NCBI RefSeq assembly: GCF_004210375.1
Contig: NC_134829.1
Coordinates: 52,878,107 to 52,942,106, forward strand
Direction: 5' to 3'
From: Tachypleus tridentatus
Taxonomy: Eukaryota > Arthropoda > Merostomata > Xiphosura > Limulidae
DNA length: 64,000 nucleotides
The notes under the pieces are model-generated. The model saw only the letters and a program-made list of their open reading frames with translations. It had not been told where the DNA came from and ran no database searches. Every line of letters begins with the position of its first letter. Within the stretch, counting starts at the first letter, position 1. Positions 1 through 64,000 of this stretch are shown piece by piece. A program made the translations under genes and the position numbers.

Positions 1-89
1 AATACAACATGAGTTGTTAGGAACAAAACACATAACACAATTAACAAACCTTTATATATACACGATACTTTTAAAACTAGGTACACAGG

Positions 90-358
90 GTTTCGTTTGG
101 TTCGAATTTTGCTCAAAGCTACACGTGGGCCATCTGCGCTCGTCGTCCCTAATTTAGCAGTGTAAGACTAGAGGGAAGGCAGCTAGCCATCACCACCCAC
201 CGCCAACTCTTGGGCTACTTTTTTACCAACGAATAGCGAGATTGACCGTCATATTACAACGCCCCCACGACTGAAAGGACGAGCATGTTTGGTGTGACGG
301 GGATTCGAACCCGCGACCCTCAGAATACGAGTGGAGTTCCTTAACCACCAGGCAGGTG
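90..358 (-). mobile_element. tRNA-derived SINE, family 1 (full-length, somewhat degraded)
   Basis: The right end is a tRNA-like head read on the minus strand: the reverse complement of a B box (GGATTCGAACCC at about 300) followed by CCTTAACCACC, the complement of an A-box region. The left end is the body and 3' tail (GAATTTTGCTCAAAGCTAC). The same about 270-bp unit recurs at 6.7, 12.2, 45.1, 51.9, 53.2 and 53.5 kb, which defines the family. It is non-coding and would need a partner LINE to move. No convincing target-site duplication was found here. Confidence 0.85.
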
Positions 359-489
359 CAGAGGGAAAACATCAAACTATCCCGAAAACACAAGTAATTA
401 ATATAATATTTTCAAAATAGAAAATAAGCTGGTTAAATCAGTTGATAAGACAACAAATAGTGATCAAAATTCAATGCCTGACAAGAGAT

Positions 490-712
490 AGTGATCAGGG
501 CACTCGACTGCCTCTTCAGTCAAACATGCTTCCTTTTTCAGCTGTGTGGACGTTGTAATATGTCGGTCAAACCTACTATTCATGGGTAAAAGAGTATCCC
601 AAGAGTTAGTGATGAGAGGTGATGAATAGCTACTTTCCCAAATGAGGAAATTTAGGATGACAGGTGTAGACAGATATCCACTGTGAAGCTTTACGTGAAA
701 TTCAAGACACAA
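490..712 (+). mobile_element. Degraded SINE family 1 copy
   Basis: This stretch aligns by eye to the body of the family 1 SINE in sense orientation. It has the CTTTTTCAGC segment, CCTACTATTC followed by GGTAAAAGAGTA, and the 3' tail GCTTTACGTGAAATTCAA. The tRNA head is mostly unrecognisable and the body carries many substitutions, so this is an old insertion. A short minus-strand open frame across it (464-718) is a by-product. Confidence 0.65.
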
Positions 713-1272
713 TTTCAACGAATCATATTAGTGAAAAACTAATGTTTTATAGCGTGTTTTAATGCACCAATTTTTGTTTTATCCCATTTCTTTTTATTCT
801 ATAACAAATCTTCCAGATTCTATATTTAATAGAAAAAATGTAAGAAGGTGAAATTAGAAACAGAATAAACACCAATAACTTATAATCTTCAAGAACCTTA
901 TGGGTATATATAATTAATTTTAACGTATATAAATACATGTATACGTGAATGAACCTTGTTTTTTTCTAGGATATTACAAGTGTGCTTTGTGAGAAAAACA
1001 CTCAACAAGCGTCTTCACCTAGCACTACGTCAGTTTTCTCTCATATCATTAGTTTGTTTGAAGCAAACGATGGATGACTTTTTTAGACCTTCTTTTATCT
1101 CATATCAATAAAAAACAAAAAGGGAGCTGTTTCTTTATTGGATGAAAAACCAGAACAGACATGGTTAAATTTTATCTTTGTGGGTGTGATTGAAACTATT
1201 CTCATTGGTTTACTTGTGTTTTGTCTCCTCCTGTTGGCTGAAAAATTAGGCAGATACTAAAAATACCGACCT

Positions 1273-1280
1273 TGACGTCA
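1273..1280. promoter_or_regulatory. CRE-like palindrome TGACGTCA upstream of gene 1
   Basis: A perfect TGACGTCA lies 141 bases upstream of the TATA box of gene 1. The same octamer sits 153 bases upstream of the TATA box of paralogous gene 2, in a region where the two promoters have otherwise diverged. TGACGTCA is the known binding site of CREB/ATF-type bZIP factors. Its use here is inferred. Confidence 0.45.
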
Positions 1281-1413
1281 TAAGTGCTGCACGCTGACAC
1301 AAAAAATTACCAAGTTTAAGGCACTTTTTTGTTCTAAACTTTTGCTCACGTCACGTATTTTATGTGGAATACGGTCAGTGTTTTTTAAGGAATTTGCACC
1401 AAACTCCGAATCA

Positions 1414-1445
1414 TATAAATAGGACTGCACCATCCTAGTCAGAAG
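1414..1445 (+). promoter_or_regulatory. Core promoter of glycine-rich gene 1
   Basis: A TATAAAT box at 1414-1420 lies about 25-28 bases before a TCAG-type initiator (AGTCAGAAG, about 1438-1446), the usual arthropod spacing. The start codon follows at 1471. The same TATA-to-initiator layout is kept in gene 2. Confidence 0.7.
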
Positions 1446-1470
1446 ACAGAATACATCTGAATCGGTGAAG

Positions 1471-3411
1471 ATGCTTCAAAGGAAGGTAAGTTACCTGAAT
1501 TTCTTTCTAAAAAAATGAATTGATTGTGGCACCATCTAGTAATAGTATTCGATACTACACGACATCACTTTTTTTTTTTCGATTGTATTATTTAAATATA
1601 TAAAAACGTTCTATAGTGCACTTTTTGGTTCACACAACCATGTTTCCATTCCTTAAATTACAATGGTAATCAAATATTACAATCTTGACTATGACTATCT
1701 CCTATCGCACAATTGTTACTCAACAGTTGTGTTGTTGTAAGTCATAAAACTACACAATGACCGGGGTATCCAATGCACCTCACTGTTAGGAAATTCAGCT
1801 ACACAAACCATTAAACCTAACGATGATCTACCGGTGAGGAGGTAACGTTCTTTCGTAACATGTTACTAACCAATAATAACAGTGTAACTACACAGTAGCC
1901 AATAATAACAGTGTAACTACACAGTAGCCAATAATAACAGTGTAACTACACAGTAACCAATAATAACAGTGTAACTACACAGTAGCCAATAATAACAGTG
2001 TAACTACGCAGTAGCCAATAATAACAGTGTAACTACACAGTAACCAATAATAACAGTGTAAGTACACAGTAACCAATAATAACAGTGTAGCTACACATTA
2101 ACCGTCTTACCGGTTTCTCTCATAATTCATTCTTTCTTTCTGACATTTTAATAAACTTGATAAACGTTAATAATAATTATAAAAAGTAGTTTAAACTTAA
2201 TAATTTTGAACGTGTTTAATTTACAGAACTAAAACAACGTTTTATGTAATACAAACATCCATTCAACTACCCAAGTTAAACAACCATCTATAAAAGATAT
2301 TATATGACATTTCTCTAACGTTTCTTCCAGGGACTTATATTGCTCTCTATGAGCATCCTACTTTTCGTTTCGAGAGCTGCCGAAACCGTAAAAGCGAGCG
2401 AAACCGCGGAATCGGATGATCTCCAAGCTGAAGCCTCTGGTTACGGTGGAAGTAGCGGAGGGTTTAGTAGTGGCGGTTATGGTGGAGGCTTTAGCAGTGG
2501 TGGTTACGGAGGAGGATTTAGTAGTGGTGGCTATGGTGGAATTAGCGGAGGCGGATTTGGTGGAGGCGGATTTGGTGGAGGTGGATTTGGAGGAGGCGGA
2601 TTTGGTAATGGTGGACGTACAATCACACTTCTAGCCATTCCTATTTCCCTTGCTACTGGTGGCAAAGGAGGCGGTGGAGGTGGTTATGGTGGTATTGGAG
2701 GAGGCGGTGGAGGTGGTTATGGAGGCATTGGAGGAGGTGGTTATGGCGGTGGAAGTGGTAACATCGGTGGCATAACTCTTTTAGGACTTGTAGGAGGCGG
2801 TGGTGGAGGTCATGGTGGTGGAGGCCATGGTGGTGGTGGTTTTGGAGGTCTCAGCCTTGGAGGAGGATTTGGTGGGAGTGGTTATGGTGGTGGAAGCAGC
2901 TTCGGAGGTGGAGGTTATGGAAGCAGCAGCAGCAGTGGTGGCTATGGTGGTGGAAGTAGTTTCGGTGGTGGTGGCAAAGGTGGTTATGGTTCCTGGGTAA
3001 GTTCCTTTCTCAGATTTAACTTTTTCAACATTTGTACTGAAGCTCCCAAAGAAAGATATCGAACGTCTAATTGAAAGCTAACAAGAGTTCTTATATAATC
3101 TTGTTATGAGTGGGTATGTGTGTTTGTATTTTCTTATAGCAAAGCCAGATCGGGTTATCTGCTCAGTCCACCAAGGATAATTGATGTTATGAGTGGCTTG
3201 CTTGTCTTATGGAAGTTCATTAGATTTTATCCTGTTCATGTCTACAGTAGATTGAAAATTTGCCCATGAACGCAACGTTACTTTGGTTAATGATATACAC
3301 TAAGCGTACTTAGAAAGGTTTATGAATTGTCTAGATTCAAAATCAAGTTGATTTATTCACTGTTTTGAATAAAAGTCATGTTTTAATAATTATTATTTTG
3401 GTTTCCAGTAA
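1471..3411 (+). CDS. Secreted glycine-rich protein 1 (three exons)
   Basis: The reading is exon 1 1471-1485 (M-L-Q-R-K), intron 1 1486-2330 (GTAAGT...CCAG), exon 2 2331-2996, intron 2 2997-3408, then exon 3, whose first codon is the TAA stop (3409-3411). The product is 227 residues. Residues 1-21 form a signal peptide: basic start, hydrophobic LILLSMSILLFV, likely cut after S-R-A21. Residues 22-41 are an acidic linker ending SDDLQAEA. The rest is GGY/GGF/GGG repeats with two hydrophobic islands, ITLLAIPI (about 103-110) and ITLLGLV (153-159), and a C-terminal Trp. This start is chosen because the exon 2 frame has no upstream ATG and exon 1 restores a full signal peptide behind a TATA box. Family knowledge allows a cuticle or structural matrix protein, or a haemocyte glycine-rich antimicrobial protein like those of spiders. 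The sequence does not decide. Exon joins are inferred from splice consensus and from conservation with gene 2. Confidence 0.85.
1866..2101 (+). repeat. 29-bp tandem array in intron 1 of gene 1 (8 copies)
   Basis: Units beginning CCAATAATAACAGTGTAACT recur exactly every 29 bases from 1870. There are eight copies, nearly identical. The matching intron of gene 2 has five copies, so copy number has changed since duplication or conversion. Confidence 0.95.
3118..3182 (-). mobile_element. 5'-truncated SINE family 2 fragment in intron 2 of gene 1
   Basis: The segment TATAGCAAAGCCAGATCGGG followed by TTATCTGCTCAGTCCACC is the 3' part of the second, shorter SINE family on the minus strand. Its tRNA head is missing. 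The same truncated piece lies at the same place in intron 2 of gene 2 (about 11,142-11,206). Confidence 0.7.
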
Positions 3412-3564
3412 GAAGTCAACTACTAGAATTACTTCCTCACTCTGAATACTATGAAGAACCATTGTACAGATGATATTCAACTGAGAAAACTTCTTACGAA
3501 TAAACCCAAGTGACTTTCAGCCATCATTAAGATAACAAGTGCTTCATGTATTATAGTTTTTATG

Positions 3565-3570
3565 AATAAA
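3565..3570 (+). promoter_or_regulatory. Poly(A) signal of gene 1
   Basis: AATAAA lies 155 bases into exon 3, giving a 3' UTR of about 175-185 bases. An earlier AATAAA at about 3500 is an alternative. Both are conserved in gene 2. Confidence 0.6.
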
Positions 3571-3744
3571 ATGATTATTATTTTTTGTTAAACACACTTC
3601 AGTCTTATGGTTTGTCAGGAACTCCCGTATAAAAGAAATCAATCGAAGGGACAACACACGGAAAGTTGATAAAACAAGATAAGTTCCTATAGACACAACA
3701 AATTGACTGAAATAGTATCGTAGTTTAAAAGTTTAAACTTCAAC

Positions 3745-4215
3745 TGCACTTAGATGGTGAACGTTATACAAACAATGGCTGGTATTACATAGATGTAGTG
3801 TAACAGTTTAATCTGTTACTACACTGAGATAATGAACAATATACGAAAATTGGCTGGTGTTACATTGATGTACTGTAACAGTTTAATCTGTTACTACACT
3901 GAGATGGTGAACAATATACAAACAATGGCTGGTGTTATATTTATGTAGTGTAACAGTTTAATCTGTTACTACACTCAGATGATGAACAATATACGAAAAT
4001 TGGCTGGTGTTACATTGATGTACTGTAACAGTTTAATCTGTTACTACACTGAGATGGTGAACAATATACGAACAATGGCTGGTGTTATATTGATGTTGTG
4101 TAACAGTTTAATCTGTTACTACACTATGATAGTGAACAATATATTAACATTGTCTGGTGCTACACTGATGTACTATAACAGTTTAATCAATTACTACAGA
4201 GACTGTGAACAATAT
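3745..4215 (+). repeat. 75-bp tandem array downstream of gene 1
   Basis: TAACAGTTTAATCTGTTACT recurs at 3801, 3876, 3951, 4026, 4101 and 4176, an exact 75-base period with about six copies. Because 75 is 25 codons, one frame stays open (3979-4224). That open frame is a repeat by-product beyond the gene 1 poly(A) signal and is not called as a gene. Confidence 0.9.
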
Positions 4216-4624
4216 ACGGATTGACGAAACCACTATGAGAGTCTAGTTTGATGTTACATAGTTTTCAAAATGAACTATATCATTACTGTACAAAGTTGTT
4301 AAGTTCATGGTAGTCAACGTAATGTATAATTGGGATTAATAGCATCTACTAGTTAACTAATTTAAAACATCTTGCTTCTAATTCATGTATTTATGGACTT
4401 TGATCAATGTGGGCCGTGTTGAGACTTTCTCAGAGTAAAGTTCTGAAAAAAGGCACGGTACAGGTCTGAATATGAAAGGACAATAATCTTTATACCAAGA
4501 GTAATAATAATAGTGTAATAAGAAAGTATGTATTTAAAGGATATAGAACATGAGTTATGGTGAATAATATAGGTAAATATAAAAGTATTGATTCAACGTA
4601 CGGATTAGTAAATTATCCATATTT
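4216..4624. other. Non-coding spacer
   Basis: AT-rich sequence between two tandem arrays. I see no gene, RNA or mobile element in it. Confidence 0.5.
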
Positions 4625-4806
4625 AAAACATAACACATTCTTAAGTACATTATGTATGTAAAACATAACACATTGTTTAGGACATTATGTATGTAAAACA
4701 TAACATATGGTTTAGCACATTACGTGTATAAAACATAACATAATGTTTAGCACATTACGTGTATAAAACATAACATATGGTTTAGCACATTATGTATATA
4801 AAACAT
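4625..4806 (+). repeat. 35-bp tandem array (about 5 copies)
   Basis: AAAACATAAC recurs at 4625, 4660, 4695, 4730 and 4765, with a last partial unit at 4800, an exact 35-base period. The unit also contains GTTTAGCACATTA and TGTATGTA or CGTGTATA. It has the same length as the giant satellite monomer but no evident sequence relation to it. Confidence 0.9.
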
Positions 4807-4979
4807 ATTTAATACGATGATGATTAAATTATGTGAATAACACTTCACTTATATTAATATAACACTGTGACTAATAATATACATACAAATAATACCAACA
4901 TACATGTAATATATACATCAGTAAATTGTAGGAATAAACTCTTATTAACATACGTGGATAAGTCGGATAAGAACTCATA

Positions 4980-5886
4980 CGAGGGCTGTTCAAAAAATTC
5001 GCGGACTGTTTGAACTGCGCGGCTCCAATTGGTTCCAGGGGAATCCGCTTGGTGTCGCTAGGTTTGCACAGATCAGCTGATTACGACGCCATTTCCCGAT
5101 TGCAGATATCTTCATTTGTGTATTAGCTACGCGGTTTTAAGTGAAGTGCGATTTTTTCGTTTGGCGGATTTCAGAATGAATGACCTGAAGGAGCAACGAC
5201 TTGCTGTGAAATTTTGTGTTAAACTTGGAAACTCTGCGACTGAAACTTTTGCTATGCTTAACACGGCTTACGGTGATGTTGCTATGAAACGTACGGCATG
5301 TTTCAAGTTGCATGAACGTTTTAAGGATGGTCGACAGTCCATTGAAGATGATAAGCGTCCTGGACGTCCTTCTACGTCAACTGACGACCCACACGTCGAC
5401 AAAATCGACACCCTGGTGCGGGCAAATCGTCGTCTGACTGTCAAGGAGCTTGCTGAAGAGTGTGGGATATCAGTTGGATCTTGTTACGAGATTTTGACCG
5501 AAAAATTGAAGATGCGCCGCGTTGCTGCGAAATTCAGCCCTCAGAACTCGTGAGAGTTTGGCCAAGCACTCGATCACTGTTCTTCCCCACCCCCCCTACT
5601 CACCTGAACTTGCTCCTTGCGATTTTTTCTTGTTCCCCAAACTCAAAAGACCCTTGAAAGGAAGAAGATTTGAGACGATTCCCGAGATTAAGGCAAATGC
5701 GACGAAGGAGCTGGAGGACATTACAAAAGAAGCGTACCAGGACTGTTTCAACAAGTGGAAACACCGTTGGGATAAGTGTGTGTGTTGGGGAGGAGAGTAC
5801 TTTGAAGGGGTTCCAGACCTGTAACTTCTAAATAAAGTACATTTTGTTTTATGACGTCAGTCCGCGTATTTTTTGAACAGACCTCG
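4980..5886 (+). mobile_element. Mariner-type transposon, internally deleted, copy 1
   Basis: The element is 907 bp. It is flanked by TA on both sides (4978-4979 and 5887-5888), the known target duplication of Tc1/mariner elements. The ends are inverted repeats: CGAGGGCTGTTCAAAAAATT on the left against CGAGGTCTGTTCAAAAAATA read from the right. Autonomous mariners are about 1.3 kb, so roughly 0.4 kb is missing. The lost part is the middle of the transposase. A second copy at 43,332-44,238 has the same length and junction. Confidence 0.92.
5176..5824 (+). pseudogene. Mariner transposase relic, copy 1
   Basis: The N-terminal part (MNDLKEQ at 5176 to the stop at 5551-5553) has the mariner DNA-binding region. 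A helix-turn-helix block (LKEQRLAVKFCVKLGNSA), a GRPS linker and a second helix-turn-helix (TVKELAEECGISVGSCYEIL) are visible. The C-terminal part lies in another frame (about 5561-5824). It keeps YSPELAPCDFFLF, which carries the third catalytic Asp of the mariner D,D34D triad, and ends near EYFEGV. The region with the first two catalytic Asp residues is absent and the two halves are out of frame, so it cannot encode an active enzyme. Copy 2 has the same architecture. Confidence 0.9.
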
Positions 5887-5888
5887 TA

Positions 5889-6689
5889 AGTCATATAAGT
5901 AAACTAATATCTCTCTTTACGTTTTATATTTTAAAGAACTGAGTATGAGAAAAACGGTAAATTCTTAAAATATTTTGCTAAAACATAAATTCTTCCCTAC
6001 TTGCAATAATCAAACAAGAAACTCAGAACTCAAGTGATTAATAGATTTTCTTGGTAGCTTTGATACAAGTTAGAGACCTCTGAAAAATACAGAAAATATA
6101 GTGAGTTAGAAACACATCAGATAGTGGGTGTATTAGGGCTGTCCTCTTATTTATAATTAAATATTGATTGTTGTTTTCCAATAATTCAAATGAAGAAATT
6201 TGTGACCAGTTACAAAGCACAAACTGACGTCACACGTGATCATTTTTCTTTCTCCTTTTTTAGAATTTGTAACTAAATGCGAGAATAAGTGGTTCTCACG
6301 TGTTCTCGTAAAAGGAAATCAACTGTTTATGAGCTAAGATGAATCAATAATAGCTGGTGTAGAAATCACACTATTACGAAGAGACAAGAATAGCCCTAGA
6401 GTTGACTAGAAACAGCTGAAGAATAACCGTACATGAACATTGAAAAGCACACGAAATAAATAAAGAAAGTGGTGCTGATATACCTTGGTTCACCAAGAAC
6501 AGTGTATAATTGTTATATGAAGAAGTATTGAAATCTGGGGAACAACTGAAATTATTATAACAATATTAGAATTCCATCAAATACGGTTAGTTAAAAATGA
6601 ATCAAACTGACATTGAATTATCTTGCAAAATTTAAACTTTAGACAGAACATTTCTTTTATTTTTGTTAATTTGTCGTTTCTCTGGACGA
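5889..6689. other. Non-coding spacer with a CRE/E-box juxtaposition
   Basis: No gene is recognisable. The minus-strand open frame at 6038-6220 is short and AT-biased. The only notable site is TGACGTCACACGTG at 6225-6238, a CRE-type octamer directly abutting a CACGTG E-box. Confidence 0.4.
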
Positions 6690-6697
6690 GCAGAATG

Positions 6698-6973
6698 TTT
6701 GTTTGTTTGTTTTGTATTTCGCGCAGAGCTACTCGAGGGCTATCTGCGCTAGCGGTCCCTAATTAAGGATTGTAAGGCAAGGAAGGCAGTTAGTCATCAC
6801 CACCCACCGCCAACTCTTGGGCTACTCTTTTACCAACGAATAGTGGGATTGACCGTCACATTGTAATGCCCCCACGGCTGAAAGGGCGAGCATATTTGAT
6901 GCGACCGGGATTCGAACCCGCGACCCTCAGATTACGAATCGAACGCCTTAACACATTTGGCCATGCCGGGTCC
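6698..6973 (-). mobile_element. tRNA-derived SINE, family 1, with target-site duplication
   Basis: This is a full-length minus-strand copy. The tRNA-like head is at the right (GGATTCGAACCCGCGACC and CCTTAACACATTTGGCC), and the 3' tail with a GTTT-type repeat (sense: AAAC) is at the left. It is flanked by an 8-base direct repeat GCAGAATG (6690-6697 and 6976-6983), as expected of LINE-mediated insertion. Confidence 0.9.
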
Positions 6974-7047
6974 GTGCAGAATGAGTTTCAGTGTAGTTTT
7001 ATTTTCCGTAAGTAAACTTTGCAGGCGGAAAATATATTAAATTAAAT

Positions 7048-7149
7048 TACAGCAAAGCCACATCGGTTTATCTGCTAAACCTATTGAGGGGAATCGAATC
7101 CCTGATTTTAGCGTTGTAAATCTGTAAACTTACCGTTGTGCTGGACACA
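7048..7149 (-). mobile_element. SINE family 2 copy
   Basis: ACAGCAAAGCCACATCGG, then GGGGAATCGAATCCCTGATT and the complement of a tRNA A-box region (about 7115-7140), form a compact tRNA-derived element of about 100 bp on the minus strand. The inverted B box is GAATCGAATCCC. Other copies lie at 47.8, 47.9 and 58.0 kb. Confidence 0.75.
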
Positions 7150-8849
7150 TATAATATGTAATAAACTTTTGTTATGCGTTGGTTGGAGTAAAACTAATAA
7201 GACAGTTAAACAAACTTTAAACATACGTGTTTCTTAAAACTATTAACAAAGGTAAAATATCAAACCCTTCAGATAAGAAATGTAATTAATATAATATTTT
7301 AAAATAGAAGATAAGCTGGATAAATAAAAACGAAATTTTTGTCCAAGAAATTTAGTTATTAAAACTGAGTAATCGACTGCAACATTTAGTTTCTGAGTAT
7401 TTAAAATCAGATGTAGCAAAGTATAAACATTTCCTCTTGATTTCTACCAAATGCAGCATTTATAAAACGTCAATAAACGTCGCGTTACGTCACACTTGGT
7501 TTCTCGAAATACGAGGAGTCATGAAACCTAAAATATATTTATTCAGATACAGTAGTTTGATTCCTCTCTGCCCTTTGCGATTCGAGTGTCAGGGTGGTAT
7601 GGTTACCGTTAGGAAGTGCTGCAAAACCTTATGCGTGTAGTGGGTTTTAAACGCGAATCGTTTCTGATTTAAGCTATTGTTTGTATATTAGCAACGTTTT
7701 TAATGAAAGAGAAACGTCTTTAATTGATTCAGACTATAAATAAAATCAACAGATATCTTTCCTTTTTTGTTGTTTGTACATTTCATACGTTCAGTAGTTA
7801 AGCTGACAACAACATCGGGTTACAACCCTAGAGCCCATCAAACATTACAGGGCAAATACTATCATCTCACCCCACAGAAAACACTAACCTCACATTTTAG
7901 AGCTAATTGAAATAAGTTTTGCGAAGTTAAACTTGAACCATCAGGAGACAGAAACGTTTAAGAAGTCTAAAAATGACTGTTATGTCATGTTTCTAATTCC
8001 ATGGTAAATATTATGCTCTTGGCTTCAGACTAGGTGATCCACACAACGTCTTTACTTTAGGCTTGTTATATCAACATTCACTACACTTATAAGGTTTCAC
8101 CACACAAGCACGCACTCTAATTGTCCTATTGCACCCTTGTCACTATAATCAGACAGTTACCGAACGACTTTATGGCTCTTACCATTACGATAAATCAAGA
8201 TAATTCAAATGTTACGAAACATGACACACAGTCTCTTATACAAGTTAGGTACTTTTGTTGCTAACCAATATGACATGGGACGTAGTGTAAAAAAACGCAC
8301 TATTTCTTCTATATATCGGACGTCGTTAAGTTAACTGATTTTTACCAATCCTTATTCTATGAATGCGCCACGAATACACTTCATGAATGATCGTAATTTT
8401 AATTTACTCACAAAAACGTTTAACTAGTAGCTTAATGATCATAATCCCAGAGGTGTCGTAGGCACTGGCACACAAGAAACGTGCCTCTAAAACCCATTTT
8501 GGTGTCTTGAAACATCTGGATGGAAAGACATGATTCATACAAAAGGTAACACCGATAATCAGTGTTTAGTGGCCATAACTGTGAATCTATTATTTATCTA
8601 ACGACGTCCCCCACGTAACTTGTATATTTCTTTTATATTTGAGCAATTTTTTTTTACTTCTGTTACTTCATTTTTTAAAATATAAAACAACTCTTTCATA
8701 TTCTTCCTCACTAGCGTATAGTCGTTGTAGTTAATTAATAATGTTACGTGGAATTAAACTGTTTCGTGTAACTTTGTAATTATCAAAACAAAGTACGAGA
8801 GTACTTCAACCAGTCATATTTATGGAAAAACTCTACGGTTTTATTATGG
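7150..8849. other. Non-coding spacer between the duplicated blocks
   Basis: About 1.7 kb without a supportable gene. The plus-strand open frame 7437-7640 (67 codons) has no recognisable domain, and the local AT-rich composition does not change across it. No repeat family was identified with confidence. Confidence 0.4.
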
Positions 8850-9376
8850 TATGTTTTAATGTAATTTACCAAGTCATTTTATCTCATTTCTTTTTATTCT
8901 ATAATAAATCTTCCAGTTTCTATATCTAATAGGATGTATGTAACAAGGTGAAATTAGAAACAGAATAAACACCAATAACTTATAATCTTCAAAACCTCAT
9001 GGGTAAATATAATTAATTTTAACGTATATAAATACATCTATACGTGAATGAACCTTGTTTTTTTCTAGAAACTTTCACAGGATATTACAAGTGTGCTTTG
9101 TGAGAAAAACTCAACAAGCGTCTTCTCCTAACACTACGTCAGTTTTCGCTCATGTCATTAGTTTGTTTGAAGCAAACGATGGGTGTCTTTGTCAGGGCTT
9201 CTCTCCTATCATCAAAATAAAAACAGGGAGTTGTTTCTTTATTGGATCAAAAACCAGAACAAACAAGGTTGAATTTTGTCCTTGTGGGTGTGGTTCAAAC
9301 TGTTCTTATTGGTCAATACACGTTTCATTTCCTCTTATTGACTGAGAAATTAGGTAGGAACTAAAAATACAAATTG

Positions 9377-9384
9377 TGACGTCA
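9377..9384. promoter_or_regulatory. CRE-like palindrome TGACGTCA upstream of gene 2
   Basis: It matches the site at 1273-1280 and lies 153 bases upstream of the gene 2 TATA box. It is followed in both copies by ATAAG.GCTG. A conserved regulatory role is an inference. Confidence 0.45.
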
Positions 9385-9529
9385 TAAGCGCTGTATATTT
9401 ACACGCATACCAAAAAATGTTACAAAGTTAAGGTGCTTTCTTTTTTCTAAAAAATTCATTCAAGTCACGTGTATTATGTGGAATACGGTCAGTGTTTTTT
9501 TTAACGCCTTTTAATCAAACTCAGAATCA

Positions 9530-9566
9530 TATAAATATAGGACTGTGCCATCCTAGTAGCAGTCAG
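9530..9566 (+). promoter_or_regulatory. Core promoter of glycine-rich gene 2
   Basis: TATAAAT at 9530-9536 is followed about 30 bases later by an AGTCAGAAG initiator (9561-9569). The ATG is at 9594. The layout matches gene 1. Confidence 0.7.
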
Positions 9567-9593
9567 AAGACAGTCGTATTCGAAACATCGAAG

Positions 9594-11434
9594 ATGCTAT
9601 CTAGGAAGGTAAGTTAACCTCATCTCTTTCAAATTCAAGTTAAATTACGAATGTGCTACCATCTATTAGTTGTAATCGACACTACACGTCATCTCTACTT
9701 CGATTGTATTATTTAAATATATAACAACGTTCTATAGTGCACTTTTTGGTTCACACAATCATGTTTCCATTCCTTAAATTACAATGGTAATCAAATATTA
9801 CAATCTTGACTATGACTATCTCCTATCGCACAATTGTTACTCAACAGTTGTGTTGTTGTAAGTCATAAAACTACACAATGACCGGGGTATCCAATGCACC
9901 TCACTGTTAGGAAATTCAGCTACACAAACCATTAAACCTAACGATGATCTACCGGTGAGGAGGTAAGGTTTTTACGTAACATGTTACTAACCAATAATAA
10001 CAGTGTAACTACACAGTAGCCAATAATAACAGTGTAACTACACAGTAACCAATAATAACAGTATAACTACACAGTAACCAATAATAACAGTGTAACTACA
10101 CAGTAACCAATAATAACAGTGTAGTTACACATTAACCGTCTTACCTGTTTCTCTCATAATTCATTCATTCTTTCTGACATTTTAATGAACTTGATAAACG
10201 TTAAGGATAATTATAAAAAGTAGTTTAAACTTAATAATTTTGAACGTGTTTAATTTACAGAACTAAAACAACGTTTTATGTAATACAAACATCCATTCAA
10301 CTACCCAAGTTAAACAACCATCTATAAAAGATATTATATGACACGTAGCTCATCAATACATTTCTCTAACGTTTCTTCCAGGAACTTGTATTGCTCTCTA
10401 TGAACATCCTGCTTTTCGTTTCGAGAGCTGACGAAACCGTAAAAGCGAGCGAAACCGCGGAATCGGATGATCTCCAAGCTGAAGCCTCTGGTTACGGTGG
10501 AAGTAGCGGAGGGTTTAGTAGTGGCGGTTATGGTGGAGGCTTTAGCAGTGGTGGTTACGGAGGAGGATTTGGTAGTGGTGGCTATGGTGGAATTAGCGGA
10601 GGCGGATTTGGTGGAGGTGGATTTGGAGGATTTGGTAACGGTGGACATACAATCACACTTCTAGCCATTCCTATTTCCATTGCTACTGGTGGCAAAGGAG
10701 GTGGTGGAGGTGGTTATGGTGGTATTGGAGGAGGTGGTTATGGTGACATTGGAGGAGGTGGTTATGGTGATGGAAGTGGTAGCATCGGTGGCATAACTAT
10801 TTTAGGACTTGTAGGAGGCGGTGGTGGAGGTCATGGGGATGTAGGCCATGGTGGTGGTGGTTTTGGAGGTCTCAGCCTTGGAGGAGGATTTGGTGGGAGT
10901 GGTTATGGTGGTGGAAGCAGCTTCGGAGGTGGAGGTTATGGCACCAGCAGCAGCAGTGGTGGCTATGGTGGTGGAAGTAGTTTCGGAGGTGGTGGCAAAG
11001 GTGGTTATGGTTCCTGGGTAAGTAAGCCTTTCTCAGATTTAACTTTTTCAACATTTGTACTGAAGCTCCCAAAGAAAGATATCGAACGTCTAATTGAAAG
11101 CTAACAAGAGTTCTTATATAATCTTGTTATGAGTGGGTATGTGTGTTTGTATTTTCTTATAGCAAATCCAGATCGGGTTATCTGCTCAGTCCACCAAGGA
11201 TAATTGATGTTATGAGTGGCTTGCTTGTCTTATGGAAGTTCATTAGATTTTATTCTGTTCATGTCTACAGTAGATTGAAAATTTGCCCAAGAACGCAACG
11301 TTACTTTGGTTGATGATATACACTAAGCGTACTTAGAAAGGTTTATGAATTGTCTAGATTCGAAATCAAGTTGATTTATTCACTGTTTTGAATAAAAGTC
11401 ATGTTTTAATAATTATTATTTTGGTTTCCAGTAA
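9594..11434 (+). CDS. Secreted glycine-rich protein 2 (three exons)
   Basis: This is the paralogue of gene 1. Exon 1 is 9594-9608 (M-L-S-R-K), intron 1 9609-10,381, exon 2 10,382-11,017, intron 2 11,018-11,431. Exon 3 opens with TAA (11,432-11,434). The product is 217 residues. It has the same signal peptide (ELVLLSMNILLFVSRA, likely cut after Ala21), the same acidic linker (SDDLQAEASGYGG) and Gly/Tyr/Phe/Ser repeats. It keeps the hydrophobic islands ITLLAIPI and ITILGLV and the terminal Gly-Ser-Trp. It differs from gene 1 by small in-frame deletions of repeat units and some substitutions, some adding Asp (GDIGG, GDGSG). All length changes keep frame, which argues for a working gene. Likely role as for gene 1: an extracellular matrix or cuticle component, or a glycine-rich defence protein. 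Confidence 0.85.
9991..10135 (+). repeat. 29-bp tandem array in intron 1 of gene 2 (5 copies)
   Basis: Same unit as at 1866-2101, starting CCAATAATAACAGT, five copies at 29-base spacing. Confidence 0.95.
11142..11206 (-). mobile_element. 5'-truncated SINE family 2 fragment in intron 2 of gene 2
   Basis: Same fragment and same relative position as at 3118-3182 in gene 1, so it was present before the duplication or was copied by conversion. Confidence 0.7.
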
Positions 11435-11587
11435 GAAGTCAACTACTAGAATTACTTCCTCACTTTGAATACTATGAAGAACCATTGTACAGATGATATT
11501 CAACTGAGAAAACTTCTTACGAATAAACCTAAGTGACTTTCAGTCATCATTAAGATAACAAGTGCTTCATGTATTATAGTTTTTATG

Positions 11588-11593
11588 AATAAA
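11588..11593 (+). promoter_or_regulatory. Poly(A) signal of gene 2
   Basis: AATAAA in exon 3, about 155 bases after the stop codon, at the same place as in gene 1. Confidence 0.6.
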
Positions 11594-11779
11594 ATGATTA
11601 TTATTTTTTGTTAAACACACTTCAGTCTTATGGTTTGTCAGGAACTCCCGTATAAAAGAAATCAATCGAAGGGACAACACACGGAAAGTTGATAAAACAA
11701 GATAAGTTCCTATAGACACAACGAATTGACTGAAATAGTATCGTAGTTTAAAAGTTTAAACTTCAACTGCACTTAGATG

Positions 11780-12095
11780 GTGAACATTATACAAATAATG
11801 GCTGGTATTACATTGATGTAGTGTAACATTTTAATCTGTTACGACACTGAGATAATGAACAATATGCAAACAATGGCTGTTGCTATGCTAATGTACTATA
11901 ACAGTTTAAACTTCAACTACACTGAGATGATAAACAATATACGAACGTTGACCGGAGCTACACTGATGTACTATAATAGTTTAATCTGTTACTACACTGA
12001 GATAGTGAACACTATACGAACATTGACTGGTGTTACATTGATGTAGTGTAACAGTTTAACGTGCTACAACACTGAGACTGTGAACAATATTCGAA
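11780..12095 (+). repeat. 75-bp tandem array downstream of gene 2
   Basis: Four to five diverged units of the array seen at 3745-4215. Markers TAACATTTTA, TAACAGTTTA, TAATAGTTTA and TAACAGTTTA fall at 11,824, 11,899, 11,974 and 12,049, a 75-base period. An open frame (11,855-12,046) follows from the 25-codon period. Confidence 0.85.
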
Positions 12096-12218
12096 CATAA
12101 GTGGTATCTGTACACAGGTAAGGATTAGTAAACTACGTATAGTGATAACTACAGCCGTACAGCAATACTTTAAGTAAAACACAATGTTCATTCAACACTC
12201 GGTTAAAACATCAAATAG

Positions 12219-12486
12219 GTCCTGCGTGGCCAGTTGGTTAAGGCAATCGCCTCGTGACAGCAGAGGCGTGGGTTCAAATCTTCGTCACACCATACATGGT
12301 CGCATTTTCAGCAGTGAGGGCGTTTTAGTGTAACGGTCAATCCCACTATTCGTTGATAAAAGAGTAGCTCAAGAGTTGGCAGTGGGTGGTGATGACTAGC
12401 TGTCTTCCCTCTGGTCTTACACTGCTAAACCAGAAACGGCTAGCCCAGATAGCCCTCGTGAAGCTTTGGGCGAAATTCAAAACATT
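12219..12486 (+). mobile_element. tRNA-derived SINE, family 1 (sense orientation)
   Basis: The head starts with a tRNA-like segment: an A-box region TGGCCAGTTGGTTAAGGC and a B box GGGTTCAAATC. The family body (CCCACTATTCGTTGATAAAA, GTGGGTGGTGATGACTAGCT) and 3' tail (GCGAAATTCAAAAC) follow. This copy shows the family structure most readably on the plus strand. Confidence 0.9.
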
Positions 12487-12675
12487 AAATGACTCCTCAC
12501 GGTTTATATTTAAACATCCAATCCTGAGAAGTCGGTGAGTGTTTAAGATATTTGGATAGAACATTAAGCGAACTATAACTTAGGCCTCAAACATATGAAT
12601 ATTATTTGAGTCGCAAGACAAGGAATTACACTTCAAAGAACAAATTATTCTGTGGAACGTGTGTATGTGTGTGTC

Positions 12676-13150
12676 TGAACAACCAACTTTTAAGTGAGAC
12701 ACGAGGCGAGTGCTAATACCTTGAACAACCAATTATTAAATGGGACAAAACATTGAGAGCTGAAATCCCGATAAAGAAACGGTTGAATAGGACACAAGAC
12801 TGAGTTTATACCTGGAACAACCACTTATGAAGTGGAACATTAGAGAGGGGTTTATACCTTTAACAAACATCTATTAAGTAAGGCAAAAAACATAGGTATA
12901 GACCCCGAATAACCATCCATTAAATGAGACAGATAACCCTGGTTTTATCCAAAACAACCGACTATTAAGTGAAACACAAGACCAGAGTTTGTACCTTGAA
13001 AAACTGACTGTTAGGTGTGGCACAAGACAAGGGTTCACACTTTGAACAACAAAGTATTAAGTGGGACTCACCTTAGGGGTTTAGACCTAGAATAAACAAA
13101 TATTAAGTGGGACAGAAGAAAAGGGCTTAGACACTGAATAACGAACCTTT
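12676..13150 (+). repeat. 46-bp degenerate tandem array (about 10 copies)
   Basis: Units beginning TGAACAACCA..TATTAAGTG, with GGGACA and a later GGTTTA.ACCT, recur about every 46 bases from 12,676 to about 13,135. Individual units differ by many substitutions, so this is an old array with no recent homogenisation, unlike the satellite that follows it. Confidence 0.85.
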
Positions 13151-13635
13151 CACTGAATTTGTTCATTGAAGTTTAGGATATATTGTAGCATTCGTGAAGG
13201 AACAAACATGCGAAATGACAGGTAGTTTCGTTGCACCTAAGTGATAATTTCTATATTTATTTAATATAATGTCCTTTGAAATACGCGGTTAAAGTATTTT
13301 GGACGTTGGCTAATGAAATACAACAACGTGTTCCAAAACTGCTGCAGGATTTTATCTTGATGTCAAAATACTCGAATCCTGTACGTGTAGTTTATATATC
13401 AGATGGTAAAGTCGAACTCATTTTGCTATCTCTATCGAACATAGGAGTTTTCCAGAACACCATTAAAAACTGTGACATTATGTGAGTTTTCTAAACTTGC
13501 CAACAAATTCAATGTTTTAAAAGTTATTATCATTCAATGAAGATTTCGTGTGTTTGTTTGTTTCTTTGTGCTCTCGTTGGTTATCATGAAATGGAAGAAA
13601 ATTAAAACTAAACACTGATCATTAGATGTTAGTCG
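13151..13635. other. Non-coding spacer at the left edge of the satellite
   Basis: A 69-codon open frame (13,276-13,485) starts at TTG rather than ATG and shows no known domain. Nothing else is recognisable. Confidence 0.4.
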
Positions 13636-16600
13636 TGAAGTTTTGTTATGACACAACACTAACCTGCAAGTAAAGTTTGTTGATGACACTACATCAACCT
13701 GATAGTAAAGTTTGTTGATGACACTACATCAACCTGATAGTAAAGTTTGGTGATGACACAAAACCAACCTGCTAGTAAAGTTTGTTGATGACACTACATC
13801 AACCTGCTAGTAAAGTTTGGTGATGACACTACATCAACCTGCTAGAGAAGTTTGGTGATGACACTACATCAACCTGATAGTAAAGCTTGGTGATGACACT
13901 ATACCAACCTGCTAGTAAAGTTTGGTGATGACACTACATCAACCTGCTAGTAAAGTTTGGTGATGACACTACATCAACCTGCTAGTAAAGTTTGGTGATG
14001 ACACTACACTAACCTCCTAGTGAAGTTTGGTGATGACACTATACCAACCTGCTAATAAAGTTTGGTGATGACACTACATCAAACTGCTAGTAAAGTTTGG
14101 TGATGACACTACATCAACCTGCTAGTAAAGTTTGGTGATGACACTACACTAACCTCCTAGTGAAGTTTGGTGATGACACTACACCAACCTGCTAGTAAAG
14201 TTTGGTGATGACACTACACTAACCTGATAGTAAAGTTTGGTGATGACACTACACCAACCTACTAGTAAAGTTTGGTGATGACACTACACCAACCTGCTAG
14301 TAAGGTTTGGTGATGACACTACATCAACCTGCTAGTAAAGTTTGGTGATGACACTACACCAACCTGCTACTAAAGTTTGGTGATGACACAACACTAACCT
14401 GCAAGTAAAGTTTTGTTATGACACAACATTAACCTGCAAGTAAAGTTTGGTGATGACACAATACCAACCTGCTAGTAAAGTTTGTTGATGACACTACATC
14501 AACCTGATAGTAAAGTTTGTTGATGACACTACATCAACCTGCTAGTAAAGCTTGGTGATGACACAAAACCAACCTGCTAGTAAAGTTTGGTGATGACACT
14601 ACATCAACCTGCTAGTAAAGTTTGGTGATGACACTACACTAACCTGATAGTAAAGTTTGGTGATGACACTACACCAACCTGCTAGTAAGGTTTGGTGATG
14701 ACACTACATCAACCTGCTAGTAAAGTTTGGTGATGACACTACACCAACCTGCTAGTAAAGTTTGGTGATGACACTACATCAACCTGCTAGTAAAGTTTGG
14801 TGATGACACTACACTAACCTGCTAGTAAAGTTTGGTGATGACACTATACCAACCTGCTAGTAAAGTTTGGTGATGACACTACATCAACCTGCTAGTAAAG
14901 TTTGGTGATGACACTACATCAACCTGATAGTAAAGCTTGGTGATGACACTATACCAACCTGCTAGTAAAGTTTGGTGATGACACTACATCAACCTGCTAG
15001 TAAAGCTTGGTGATGACACTAAACCAACCTGCTAGTAAAGTTTGGTGATGACACTACATCAACCTGCTAGTAAAGTTTGGTGATGACACTACATAACCTG
15101 CTAGTAAAGTTTGTTGATGACACTACATCAACCTGCTAGTAAAGTTTGGTGATGACACTACATCAACCTGCTAGAGAAGTTTGGTGATGACACTACATCA
15201 ACCTGATAGTAAAGTTTGGTGATGACACTATACCAACCTGCTAGTAAAGTTTGGTGATGACACTACATCAACCTGCTAGTAAAGTTTGGTGATGACACTA
15301 CATCAACCTGCTAGTAAAGTTTGGTGATGACACTACATCAACCTACCTGTAAAGTTTGGTGATGAAGTTTGGTGATGACACTACATCAACCTGCTAGTAA
15401 AGTTTGGTGATGACACTACATCAACCTGCTAGTAAAGTTTGGTGATGACACTACATCAACCTGCTAGTAAAGTTTGGTGATGACACTACACTAACCTGCT
15501 AGTAAAGTTTGGTGATGACACTACACCAACCTGCTAGTAAAGTTTGGTGATGACACTACACCAACCTGCTAGTAAAGTTTGGTGATGACACTACACCAAC
15601 CTACTAGTAAAGTTTGGTGATGACACTACACCAACCTGCTAGTAAAGTTTGGTGATGACACTACATCAACCTGCTAGTAAAGTTTGGTGATGACACTACA
15701 CCAACCTGCTAGTAAAGTTTGGTGATGACACTACATCAACCTGCTAGTAAAGTTTGGTGATGACACTACACCAACCTGCTAGTAAAGTTTGGTGATGACA
15801 CTACATCAACCTGCTAGTAAAGTTTGGTGATGACACTACACCAACCTGCTAGTAAAGTTTGGTGATGACACTACACCAACCTGCCAGTAAAGTTTGGTGA
15901 TGACACTACACTAACCTGCCAGTAAAGTTTGGTGATGACACTACATCAACCTGCTAGTAAAGTTTGGTGATGACACTACATCAACCTACTAGTAAAGTTT
16001 AGTGATGACACTACATCAATCTGCTAGTAATGTTTGGTGATGAGGTTACACCAACCTGCCAGTAAACTTTGGTGATGACACTACACCAACCTGTTAGTAA
16101 AGTTTGGTGATGACACTACATCAACCTGCTAGTAAAGTTTGGTGATGACACTACATCAACCTGCCAGTAAAGTTTGGTGATGACACTACACCAACCTGCT
16201 AGTAAAGTTTGGTGATGACACTACATCAACCTGCTAGTAAAGTTTGGTGATGACACTACACCAACCTGCTAGGTGATCACACTACACCAACCTGATAGTA
16301 AAGTTTGGTGATGACACTACATCAACCTACTAGTAAAGTTTGGTGATTACACTACATCAACCTGCTAGTAAAGTTTGGTGATGACACTACATCAACCTAA
16401 AGTTTGTGAAAGTTTGGTGATGACACTACATCAACCTGCTAGTAAAGTTTGGTGATGACACTACATCAACCTGCCAGTAAAGTTTGGTGATGACACTACA
16501 CCAACCTGCTAGTAAAGTTTGGTGATGACACTACATCAACCTGCTAGTAAAGTTAGTAAAGTTTGGTGATGACACTACACCAACCTGCTAGTAAAGTTTG

Positions 16601-19600
16601 GTGATGACACTACATCAACCTGCTAGTAAAGTTTGGTGATGACACTACATCAACCTGCTAGTAAAGTTTGGTGATGACACTACATCAACCTGCTAGTAAA
16701 GTTTGGTGATGACACTACACCAACCTGCTAGTAAAGTTTGGTGATGACACTACACCAACCTGCTAGTAAAGTTTGGTGATGACACTACATCAACCTGCTA
16801 GTAAAGTTTGGTGATGACACTACATCAACCTGCTAGTAAAGTTTGGTGATGACACTACATCAACCTGCTAGTAAAGTTTGGTGATGACACTACACTAACC
16901 TGCTAGTAAAGTTTGGTGATGACACTACATCAACCTGCTAGTAAAGTTTGGTGATGACACTACATCAACCTGCTAGTAAAGTTTGGTGATGACACTACAC
17001 CAACCTGCCAGTAAAGTTTGGTGATGACACTACACCAACCTGCTAGTAAAGTTTGGTGATGACACTACACCAACCTGCTAGTAAAGTTTGGTGATGACAC
17101 TACACCAACCTCCTAGTCAACACTGCTAGTAAAGTTTGGTGATGACACTACATCAACCTGCTAGTAAAGTTTGGTGATGACACTACACCAACCTGCTAGT
17201 AAAGTTTGGTGATGACACTACACCAACCTACTAGTAAAGTTTGGTGATGACACTACACCAACCTGCTAGTAAAGTTTGGTGATGACACTACATCAACCTG
17301 CTAGTAAAGTTTGGTGATGACACTACATCAACCTGCTAGTAAAGTTTGGTGATGACACTACATCAACCTGCTAAAGTTTGGTGATGACACTACACCAACC
17401 TGTAAAGTTTGGTGATGACACTACATCAACCTGCTAGTAAAGTTTGGTGATGACACTACACTAACCTGCTAGTAAAGTTTGGTGATGACACTACATCAAC
17501 CTGCTAGTAAAGTTTGGTGATGACACTACATCAACCTGCTAGTAAAGTTTGGTGATGACACTACACCAACCTGCTAGTAAAGTTTGGTGATGACACTACA
17601 TCAACCTGCTAGTAAAGTTTGGTGATGACACTACACCAACCTGCCAGTAAAGTTTGGTGATGACACTACACCAACCTGCTAGTAAAGTTTGGTGATGACA
17701 CTACATCAACCTGCTAGTAAAGTTTGGTGATGACACTACACCAACCTGCTAGTAAAGTTTGGTGATGACACTACACCAACCTGCTAGTAAAGTTTGGTGA
17801 TGACACTACATCAACCTGCTAGTAAAGTTTGGTGATGACACTACACCAACCTACACCTAGTAAAGTTTGGTGATGACACTACACCAACCTGCCAGTAAAG
17901 TTTGGTGATGACACTACACCAACCTGCCAGTAAAGTTTGGTGATGACACTACACCAACCTGCTAGTAAAGTTTGGTGATGACACTACATCAACCTGCTAG
18001 TAAAGTTTGGTGATGACACTACATCAACCTGCTAGTAAAGTTTGGTGATGACACTACACCAACCTGCTAGTAAAGTTTGGTGATGACACTACATCAACCT
18101 GCTAGTAAAGTTTGGTGATGACACTACATCAACCTGCAGTAAAGTTTGGTGATGACACTACACCAACCTGCTAGTAAAGTTTGGTGATGACACTACATCA
18201 ACCTGCTAGTAAAGTTTGGTGATGACACTACATCAACCTGCTAGTAAAGTTTGGTGATGACACTACATCAACCTGCTAGTAAAGTTTGGTGATGACACTA
18301 CATCATCCTGTTAGTAAAGTTTAGTGATGACACTACATCAACCTGCTAGGTGATGACACTACACCAACCTGCTAGTAAAGTTTGGTGATGACACTACATC
18401 AACCTGCTAGTAAAGTTTGGTGATGACACTACATCAACCTGCTAGTAAAGTTTGGTGATGACACTACATCAACCTGCTAGTAAAGTTTGGTGATGACACT
18501 ACATCAACCTGCTAGTAAAGTTTGGTGATGACACTACACCAACCTGCCAGTAAAGTTTGGTGATGACACTACACCAACCTGCTAGTAAAGTTTGGTGATG
18601 ACACTACATCAACCTGCTAGTAAAGTTTGGTGATGACACTACATCAACCTGCTAGTAAAGTTTGGTGATGACACTACATCAACCTGCTAGTAAAGTTTGG
18701 TGATGACACTACATCAACCTGCTAGTAAAGTTTGGTGATGACACTACACCAACCTGCTAGTAAAGTTTGGTGATGACACTACATCAACCTGCTAGTAAAG
18801 TTTGGTGATGACACTACATCAACCTGCTAGTAAAGTTTGGTGATGACACTACATCAACCTGCTAGTAAAGTTTGGTGATGACACTACACCAACCTGCTAG
18901 TAAAGTTTGGTGATGACACTACACCAACCTGCTAGTAAAGTTTGGTGATGACACTACATTGCTAGTAAAGTTTGGTGATGACACTACATCAACCTGCTAG
19001 TAAAGTTTGGTGATGACACTACATCAACCTGCTAGTAAAGTTTGGTGATGACACTACATCAACCTGCTAGTAAAGTTTGGTGATGACACTACATCAACCT
19101 GCTAGTAAAGTTTGGTGATGACACTACACCAACCTGCTAGTAAAGTTTGGTGATGACACTACATCAACCTGCTAGTAAAGTTTGGTGATGACACTACATC
19201 AACCTGCTAGTAAAGTTTGGTGATGACACTACATCAACCTGCTAGTAAAGTTTGGTGATGACACTACACTCAACCTGCTAGTAAAGTTTGGTGATGAGTA
19301 AAGTTTGGTGATGACACTACACCAACCTGCTAGTAAAGTTTGGTGATGACACTACATCAACCTGCTAGTAAAGTTTGGTGATGACACTACATCAACCTGC
19401 TAGTAAAGTTTGGTGATGACACTACATCAACCTGCTAGTAAAGTTTAGTGATGACACTACATCAACCTGCTAGTAAAGTTTGGTGATGACACTACATCAA
19501 CCTGCTAGTAAAGTTTGGTGATGACACTACACCAACCTGCTAGTAAAGTTTGGATGACACTACACCAACCTGAGTAAAGTTTGGTGATGACACTACATCA

Positions 19601-22600
19601 ACCTGCTAGCTTTGGTGAAGTTTGGTGATGACAACACTGCTAGTAAAGTTTGGTGATGACACTACAACAACCTGATAGTAAAGTTTGGTGATGACACTAA
19701 ATCAACCTGCTAGTAAAGTTTGGTGATGACACTACATCAACCTGCTAGTAAAGTTTGGTGATGACACTACAACAACCTGCTAGTAAAGTTTGGTGATGAC
19801 ACTACATCAACCTGCTAGTAAAGTTTGGTGATGACACTACATCAACCTGCTAGTAAAGTTTGGTGATGACACTACACCAACCTGTAAAGTTTGGTGATGA
19901 CACTACATCAACCTGCTAGTAAAGTTTGGTGATGACACTACACCAACCTGCTAGTAAAGTTTGGTGATGACACTACACCAACCTGCTAGTAAAGTTTGGT
20001 GATGACACTACATCAACCTGCTAGTAAAGTTTGGTGATGACACTACATCAACCTGCTAGTAAAGTTTGGTGATGACACTACACTAACCTACTAGTAAAGT
20101 TTGGTGATGACACTACACTCAACCTGCTAGTAAAGTTTGGTGATGACACTACACAACCTGCTAGTAAAGTTTGGTGATGACACTACATCCTGCTAGTAAA
20201 CTACATCAACCTGCTAGTTTGGTGATGACACTACATCAACCTGCTAGTAAAGTTTGGTGATGACACTACATCAACCTGCTAGTAAAGTTTGGTGATGACA
20301 CTACACCAACCTGCTAGTAAAGTTTGGTGATGACACTACACCAACCTGCTAGTAAAGTTTGGTGATGACACTACATCAACCTGCTAGTAAAGTTTGGTGA
20401 TGACACTACATCAACCTGCTAGTAAAGTTTGGTGATGACACTACATCAACCTGCTAGTAAAGTTTGGTGATGACACTACACCAACCTGCTAGTAAAGTTT
20501 GGTGATGACACTACACCAACCTGCTAGTAAAGTTTGGTGATGACACTACATCAACCTGCTAGTAAAGTTTGGTGATGACACTACATGCTAGTAAAGTTTG
20601 GTGATGACACTACATCAACCTGCTAGTAAAGTTTGGTGATGACACTACATCAACCTGCTAGTAAAGTTTGGTGATGACACTACACCAACCTGCTAGTAAA
20701 GTTTGGTGATGACACTACACCAACCTGCTAGTAAAGTTTGGTGATGACACTACACCAACCTGCTAGTAAAGTTTGGTGATGACACTACACCAACCTGCTA
20801 GTAAAGTTTGGTGATGACACTACACCAACCTGCTAGTAAAGTTTGGTGATGACACTACACCAACCTGCTAGTAAAGTTTGGTGATGACACTACATCAACC
20901 TGCAAAAGTTTGGTGATGACACTACATAACCTGTAAAAGTTTGGTGATGACACTACATCAACCTGCTAGTAAAGTTTGGTGATGACACTACACCAACCTG
21001 CTAGTAAAGTTTGGTGATGACACTACATCAACCTGCTAGTAAAGTTTGGTGATGACACTACACCAACCTGCTAGTAAAGTTTGGTGATGACACTACACCA
21101 ACCTGCTAGTAAAGTTTGGTGATGACACTACACCAACCTGCTAGTAAAGTTTGGTGATGACACTACATCAACCTGCTAGTAAAGTTTGGTGATGACACTA
21201 CATCAACCTGCTAGTAAAGTTTGGTGATGACACTACATCAACCTGCTAGTAAAGTTTGGTGATGACACTACACCAACCTGCTAGTAAAGTTTGGTGATGA
21301 CACTACATCAACCTGCTAGTAAAGTTTGGTGATGACACTACATCAACCTGCTAGTAAAGTTTGGTGATGACACTACATCAACCTGCTAGTAAAGTTTGGT
21401 GATGACACTACATCAACCTGCTAGTAAAGTTTGGTGATGACACTACACCAACCTGCTAGTAAAGTTTGGTGATGACACTACAACCTGCTAACCTTTGCAC
21501 TACACCAACCTGCTAGTAAAGTTTGGTGATGACACTACATCAACCTGCTAGTAAAGTTTGGTGATGACACTACATCAACCTGCTAGTAAAGTTTGGTGAT
21601 GACACTACATCAACCTGCTAGTAAAGTTTGGTGATGACACTACATCAACCTGCTAGTAAAGTTTGGTGATGACACTACACCAACCTGCTAGTAAAGTTTG
21701 GTGATGACACTACATCAACCTGCTAGTAAAGTTTGGTGATGACACTACACTAACCTACTAGTAAAGTTTGGTGATGACACTACATCAACCTGCTAGTAAA
21801 GTTTGATGACACTACATCAACCTACTAGTAAAGTTTGGTGATGACACTACACCAACCTGCTAGTAAAGTTTGGTGATGACACTACATCAACCTGCTAGTA
21901 AAGTTTGGTGATGACACTACATCAACCTGCTAGTAAAGTTTGGTGATGACACTACATCAACCTGCTAGTAAAGTTTGGTGATGACACTACACCAACCTGC
22001 TAGTAAAGTTTGGTGATGACACTACATCAACCTGCTAGTAAAGTTTGGTGATGACACTACATCAACCTGCTAGTAAAGTTTGGTGATGACACTACACCAA
22101 CCTGCTAGTAAAGTTTGGTGATGACACTACACCAACCTGCTAGTAAAGTTTGGTGATGACACTACACCAACCTGCTAGTAAAGTTTGGTGATGACACTAC
22201 ATCAACCTGCTAGTAAAGTTTGGTGATGACACTACACCAACCTGCTAGTAAAGTTTGGTGATGACACTACACCAACCTGCTAGTAAAGTTTGGTGATGAC
22301 ACTACATCAACCTGCTAGTAAAGTTTGGTGATGACACTACACCAACCTGCTAGTAAAGTTTGGTGATGACACTACACCAACCTGCTAGTAAAGTTTGGTG
22401 ATGACACTACATCAACCTGCTAGTAAAGTTTGGTGATGACACTACACCAACCTGCTAGTAAAGTTTGGTGATGACACTACACCAACCTGCTAGTAAAGTT
22501 TGGTGATGACACTACATCAACCTGCTAGTAAAGTTTGGTGATGACACTACATCAACCTGCTAGTAAAGTTTGGTGATGACACTACACCAACCTGCTAGTA

Positions 22601-25600
22601 AAGTTTGGTGATGACACTACATCAACCTGCTAGTAAAGTTTGGTGATGACACTACACCAACCTGCTAGTAAAGTTTGGTGATGACACTACATCAACCTGC
22701 TAGTAAAGTTTGGTGATGACACTACATCAACCTGCTAGTAAAGTTTGGTGATGACACTACATCAACCTGCTAGTAAAGTTTGGTGATGACACTACACTAA
22801 CCTGCTAGTAAAGTTTGGTGATGACACTACACCAACCTGCTAGTAAAGTTTGGTGATGACACTACACTAACCTGCTAGTAAAGTTTGGTGATGACACTAC
22901 ACCAACCTGCTAGTAAAGTTTGGTGATGACACTACACCAACCTGCTAGTAAAGTTTGGTGATGACACTACACTAACCTGATAGTAAAGTTTGGTGATGAC
23001 ACTACACCAACCTGCACTAGTAAAGTTTGGTGATGACACTACACTAACCTGTAGTAAAGTTTGGTGATGACACTACACCAACCTGCTAGTAAAGTTTGGT
23101 GATGACACTACATCAACCTGCTAGTAAAGTTTGGTGATGACACTACACTAATCTGCTAGTAAAGTTTGGTGATGACACTACACCAACCTGCTAGTAAAGT
23201 TTGGTGATGACACTACACCAACCTGCTAGTAAAGTTTGGTGATGACACTACACTAACCTGCTAGTAAAGTTTGATGACACTACACCAACCTGATGTTTGG
23301 TGACACTACATCAACCTGCTAGTAAAGTTTGGTGATGACACTACATCAACCTGCTAGTAAAGTTTGGTGATGACACTACACCAACCTGCCAGTAAAGTTT
23401 GGTGATGACACTACACCAACCTGCTAGTAAAGTTTGGTGATGACACTACACCAACCTGCTAGTAAAGTTTGGTGATGACACTACATCAACCTGCTAGTAA
23501 AGTTTGGTGATGACACTACATCAACCTGCTAGTAAAGTTTGGTGATGACACTACATCAACCTGCTAGTAAAGTTTGGTGATGACACTACATCAACCTGCT
23601 AGTAAAGTTTGGTGATGACACTACATCAACCTGCTAGTAAAGTTTGGTGATGACACTACACCAACCTGTTTGGTGATGACACTACACCAAGTAAAGTTTG
23701 GTGATGACACTACACCAACCTGCTAGTAAAGTTTGGTGATGACACTACATCAACCTGCTAGTAAAGTTTGGTGATGACACTACATCAACCTGCTAGTAAA
23801 GTTTGGTGATGACACTACATCAACCTGCTAGTAAAGTTTGGTGATGACACTACATCAACCTGCTAGTAAAGTTTGGTGATGACACTACACCAACCTGCTA
23901 GTAAAGTTTGGTGATGACACTACACCAACCTGCTAGTAAAGTTTGGTGATGACACTACATCAACCTGCTAGTAAAGTTTGGTGATGACACTACATCAACC
24001 TGCTAGTAAAGTTTGGTGATGACACTACACCAACCTGCTAGTAAAGTTTGGTGATGACACTACATCAACCTGCTAGTAAAGTTTGGTGATGACACTACAC
24101 CAACCTGCTAGTAAAGTTTGGTGATGACACTACACCAACCTGCTAGTAAAGTTTGGTGATGACACTACATCAACCTGCTAGTAAAGTTTGGTGATGACAC
24201 TACATCAACCTGCTAGTAAAGTTTGGTGATGACACTACATCAACCTGCTAGTAAAGTTTGGTGATGACACTACACCAACCTGCTAGTAAAGTTTGGTGAT
24301 GACACTACACCAACCTGCTAGTAAAGTTTGGTGATGACACTACATCAACCTGCTAGTAAAGTTTGGTGATGACACTACACCAACCTGCTAGTAAAGTTTG
24401 GTGATGACACTACATCAACCTGCTAGTAAAGTTTGGTGATGACACTACACCAACCTGCTAGTAAAGTTTGGTGATGACACTACATCAACCTGCTAGTAAA
24501 GTTTGGTGATGACACTACATCAACCTGCTAGTAAAGTTTGGTGATGACACTACATCAACCTGCTAGTAAAGTTTGGTGATGACACTACACCAACCTGCTA
24601 GTAAAGTTTGGTGATGACACTACACCAACCTGCTAGTAAAGTTTGGTGATGACACTACATCAACCTGCTAGTAAAGTTTGGTGATGACACTACATCAACC
24701 TGCTAGTAAAGTTTGGTGATGACACTACACCAACCTGCTAGTAAAGTTTGGTGATGACACTACACCAACCTGCTAGTAAAGTTTGGTGATGACACTACAT
24801 CAACCTGCTAGTAAAGTTTGGTGATGACACTACATCAACCTGCTAGTAAAGTTTGGTGATGACACTACATCAACCTGCTAGTAAAGTTTGGTGATGACAC
24901 TACACCAACCTGCTAGTAAAGTTTGGTGATGACACTACATCAACCTGCTAGTAAAGTTTGGTGATGACACTACATCAACCTGCTAGTAAAGTTTGGTGAT
25001 GACACTACACCAACCTGCTAGTAAAGTTTGGTGATGACACTACATCAACCTGCTAGTAAAGTTTGGTGATGACACTACATCAACCTGCTAGTAAAGTTTG
25101 GTGATGACACTACATCCAACCTGCTAGTAAAGTTTGGTGATGACACTACACAACCTGCTAGTAAAGTTTGGTGATGACACTACATCAACCTGCTAGTAAA
25201 GTTTGGTGATGACACTACATCAACCTGCTAGTAAAGTTTGGTGATGACACTACACCAACCTGCCAGTAAAGTTTGGTGATGACACTACACCAACCTGCTA
25301 GTAAAGTTTGGTGATGACACTACATCAACCTGCTAGTAAAGTTTGGTGATGACACTACATCAACCTGCTAGTAAAGTTTGGTGATGACACTACATCAACC
25401 TGCTAGTAAAGTTTGGTGATGACACTACATCAACCTGCTAGTAAAGTTTGGTGATGACACTACACCAACCTGCTAGTAAAGTTTGGTGATGACACTACAT
25501 CAACCTGCTAGTAAAGTTTGGTGATGACACTACATCAACCTGCTAGTAAAGTTTGGTGATGACACTACATCAACCAACCTTGTGAACACTACACCAACCT

Positions 25601-28600
25601 GTTTGGTGATGACACTACACCAACCTGCTAGTAAAGTTTGGTGATGACACTACATCAACCTGCTAGTAAAGTTTGGTGATGACACTACATCAACCTGCTA
25701 GTAAAGTTTGGTGATGACACTACATCAACCTGCTAGTAAAGTTTGGTGATGACACTACATCAACCTGCTAGTAAAGTTTGGTGATGACACTACACCAACC
25801 TGCTAGTAAAGTTTGGTGATGACACTACACCAACCTGCTAGTAAAGTTTGGTGATGACACTACACCAACCTGCTAGTAAAGTTTGGTGATGACACTACAT
25901 CAACCTGCTAGTAAAGTTTGGTGATGACACTACATCAACCTGCTAGTAAAGTTTGGTGATGACACTACATCAACCTTTGGTGATGACACTACATCAACCT
26001 GTAGTAAAGTTTGGTGATGACACTACACTACAACCTGCTAGTAAAGTTTGGTGATGACACTACACAACCTGCTAGTAAAGTTTGGTGATGACACTACATC
26101 AACCTGCTAGTAAAGTTTGGTGATGACACTACACCAACCTGCTAGTAAAGTTTGGTGATGACACTACATCAACCTGCTAGTAAAGTTTGGTGATGACACT
26201 ACATCAACCTGCTAGTAAAGTTTGGTGATGACACTACACCAACCTGCTAGTAAAGTTTGGTGATGACACTACACTAACCTGCTAGTAAAGTTTGGTGATG
26301 ACACTACATCAACCTGCTAGTAAAGTTTGGTGATGACACTACATCAACCTGCTAGTAAAGTTTGGTGATGACACTACACCAACCTGCTAGTAAAGTTTGG
26401 TGATGACACTACATCAACCTGCTAGTAAAGTTTGGTGATGACACTACACCAACCTGCTAGTAAAGTTTGGTGATGACACTACATCAACCTGCTAGTAAAG
26501 TTTGGTGATGACACTACATCAACCTGCTAGTAAAGTTTGGTGATGACACTACATCAACCTGCTAGTAAAGTTTGGTGATGACACTACACTAACCTGCTAG
26601 TAAAGTTTGGTGATGACACTACACTAACCTGCTAGTAAAGTTTGGTGATGACACTACATCAACCTGCTAGTAAAGTTTGGTGATGACACTACACCAACCT
26701 GCTAGTAAAGTTTGGTGATGACACTACATCAACCTGCTAGTAAAGTTTGGTGATGACACTACACTAACCTCCTAGTAAAGTTTGGTGATGACACTACACC
26801 AACCTGCTAGTAAAGTTTGGTGATGACACTACATCAATCTGCTAGTAAAGTTTGGTGATGACACTACACTAACCTGCTAGTAAAGTTTGGTGATGACACT
26901 ACACCAACCTGCTAGTAAAGTTTGGTGATGACACTACACCAACCTGCTAGTAAAGTTTGGTGATGACACTACATCAACCTGCTAGTAAAGTTTGGTGATG
27001 ACACTACATCAACCTGCTAGTAAAGTTTGGTGATGACACTACATCAACCTGCTAGTAAAGTTTGGTGATGACACTACATCAACCTGCTAGTAAAGTTTGG
27101 TGATGACACTACACCAACCTGCTAGTAAAGTTTGGTGATGACACTACACCAACCTGCTAGTAAAGTTTGGTGATGACACTACACCAACCTGCTAGTAAAG
27201 TTTGGTGATGACACTACATCAACCTGCTAGTAAAGTTTGGTGATGACACTACATCAACCTGCTAGTAAAGTTTGGTGATGACACTACATCAACCTGCTAG
27301 TAAAGTTTGGTGATGACACTACACCAACCTGCTAGTAAAGTTTGGTGATGACACTACATCAACCTGCTAGTAAAGTTTGGTGATGACACTACACCAACCT
27401 GCTAGTAAAGTTTGGTGATGACACTACACCAACCTGCTAGTAAAGTTTGGTGATGACACTACATCAACCTGCTAGTAAAGTTTGGTGATGACACTACACC
27501 AACCTGCCAGTAAAGTTTGGTGATGACACTACACCAACCTGCTAGTAAAGTTTGGTGATGACACTACATCAACCTGCTAGTAAAGTTTGGTGATGACACT
27601 ACACCAACCTGCTAGTAAAGTTTGGTGATGACACTACACCACCAACCTGCTAGTAAAGTTTGGTGATGACACTACATCAACCTGCTAGTAAAGTTTGGTG
27701 ATGACACTACATCAACCTGCTAGTAAAGTTTGGTGATGACACTACACCAACCTGCTGTAAAGTTTGGTAGTAAAGTTTGGTGATGACACTACACCAACCT
27801 GCTAGTAAAGTTTGGTGATGACACTACACCAACCTGCTAGTAAAGTTTGGTGATGACACTACACCAACCTGCTAGTAAAGTTTGGTGATGACACTACATC
27901 AACCTGCTAGTAAAGTTTGGTGATGACACTACACTAACCTCCTAGTAAAGTTTGGTGATGACACTACACCAACCTGCTAGTAAAGTTTGGTGATGACACT
28001 ACACCAACCTGCTAGTAAAGTTTGGTGATGACACTACACCAACCTGCTAGTAAAGTTTGGTGATGACACTACACCAACCTGCTAGTAAAGTTTGGTGATG
28101 ACACTACACCAACCTGCTAGTAAAGTTTGGTGATGACACTACATCAACCTGCTAGTAAAGTTTGGTGATGACACTACATCAACCTGCTAGTAAAGTTTGG
28201 TGATGACACTACACTAACCTGCTAGTAAAGTTTGGTGATGACACTACACCAACCTGCTAGTAAAGTTTGGTGATGACACTACATCAACCTGCTAGTAAAG
28301 TTTGGTGATGACACTACACCAACCTTAGTGTTTGGTGATGAGGTTACACCAACCTGCCAGTAAAGTTTGGTGATGACACTACACCAACCTGCTAGTAAAG
28401 TTTGGTGATGACACTACATCAACCTGCTAGTAAAGTTTGGTGATGACACTACACCAACCTGCTAGTAAAGTTTGGTGATGACACTACATCAACCTGCTAG
28501 TAAAGTTTGGTGATGACACTACACCAACCTGCTAGTAAAGTTTGGTGATGACACTACACCAACCTGCTAGTAAAGTTTGGTGATGACACTACACCAACCT

Positions 28601-31600
28601 GCTAGTAAAGTTTGGTGATGACACTACACCAACCTGCTAGTAAAGTTTGGTGATGACACTACATCAACCTGCTAGTAAAACCTTTAAAGTTTGTGATGAC
28701 ACTACATCAACCTGCTAGTAAAGTTTGGTGATGACACTACACCAACCTGCTAGTAAAGTTTGGTGATGACACTACACCAACCTGCTAGTAAAGTTTGGTG
28801 ATGACACTACATCAACCTGCTAGTAAAGTTTGGTGATGACACTACATCAACCTGCTAGTAAAGTTTGGTGATGACACTACACCAACCTGCTAGTAAAGTT
28901 TGGTGATGACACTACATCAACCTGCTAGTAAAGTTTGGTGATGACACTACATCAACCTGCTAGTAAAGTTTGGTGATGACACTACATCAACCTGCTAGTA
29001 AAGTTTGGTGATGACACTACACCAACCTGCTAGTAAAGTTTGGTGATGACACTACACCAACCTGCTAGTAAAGTTTGGTGATGACACTACACCAACCTGC
29101 TACATCAACCTGCTAAAGTTTGGTGATGACACTGGTGATGACACTACATCAACCTGCTAGTAAAGTTTGGTGATGACACTACATCAACCTGCTAGTAAAG
29201 TTTGGTGATGACACTACATCAACCTGCTAGTAAAGTTTGGTGATGACACTACACCAACCTGCTAGTAAAGTTTGGTGATGACACTACATCAACCTGCTAG
29301 TAAAGTTTGGTGATGACACTACATCAACCTGCTAGTAAAGTTTGGTGATGACACTACACCAACCTGCTAGTAAAGTTTGGTGATGACACTACACCAACCT
29401 GCTAGTAAAGTTTGGTGATGACACTACATCAACCTGCTAGTAAAGTTTGGTGATGACACTACACCAACCTGCTAGTAAAGTTTGGTGATGACACTACATC
29501 AACCTGCTAGTAAAGTTTGGTGATGACACTACATCAACCTGCTAGTAAAGTTTGGTGATGACACTACATCAACCTGCTAGTAAAGTTTGGTGATGACACT
29601 ACACCAACCTGCTAGTAAAGTTTGGTGATGACACTACACCAACCTGCTAGTAAAGTTTGGTGATGACACTACATCAACCTGCTAGTAAAGTTTGGTGATG
29701 ACACTACATCAACCTGCTAGTAAAGTTTGGTGATGACACTACACCAACCTGCTAGTAAAGTTTGGTGATGACACTACATCAACCTGCTAGTAAAGTTTGG
29801 TGATGACACTACATCAACCTGCTAGTAAAGTTTGGTGATGACACTACATCAACCTGCTAGTAAAGTTTGGTGATGACACTACATCAACCTGCTAGTAAAG
29901 TTTGGTGATGACACTACATCAACCTGCTAGTAAAGTTTGGTGATGACACTACATCAACCTGCTAGTAAAGTTTGGTGATGACACTACATCAACCTGCTAG
30001 TAAAGTTTGGTGACACTACACCAACCTGCTAGTAAAGTTTGGTGATGACACTACATCAACAACCTGCTAGTAAAGTTTGGTGATGACACTACATCAACCT
30101 GCTAGTAAAGTTTGGTGATGACACTACATCAACCTGCTAGTAAAGTTTGGTGATGACACTACACCAACCTGCTAGTAAAGTTTGGTGATGACACTACACC
30201 AACCTGCTAGTAAAGTTTGGTGATGACACTACATCAACCTGCTAGTAAAGTTTGGTGATGACACTACATCAACCTGCTAGTAAAGTTTGGTGATGACACT
30301 ACACCAACCTGCTAGTAAAGTTTGGTGATGACACTACACCAACCTGCTAGTAAAGTTTGGTGATGACACTACACCAACCTGCTAGTAAAGTTTGGTGATG
30401 ACACTACACCAACCTGCTAGTAAAGTTTGGTGATGACACTACATCAACCTGCTAGTAAAGTTTGGTGATGACACTACATCAACCTGCTAGTAAAGTTTGG
30501 TGATGACACTACACCAACCTGCTAGTAAAGTTTGGTGATGACACTACACCAACCTGCTAGTAAAGTTTGGTGATGACACTACACCAACCTGCTAGTAAAG
30601 TTTGGTGATGACACTACACCAACCTGCTAGTGAAAGTTTGGTGAAAGTTTGGTGATGACACTACATCAACCTGTTTGGTGATGACACTACATCAACCTGC
30701 TAAAGTTTGGTGATGACACTACACCAACCTGCTAGTAAAGTTTGGTGATGACACTACACCAACCTGCTAGTAAAGTTTGGTGATGACACTACATCAACCT
30801 GCTAGTAAAGTTTGGTGATGACACTACACCAACCTGCTAGTAAAGTTTGGTGATGACACTACACCAACCTGCTAGTAAAGTTTGGTGATGACACTACACC
30901 AACCTGCTAGTAAAGTTTGGTGATGACACTACACAACCTGCTAGTAAAGTTTGGTGATGACACTACATCAACCTGCTAGTAAAGTTTGGTGATGACACTA
31001 CATCAACCTGCTAGTAAAGTTTGGTGATGACACTACACCAACCTGCTAGTAAAGTTTGGTGATGACACTACACAACCTGCTAGTAAAGTTTGGTGATGAC
31101 ACTACACCAACCTGCTAGTAAAGTTTGGTGATGACACTACACCAACCTGCTAGTAAAGTTTGGTGATGACACTACACCAACCTGCTAGTAAAGTTTGGTG
31201 ATGACACTACACCAACCTGCTAGTAAAGTTTGGTGATGACACTACACCAACCTGCTAGTAAAGTTTGGTGATGACACTACATCAACCTGCTAGTAAAGTT
31301 TGGTGATGACACTACACCAACCTGCTAGTAAAGTTTGGTGATGACACTACATCAACCTGCTAGTAAAGTTTGGTGATGACACTACATCAACCTGCTAGTA
31401 AAGTTTGGTGATGACACTACACCAACCTGCTAGTAAAGTTTGGTGATGACACTACACCAACCTGCTAGTAAAGTTTGGTGATGACACTACATCAACCTGC
31501 TAGTAAAGTTTGGTGATGACACTACACCAACCTGCTAGTAAAGTTTGGTGATGACACTACACCAACCTGCTAGTAAAGTTTGGTGATGACACTACACCAA

Positions 31601-34600
31601 CCTGCTAGTAAAGTTTGGTGATGACACTACACCAACCTGCTAGTAAAGTTTGGTGATGACACTACACCAACCTGCTAGTAAAGTTTGGTGATGACACTAC
31701 ACCAACCTGCTAGTAAAGTTTGGTGATGACACTACACCAACCTGCTAGTAAAGTTTGGTGATGACACTACACTAACCTGCTAGTAAAGTTTGGTGATGAC
31801 ACTACACCAACCTGCTAGTAAAGTTTGGTGATGACACTACACCAACCTGCTAGTAAAGTTTGGTGATGACACTACACCAACCTGCTAGTAAAGTTTGGTG
31901 ATGACACTACACCAACCTGCTAGTAAAGTTTGGTGATGACACTACACCAACCTGCTAGTAAAGTTTGGTGATGACACTACACCAACCTGCTAGTAAAGTT
32001 TGGTGATGACACTACACCAACCTGCTAGTAAAGTTTGGTGATGACACTACACCAACCTGCTAGTAAAGTTTGGTGATGACACTACATCAACCTGCTAGTA
32101 AAGTTTGGTGATGACACTACATCAACCTGCTAGTAAAGTTTGGTGATGACACTACACCAACCTGCTAGTAAAGTTTGGTGATGACACTACACCAACCTGC
32201 TAGTAAAGTTTGGTGATGACACTACATCAACCTGCTAGTAAAGTTTGGTGATGACACTACATCAACCTGCTAGTAAAGTTTGGTGATGACACTACACCAA
32301 CCTGCTAGTAAAGTTTGGTGATGACACTACATCAACCTGCTAGTAAAGTTTGGTGATGACACTACATCAACCTGCTAGTAAAGTTTGGTGATGACACTAC
32401 ATCAACCTGCTAGTAAAGTTTGGTGATGACACTACACCAACCTGCTAGTAAAGTTTGGTGATGACACTACAACCTGCAACCTGCTAGTAAAGTTTGGTGA
32501 TGACACTACATCAACCTGCTAGTAAAGTTTGGTGATGACACTACATCAACCTGCTAGTAAAGTTTGGTGATGACACTACATCAACCTGCAAAAGTTTGGT
32601 GATGACACTACATCAACCTGCTAGTAAAGTTTGGTGATGACACTACACCAACCTGCTAGTAAAGTTTGGTGATGACACTACACCAACCTGCTAGTAAAGT
32701 TTGGTGATGACACTACATCAACCTGCTAGTAAAGTTTGGTGATGACACTACATCAACCTGCTAGTAAAGTTTGGTGATGACACTACATCAACCTGCTAGT
32801 AAAGTTTGGTGATGACACTACACCAACCTGCTAGTAAAGTTTGGTGATGACACTACACAACCTGCTAGTAAAGTTTGGTGATGACACTACATCAACCTGC
32901 TAGTAAAGTTTGGTGATGACACTACACCAACCTGCTAGTAAAGTTTGGTGATGACACTACATCAACCTGCTAGTAAAGTTTGGTGATGACACTACATCAA
33001 CCTGCTAGTAAAGTTTGGTGATGACACTACATCAACCTGCTAGTAAAGTTTGGTGATGACACTACATCAACCTGCTAGTAAAGTTTGGTGATGACACTAC
33101 ATCAACCTGCTAGTAAAGTTTGGTGATGACACTACACCAACCTGCTAGTAAAGTTTGGTGATGACACTACATCAACCTGCTAGTAAAGTTTGGTGATGAC
33201 ACTACACAACCTGCTAGTAAAGTTTGGTGATGACACTACATCAACCTGCTAGTAAAGTTTGGTGATGACACTACACCAACCTGCTAGTAAAGTTTGGTGA
33301 TGACACTACATCAACCTGCTAGTAAAGTTTGGTGATGACACTACATCAACCTGCTAGTAAAGTTTGGTGATGACACTACATCAACCTGCTAGTAAAGTTT
33401 GGTGATGACACTACACCAACCTGCTAGTAAAGTTTGGTGATGACACTACATCAACCTGCTAGTAAAGTTTGGTGATGACACTACATCAACCTGCTAGTAA
33501 AGTTTGGTGATGACACTACACCAACCTGCTAGTAAAGTTTGGTGATGACACTACATCAACCTGCTAGTAAAGTTTGGTGATGACACTACATCAACCTGCT
33601 AGTAAAGTTTGGTGATGACACTACATCAACCTGCTAGTAAAGTTTGGTGATGACACTACATCAACCTGCTAGTAAAGTTTGGTGATGACACTACATCAAC
33701 CTGCTAGTAAAGTTTGGTGATGACACTACACCAACCTGCTAGTAAAGTTTGGTGATGACACTACACCAACCTGCTAGTAAAGTTTGGTGATGACACTACA
33801 TCAACCTGCTAGTAAAGTTTGGTGATGACACTACATCAACCTGCTAGTAAAGTTTGGTGATGACACTACACCAACCTGCTAGTAAAGTTTGGTGATGACA
33901 CTACATCAACCTGCTAGTAAAGTTTGGTGATGACACTACACCAACCTGCTAGTAAAGTTTGGTGATGACACTACACCAACCTGCTAGTAAAGTTTGGTGA
34001 TGACACTACACCAACCTGCTAGTAAAGTTTGGTGATGACACTACATCAACCTGCTAGTAAAGTTTGGTGATGACACTACATCAACCTGCTAGTAAAGTTT
34101 GGTGATGACACTACATCAACCTGCTAGTAAAGTTTGGTGATGACACTACATCAACCTGCTAGTAAAGTTTGGTGATGACACTACACCAACCTGCTAGTAA
34201 AGTTTGGTGATGACACTACATCAACCTGCTAGTAAAGTTTGGTGATGACACTACATCAACCTGCTAGTAAAAGTTTGGTGATGACACTAGTAAAGTTTGG
34301 TGATGACAACCTAGTAAAGTTTGGTGATGACACTACATCAACCTGCTAGTAAAGTTTGGTGATGACACTACATCAACCTGCTAGTAAAGTTTGGTGATGA
34401 CACTACATCCAACCTGCTAGTAAAGTTTGGTGATGACACTACACCAACCTGCTAGTAAAGTTTGGTGATGACACTACACTACAACCTGCTAGTAAAGTTT
34501 GGTGATGACACTACACCAACCTGCTAGTAAAGTTTGGTGATGACACTACATCAACCTGCTAGTAAAGTTTGGTGATGACACTACATCAACCTGCTAGTAA

Positions 34601-37600
34601 AGTTTGGTGATGACACTACACCAACCTGCTAGTAAAGTTTGGTGATGACACTACACCAACCTGCTAGTAAAGTTTGGTGATGACACTACACCAACCTGCT
34701 AGTAAAGTTTGGTGATGACACTACACCAACCTGCTAGTAAAGTTTGGTGATGACACTACACCAACCTGCCTAGCTAGTAAAGTTTGGTGATGACACTACA
34801 TCAACCTGCTAGTAAAGTTTGGTGATGACACTACACCAACCTGCTAGTAAAGTTTGGTGATGACACTACATCAACCTGCTAGTAAAGTTTGGTGATGACA
34901 CTACACCAACCTGCTAGTAAAGTTTGGTGATGACACTACACCAACCTGCTAGTAAAGTTTGGTGATGACACTACACCAACCTGCTAGTAAAGTTTGGTGA
35001 TGACACTACACCAACCTGCTAGTAAAGTTTGGTGATGACACTACACCAACCTGCTAGTAAAGTTTGGTGATGACACTACATCAACCTGCTAGTAAAGTTT
35101 GGTGATGACACTACACCAACCTGCTAGTAAAGTTTGGTGATGACACTACACCAACCTGCTAGTAAAGTTTGGTGATGACACTACATCAACCTGCTAGTAA
35201 AGTTTGGTGATGACACTACACCAACCTGCTAGTAAAGTTTGGTGATGACACTACACCAACCTGCTAGTAAAGTTTGGTGATGACACTACATCAACCTGCT
35301 AGTAAAGTTTGGTGATGACACTACATCAACCTGCTAGTAAAGTTTGGTGATGACACTACACACTAACCTGCTAGTAAAGTTTGGTGATGACACTACACCA
35401 ACCTGCTAGTAAAGTTTGGTGATGACACTACATCAACCTGCTAGTAAAGTTTGGTGATGACACTACACCAACCTGCTAGTAAAGTTTGGTGATGACACTA
35501 CACCAACCTGCTAGTAAAGTTTGGTGATGACACTACACCAACCTGCTAGTAAAGTTTGGTGATGACACTACACCAACCTGCTAGTAAAGTTTGGTGATGA
35601 CACTACACCAACCTGCTAGTAAAGTTTGGTGATGACACTACACCAACCTGCTAGTAAAGTTTGGTGATGACACTACATCAACCTGCTAGTAAAGTTTGGT
35701 GATGACACTACATCATCCTGTTAGTAAAGTTTAGTGATGACACTACATCAACCTGCTAGGTGATGACACTACACCAACCTGATAGTAAAGTTTGGTGATG
35801 ACACTACACCAACCTGCTAGTAAAGTTTGGTGATGACACTACATCAACCTGCTGTAAAGTTTGGTGATAGTAAAGTTTGGTGATGACACTACACCAACCT
35901 GATAGTAAAGTTTGGTGATGACACTACACCAACCTGCTAGTAAGGTTTGGTGATGACACTACATCAACCTGCTAGTAAAGTTTGGTGATGACACTACACC
36001 AACCTGCTAGTAAAGTTTGGTGATGACACTACACCAACCTGCTAGTAAAGTTTGGTGATGACACTACACCAACCTGCTAGTAAAGTTTGGTGATGACACT
36101 ACATCAACCTGCTAGTAAAGTTTGGTGATGACACTACATCAACCTGCTAGTAAAGTTTGGTGATGACACTACATCAACCTGCTAGTAAAGTTTGGTGATG
36201 ACACTACACCAACCTGCTAGTAAAGTTTGGTGATGACACTACATCAACCTGCTAGTAAAGTTTGGTGATGACACTACATCAACCTGCTAGTAAAGTTTGG
36301 TGATGACACTACATCAACCTGCTAGTAAGGTTTGGTGATGACACTACATCAACCTGCTAGTAAAGTTTGGTGATGACACTACACCAACCTGCTACTAAAG
36401 TTTGGTGATGACACTACACTAACCTGCTAGTAAAGTTTGGTGATGACACTACATCAACCTGCTAGTAAAGTTTGGTGATGACACTACATCAACCTGCTAG
36501 TAAAGTTTGGTGATGACACTACATCAACCTGCTAGTAAAGTTTGGTGATGACACTACATCAACCTGCTAGTAAAGTTTGGTGATGACACTACACCAACCT
36601 GCTAGTAAAGTTTGGTGATGACACTACACTGCAATCTGCTAGTAAAGTTTGGTGATGACACTACACCAACCTGCTAGTAAAGTTTGGTGATGACACTACA
36701 CCAACCTGCTAGTAAAGTTTAGTGATGACACTACATCAACCTGCTAGGTGATGACACTACACCAACCTGCTAGTAAAGTTTGGTGATGACACTACACCAA
36801 CCTGCTAGTAAAGTTTGGTGATGACACTACATCAACCTGCTAGTAAAGTTTGGTGATGACACTACATCAACCTGCTAGTAAAGTTTGGTGATGACACTAC
36901 ACCAACCTGCTAGTAAAGTTTGGTGATGACACTACATCAACCTGCTAGTAAAGTTTGGTGATGACACTACATCAACCTGCTAGTAAAGTTTGGTGATGAC
37001 ACTACATCAACCTGCTAGTAAAGTTTGGTGATGACACTACACCAACCTGCTAGTAAAGTTTGGTGATGACACTACATCAACCTGCTAGTAAAGTTTGGTG
37101 ATGACACTACATCAACCTGCTAGTAAAGTTTGGTGATGACACTACACTAACCTGCTAGTAAAGTTTGGTGATGACACTACATCAACCTGCTAGTAAAGTT
37201 TGGTGATGACACTACATCAACCTGCTAGTAAAGTTTGGTGATGACACTACATCAACCTGCTAGTAAAGTTTGGTGATGACACTACACCAACCTGCTAGTA
37301 AAGTTTGGTGATGACACTACATCAACCTGCTAGTAAAGTTTGGTGATGACACTACACTAACCTGCTAGTAAAGTTTGGTGATGACACTACACCAACCTAC
37401 TAGTAAAGTTTGGTGATGACACTACACCAACCTGATAGGTGATCACACTACACCAACCTGATAGTAAAGTTTGGTGATGACACTACATCAACCTGCTAGT
37501 AAAGTTTGGTGATGACACTACACCAACCTGCTAGTAAAGTTTGGTGATGACACTACACTCAACCTGCTAGTAAAGTTTGGTGATGACACTACATCAACCT

Positions 37601-40600
37601 GCTAGTAAAGTTTGGTGATGACACTACATCAACCTGCTAGTAAAGTTTGGTGATGACACTACACCAACCTGCTAGTAAAGTTTGGTGATGACACTACATC
37701 AACCTGCTAGTAAAGTTTGGTGATGACACTACACCAACCTGCCAGTAAAGTTTGGTGATGACACTACATCAACCTACTAGTAAAGTTTGGTGATGACACT
37801 ACACCAACCTACTAGTAAAGTTTGGTGATGACACTACATCAACCTGCTAGTAAAGTTTGGTGATGACACTACACTAACCTCCTAGTAAAGTTTGGTGATG
37901 ACACTACATCAACCTGCTAGTAAAGTTTGGTGATGACACTACATCAACCTGCTAGTAAAGTTTGGTGATGACACTACATCAACCTGCTAGTAAAGTTTGG
38001 TGATGACACTACATCAACCTGCCAGTAAACTTTGGTGATGACACTACACTAACCTGCTAGTAAAGTTTGGTGATGACACTACACCAACCTGCTACACTAC
38101 ATCAACCTGCTAGTAAAGTTTAGTGATGACACTACATCAACCTGCTAGTAAAGTTTGGTGATGACACTACACCAACCTGCTAGTAAAGTTTGGTGATGAC
38201 ACTACACCAACCTGCTAGTAAAGTTTGGTGATGACACTACACCAACCTGCTAGTAAAGTTTGGTGATGACACTACACCAACCTGCTAGTAAAGTTTGGTG
38301 ATGACACTACATCAACCTGCTAGTAAAGTTTGGTGATGACACTACATCAACCTGCTAGTAAAGTTTGGTGATGACACTACATCAACCTGCTAGTAAAGTT
38401 TGGTGATGACACTACATCAATCTGCTAGTAAAGTTTGGTGATGACACTACACTAACCTGCTAGTAAAGTTTGGTGATGACACTACACCAACCTGCTAGTA
38501 AAGTTTGGTGATGACACTACACCAACCTGCTAGTAAAGTTTGGTGATGACACTACACTAACCTCCTAGTGAAGTTTGGTGATGACACTACACCAACCTGC
38601 TAGTAAAGTTTGGTGATGACACTACACTAACCTGCTAGTAAAGTTTGGTGATGACACTACACCAACCTGCTAGTAAAGTTTGGTGATGACACTACACCAA
38701 CCTGCTAGTAAAGTTTGGTGATGACACTACATCAACCTGCTAGTAAAGTTTGGTGATGACACTACACCAACCTGCTAGTAAAGTTTGGTGATGACACTAC
38801 ACTAACCTGCTAGTAAAGTTTGGTGATGACACTACATCAACCTGCTAGTAAAGTTTGGTGATGACACTACACCAACCTGCTAGTAAAGTTTGGTGATGAC
38901 ACTACACCAACCTGCTAGTAAAGTTTGGTGATGACACTACATCAACCTGCTAGTAAAGTTTGGTGATGACACTACACCAACCTGCTAGTAAAGTTTGGTG
39001 ATGACACTACACTAACCTCCTAGTAAAGTTTGGTGATGACACTATATCAACCTGCTAGTAAAGTTTGGTGATGACACTACATCAATCGGCTAGTAAAGTT
39101 TGGTGATGACACTACACTAATCTCCTAGTGAAGTTTGGTGATGACACTAAACCAACCTACTTTTAAAGTTTGGTGATGACACTACATCAACCTGCTAGTA
39201 AAGTTTGGTGATGACACTACACTAACCTCCTAGTGAAGTTTGGTGATGACACTATACCAACCTGCTAGTAAAGTTTGATGATGACACTACATCAATCGGC
39301 TAGTAAAGTTTGGTGATGACACTACTCTAATCTCCTAGTGAAGTTTGGTGATGACACTACACCAACCTGCTAGTAAAGTTTGGTGATGACACTACACTAA
39401 CCTGCTGGTAAAGTTTGGTGATGACACTACACCAACCTGCTAGTAAAGTTTGGTGATGACACTACACTAACCTCCTAGTGAAGTTTGGTGATGACACTAT
39501 ACCAACCTGCTAGTAAAGTTTGGTGATGACACTACATCAATCGGCTAGTAAAGTTTGGTGATGACACTACATCAACCTACTAGTAAAGTTTGGTGATGAC
39601 ACTACACTAATCTCTAGTGAAGTTTGGTGATGACACTACACCAACCTGCTAGTAAAGTTTGGTGATGACACTACATCAATCTGCTAGTAAAGTTTGGTGA
39701 TGACACTACACTAATCTCCTAGTAAAGTTTGGTGATGACACTACACCAACCTGCTAGTAAAGTTTGGTGATGACACTACACTAATCCTGATAGTAAAGTT
39801 TGGTGATGACACTACACCAACCTACTAGTAAAGTTTGGTGATGACACTACACCAACCTGCTAGTAAGGTTTGGTGATGACACTACATCAACCTGCTAGTA
39901 AAGTTTGGTGATGACACTACACCAACCTGCTACTAAAGTTTGGTGATGACACTACACTAACCTGCTAGTAAAGTTTGGTGATGACACTACATCAATCTGA
40001 TAGTAAGTTTGGTGATGACACTACATCAACCTGACAGTGAAATTTAGTGATGACACTACACCAACCTGCTAGTAAATTTTGGTGATGACAGTACATCAAC
40101 CTGCCAGTAAAGTTTGGGGATGACACTACACCAACCTTCCAGTAAAGTTTGGTGATGACACTACATCAACCTGCCAGTAAAGTTTGGTGATGACACTACA
40201 CTAACCTACTAGTAAAGTTTGGTGATGACACTTCATCAACCTGCTAGTAAAGTTTGGTGATGACACTACACTAACCTCCTAGTGAAGTTTGGTGATGACA
40301 CTACACTAACTTCCTAGTGAAGTTTGGTGATGACATTAAATCAATCGGCTAGTAAAGTTTGGTGATGACACTACTTCAACCTACGAGTAATGTTTGGTGA
40401 TGACACTACATCAACCTACCAGTAAAGTTTGGTGATGACACTACACTAACCTCCTAGTGAAGTTTGGTGATGACACTATACCAACCTGCTAGTAAAGTTT
40501 GGTGATGACACTACATCAATCGGCTAGTAAAGTTTGGTGATGACACTACACTAATCTCCTAGTGAAGTTTGGTGATGACACTACACCAACCTGCTAGTAA

Positions 40601-42830
40601 AGTTTGGTGATGACACTACACCAACCTGCTACTAAAGTTTGATGATGACACTACACTAACCTGCTAGTAAAGTTTGGTGCTGACACTACATCAATCTGAT
40701 AGTAAGTTTGGTGATGACACTACATCAACCTGCTAGTAAAGTTTGGTGATGACACTACATCAACCTGCTAGTAAAGTTTGGTGATGACACTACACTAACC
40801 TCCTAGTGAAGTTTGGTGATGACACTATACCAACCTGCTAGTAAAGTTTGGTGATGACACTACACTAACCTCCTAGTGAAGTTTGGTGATGACATTAAAT
40901 CAATCGGCTAGTAAAGTTTGGTGATGACACTACTTCAACCTACGAGTAATGTTTGGTGATGACACTACATCAACCTACGAGTAAAGTTTGGTGATGACAC
41001 TACACCATCCTGCTAATAAAGTTTGGTGATGACACTACACTAATCTGATAGTAAAGTTTGGTGATGACACTACACTAATCTGATAGTAAAGTTTGGTGAT
41101 GACACTACACCAACCTACTAGTAAAGTTTGGTGATGACACTACACCAACCTGCTAGTAAAGTTTGGTGATGACACTACATCAACCTGCTAGTAAAGTTTG
41201 GTGATGACACTACACCAACCTGCTAGTAAAGTTTGGTGATGACACTACACTAACCTGCTAGTAAAGTTTGGTGATGACACTACATCAATCTGATAGTAAG
41301 TTTGGTGATGACACTACACCAACCTGCCAGTAAAGTTTGGTGATGACACTTCACCAATCTGCTAGTAAAGATAGTGATGACACTACATGAACCTGCTAGT
41401 AAAGTTTGGTGATGAGATTACACCAACCTGCCAGTAAAGTTTGGTGATGACACTACACTAACCTCCTATTGAAGTTTGGTGATGACACTATATCAACCTG
41501 CTAGTAAAGTTTGGTGATGACACTACATCAATCGGCTAGTAAAGTTTGGTGATGACACTACACTAATCTCGTAGTGAAGTTTGATGATGACACTAAACCA
41601 ACTTACTTTTAAAGTTTGGTGATGACACTACACCAACCTGCTAGTAAAGTTTGGTGATGACACTACACCAACCTGCTAGTAAAGTTTGGTGATGACACTA
41701 CATCAATCTGCTAGTAAAGTTTGGTGATGACACTACACTAATCTCCTAGTGAAGTTTGGTGATGACACTACACCAACCTGCTAGTAAAGTTTGGTGATGA
41801 CACTACACTAACCTACTGGTAACGTTTGGTGATGACACTACACCAACCTGCTAGTAAAGTTTGGTGATGACACTACACTAACCTCCTAGTGAAGTTTGGT
41901 GATGACACTATACCAACCTGCTAGTAAAGTTTGGTGATGACACTACATCAATCGGCTAGTAAAGTTTGGTGATGACACTACATCAACCTACGAGTAAAGT
42001 TTGGTGATGACACTACACTAATCTCCTAGTGAAGTTTGGTGATGACACTATACCAACCTGCTAGTAAAGTTTGGTGATGACACTACATCAATCGGCTAGT
42101 AAAGTTTGGTGATGACACTACACTAATCTCCTAGTGAAGTTTGGTGATGACACTACACCAACCTGCTAGTAAAGTTTGGTGATGACACTACACTAATCTG
42201 ATAGTAAAGTTTGGTGATGACACTACACCAACCTACTAGTAAAGTTTGGTGATGACACTACACCAACCTGCTAGTAAGGTTTGGTGATGACACTACACCA
42301 ACCTGCTACTAAAGTTTGGTGATGACACTACACTAACCTCCTAGTGAAGTTTGGTGATGACACTACACTAACCTCCTAGTGAAGTTTGGTGATGACATTA
42401 AATCAATCGGCTAGTAAAGTTTGGTGATGACACTACTTCAACCTACGAGTAATGTTTGGTGATGACACTACACCAACCTGCTAGTAAAGTTTGGTGATGA
42501 CACTACATCAACCTGGCAGTAAAGTTTGGTGATGACACTACACCAACCTGCTAGTAAAGTTTGGTGATGACACTACACCAACCTGCTAGTAAAGTTTGGT
42601 GATGACACTAGACCAATCTGCTAGTAAAGTTTGGTGATGACACTACATCAACCTACTAGTAAAGTTTGGTGATGACACTACAACAACCTGATAGTAAAGT
42701 TTGGTGATGACACTACACTAACCTCCTATTGAAGTTTGGTGATGACACTATATCAACTTGCTAGTAAAGTTTGGTGATGACACTACAACAATCGGCTAGT
42801 AAAGTTTGGTGATGACACTACACTAATCTC
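13636..42830. repeat. Giant 35-bp satellite array (about 830 monomers, 29.2 kb)
   Basis: A 35-base monomer is repeated head to tail with one orientation throughout; a clean example is 22,519-22,553. It begins AACCTGCTAGTAAAG, continues TTTGGTGATGAC and ends ACTACATC. The main variable site is the end of the monomer, read as CATC, CACC or CACT. The central 25 kb is nearly uniform. The first about 1 kb and the last about 3.8 kb carry many private variants. There are scattered partial monomers, where a unit is cut and rejoined out of register. 35 is not a multiple of three and the unit holds TAG, TAA and TGA, so all frames are closed. No gene, transposon or other insertion interrupts it. Monomer GC is 40 percent, a little above the flanks. 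It is a satellite or very large minisatellite; a centromeric or heterochromatic role cannot be judged from sequence. Confidence 0.99.
39000..42830. repeat. Divergent right edge of the satellite with higher-order blocks
   Basis: Monomer subtypes recur in fixed order: a CCTCCTAGTGAAG unit, a TATACCAACCTG unit, an AATCGGCTAG unit and an AATCTCCTAGTGAAG unit. AATCGGCTAG occurs at about 39,087, 39,297, 39,542, 40,346, 40,521, 40,905, 41,533, 41,953, 42,093, 42,408 and 42,793. Most spacings are exact multiples of 35 (140, 175, 210, 245, 315, 385, 420). I saw this subtype nowhere else in the array. Confidence 0.85.
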
Positions 42831-43331
42831 CATGTAGAATGTATATAATTACATGTTGAATGTTGTACAACAGTAACAATGAACAATGTTACAGAAAGAA
42901 CACAACAATCGAAACGTTTCACTCTGAATCACTTGTTATTTGGCACGGTCCTTTTCGAAACGCTTTCTTTTTGAGATCTTCAGTAAAAACAAAAATGACT
43001 GAAACAGTTAGATGTACAAAAAACACACCAAAAAACACGATCTTTTTGAATGAGTGGAAAGTTTTTTCGTCACGTGATTTATTTGGCTCAAACAGCCCGC
43101 AGTGATAAACTCACTTTCAGTAATGAAAAACTAAGGTAAGGTAACGTTGAAAGAAAAAAAATCTTTCATGTATAAAAACTAAAGTATGTTTATAAATAGA
43201 CGATTACTTTTGCACAATTATAGTTTTAAATAAACTTATAAGAAACAACTTTAATGTAAAGAATTTGACTGTTTTGGGTTACCTGGTTCTGAAGACTCTA
43301 ATAAGGGTGGTTCGAACCTGTTCACGCTGTA
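42831..43331. other. Non-coding spacer right of the satellite
   Basis: An 81-codon open frame (42,860-43,105) has no recognisable domain or promoter. A tRNA-like scrap (GGTTCGAACCTGTTC, about 43,310) may be a SINE head remnant cut by the adjoining mariner insertion, but it is too short to be sure. Confidence 0.35.
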
Positions 43332-44238
43332 TGAGGTCTGTTCAAAAAATACGCGGACTGTTTGAATTGCGCGGCTCCAGTTGGTTCCAGGGGAATCCAC
43401 TTGGTGTCGTTAGGTTCGTAGAAATCAGCTGATTACGACGCCATTTCCCGATTGGTAATATCTTCATTTGTGTATTAGCTACGCGGTTTTAAGTGAAGTG
43501 CGATTTTTTCGTTTGGCGGATTTCAGAATGAATGACCTGAAGGAGCAACGACATGCTGTGAAATTTTTTGTTAAACGTGGGATATCTGCGACTGAAACTT
43601 TTGTTATGCTTAACACGGTTTACGGTGATGTTGCTATGAAGCGTACGGCATGTTTCAAAGTGGCATGAACGTTTTAAGGATGGTCGACAGTCCATTGAAG
43701 ATGATGAGCGTCCTTGACGTCCTTCCACGTCAACTGACGACCCACACGTCGACAAAATCAACACCCTAGTGCGGGCAAATCGATGTCTGACTGTCAGGGA
43801 GCTTGCTGAAGAGTGTGGGATATCAGTTGGATCTTGTTACGAGATTTTGACCGAGAAATTGAAGATGCACCGCGTTGCTGAGAAATTTGTGCCTCAGAAC
43901 TCGTGAGTTTTTGGCCAAACACTCGATCACTGTTCTTCCCCACCCCCGTACTCACCTGACCTTGCTCCTTGCGATTTTTTCTTGTTCCCCAAACTCAAAA
44001 GACCCTTGAAAAGAAGAAGATTTGAGACGATTTTCGAGATTAAGGCAAATGCGACGAAGGAGCTGGAGGACATTACAAAAGAAGCGTACCAGGACTGTTT
44101 CAACAAGTGGAAACACCGTTGGGATAAGTGTGTGCGTTGAGGAGGAGAGTACTTTGAAGGGGTCCTAGACCTGTAACTTCTAAATAAAGTACATTGTGTT
44201 TTATGACGTCAGTCCGCGTATTTTTTGAACAGACCTCG
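43332..44238 (+). mobile_element. Mariner-type transposon, internally deleted, copy 2
   Basis: It is 907 bp with TA on both sides (43,330-43,331 and 44,239-44,240) and inverted ends (TGAGGTCTGTTCAAAAAATA on the left, the complement of ...TTTTTTGAACAGACCTCG on the right). It is close to copy 1 along its whole length, including the internal deletion junction near CCTCAGAACTCGTGAG. Confidence 0.92.
43528..44176 (+). pseudogene. Mariner transposase relic, copy 2
   Basis: It starts like copy 1 (MNDLKEQRHAVKFFVKRG). It is broken earlier, by a frameshift after TACFK (stop at 43,666-43,668), and by a stop replacing Gly in the GRPS linker region (CCTTGACGT). The middle of the catalytic domain is missing as in copy 1. 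The C-terminal part keeps the LAPCD-type motif but has a further stop where copy 1 has Trp (GTTGAGG near 44,139). The element is dead for transposase but its inverted ends are intact. Confidence 0.88.
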
Positions 44239-44240
44239 TA

Positions 44241-45080
44241 TAACCAGAATGATCACTATATAACAATTTGATGAAATCCACAGAAAATATGGCATTTATG
44301 GAAGTGAATAAAGAAAACTGAAACTATACGTTGAGATTTTTATAAATCTGAAAGATAAATTTTAAGTTTCCTCTCCTCAGGTCTTAAAACTACGTCACTC
44401 ATTAAACAAAAACAAATTAGAAGACGATTTCTCTCCTTATATAGTTACACTATAATATAGGATTCTGGTGTTTTCTAGTGTTTAAAATCAAAGTTAAACT
44501 TTAGCAATAAAGTTTAATTGTATAAATGGACAACGTAAAGCTGAAATATGAGTAACCTTATTATAATTGTAAGCATAAAATAATTATAGGATTTGATACA
44601 GTGCGTTAAATAGAAGCTATAATTAGGAAAAGATGCCATATATTTTACTTGTTCCTGAGGCTAGAAAGATTGCTTATCACGTGCAGAAGTGCGCTGTTAC
44701 TTGAGGGCTAAAAGTGTGTCATTTACACTTAAAGAGAGAAAGTTTGAAAAATTACTGAGCAGTGTACTAGTCACTGGCTCCATCTTGTGGTATACATCCA
44801 AACCTCCGCTATTATTTTCTAAAAATAACTTTTTTTAGTTTATATGTTTAAAAAACAAACCATAAATAGTAGAATAAAACAAGTCATAGATACAAATTTT
44901 AATATTGTACTTTTAATTGTGCTGGAAAGTACTTCATCGTGTTCTGAAGATTAATTATATGAATATGAAATTAAAACTAATCACACATTCTGGTTTTGCT
45001 TTAATTTCATTTTATAAGAAACATTAAGACATGGTCAGTTTGGACAGCGATTAAAGTAATTCCATGTTTCGTTTGTCAAG
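44241..45080. other. Non-coding spacer with a perfect hairpin
   Basis: No gene is recognisable. TTAAACTTTA at 44,494-44,503 and TAAAGTTTAA at 44,508-44,517 form a perfect 10-bp inverted repeat around a GCAA loop. Confidence 0.45.
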
Positions 45081-45357
45081 GTTTGTTTTGTTTTGAATTT
45101 TGCGCAAAGCTACTCGAGAGCTATCTGCGCTAGCCGTCCGTAATTTAGTAGTGTAAGACTAGAGGGAAGGCAGCTAGTCATTACCACCCACCGCCAACTC
45201 TTGGGCTATTCTTTTACCAACGAATAGTGGGATTGACCGTCACATTATAACACCCCCACGGCTGAAAGGGCGAGCATGTTTGGTGCGAGCGGAATTCGAA
45301 CCCGAGACCCTCGGATTACGAGTCGCACGCCTTAACTCGCTTGGCCATGCCGGGCCC
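45081..45357 (-). mobile_element. tRNA-derived SINE, family 1, with target-site duplication
   Basis: This well-preserved minus-strand copy runs from a GTTTGTTTTG tail at the left to the tRNA-like head (GGAATTCGAACCCGAGACCC, CTTGGCCATGCCGGGCCC) at the right. It is flanked by TTTGTCA on both sides (45,072-45,078 and 45,361-45,367). Confidence 0.92.
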
Positions 45358-46800
45358 TCATTTGTCACATCTGATAGGTTGTTTACTTGCAGTTCAGTGG
45401 AATAATTGGATAAAAATAACTTTTAATGGTTATTGTAAGTCAGTTAGTAAAGGTTATCGAATATTTTTCTTTTTGATACCGTGAATTAGGAAGGTGTTTA
45501 TTTGAAACATGTTATAGGCTATTGACGACATTTCATTTTAATACTGAAGTTAGGTTATTGTCTGTAATTTAATACAAGAATTTGACAAACAATTTTTTTT
45601 ACTATAGAAATCTTAATAGGACATCATACCATGGAGGCTATGAACGACTTTTTTTTTTTTCATAATAAATGACTCTTTAAATATCAGTGTTGGATATTAA
45701 CAAGTAATCGTGTTTAACCAGAATAGTCGCTTCTTTAAAAGTTACAATATTAAGTTAAAAACCTAAATTAAACTACAAAGACTAACAGTTTTGTATTGGC
45801 CTCTAAATTCATTCATGGTAAACTAGGATTTTTAGACACTTAACTGCTCTAATGAGTTAGCTACGACTGTAATTCGTAATTCTTAAAGCTGGGTCTTTGA
45901 ACTCCGGGAACCTAATAATCACGATGAAAGAAACACACTGGATCGAGGATATGTTTAATTTTTCACATTTATTCTAACTTTTATATTACAGGTTTTAAAT
46001 AAGAGGTATTTGTTAAATACATTTATAATGTTGTTGCATGTAATAGTAGTTTTGATTAATTTACTTAGCTCTATTTTCTATAAATTTTAACAAATTCAGT
46101 AATTGAAAAGCTGGAATTTCTGATGACAATGTAGTATTTCTGTCTCATTTTGTTATTGTTACTTCGAAATGTGTAATTACTGTATCGTGTAGGCATTATT
46201 CATTAATTAGAATTGTTAACTGTACAATAGGTTTATTCCCTAAATGCCAAAGAGAAGTTTGAAAAAAACTTTGTCAGTAATGAAAATTACTGACAAAAGG
46301 TGGCGTTAATAGTTTGGTTATTTTTGACTGTTAATACGTATAGTATTTGGTTATTTTGATATTTGTTAAGTAAAAACAATAAAGAAAGCTTTGTTTGAGT
46401 TATAGTCGATGAACCTGTGTAGCGTAACAGTGTGCTTTTAAAGAAGTGTCTGTTATTGCTCTTAAGTCAATTTTATTCAAATTAACACAGATCGGTGTCA
46501 GGTAGCACGTGCCACTTGGACATGCTTAAGAAAATAGAACGCAATGAAAGTTCTTTTTGTAGGTATGAAATATATGCAGAATCTTGGTTAGTGATGCTTC
46601 ACGACAGGAAAAGTTTACTATTTTAATCCTGTACGCTTTGGCAAGCAGAACAAAGATTTTGAAGTAATTGTTGCGTTTTCCGAACAGTTTATGTGGCAAC
46701 AACGTGATTAAATGTCTGGACACCAACAATGTTCGATCACAAAGTGGCAACAGAAATAAGTATATGGAATTGTGACAGTTTTGCAGTACTGCTGTAATTT
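45358..46800. other. Non-coding spacer with a perfect 12-bp hairpin
   Basis: AT-rich, with no supportable gene. TTTGTCAGTAAT (46,270-46,281), loop GAAA and ATTACTGACAAA (46,286-46,297) form a perfect stem-loop. The minus-strand open frame at 46,526-46,852 lacks an ATG at its called start and has no domain I recognise. Confidence 0.45.
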
Positions 46801-47115
46801 TTAACAATACTACATCTACCAATAGGTACATCTGATAAGCCTTATCTAACAATACTTATATCTAACAATACAACATATAACAATAATTATATCTAACAAT
46901 ACTACATATAACAATACTTATATCTAACAATACTACATATAACAATAATTATATCTAACAATACTACATATAACAATATTTATATCTAACAATACTACAT
47001 ATAACAATACTTATATCTAACAATACTACATCTACCAATAGGTACATCTGACAAGACTTATCTAACAATACTTATACCTAAGAATATTTACATCTAAAAA
47101 TACTTATATGAAACA
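46801..47115 (+). repeat. 31-bp tandem array
   Basis: Units of ATCTAACAATACTACATATA plus ACAATACTTAT recur every 31 bases from about 46,861. The core is bracketed by two copies of a related longer segment containing ACATCTACCAATAGGTACAT (about 46,811 and 47,026). Confidence 0.85.
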
Positions 47116-47769
47116 ATATTTCGATAACGAATAGAAGAAGACGATTTTTTTTATGTAACTATTTAGTGTTAACGCGAAAGATAAAAACTAGATAAAAAGA
47201 AAGCACCACCAATAAGAAGGAAAACAATGTACAATACGTTTCACATACATGTGCCACAATACAGGAACTTTAGATTAACATTTTAAAAGCCCAAATATTA
47301 TTTTGTAACCTCAGAATGGAGGACTAACAAGTAGTTTGTGAGCTAGTTTTTCTTTTATCAATCCACATCTCTACAAACGTTTAACTGCTTAAAACTTTCT
47401 GTATAAAAAACAATCTTAGTTCGCTTGGGAAAACGAAAACAAAATAAGATTTCAATCCATTAGTCTGAATCTAAATTCTTGTACAATATTATTTTATTTT
47501 CCTGGCAGTTTATAAAATGATGAATCTTGCAAACGTCTCTCAAGATTATTGAATAATTAATTATAAAATGAATGTAGGATAAAGAGAACGCTTTGAGTGT
47601 CATTAACGTGACTTTAGCCTTAGTGAAAAATGGCAGTAATTTAAGGCACATAAATAGCTTGGTTAAAGAGACACATTGAATAACTTTTTAAAACCCAAGG
47701 ACAGTTGAGCGTAGCCAATATTGTCAAAATTTTTATTTTTTAGGATTTTTTTCAATGCTTAAGAGTATG
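47116..47769. other. Non-coding spacer
   Basis: AT-rich. A minus-strand 63-codon open frame (47,460-47,651) has no recognisable feature. Nothing else seen. Confidence 0.4.
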
Positions 47770-47872
47770 TCTCCTCCTGGGATAGCGGTAAGTCTACGGA
47801 GTTACAACTCTAAAATCAAGGGTTAGAGTCTCCACAGCAGACATCTCGATGTGGCTTTACCATAGAAAAAAT
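47770..47872 (+). mobile_element. SINE family 2 copy (sense orientation)
   Basis: It reads CTCCTGGGATAGCGGTAAGT (tRNA A-box region), then AAAATCAAGGGTTAGAGTCT (degraded B box), then CAGACATCTCGATGTGGCTT, the 3' tail shared with other copies. It is opposite in orientation to the neighbouring copy at 47,928. Confidence 0.7.
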
Positions 47873-47927
47873 ACATTGAATAGTTAGAAATAACTCAATA
47901 ATAATTATTTTCTTTACACAAGTGTGA

Positions 47928-48050
47928 GTGTGTGTGAATTTTTCTTATGACAAAGCCACATTAAACTATCCGCTGAGCCAACCGAAGGAAATCGAACCTC
48001 TGATTGTGGCGTTGTAAATCCGTAGACTTGCCCCTGTACTAGCAATGAGC
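47928..48050 (-). mobile_element. SINE family 2 copy with a 12-bp target-site duplication
   Basis: The tail ATGACAAAGCCACATTAAAC, an inverted B-box region GAAATCGAACCTCTGATT and an inverted A-box region are all present. The copy is flanked by a perfect ACACAAGTGTGA (47,916-47,927 and 48,051-48,062). The right-hand duplicate begins the first unit of the 53-bp array, so the SINE sits at the array's left edge. Confidence 0.85.
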
Positions 48051-48912
48051 ACACAAGTGTGAACACCTTACTTTAGAAGCACACAATTATAATTGTTTTC
48101 TTTAGACAAGTGTGAACACCTTACTACAGAAGAACACAGTGATAATTGTTTTCTTTAGACAAGTGTGAACACCTTACTACAGACGAACACAGTGATAATT
48201 GTTTTCTTTAGACAAGTGTGAACACCTAACTACAGAAGAACACAGTGATAATTGTTTTCTTTAGACAAGTGTGAACACCTTACTACAGACGAACACAGTG
48301 ATAATTGTTTTCTTTAGACAAGTGTGAACACCTAACTACAGAAGAACGCAGTGATAATTGTTTTCTTTAGACAAGTGTGAACACCTAACTACAGAAGAAC
48401 ACAGTGATAATTGTTTTCTTTAGACAAGTGTGAACACCTTACTACAGAAGAACACAGTGATAATTGTTTTCTTTAGACAAGTGTGAACACCTTACTACAG
48501 AAGAACACAGTGATAATTGTTTTCTTTAGACAAGTGTAAACACCTTACTACAGAAGAACACAATGATAATTGTTTTCTTTAGACAAGTGTAAACACCTTA
48601 CTGCAGAAGAACACAATGATAATTGTTTTCTTTAGACAAGTGTAAACACCTTACTACAGAAGAACACAGTGATAATTGTTTTCTTTAGACAAGTGTAAAC
48701 ACCTTACTACAAAAGAACACAATGATAATTGTTTTCTTTAGACAAGTGTAAACACCTTACTACAGAAGAACACAGTGATAATTGTTTTCTTTAGACAAGT
48801 GTAAACACCTTACTACAGAAGAACACAATGATAATTGTTTTCTTTAGACAAGTGTAAACACCTTACTGCAGAAGAACACAATGACAATTGTTTTCTTTAG
48901 ACAAGTGTGAAC
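48051..48912 (+). repeat. 53-bp tandem array (about 16 copies)
   Basis: Units of ACAAGTGTGAACACCTTACT, ACAGAAGAACACAGTGATAA and TTGTTTTCTTTAG recur every 53 bases. Left-hand units have GTGTGAACACC, right-hand units have GTGTAAACACC and often AATGATAA. Between about 48,159 and 48,370 two subtypes (ACGAACAC with CTTACT, AAGAACAC with CTAACT) alternate, a local dimeric period. Confidence 0.95.
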
Positions 48913-50150
48913 ATTTCAATTGTGTTTTTATTTTCATCCAGTATCAACACTTTATTACAAGTTTTGAACGATGTATATTTCTTGTGTTAGGTACATTCAG
49001 CCCAACACGTAAGACACAAGCTATGAGATGAACCACGCCAAACTTGATTGGGACCTATTTGGCACGTGTTTCTGCTCTTCAATATTCTGCTTTCTCACAA
49101 ACATAACTCTAGCAACCATGTGTTGACCTGGGACATGATAACCTGGTCTGAAGAAGTGAACAACCATCGAAACAATATAACAGAAGTGGAAACTGACAAC
49201 AATATTATAATTAATAGCAACAGTGGTTTTATAAATTATATATCTAGTAATTTTATGTCTCGTATTAAACGATTTTGGGTAAACTAAGTTAAACTTTACG
49301 TGTTTTCCTTGTTTGCTGGCACTCTTAACTGTGGTATTGTAACCCAAGTTATTTATATTAAACAACAGAACCCTTAAGAGATCTGAGAAACTATAAAATG
49401 ACTAAGCATCGAAGAAAGCAAATAATTTCAAACAGCTTCTTACTGCAGCGCATTCAAACGAAAGAAACGCCCTCAGGTGACTTTTTCTTAAGATAAAAAT
49501 AAATGAGGTTATCATTAAATGTTGGTAAATACGTTTATTTAGATATGAAGAGGCGAATCACGTAACGTTTTTTATTATCATTGTGTTAGTCGTGACAAGA
49601 AAATAAATAACGTTTGGTATCTATTTTTGTCATGTTAATCATACTTATAATTGGCCGAGTGAATGGGAGAATTTATTTAGTCAAAATTTAGGGTTAACGA
49701 CTACTATGCTAGTTTTATATCATTTACTGAATCTGCACTTGTATGTCTTCGTTTGCTTTCTTACCTTTAAATGGATCATTTTAGCATTAAAAAATCTGAT
49801 AAATGACGTAAACATATGAGGTGAAAGCTGGTTGGTCTATTGGGCTCTTCACGAGTTGTGTTGTACACAAAATGAATATGAAACCAATAGAAATATGTAT
49901 TGCCACAAAATAATTCACAATATTGACTTATGAAACTCTTTTAACGTTTAATATTAATAGTTTGTAGAACAATACTTGTTGACGTCTGATATATTTTCCC
50001 AAATTTGTTACATGCAGGAAATGAAAAGAAAACAGCGTCCTAACAATATCTAACAAGAACATCGGAACAGACTAAAAAAAATGAGTGTATTTATATGTCG
50101 ATAACATGGGATCGTACGTAAGGGCCCCAAGTATTTTTATTAGGTGCTAT
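48913..50150. other. Non-coding spacer
   Basis: Overlapping open frames on both strands at 49,021-49,365 have no recognisable domain. The segment around 49,148-49,173 (CTGAAGAAGTGAAC to CGAAAC) resembles the ends of some retroelements but is too weak to call. Confidence 0.35.
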
Positions 50151-50169
50151 GAATGTATTTGTGACCTTT

Positions 50170-50990
50170 ATCAGGTGTTGTTAAAGCATTACACGAGTGT
50201 TTCAGGTGCTGTTGAAATATTACGTATATCTTTCAGGTGCTGTTAAGGTATCATGCGTGTGTTTCAGGTGCCATTGAAATACTAAGCATATCTTTCATGC
50301 ATTGTATATCACACATGTTTTTCTTCAAATTATCACACGCGTTTTCAGGTTTTGTTGAAATATTATGCATGTCTTTTAGGTGCTGTTAAGTTATTACACG
50401 TTTCTTTCAGATGTTGTTATCACTCGTGTCTTTCAGGTGCTGTTTAAATATGGTACGTATTTTTCAGACGTTGTTGTCACTCGTGTCTTTCAGGTGCTGT
50501 TCAAATATGACACGTGTTTTTCAGACGTTGTTATCACTCGTGTCTTTCAGGTGCTGTTCAAATATGACACGTGTTTTTCAGACGTTGTTATCACTCGTGT
50601 CTTTCAGGTGCTGTTAAAATATAACACGTGTTTTTCAGATGTTGTTATCACTCGTGTCTTTCAGGTGCTGTTCAAATATGACACGTGTTTTTCAGACGTT
50701 GTTATCACTCGTGTCTTTCAGGTGCTGTTAAGTTATTACACGTTTCTTTCAGATGTTGTTGTCACTCGTGTCTTTCAGGTGCTGTTCAAATATGACACGT
50801 GTTTTTCAGACGTTGTTATCACTCGTGTCTTTCAGGTGCTGTTAAAATATAACACGTGTTTTTCAGATGTTGTTATCACTCGTGTCTTTCAGGTGCTGTT
50901 CAAATATGACACGTGTTTTTCAGACGTTGTTATCACTCGTGTCTTTCAGGTGCTGTTCAAATATGACACGTGTTTTTCAGGCGTTGCTGC
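50170..50990 (+). repeat. 57-bp tandem array made of two related half-units
   Basis: From about 50,405 the unit CTTTCAGGTGCTGTTCAAAT, ATGACACGTGT, TTTTCAGACGTTGTTATCAC and TCGTGT recurs about every 57 bases, roughly ten times. The two halves resemble each other (TTTCAGGTGCTGTT and TTTCAGACGTTGTT), so the unit is a dimer of an about 30-bp ancestor. Diverged single half-units continue leftwards to about 50,170. The period equals 19 codons and keeps a 225-codon frame open (50,380-51,057). That frame starts at GTG and contains no ATG, so it is not called as a gene. Confidence 0.92.
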
Positions 50991-51057
50991 AACAATACCT
51001 TTCTTTTTGAATTATCGTGTTCTACATGGAATACTTTCCTTATTGATAATTACATGA

Positions 51058-51942
51058 ATCCATATAATAAAATCCCCCTAGTGGACACAATGGGAATTAT
51101 ATCTGGTTGTCATCTTGATTTTTAATGTCACATTGAGAATAAAACAGCATGAAAGTTAGAAAAGTGTTCTCAAGACACAACGACCACAATTAATACAAAC
51201 TAAACCTAATGTCTTCACTAAAATGAAAACAATGTATAATCATAAACAAGTAAATATTTAATGTTTTAAGTGAAACAAAACAAATAATATTTATAAAATA
51301 TCTCAGTCCAAAAACTACTTCAAGTAATAAATAATAACAATGGTCTTTATTCAAAAATTCAATTACTTTGTAAGAAAGAGAAATGAAGAGAACGTATGCG
51401 ATTCATAAGTAACACAAACGTGTAACGGCTTAACTGTCTTGTTATATTTACATGTTCTACAGTAATTCCTGTCTGTTGAATCATAAAATTATATCCATAT
51501 TCTCCATGACGTACAGAGTTTTACAAAACGTCATATGTACTTTTACATACCGTAAGTGAATCACTTTTACCGAAATCGAGACACATGTTGTTATATAAAT
51601 ATGTTGACAACCATTGGCTATAGATTTCTCTACACCAATCGCGAAGTGACAATCCCATCGATCGTTTTAAAACCCACGAGAAACTCACCACTAGTGTATA
51701 AACGGCTAACAGACCACACGACGTGTCATTTCTGGATAGTATTTGTTTCTGTGTGCGCTTTGACATTATTTTGTTCTTTAAATATTATGCATTGGCTCTG
51801 ACAAAAACAGGCTGTGTAAATGACTCAAATATATTCTGTTGTGTTCGTGGTAAATTTGATCTCAGCAAGAGTAAAAAAAAATTCTTACTTGATAGAGCAA
51901 ATTGAATATTATTTTCGAAATCTTTGTAGCTGAGTTATGAAG
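51058..51942. other. Non-coding spacer
   Basis: Three short overlapping open frames on both strands (51,521-51,905) have no recognisable domain. No repeat seen. Confidence 0.35.
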
Positions 51943-52222
51943 AATTGTTTAGTTTGTTCTGAATTTCACGCAAAGCTGCACGAGGGCTATCTGCGCTAGC
52001 CGTCTCTAATTTAGCAGTGTAAGACAAGGGGGAAGGCAGCTAGCCATCACCACTCACTGCCACCTCTTGAGCCACTCTTTTACTAACAAATAGTGGGATT
52101 GACCGTTACATTATACCGCCCTCATGGCTGAAAGGGCGATCATGTTTGGTACGACGGGGATTCGAACCCGCTATCCTCGGATTACGAGTCGAGTGCCTTA
52201 ACCACCTGGTCATACCGAGTCG
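51943..52222 (-). mobile_element. tRNA-derived SINE, family 1, with target-site duplication
   Basis: This minus-strand copy has its tail at the left (TTTGTTCTGAATTTCACGCA) and its tRNA-like head at the right (GGGGATTCGAACCCGC, CCTTAACCACCTGGTC). It is flanked by GTTATGAAG on the left (51,934-51,942) and on the right (52,223-52,231). Confidence 0.9.
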
Positions 52223-53176
52223 GTTATGAAGGATTCTTTATTAAAACCGAACAACTTTTATGCAGTTTACATTCGCTGGTCTGTATTGTTAATAAGTAAT
52301 CTCAAGGTTAAATAGAACCAAGGTGATATTTTTATGTGTGTCGTATTCGATTCACCCAGAGTTTCGTAAAATGAAGAGTCTGCCATACTTTTATATATTC
52401 TTTGTTTTTCCCGCCTGAGAAGAAAAATTCATCTCCTGGGTTCAACAGTCTTCTACAAGAAGACCCAGTTTTTTTCTATACCCAGACGGCACTCAAAAAT
52501 CGCATTGAACTCCAGCATACGCGGGTGAGAATGGAAACACATCTGTCCCTGAAAGACATAACAGCTCAACCCAGGTTAACTTCATAGCTAACAGCTAGTG
52601 CCTGTCACATTGCTGGATGGACAGAATCAATGAGGACGAAATGACTCCGCTGAACGACAGAACAACATGTCACGAGCAAGTCTAGAATTCATAATCGCCC
52701 AATATGAGTCTAACTCTCTAGTGAAGTCACTGAACCGTGTTGACCCGAAACAAAACCGTGCTCTTCCATAAACGGAATTTAAACCGCTTTATTATTCAAC
52801 AACAGCCTCGTGTAACCACTATGTCTACTTCACGTTCATTAACATTCATCCTGGATTGAGAACTGTATAGTATAGTAAAATCATGTTCAGATAATTGAAT
52901 GTCACGTTAGCCACGACTGCAAAAAAACAACAACAAAAAATAACGCTATGAAAGGGAAAGAAAGAAAGCACACAAGTGCCATCTATGAAAGTAAAAAAGA
53001 ACTTAAATTCACTGAACTGTTGAAATAAAAAAAACAATTAATATTATCCATAGGACCACTTAATTTTACTTGACTCAATAAGCTAAGTATAAGTCAATGT
53101 TAGATATAAATGTCATTTCAAAACTTTGTATGAAATATTATGAGCTAAAGATGTTTATTTATTTATCGTAATTATT
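52223..53176. other. Spacer with a less AT-rich patch
   Basis: The stretch from about 52,410 to 52,800 is visibly richer in G and C than its surroundings and has a 61-codon open frame (52,402-52,587). It matches no family I recognise and could be an old mobile-element fragment. Confidence 0.3.
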
Positions 53177-53336
53177 GTTAATGTGACGGACAGTCCCACT
53201 ATTCGTTGGTAAAAGAGTAGTCGAAGAGTTGGTTGTGGGTGGTCATGACTAGTTGCCTTCCCTCTAGTCTTACACTGCTAAATTAAGGAGGTCTAACGCA
53301 GATATCCCTCGTGTGGCTTTGCGCGAAATTCAAACC
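53177..53336 (+). mobile_element. 5'-truncated SINE family 1 copy
   Basis: Only the body and tail are present, in sense orientation: CAGTCCCACTATTCGTTGGT, GTGGGTGGTCATGACTAG and GGCTTTGCGCGAAATTCAAA. The tRNA head is missing. Confidence 0.85.
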
Positions 53337-53486
53337 AATCTTAGAAATAGATTAAACCGAAATCTTTAAAAGTATACTAGAATCTATTGGACTGACGTTG
53401 TTGATCTACAAACATACCGATATCTATATGTTTTTAAGCCTAATCATTTTATGTGGAGGAATTTGGTTCAAAACGTTCCATATTTT

Positions 53487-53748
53487 TAATTTCGCACAAA
53501 GCTACTAGAGGGCTCTCTGCGCTAGCCGTCTTTAATTTAGCAGTGTAAGACCAAAGGGAAGGCAGCTAGTCATCACCACCCACCGCAAACTCTTGGGCTA
53601 CTTTTTTAACCAAAGAATAGTGGGATTGACCGTAACATAAACGCCCCCACGGTTGAAAGGGCGAGCACGTTTGATGTGACAGGTATTCGAACCCGTGACC
53701 CTCAGATTACGAGTCGAACGCCTTAACCCACCTAGTCATGCCGGGCCC
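53487..53748 (-). mobile_element. tRNA-derived SINE, family 1
   Basis: Nearly full-length minus-strand copy with the tRNA-like head at the right (GGTATTCGAACCCGTGACCC, CCTTAACCCACCTAGTCATG). It faces the truncated plus-strand copy 150 bases away, so the two form an inverted pair. No clear target duplication. Confidence 0.9.
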
Positions 53749-54999
53749 TCTGGGTTTCTTACTTCAAGATTTACTAACAAAGTTCTCAGGTTTTAAATAT
53801 CAAATGCACCTCTTGAGAAAACAGAAGCTATTTTGTTGTTGTTTATTGCAAGATGGCTATCTGTGCTGTGCCCACCAAAGGTGCCAAAACCCAATTTTTA
53901 TTGTTCTTGAGCATTCGACGTGTGTTGATATGAATATTGAACATAGAAACAATTACAATAAATAAACATAAACTAATGTTGGGTTAACTGGAACATCTTA
54001 ACTTATAATAACTAGCTGCTGTGGCTTCTGATGTTCGTGTTAATTATTGTACCATCAACACAGCAAAAATATTCAATTATTTTGATTTTTAAGAATTTTA
54101 GAACAAATTTTCCACATGCTTCCAGAAACCATACAAATATAAATATCTTAACATGAGACAGAAATGATAAATTGTAGATGGGTGTCTGTTTTGTTTCTAC
54201 ATACTTTCTGAACGTTAACATTATTGTTCGACACCTACTAATTCTTACTGACGGGAGAATCAGAAATAAATATAACGTTTGCCACGTTAAAAAGTAAAAC
54301 AATGTTTTATCACACATCAAAGCCAGCACTATATAAATTATTTAAAGTGGTTGATATGAAACTACACCTACAAAATAAAGCCTGTAAAATAACCAAAAGA
54401 AATTCCCTAGTTTTAGATAATTCATATTTTCTGCTATTGTGGTCTTCTATAGTAGGGTGCTCACACCTGTGCAAAGAAGAAAATTATTATTGTGTTATTC
54501 TGTACTATTAAATGGGGCAATCTGCTGTGTCCACTGAGGTGACTCTGACCTCTAATTTTAGCGTTAAGAATTATATTAGCCTTGCTTGAGGAAAAGGAAA
54601 GGAATGTGCTAAGTTTTCGAAATATATTTATTATTTACAATAAATTAAAGAATATTTTAATGAGGATAATAAAAGTGTAGGAATAAAATATTTAACACTG
54701 AATGTCGCTGTTTTTATTTAAGAATTTATGACACTAAACATTGATGCGCATGCTCAGTCACAAGTTGGTGTCAACGTTTTAATCATCGCATCTAGTACAT
54801 GTAATGCAGCTAAACAGATAAAATACTTCAAAATATGATTTATTAAAAAAAAAAGGTGAATGGAATGATGCGTTTTATGTGCTCTACAGCCAGTTTGAGA
54901 ACCAACTTGTAGAACAATAGAATAGTTTCAATGGTACAGCAACTGTTATGAAAAATGCACAAAAATATATTTCCGGGGGGGGATACCTAATTCTATCTA
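53749..54999. other. Spacer with SINE family 2 scraps
   Basis: No gene recognised. Fragments similar to SINE family 2 appear near 53,845-53,900 (GGCTATCTGTGCTGTGCCCA) and 54,512-54,570 (CAATCTGCTGTGTCCACTGA). The open frames at 53,738-53,965 and 54,012-54,511 have no recognisable domain. Confidence 0.4.
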
Positions 55000-55646
55000 T
55001 TCCATAATTCTAAAATTTAATGTTTTAATGTTTTTACATGTTTTTCAGAATTAATTTTGAGGCTGATATAAAACTTGCACCAGACAAAAACTCTTTAGTT
55101 CTGTTATTATTATTCAGTGTATTTTAGGCCTTCTGATATCAACTGAAAGTCGTGTAAAGAAAAAATAACAAACAAAATATTTAACAAGCTTGGCAATAGG
55201 TTATTGAGTCTATTATTACACACTACGGACCAGTTTGGGTTTTTTAAAATTCATTTTAACAATACGAATGAATGAGCTAAATACATAAACTGAGTTAAAT
55301 ATATTTGGCATTCAGAACTTTCTGATAAAAAAGTCGTCGTCTATCTTTAAAAGTGGATACATCTTCCACAGATCCACGAATCTTAAGGGATTCACGAAAC
55401 TTGTTTTATGGTTTACTGTTACACTCTTGTACCAAAAATTAGCTTGTGGTCGTTTATCTTTATTTCTCTTTATTTGTGTGTCAGTTAAATCAACCAATAG
55501 AAACGGTTAGTAAAGTAATTTTGTTTTTTAATGTAGTTCGTTACACTTTTGTAATTGTTTAGAGGGCACTAGACAGTAACTCGATGTTTTAGAACAAATT
55601 GCGTAAAAATTGTGATTCCAACGTAACTTTCCACTGATTCAAGGGA

Positions 55647-55680
55647 TATATAAACACCGAAAAGAAGGGACTGAATATCA
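55647..55680 (+). promoter_or_regulatory. Core promoter of glycine-rich gene 3
   Basis: TATATAAA at 55,647-55,654 precedes a putative start around ATCACAC (about 55,677) by about 30 bases. The ATG follows at 55,705. The layout is the same in gene 4. Confidence 0.7.
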
Positions 55681-55704
55681 CACTTCCATTTGAAGAAGCC
55701 AACA

Positions 55705-56497
55705 ATGAAGGTGAGTAGTGTACACTTCCATTGTTACCATAGAAACAAGATAAACTCGTCAGATCGAGGGAATCTGAACGGATCTTTTATCTAATGTATT
55801 TCGTGTTCAGTTCTTCATAAGTAATGAGTTTTCATTGTGTAATGAAACGTATATTCGTTGATACAATAAATACGGTAACCATAACAAGATTTGTTTACAT
55901 CGATTTATATTATGATGACAGTAAAGTAATTGTTTATTCAGTTAAAACATTCATTTATAAAGCTTTGTAAAACAATCTATTTTTATATCTATCAATAAAA
56001 GTATGACATAACCTTATAAGAATTATAAATATGTTGGTTTTGAATCTCGCTAGGTCTACACCGTTTTCTCCCTCGGTCTTCTACTTCTAGCAGCTTGTGC
56101 TGAGGAACAACCACGAGCTAGCAAAGCTGACGATTTAAGAGCTGATGCTACAGGTTATGGTGGTGGTGGATATGGTGGAGGAGGATACGGTGGTGGTGGA
56201 TACGGCTTAGGCGGATTTGGCGGTGGTGGATATGGTGGTGGTGTTGCAGGTTTGGCTCTACTAGCTGTTCCAATTCGTCTAGGAGCTGGTGGTGGCTATG
56301 GTGGAGGCATCGGTGGCTTTAGGGGTGGAATTGGAGGATATAGGAGGTGGTATTGGAGGATATGGAGGTGGAATTGGAGGATATGGAGGTGGAATTGGAG
56401 GATATGGAGGTGGCATCGGCGGTTTTGGAGGCAAATATGGTGGTGGAGGCTATGGCCATCATTAGCAGGTGCTATTTTAATTTCCCTTTTGGAATAG
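55705..56497 (+). CDS. Secreted glycine-rich protein 3, frameshifted into a Trp/Arg-rich tail
   Basis: Exon 1 is 55,705-55,710 (M-K), the intron 55,711-56,053 (GTGAGT...GCTAG), and exon 2 starts at 56,054. Residues 1-18 are a signal peptide (MKVYTVFSLGLLLLAACA). A linker follows with DDLRADATGYGG, then GGY repeats and the hydrophobic island LALLAVPIRL (69-78). Compared with gene 4, one extra A at 56,342 shifts the frame. From residue 99 the GGA/GGT/TAT repeat is read as AGG/TGG/ATA, giving a tail with 15 Trp and 12 Arg in 38 residues (RRWYWRIWRWNW...), then 13 ordinary residues and a stop at 56,495-56,497. Total 149 residues. Without the extra base the frame would end at TAG 56,463-56,465. 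This is either a decaying copy, a novel tail, or an assembly error. Confidence 0.75.
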
Positions 56498-56524
56498 AAA
56501 AAAATTTTAACCGAATATCTTAAT

Positions 56525-56530
56525 AATAAA
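56525..56530 (+). promoter_or_regulatory. Poly(A) signal of gene 3
   Basis: AATAAA lies 60 bases past the ancestral stop, with another at about 56,539. A 3' UTR exon is an alternative: a good acceptor (TTTTTTTCAG) ends at 56,822 and AATAAA follows at 56,875-56,880. Both sites are conserved in the gene 4 copy. Confidence 0.5.
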
Positions 56531-56899
56531 GAATTGACAATAAATATTTATACATCCACATAACTATATTAACAATAAATTTCAACTTTCTAGAACAAAC
56601 TGTTTCTTTATATGATATATTTTAGTCTGTATAATAAAACAAATCAACGTTGATATGAAGAATGTGCAATCGAATGAGTAAATATCACCATATAGTTTTA
56701 TGTCCTCAAGAATTATCAAAGTAATTCTTGGTAGGGATAATTATAACTTCAGCATAATATTTTGTTATGATTTAACAAACTTGTTTGTAGAATAATGACC
56801 TGTTGAACCCAATTTTTTTCAGATGCATCGCTGTGAAAGACATTTTATAGATTTGTTTGGAAAGAAATTATTCCAATAAACGAGGAAGTACAGTTCGTA

Positions 56900-58039
56900 T
56901 TTATGGAAATATAACGTAAATGGTGGTGAACAGACAAGACTATCAACACAGCATTAGTTACAAACAAAAGAACCCAGGAATCTATTCTCAAATCTATTCA
57001 CGTGTTGACAGATGATAAAGGCAGATCAACGAAAGACTTTATGTAATAAAAGTAACAGGAACATTTATTAACGTCGACTAATTCTGTATGATATTTCAGT
57101 AAATTCTTAAAACAATTAAATAAGTTTTTGTGTACTTAAGATCTCTGTATTTTGTTTTAGTATTTTTATGGTAAATAAAGGTGCTTTTGATCAATATTTT
57201 TCTTTCTTTATAATTTTCCATTCGTAGAATCAGATTTGATCCAATACAAACAAATAACTAGAATATAACTTATACTACTTCAATGTGCTTGTTACAACAT
57301 TGAATTTTTTTCGACAACCTATTCTAGGCGTACGTGGTATAATACTACACTACATCGTCTAAAACCATCTTTAGAATGACATATAATATCTCTGAATCAT
57401 TTAAAATCAATGTCTTTTACACCTGCTTGATACAACACTGTTTTATATAGAACCACATTTAAACGTTTGACCTACAACACTCCATTATATGAAAACTTCT
57501 TTTACACCTGCTTGATACAACACTGGGATACTTCCAAAGAAACATTCATTTGTTTTCTGCAGACTACGTTATTTTAAATATGTTTTCCTTTATATTTTCT
57601 ATATATAAGTGTTAAAAAATTAGTTCATATATTTAATCACACGTTTAAGCAAAAGAAAAATAATAAAATAACATTTATATCAGCAATAAACCGTAATAAT
57701 AATAGGCTTAAGTCTCCGTTGCGAGAACTATTTCGAAGTAAAGTTCGCTGACGTGTTTGGTTCTTCACGCATGTAACATAAAGGTTAAACTATCAGTAAA
57801 ACTATTAAGGAAAGTATAATATTAACTTCTGACAGCCTTAAATTATTAATAACAATAATTCACGTTCATTTATGGTAATTTTACCGCACGTAAAAGACGT
57901 AAATTTCAGGAAAGAAGGAAAAAAAAACTGATGTGGTAAGACAAATAAACACACATGAAATAAAGAATATTCTCACACGTCGATAACATGTGGTGGTAAA
58001 GGATGTTGCGAAACGACCGTTTCAGGTGGTTATGAAAGT
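56900..58039. other. Non-coding downstream region of copy C
   Basis: It is conserved with 63,140-64,000 up to about 57,550 but without an open frame. An 85-bp unit (from ACCTGCTTGATACAACACTG) occurs here about once and a fraction (57,421-57,525). Beyond 57,560 nothing is recognised. Confidence 0.5.
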
Positions 58040-58047
58040 ACCAGGAG

Positions 58048-58151
58048 TTTTGTGTGTTTGTGTTTTTTTATAATAAAGATACATCGGGCTACCTGCTGAG
58101 CCCACCGACGGGAATCAAACCCCTGATTTTACCGTTGTACCAGCGGGTACC
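58048..58151 (-). mobile_element. SINE family 2 copy with target-site duplication
   Basis: The tail TATAATAAAGATACATCGGG, inverted B-box region GGGAATCAAACCCCTGATTT and inverted head ACCGTTGTACCAGCGGGTAC are present. The copy is flanked by ACCAGGAG (58,040-58,047 and 58,152-58,159). Confidence 0.85.
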
Positions 58152-59100
58152 ACCAGGAGGTTATCATTGTTACAAGGGTACAGAATGAGCTGTCTGTTTT
58201 CTTACCACTACGAGCACAGAATTCCGGTTTGTAGCATTGTATGTCCATGACATTACGTTGTACCACTGGAGGGGGGAACAAATATTAGGAACGTTTTTGA
58301 GGTGCTGTTATAAGATTAGGGACTGACAAATGAGTATACGAATTTTTAAGTGTTTCTATAACATTGCGCACGTGTTTCAAGTGTTGTTATTTTGTTAGTA
58401 ATAAAACACAAACCTACACAATGGGCTACATCTGTTCACCTTGAGTATAGAAACCCAGTTTCTCGTGGTGTGAGCTCGCAGACACAGCAATGTGTCACTG
58501 CAACACTTCTGGCGTTATGAAAATATCGAATATGTCTGACAGATGATCGTTAACTATTATTCACGTTTCACAGTCGTTGTTAATATATTAAACATTTTGC
58601 TAATGTCGCTAAAGTGCCGACAAAAATTAGTGACTAAACGGGTCATAGTTTTGTGTCGTGTTTGTAATTCTTTCCTTACCTAGAATTTCGTAAAGACACA
58701 GAGTGAATAGTCCTGTTGCGCCAACCGAAGTTGTAATTATTTTTAAATTCAATATTCCAGATGTTTTATGATCCTTTTCTACATGAAAGTCATGGTGCAT
58801 TTTGCAGCTTTGTCGTCAGGATATATAAAGTAGAGAAATGCAGCTGTTTCGAGATTTGGGAAGTTAGATTTTTGTAAGGATAAGTTTTTGTTCCACCATG
58901 AAAAATCCAACCTGTTACTTACAAGTATTAGATATTTTCATTGTTACTCGTTACTTTATGGAAAATTATTTCGAAAGATTATACTTTATATTATGTTGTT
59001 GTGTAGAGCCGAGAACGTTACTAACCCTGGTGTATCTCTCATCTTTATGTAAAAATAATAATAAAGTATCGTTACACTGTTATAATTCTGCAACATCTCG
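58152..59100. other. Spacer with diverged minisatellite remnants
   Basis: Phrases such as TTTTTGAGGTGCTGTTATAA and GCACGTGTTTCAAGTGTTGT (58,290-58,395) resemble half-units of the 57-bp array at 50.2-51.0 kb. No gene is recognised; a 90-codon open frame (58,898-59,170) has no domain. Confidence 0.35.
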
Positions 59101-59109
59101 TTACAGAAC

Positions 59110-59480
59110 ATTTAGTATAATGAAGGAAGGAGTGTTAATCCAAGTAAATAGTGAGAATGATTTATTATAAACATTTATATGTTTATTATTACAATAACTA
59201 AAACAATGTTAATCCAAGTAAATAGTGAGAATAATTTATTATAAACTTTTATATGTTTATTATTACTATAACTAAAACAATGTTGATCCAAGTAAATAAT
59301 GAGAATAATTTATTATAAACATTTATATGTTTATTATTACTATAACTAAAACAATGTTGATCCAAGTAAATAGTGAGAATAATTTATTATAAATATTTAT
59401 ATGTTTATTACTATAACTAAAACAATGTTGATCCAAGTAAAAAGTTAAAATAATGTATTATAAACATTTAGATATTTTTT
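59110..59480 (+). repeat. 74-bp tandem array (about 4 copies)
   Basis: AAAACAATGTT and ATCCAAGTAAATAGTGAGAA recur with markers at 59,200, 59,274, 59,348 and 59,419. The unit is very AT-rich (TTATTATAAACATTTATATG). Confidence 0.92.
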
Positions 59481-61229
59481 ATCATAGATAAATAATTAAT
59501 GACTCGAGTGACAATTATTATAAAAATAATAAACGTAATGTGGACTCAAAATATACACCTTTAAGTTACAAATACGAAAATAATTAGTTTTTCTACGTCA
59601 TAAATCTAAGGAAGTGCACTGAACATAACGTTTACAGTCCTGAATAATTAGTGTAGTATCGTCTCACGATCATGAGCTATGTTAATTATTACGGCTAAAA
59701 GTTTATAAGATAACAAATGATTTTTTTTATCTTCTTCTCGTACGTATAAGAAATGGAATCACGTTTGGCTTTTCATAAATAAAGAAGTTTTTATATTTAC
59801 ATCAATCGTTCTTTCTTTCGTGTTTCTTTTTCTTTACTTCAACTTTAAAAATTCCTGCCTAACGTTCATCAGCCTTTAACCAAGTGACACTGGTCTCCAT
59901 TTATATCACTCTGTTACCAAAGTATTGTGTAAGAAATGTTTGTTACACGTTCGTTACCCTTCAGAAAGAACCGCACTCTGGATTCAGAAGCGAGACATTT
60001 GTGACCAAAGTATTTACCAACGAAGTCTTAAGAACATTTCATTCTCTTGAGACGTTTACGTCGTCTTATCTTTCATTAACCTTAAATCAACAAACGTGAG
60101 GTAGAATTGGTTTTATATACGTTGTAGACCTATCACTATGGTTACCTCTCTTCATGTACCGGTCATTTGTTTTTTCTACAAAATTGTGTTGGAATATTTC
60201 GTGTACTGATATCACAGGTTTCTTACTAACCAATGTTATTAACCTGAGTGACACCGTCGATAACACGAATACCCAGATATTGATTATTGTAGTGTAAACA
60301 GTGTAGGTAGAGAATCGTACATCCTGGAGTTTATTACCAAACATGAAGTACAATAGAAACGGCTCAACTCCTGAAAGATATGAAATAGCTATTTATACAA
60401 ACATTCTTATATATATATTTCTAATAAATATACGTTCTACAGAGGCGCAAATTTATTTAATGTTTTCTAACTTATGAAACCAATCAGTTGTATTTGATGT
60501 TATTACGCTGACACGAAAAGTAATATGACTGATTTCAAACGATAAAGTTTGAGATGAGTCTTTGACCTTCCTTGATATATGTCATTAATTCCTAGTCTCC
60601 TGGTTAATATCTACTGGACCTTTAAGTCTTTGTATTGTAAAACAAACATATAGATAGTCTGTTTGTATTTTAAAACACAACTACATTGGACTACCTGCTT
60701 CGTCCACCTCAGGTAATACAACCCCGAAACTTAGGCTTTGCATTATGTTAGATTTCCACTGTTCCATTAGACAACGAAGTCTGGATGGTAAGGGATAAGG
60801 CGTCTACGTGGGCAATGCGCGCTTGACTCGCAAACTGTGTGCTGTGGGTGGTAATCCCCGTCACATCAAATTTGTTCCTCCTTCAAAAATTCCATTAGTG
60901 TCTCACTGCAAAATTAATAACAGCTAACGTAGATAATCTTTGAATAGCCTAACGAGAAATTGTTAATAAACCAAACGCAATGACGATCTATGGTTTGCAG
61001 TCTAAGAAACAAAACGGTATATGTTACTAGATTGCAAAACCATTTCATAAAATGGATAACATGAATTTACACAACATAAAATGATTTTCTCTGACAGATG
61101 CGTTATGATCAGTTCTGTTAAAAAGGAATTCGCTGTATGAGTTTCTGTGATATGGTGAGCATTGCACGTTCAATTTTACTTACTTTATATTCCAATCACT
61201 ATAGTAGATACACTGATTGAAGATATTTA
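59481..61229. other. Spacer with degraded SINE traces
   Basis: No supportable gene. Around 60,650-60,770 the order CACAACTACATTGGACTACC then TACAACCCCGAAACTTAGGC looks like a decayed SINE family 2 copy. Around 60,795-60,965 GGATAAGGCG and GGTAATCCCCGTCACATCAA look like a decayed family 1 head. Two open frames at 59,884-60,353 overlap on opposite strands and have no domain. Confidence 0.35.
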
Positions 61230-61904
61230 AGGTGAATACCTAATTTACCCTAAACTTTCATTTTTAAAATTAGACGTTTCTTTGTGTGTTTTGCAGAATG
61301 AATTCGGAATCTAATGTTAAAAATATAGTAGATAAAAGTAGATTTACTCTTTGTGTGGTTTAAAGTGGTGTAAATAAAAATTAAAAATACAATATTTAAC
61401 ACGCTTGGAAATAGCTTATTGGATCTCCACACTGAAAGGACCTCAAATTATTTTATCTATTTGGAATGCGTTTCAAATAAGTACGCGTAAACATAAGATA
61501 AAAACTGGACTATAAAACACAATCTGACATCCAATTTTTTTTAATCAGGTAAGATGAAGTCTTTTATCATATTTAATGATTTAAATAAGATGTCATCTCT
61601 CTTTCAAACTAGGTATACGTTTTTTTTCAGATTCCTGAAAGTTAATGGGTTCATGAAAACATGTTTTGTGGTTACTATTACAATATTGTAGAAAAAACTA
61701 GTTTGTGGTATTTTATTATTATCTCTCTTTTTTGTGTGTCAGTTAAATCAACCAATAGAAAAGGTTAGCAAAGTAATTTTGTTTTTGAATGCAGTTCGTT
61801 ACACTTTTGTAATTGTTTAGAGGGCACTAGACAGTAACTCGATGTTTTAGAACAAATTGCGTAAAAATATGGATTCTATTTCAACGCTCGACTGATCCAA
61901 GGGA

Positions 61905-61938
61905 TATATAAATGCTAGAAAGAAGGGACTGAACATCA
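61905..61938 (+). promoter_or_regulatory. Core promoter of glycine-rich gene 4
   Basis: TATATAAAT at 61,905-61,913, then ATCACAC about 30 bases on, then ATG at 61,963. Same as gene 3. Confidence 0.7.
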
Positions 61939-61962
61939 CACTTCCATTTGAAGAAACCAACA

Positions 61963-62748
61963 ATGAAGGTGAGTTGTGTACACTTCCATTGTTACCATAG
62001 AAACAAGATAAACTCGTCAGATCGAGGGAATCTGAACGGATCTTTTATCTAATGTATTTCGTGTTTAGTTCTTCATAAGTAATGAGTTTTCATTGTGTAA
62101 TAAAACGAATATTCGTTGATACAATAAGTACGGTTAACCATAACAAGATTTGTTTACATCGATTTATATTATGATGACAGTAAAGTAATTGTTGATTCAG
62201 TTAAAACATTCATTTATCGTGAAGACGAGTCAGTGTTAATCGTCAAATATTATATCTATTCATAAAGCTTTATAAAACAATCTATTTTTATATCTATCAA
62301 TAAAAGTATGACATAACCTTATAAGAATTATAAATATGTTGGTTTTGAATCTCGCTAGGTCTACACCGTTTTCTCCCTCGGTCTTCTACTTCTAGCAGCT
62401 TGTGCTGAGGAACAACCACGAGCTAGCAAAGCTGACGATTTAAGAGCTGATGCTACAGGTTATAGTGGTGGTGGATATGGTGGTGGAGGATACGGTGGTG
62501 GTGGATACGGCTTAGGCGGATTTGGCGGTGGTGGATATGGTGGTGGTGTTGCAGGTTTGGCTCTACTAGCTGTTCCCATTCGTCTAGGAGCTGGTGGTGG
62601 CTATGGTAGAGGCATCGGTGGCTTTAGGGGTGGAATTGGAGGATATGGAGGTGGAATTGGAGGGTATGGAGGTGGTATTGGTGGATATGGAGGTGGCATC
62701 GGCGGTTTTGGAGGCAAATATGGTGGTGGAGGCTATGGCCATCATTAG
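61963..62748 (+). CDS. Secreted glycine-rich protein 4 (intact member of the right pair)
   Basis: Exon 1 is 61,963-61,968 (M-K), the intron 61,969-62,358, and exon 2 runs 62,359-62,748 with TAG as its last codon. The product is 131 residues. It has a signal peptide MKVYTVFSLGLLLLAACA (likely cut after Ala18), a linker EEQPRASKADDLRADAT, then GYSGGGYGGGGYGG-type repeats. The hydrophobic island LALLAVPIRL is at 69-78, GGIGGYGG repeats follow, and it ends GYGHH. The DDL.A.A.GYGG and LLA.PI motifs tie it to genes 1 and 2. The intact frame beside the shifted gene 3 shows the original C-terminus. Likely an extracellular structural (cuticle-type) or haemocyte glycine-rich protein; the sequence cannot separate these. 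Exon joins are inferred from GTGAGT and GCTAG sites conserved in both copies. Confidence 0.85.
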
Positions 62749-62808
62749 CAGGTGCTATTTTAAATTCACTTTTGGAATAGGAAAATGTTTTAACCGAATA
62801 TCTTAATA

Positions 62809-62814
62809 ATAAAG
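62809..62814 (+). promoter_or_regulatory. Poly(A) signal of gene 4
   Basis: AATAAA about 60 bases after the stop, at the same place as in gene 3. A second candidate lies near 63,158 behind a conserved CTTTTTCAG acceptor-like site. Confidence 0.5.
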
Positions 62815-63704
62815 AATTGACAATAAATATTTATACATCCACATAACTATAATAACAATAAATTTCAACTTTCTAGAACAAACTGTTTCTTTATGTGACA
62901 TATTTTAGTCTGTATAATAAAACAAATCAACGTTGATATGAAGAATGTGCAATCGAATGAGTAAATATCACCATATAGCTTTATGTCCTCAAGAATTATC
63001 AAAGTAATTCTTGGTAGGGATAATTATAACTTCGGCATAATATTTTGTTATGATTTAACAAACCTGTTTATAGAATAATCACCAATTGAACTCAGTCTTT
63101 TTCAGATGCATCGCTGTGAAAGACATCTTATAGATTCGTTTGGAAAGAAATTATTCCAATAAACGAGGAAGTACAGTTCGTATTTATGGAAATATAACGT
63201 AAATGGTGGTGAACAGACAAGACTATCAACACAGCATTAGTTACAAACAAAAGAACCCAGGAATCTATTATCAAATCTATTCACGTGTTGACAGATGATA
63301 AAGGCAGATTAATGAAAGACTTTATGTAATAAAAGTAACAGGAACATTTATTAACGTCCACTAATTTTGTATGATATTTCAGTAAATTCTTAAAACAATT
63401 AAATAAGTTTTTGTGTACTTAAGATCTCTGTATTTTGTTTTAGTATTTTTATGGTAAATAAAGGTGCTTTTGATCAATATTTTTCTTTCTTTATAATTTT
63501 CCATTCGTAGAATCAGATTTGATCCAATACAAACAAATAACTAGAATATAACTTATACTACTTCCAATGTGCTTGTTACAACATTGGATTTTTTTCGACA
63601 ACCTATTCTAGGCGTACGTGGTATAATACTACACTACATCGTCTAAAACCATCTTTAGAATGACATATAATATCTCTGAATTATTTAAAATCAATGTCTT
63701 TTAC

Positions 63705-63980
63705 ACCTGCTTGATACAACACTGTTTTATATAGAACCACATTTAAACGTTTGACCTACAACACTCCATTATATGAAAACTTCTTTTATACCTGCTTGAT
63801 ACAACACTGTTTTATATAGAACCACATTTAAACGTTTGACCTACAACACTCCATTATATGAAAACTTCTTTTATACCTGCTTGATACAACACTGTTTTAT
63901 ATAGAACCACATTTAAACGTTTGACCTACAACACTCCATTATATGAAAACTTCTTTTCGCCCGCTTGATACAACACTGGG
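63705..63980 (+). repeat. 85-bp tandem array (3 full units plus a partial)
   Basis: ACCTGCTTGATACAACACTG begins units at 63,705, 63,790 and 63,875, and a variant partial unit (CCGCTTGATAC) begins near 63,960. The partner region at 57,421 has one full unit and a partial, so this array expanded after the duplication. Confidence 0.95.
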
Positions 63981-64000
63981 ATACTTCCAAAGAAACATTC

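Follow-up and report, generated by a model that had tools for sequence, protein, structure and literature searches.

A 29-kb tandem array in the horseshoe crab Tachypleus tridentatus is very probably a giant single-locus minisatellite in a minisatellite-rich chromosomal stretch

MS32/D1S8 is the type of the human hypervariable minisatellites with interspersed variant repeats. The available part of PMC2363947 describes certain alleles in which two repeat types are randomly interspersed, and that of PMC2599865 describes interallelic, conversion-like change in minisatellites, with synthesis-dependent strand annealing proposed for MS32, MS205, and CEB1. According to the portion of PMC3356730 at hand, minisatellite arrays measure 0.5-30 kb, and their subtelomeric and centromeric clustering has been reported, with dissent. 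The array considered here, from the horseshoe crab Tachypleus tridentatus, resembles the hypervariable minisatellites with variant-repeat codes, as known from one assembly: like the human loci, it combines a unit in the 6-100 bp range, a single locus, and two interspersed variant types. In contrast, the classical human loci are GC-rich (PMC2599865, same part), whereas the array, 29.2 kb long as assembled, is about 41% GC. An AT-rich exception to the GC-rich unit of MVR-type loci does exist in MSY1 of the human Y chromosome, which is further comparable in its 25-bp unit, its base-substitution variants, and the gene conversion proposed for it; however, its variants lie in blocks, whereas those of the horseshoe-crab core are interspersed (for MSY1, the accessible text of PMC2599865). 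With satellite DNA that forms higher-order repeats the array shares its length, its homogeneity, and its more diverged edges, but it occupies one locus of the assembly and its core lacks a strong higher-order period.

The window, by which we mean the whole stretch of 64,000 nucleotides that was analyzed, corresponds to C5:52,878,107-52,942,106 of the assembly; unless a scaffold is named, positions are those of the window. Coagulogen marks the genome as that of a horseshoe crab: it has at least 19 matches to this family, which is without a match in 14 control genomes, and the product of one exon agrees with the coagulogen chain 1aoc_A (PDB), from Tachypleus tridentatus, at 46 residues in a row within a match of 51. 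Tandem Repeats Finder gave a single array of period 35 with 833.6 copies at 13638-42823, and also listed a period of 105 with a score above that of period 35. Wrap-around alignment resolved 838 monomers, all on the plus strand and with a mean identity to the consensus of 96%, of which 750 are exactly 35 bp and 88 differ in length. Both analyses bear out an earlier note, made from the sequence alone, that had described a 29-kb run of a 35-bp monomer in one orientation. The array holds no open reading frame of at least 80 aa from stop to stop, which rules out a coding repeat. A structured RNA or hairpin was also considered, as TTGGTG can pair with CACCAA in the monomer, and was rejected: folding (z -0.59 to -2.07, with at best 8 of 200 shuffles folding equally well) is weak evidence, and the window has neither a tRNA nor an Rfam match at gathering thresholds.

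Table 1. Positions in the window of the array, its parts, and the flanking open frames
Feature	Position	Strand	Basis or remarks
35-bp minisatellite array	13638..42823	+	Tandem Repeats Finder and wrap-around alignment; about 834-838 monomers
Consensus monomer AAGTTTGGTGATGACACTACA(C/T)CAACCTGCTAGTA	array 13638..42823	+	
Left edge, more diverged	13638..16445	+	1.43 then 0.72 substitutions/monomer outside position 22; two 40-monomer bins
Homogeneous core	16445..38711	+	0 to 0.47 substitutions/monomer outside position 22; 16 bins of 40
Right edge, more diverged	38711..42823	+	1.45 to 2.08 substitutions/monomer; three bins
Glycine-rich secreted-like protein, open frame	2319..3074	+	251 aa stop to stop
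Tandem paralogue of the 2319 frame	10370..11104	+	9988-12097 vs 1954-4074, 93%
Glycine-rich secreted-like protein, second subfamily	56054..56497	+	Open frame, protein search
Tandem paralogue of the 56054 frame	62359..62748	+	55953-57525 vs 62258-63809, 96%

The status of the array turns on its copy number in the assembly, which comprises 2.17 Gb in 205 contigs. The exact consensus 35-mer occurs 254 times, on one strand only, and all 254 occurrences fall within the window; a 19-mer core, with at most one mismatch allowed, has 802 matches, 800 of them in the window, and a rough estimate gives about 1 match expected outside it by chance. One of the two outside matches is an isolated site on C4. 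On this evidence, the array occupies a single locus in the assembled sequence and is not a satellite family; since its monomer is confined to that locus, it belongs, as a very large example, with minisatellites and not with genome-wide satellites, and the word 'satellite' in the earlier note has to be given up. The unit of 35 bp lies within the 6-100 bp of minisatellites, the 29.2 kb as assembled reach the top of their 0.5-30 kb range (PMC3356730, in the part available), and the many genome-wide copies that characterize a satellite are not seen in the assembled sequence. We regard it as very probable that we are dealing with a giant minisatellite, present at a single locus on a horseshoe-crab chromosome, in a region rich in minisatellites. 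Literature searches on horseshoe-crab satellites, tandem repeats, and minisatellites, and with 21 bases of the monomer, pointed to no earlier description of it. The word 'satellite' has 0 occurrences in the main text of the horseshoe-crab genome papers PMC7815833 and PMC7210998, and in passages of the latter 'tandem' refers to genes. Our verdict is that the array is a new, very large locus of an already known minisatellite type.

Its flanks are rich in SINEs, as had been claimed: one local SINE has 89 loci in 234.8 kb of flank. At even density 11.1 would be expected in the array, where blastn found none (Poisson 1.6e-5). As the longest monomer is 48 bp, there is no long insert either, and these results, with the lack of open frames, uphold the claim that no transposon or gene lies inside. 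The SINE touches other tandem arrays at 0 of its 89 loci, an absence that is to some extent built into the count, since an array that takes an insertion is split. The reference copy of this SINE-like family is at 45081-45356, and the median best identity of the 89 loci to it is 86%. Two mariner-like copies, 94% identical, lie one on each side of the array at 4978-5888 and 43330-44240, and a frame at the former has a Mos1-type HTH match. An origin of the array inside a mobile element was considered and is disfavored by the left flank, where 12490-13637 has no other match among those listed in 264 kb.

The four flanking frames (Table 1) predict glycine-rich proteins with a hydrophobic start, none of which matches a Pfam family at E 0.001. 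On both sides of the array, this start is followed by a D-D-L-x-A-x-A-x-G-Y-G-G-like stretch. A search of the genome with the 56054 protein listed 41 matches, of which 20 lie at C5:52.88-53.71 Mb; the left-hand gene at 2340 matches it weakly (52% identity, E 3.6e-4, values that glycine runs can inflate), and the 10370 gene is absent among the matches listed. Judging by these sequence comparisons, the flanking genes are likely two subfamilies of one glycine-rich cluster, and they would fit cuticle proteins. The array had been placed between two gene clusters: genes on both sides there are, but their division into separate clusters is doubtful, as they probably form one family, linked by the weak match. 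Further matches of the glycine-rich genes are grouped at C13:149.88-149.94 Mb. The tandem duplication units of these genes in the window carry small minisatellites of their own, and a tandem array at 56324 falls within a glycine-rich frame.

The surroundings are dense in other tandem arrays. The 264 kb around the array hold 53 merged arrays of at least 5 copies, the 35-bp array included (52 others), and arrays of at least 3 copies make up 22% of the DNA outside the big array; under a slightly different filter, 53 local units have a median length of 43 bp and a GC content from 0.16 to 0.50. Locus privacy was assessed for two neighbors. The downstream 54-bp array is private, with all 86 matches (at most 2 mismatches) at C5:52,949,615-52,954,258, where all 86 units are in register; 53 match exactly, and 26 more share one second variant, which is interspersed along the array. 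The upstream 53-bp array, with 91 matches, occurs at three places on C5, and therefore not every neighboring array is single-copy. It is seen with a near-identical variant order at C5:52,615,870-52,618,315 and 52,787,562-52,789,996, 171.7 kb apart, a pair that represents either a segmental duplication or a second haplotype retained in the assembly. A core motif common to the 53 local units was sought and rejected, as the top k-mers (k 6-10) stay within the maxima of 200 Markov controls; k-mers in at least two arrays do exceed the control mean (145 vs 95.6 at k 9; 100 vs 29.7 at k 10), probably because some arrays are related copies. A relationship of the 35-mer to a neighboring unit was likewise rejected (best score 19 vs a Markov best-score mean of 21.3).

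Within the array, position 22 of the monomer is C in 421, T in 397, and A in 4 of the 838 monomers, and is a gap in 16. Elsewhere in the monomer most columns hardly vary, and minor second variants appear in columns such as 23, 26, 29-31, and 35. All results on this C/T code describe a single assembly. The C and T types are interspersed along the core, and tests for their order were made on core monomers 100-690 (282 C and 291 T of 573 scored). Over lags of up to 125 monomers, identity peaks at 0.41, vs 0.33 expected from composition, and the core thus has no strong higher-order repeat at these lags, although Tandem Repeats Finder does list period 105. The variant repeats are interspersed as in MVR-type loci, in an order that is close to, yet not fully, random, with the caveat on assembly given below: there are 257 runs vs 287 expected (z -2.55), k-mer entropy is lower than in shuffles (z to -6.3), and 18 tracts of at least 9 monomers are repeated, where 60 shuffles average 5.5 and never exceed 12. 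The longest repeated tract, of 12 monomers, is inside the shuffle range. The deficit of runs, the low entropy, and the excess of tracts together argue for some block copying in the core; block sharing is seen in the edges. Sharing was measured on equal rare monomers (types with 2 to 6 copies; types with at least 7 copies excluded), whose shared neighbors exceed those of random pairs in the left edge (0.88 vs 0.20; 17 pairs) and in the right edge (0.93 vs 0.14; 70 pairs), in contrast to the core (0.89 vs 1.08; 18 pairs). The right edge has short blocks in common at lags such as 28, 45, and 70 monomers. One run of rare variants is common to 18240 and 35650, 17.4 kb apart; it extends over more than 100 bp and then stops.

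A possible history is that the edges are remnants of an older array, whose middle expanded from monomers with C or T at position 22, and that conversion-like copying of short tracts, of about one to a few monomers, then spread and mixed the variants. The route might be synthesis-dependent strand annealing following a break, which has been put forward for hypervariable minisatellites in humans. The shared-neighbor measure can be set beside a toy simulation with arbitrary rates, a random starting array, and 8 runs per setting, in which it is best matched by conversion tracts of about one monomer: the value was 0.98 vs 1.00 when single monomers were converted, rose to 2.1 with a mean tract of 2, and reached 4.6 or more with means of at least 5. 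With tandem duplication of single monomers it was 0.52, and the lag-1 correlation was 0.38 vs the 0.08 observed over the whole array; in the conversion models, this correlation is near 0, slightly under the observed value. Whether short-tract conversion is the main process in the core we hold to be evenly balanced. The array itself is most likely neutral, with predicted differences in length between individuals.

The chief competing account of this turnover is that larger blocks exchanged by unequal crossing-over, the mode of classical satellites, did most to homogenize the array. Such exchange predicts a homogeneous core with diverged edges, which is what is found; the higher score of period 105, the short blocks shared at fixed lags in the edges, and the excess of long repeated tracts in the core point the same way. 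Against this, no strong higher-order period emerges in the core up to 125 monomers, rare variants of the core bring no extra shared neighbors with them, and simulated blocks of mean at least 5 predict long shared neighborhoods. We thus consider block exchange an unlikely, though not negligible, explanation, and the turnover by unequal exchange suggested in the earlier note can be followed in part: the homogeneous core and diverged edges are signs of turnover, but unequal exchange as the main process of the core is doubtful. An account of another kind is that the length of the array or its C/T order is materially wrong in the assembly. Half of the 26 single-base indels in the array (13) are at the C/T site: column 22 accounts for 8 of the 16 deletions, and columns 21 and 22 for 5 of the 10 insertions, all five being a T beside C, as if both variants or neither had been called. 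The assembled order is therefore not fully trustworthy; consensus building from reads or haplotypes with different bases at the site is the likely source of these indels, while a mutation hot spot at the site may be an alternative one. Some recurrent rare core types may likewise be consensus errors, and mixed haplotypes or misplaced reads may account for some of the apparent shuffling. That 88 of 838 monomers depart from 35 bp, vs 86 of 86 units in register in the neighboring 54-bp array, adds to the suspicion. However, 750 monomers do have exactly 35 bp, both sides have diverged edges with variants of their own, and several rare variants are found again as a run 17.4 kb away, such that a material artefact appears improbable.

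The two remaining alternatives concern what the array is, rather than how it changes, and we give both little weight. Its size and homogeneity, taken alone, would suit membership in a true satellite family of centromeres or heterochromatin, of which it would be one block; nevertheless, a location among genes and the lack of the monomer in bulk elsewhere in the assembled 2.17 Gb make this the least credible of the readings. Hardly more credible is a putative function, for instance as a boundary or spacer in the glycine-rich gene cluster: the array does sit among these genes, but the same region has many other arrays of different units, and no k-mer is common to more arrays than the maximum of the Markov controls. 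The best explanation as a whole, in which a neutral minisatellite at one locus turns over mainly through conversion-like copying of short tracts, has in our estimate a probability of about three in four.

The window is 6.46 Mb from the end of C5, and the density of arrays around it raises the matter of chromosome position. Among the first ten 4-kb samples, one site, 2 Mb from the start of C1, was array-rich, and 0 arrays were counted at the 9 interior sites. In fresh samples of 500-bp sites, 20 distal and 20 interior, arrays of at least 150 bp occurred at 8 of the 20 distal sites, which lie 1-4 Mb from a scaffold end, vs 1 of 20 interior sites (Fisher p 0.020). Shorter partial arrays were left uncounted: one distal (104 bp) and one interior (128 bp) in these samples, and one interior (91 bp) among the 4-kb samples. 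Adding the 4-kb samples gives 9 of 21 distal vs 1 of 29 interior (p 0.0009), a figure that includes the 4-kb site that suggested distal enrichment in the first place. At none of the sampled scaffolds does an end show the exact telomere repeat, and hence we do not equate 'distal' with subtelomeric. Runs of what we take to be the arthropod telomere repeat were seen at C3:99.44 Mb, C6:77.57 Mb, C12:62.88 Mb, C13:274.44 Mb, and C19:2.63-3.27 and 33.83 Mb; the internal ones on C3, C6, and C12 are either interstitial telomere repeats or misjoins.

Taken alone, the array is a large but ordinary minisatellite that could serve as a variant-repeat marker. Its surroundings suggest more. We tentatively propose, as an idea somewhat short of an even chance, that the distal domains of horseshoe-crab chromosomes hold thousands of mostly locus-private, AT-rich minisatellites with two-variant codes written by conversion, the 35-bp array being among the largest; the literature searched yielded no description of such loci in the horseshoe-crab lineage. 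Minisatellite-dense distal domains of this kind could test, outside mammals, whether arrays follow recombination. If the proposal is true, they would mark the recombination-active chromosome arms and record exchange events.
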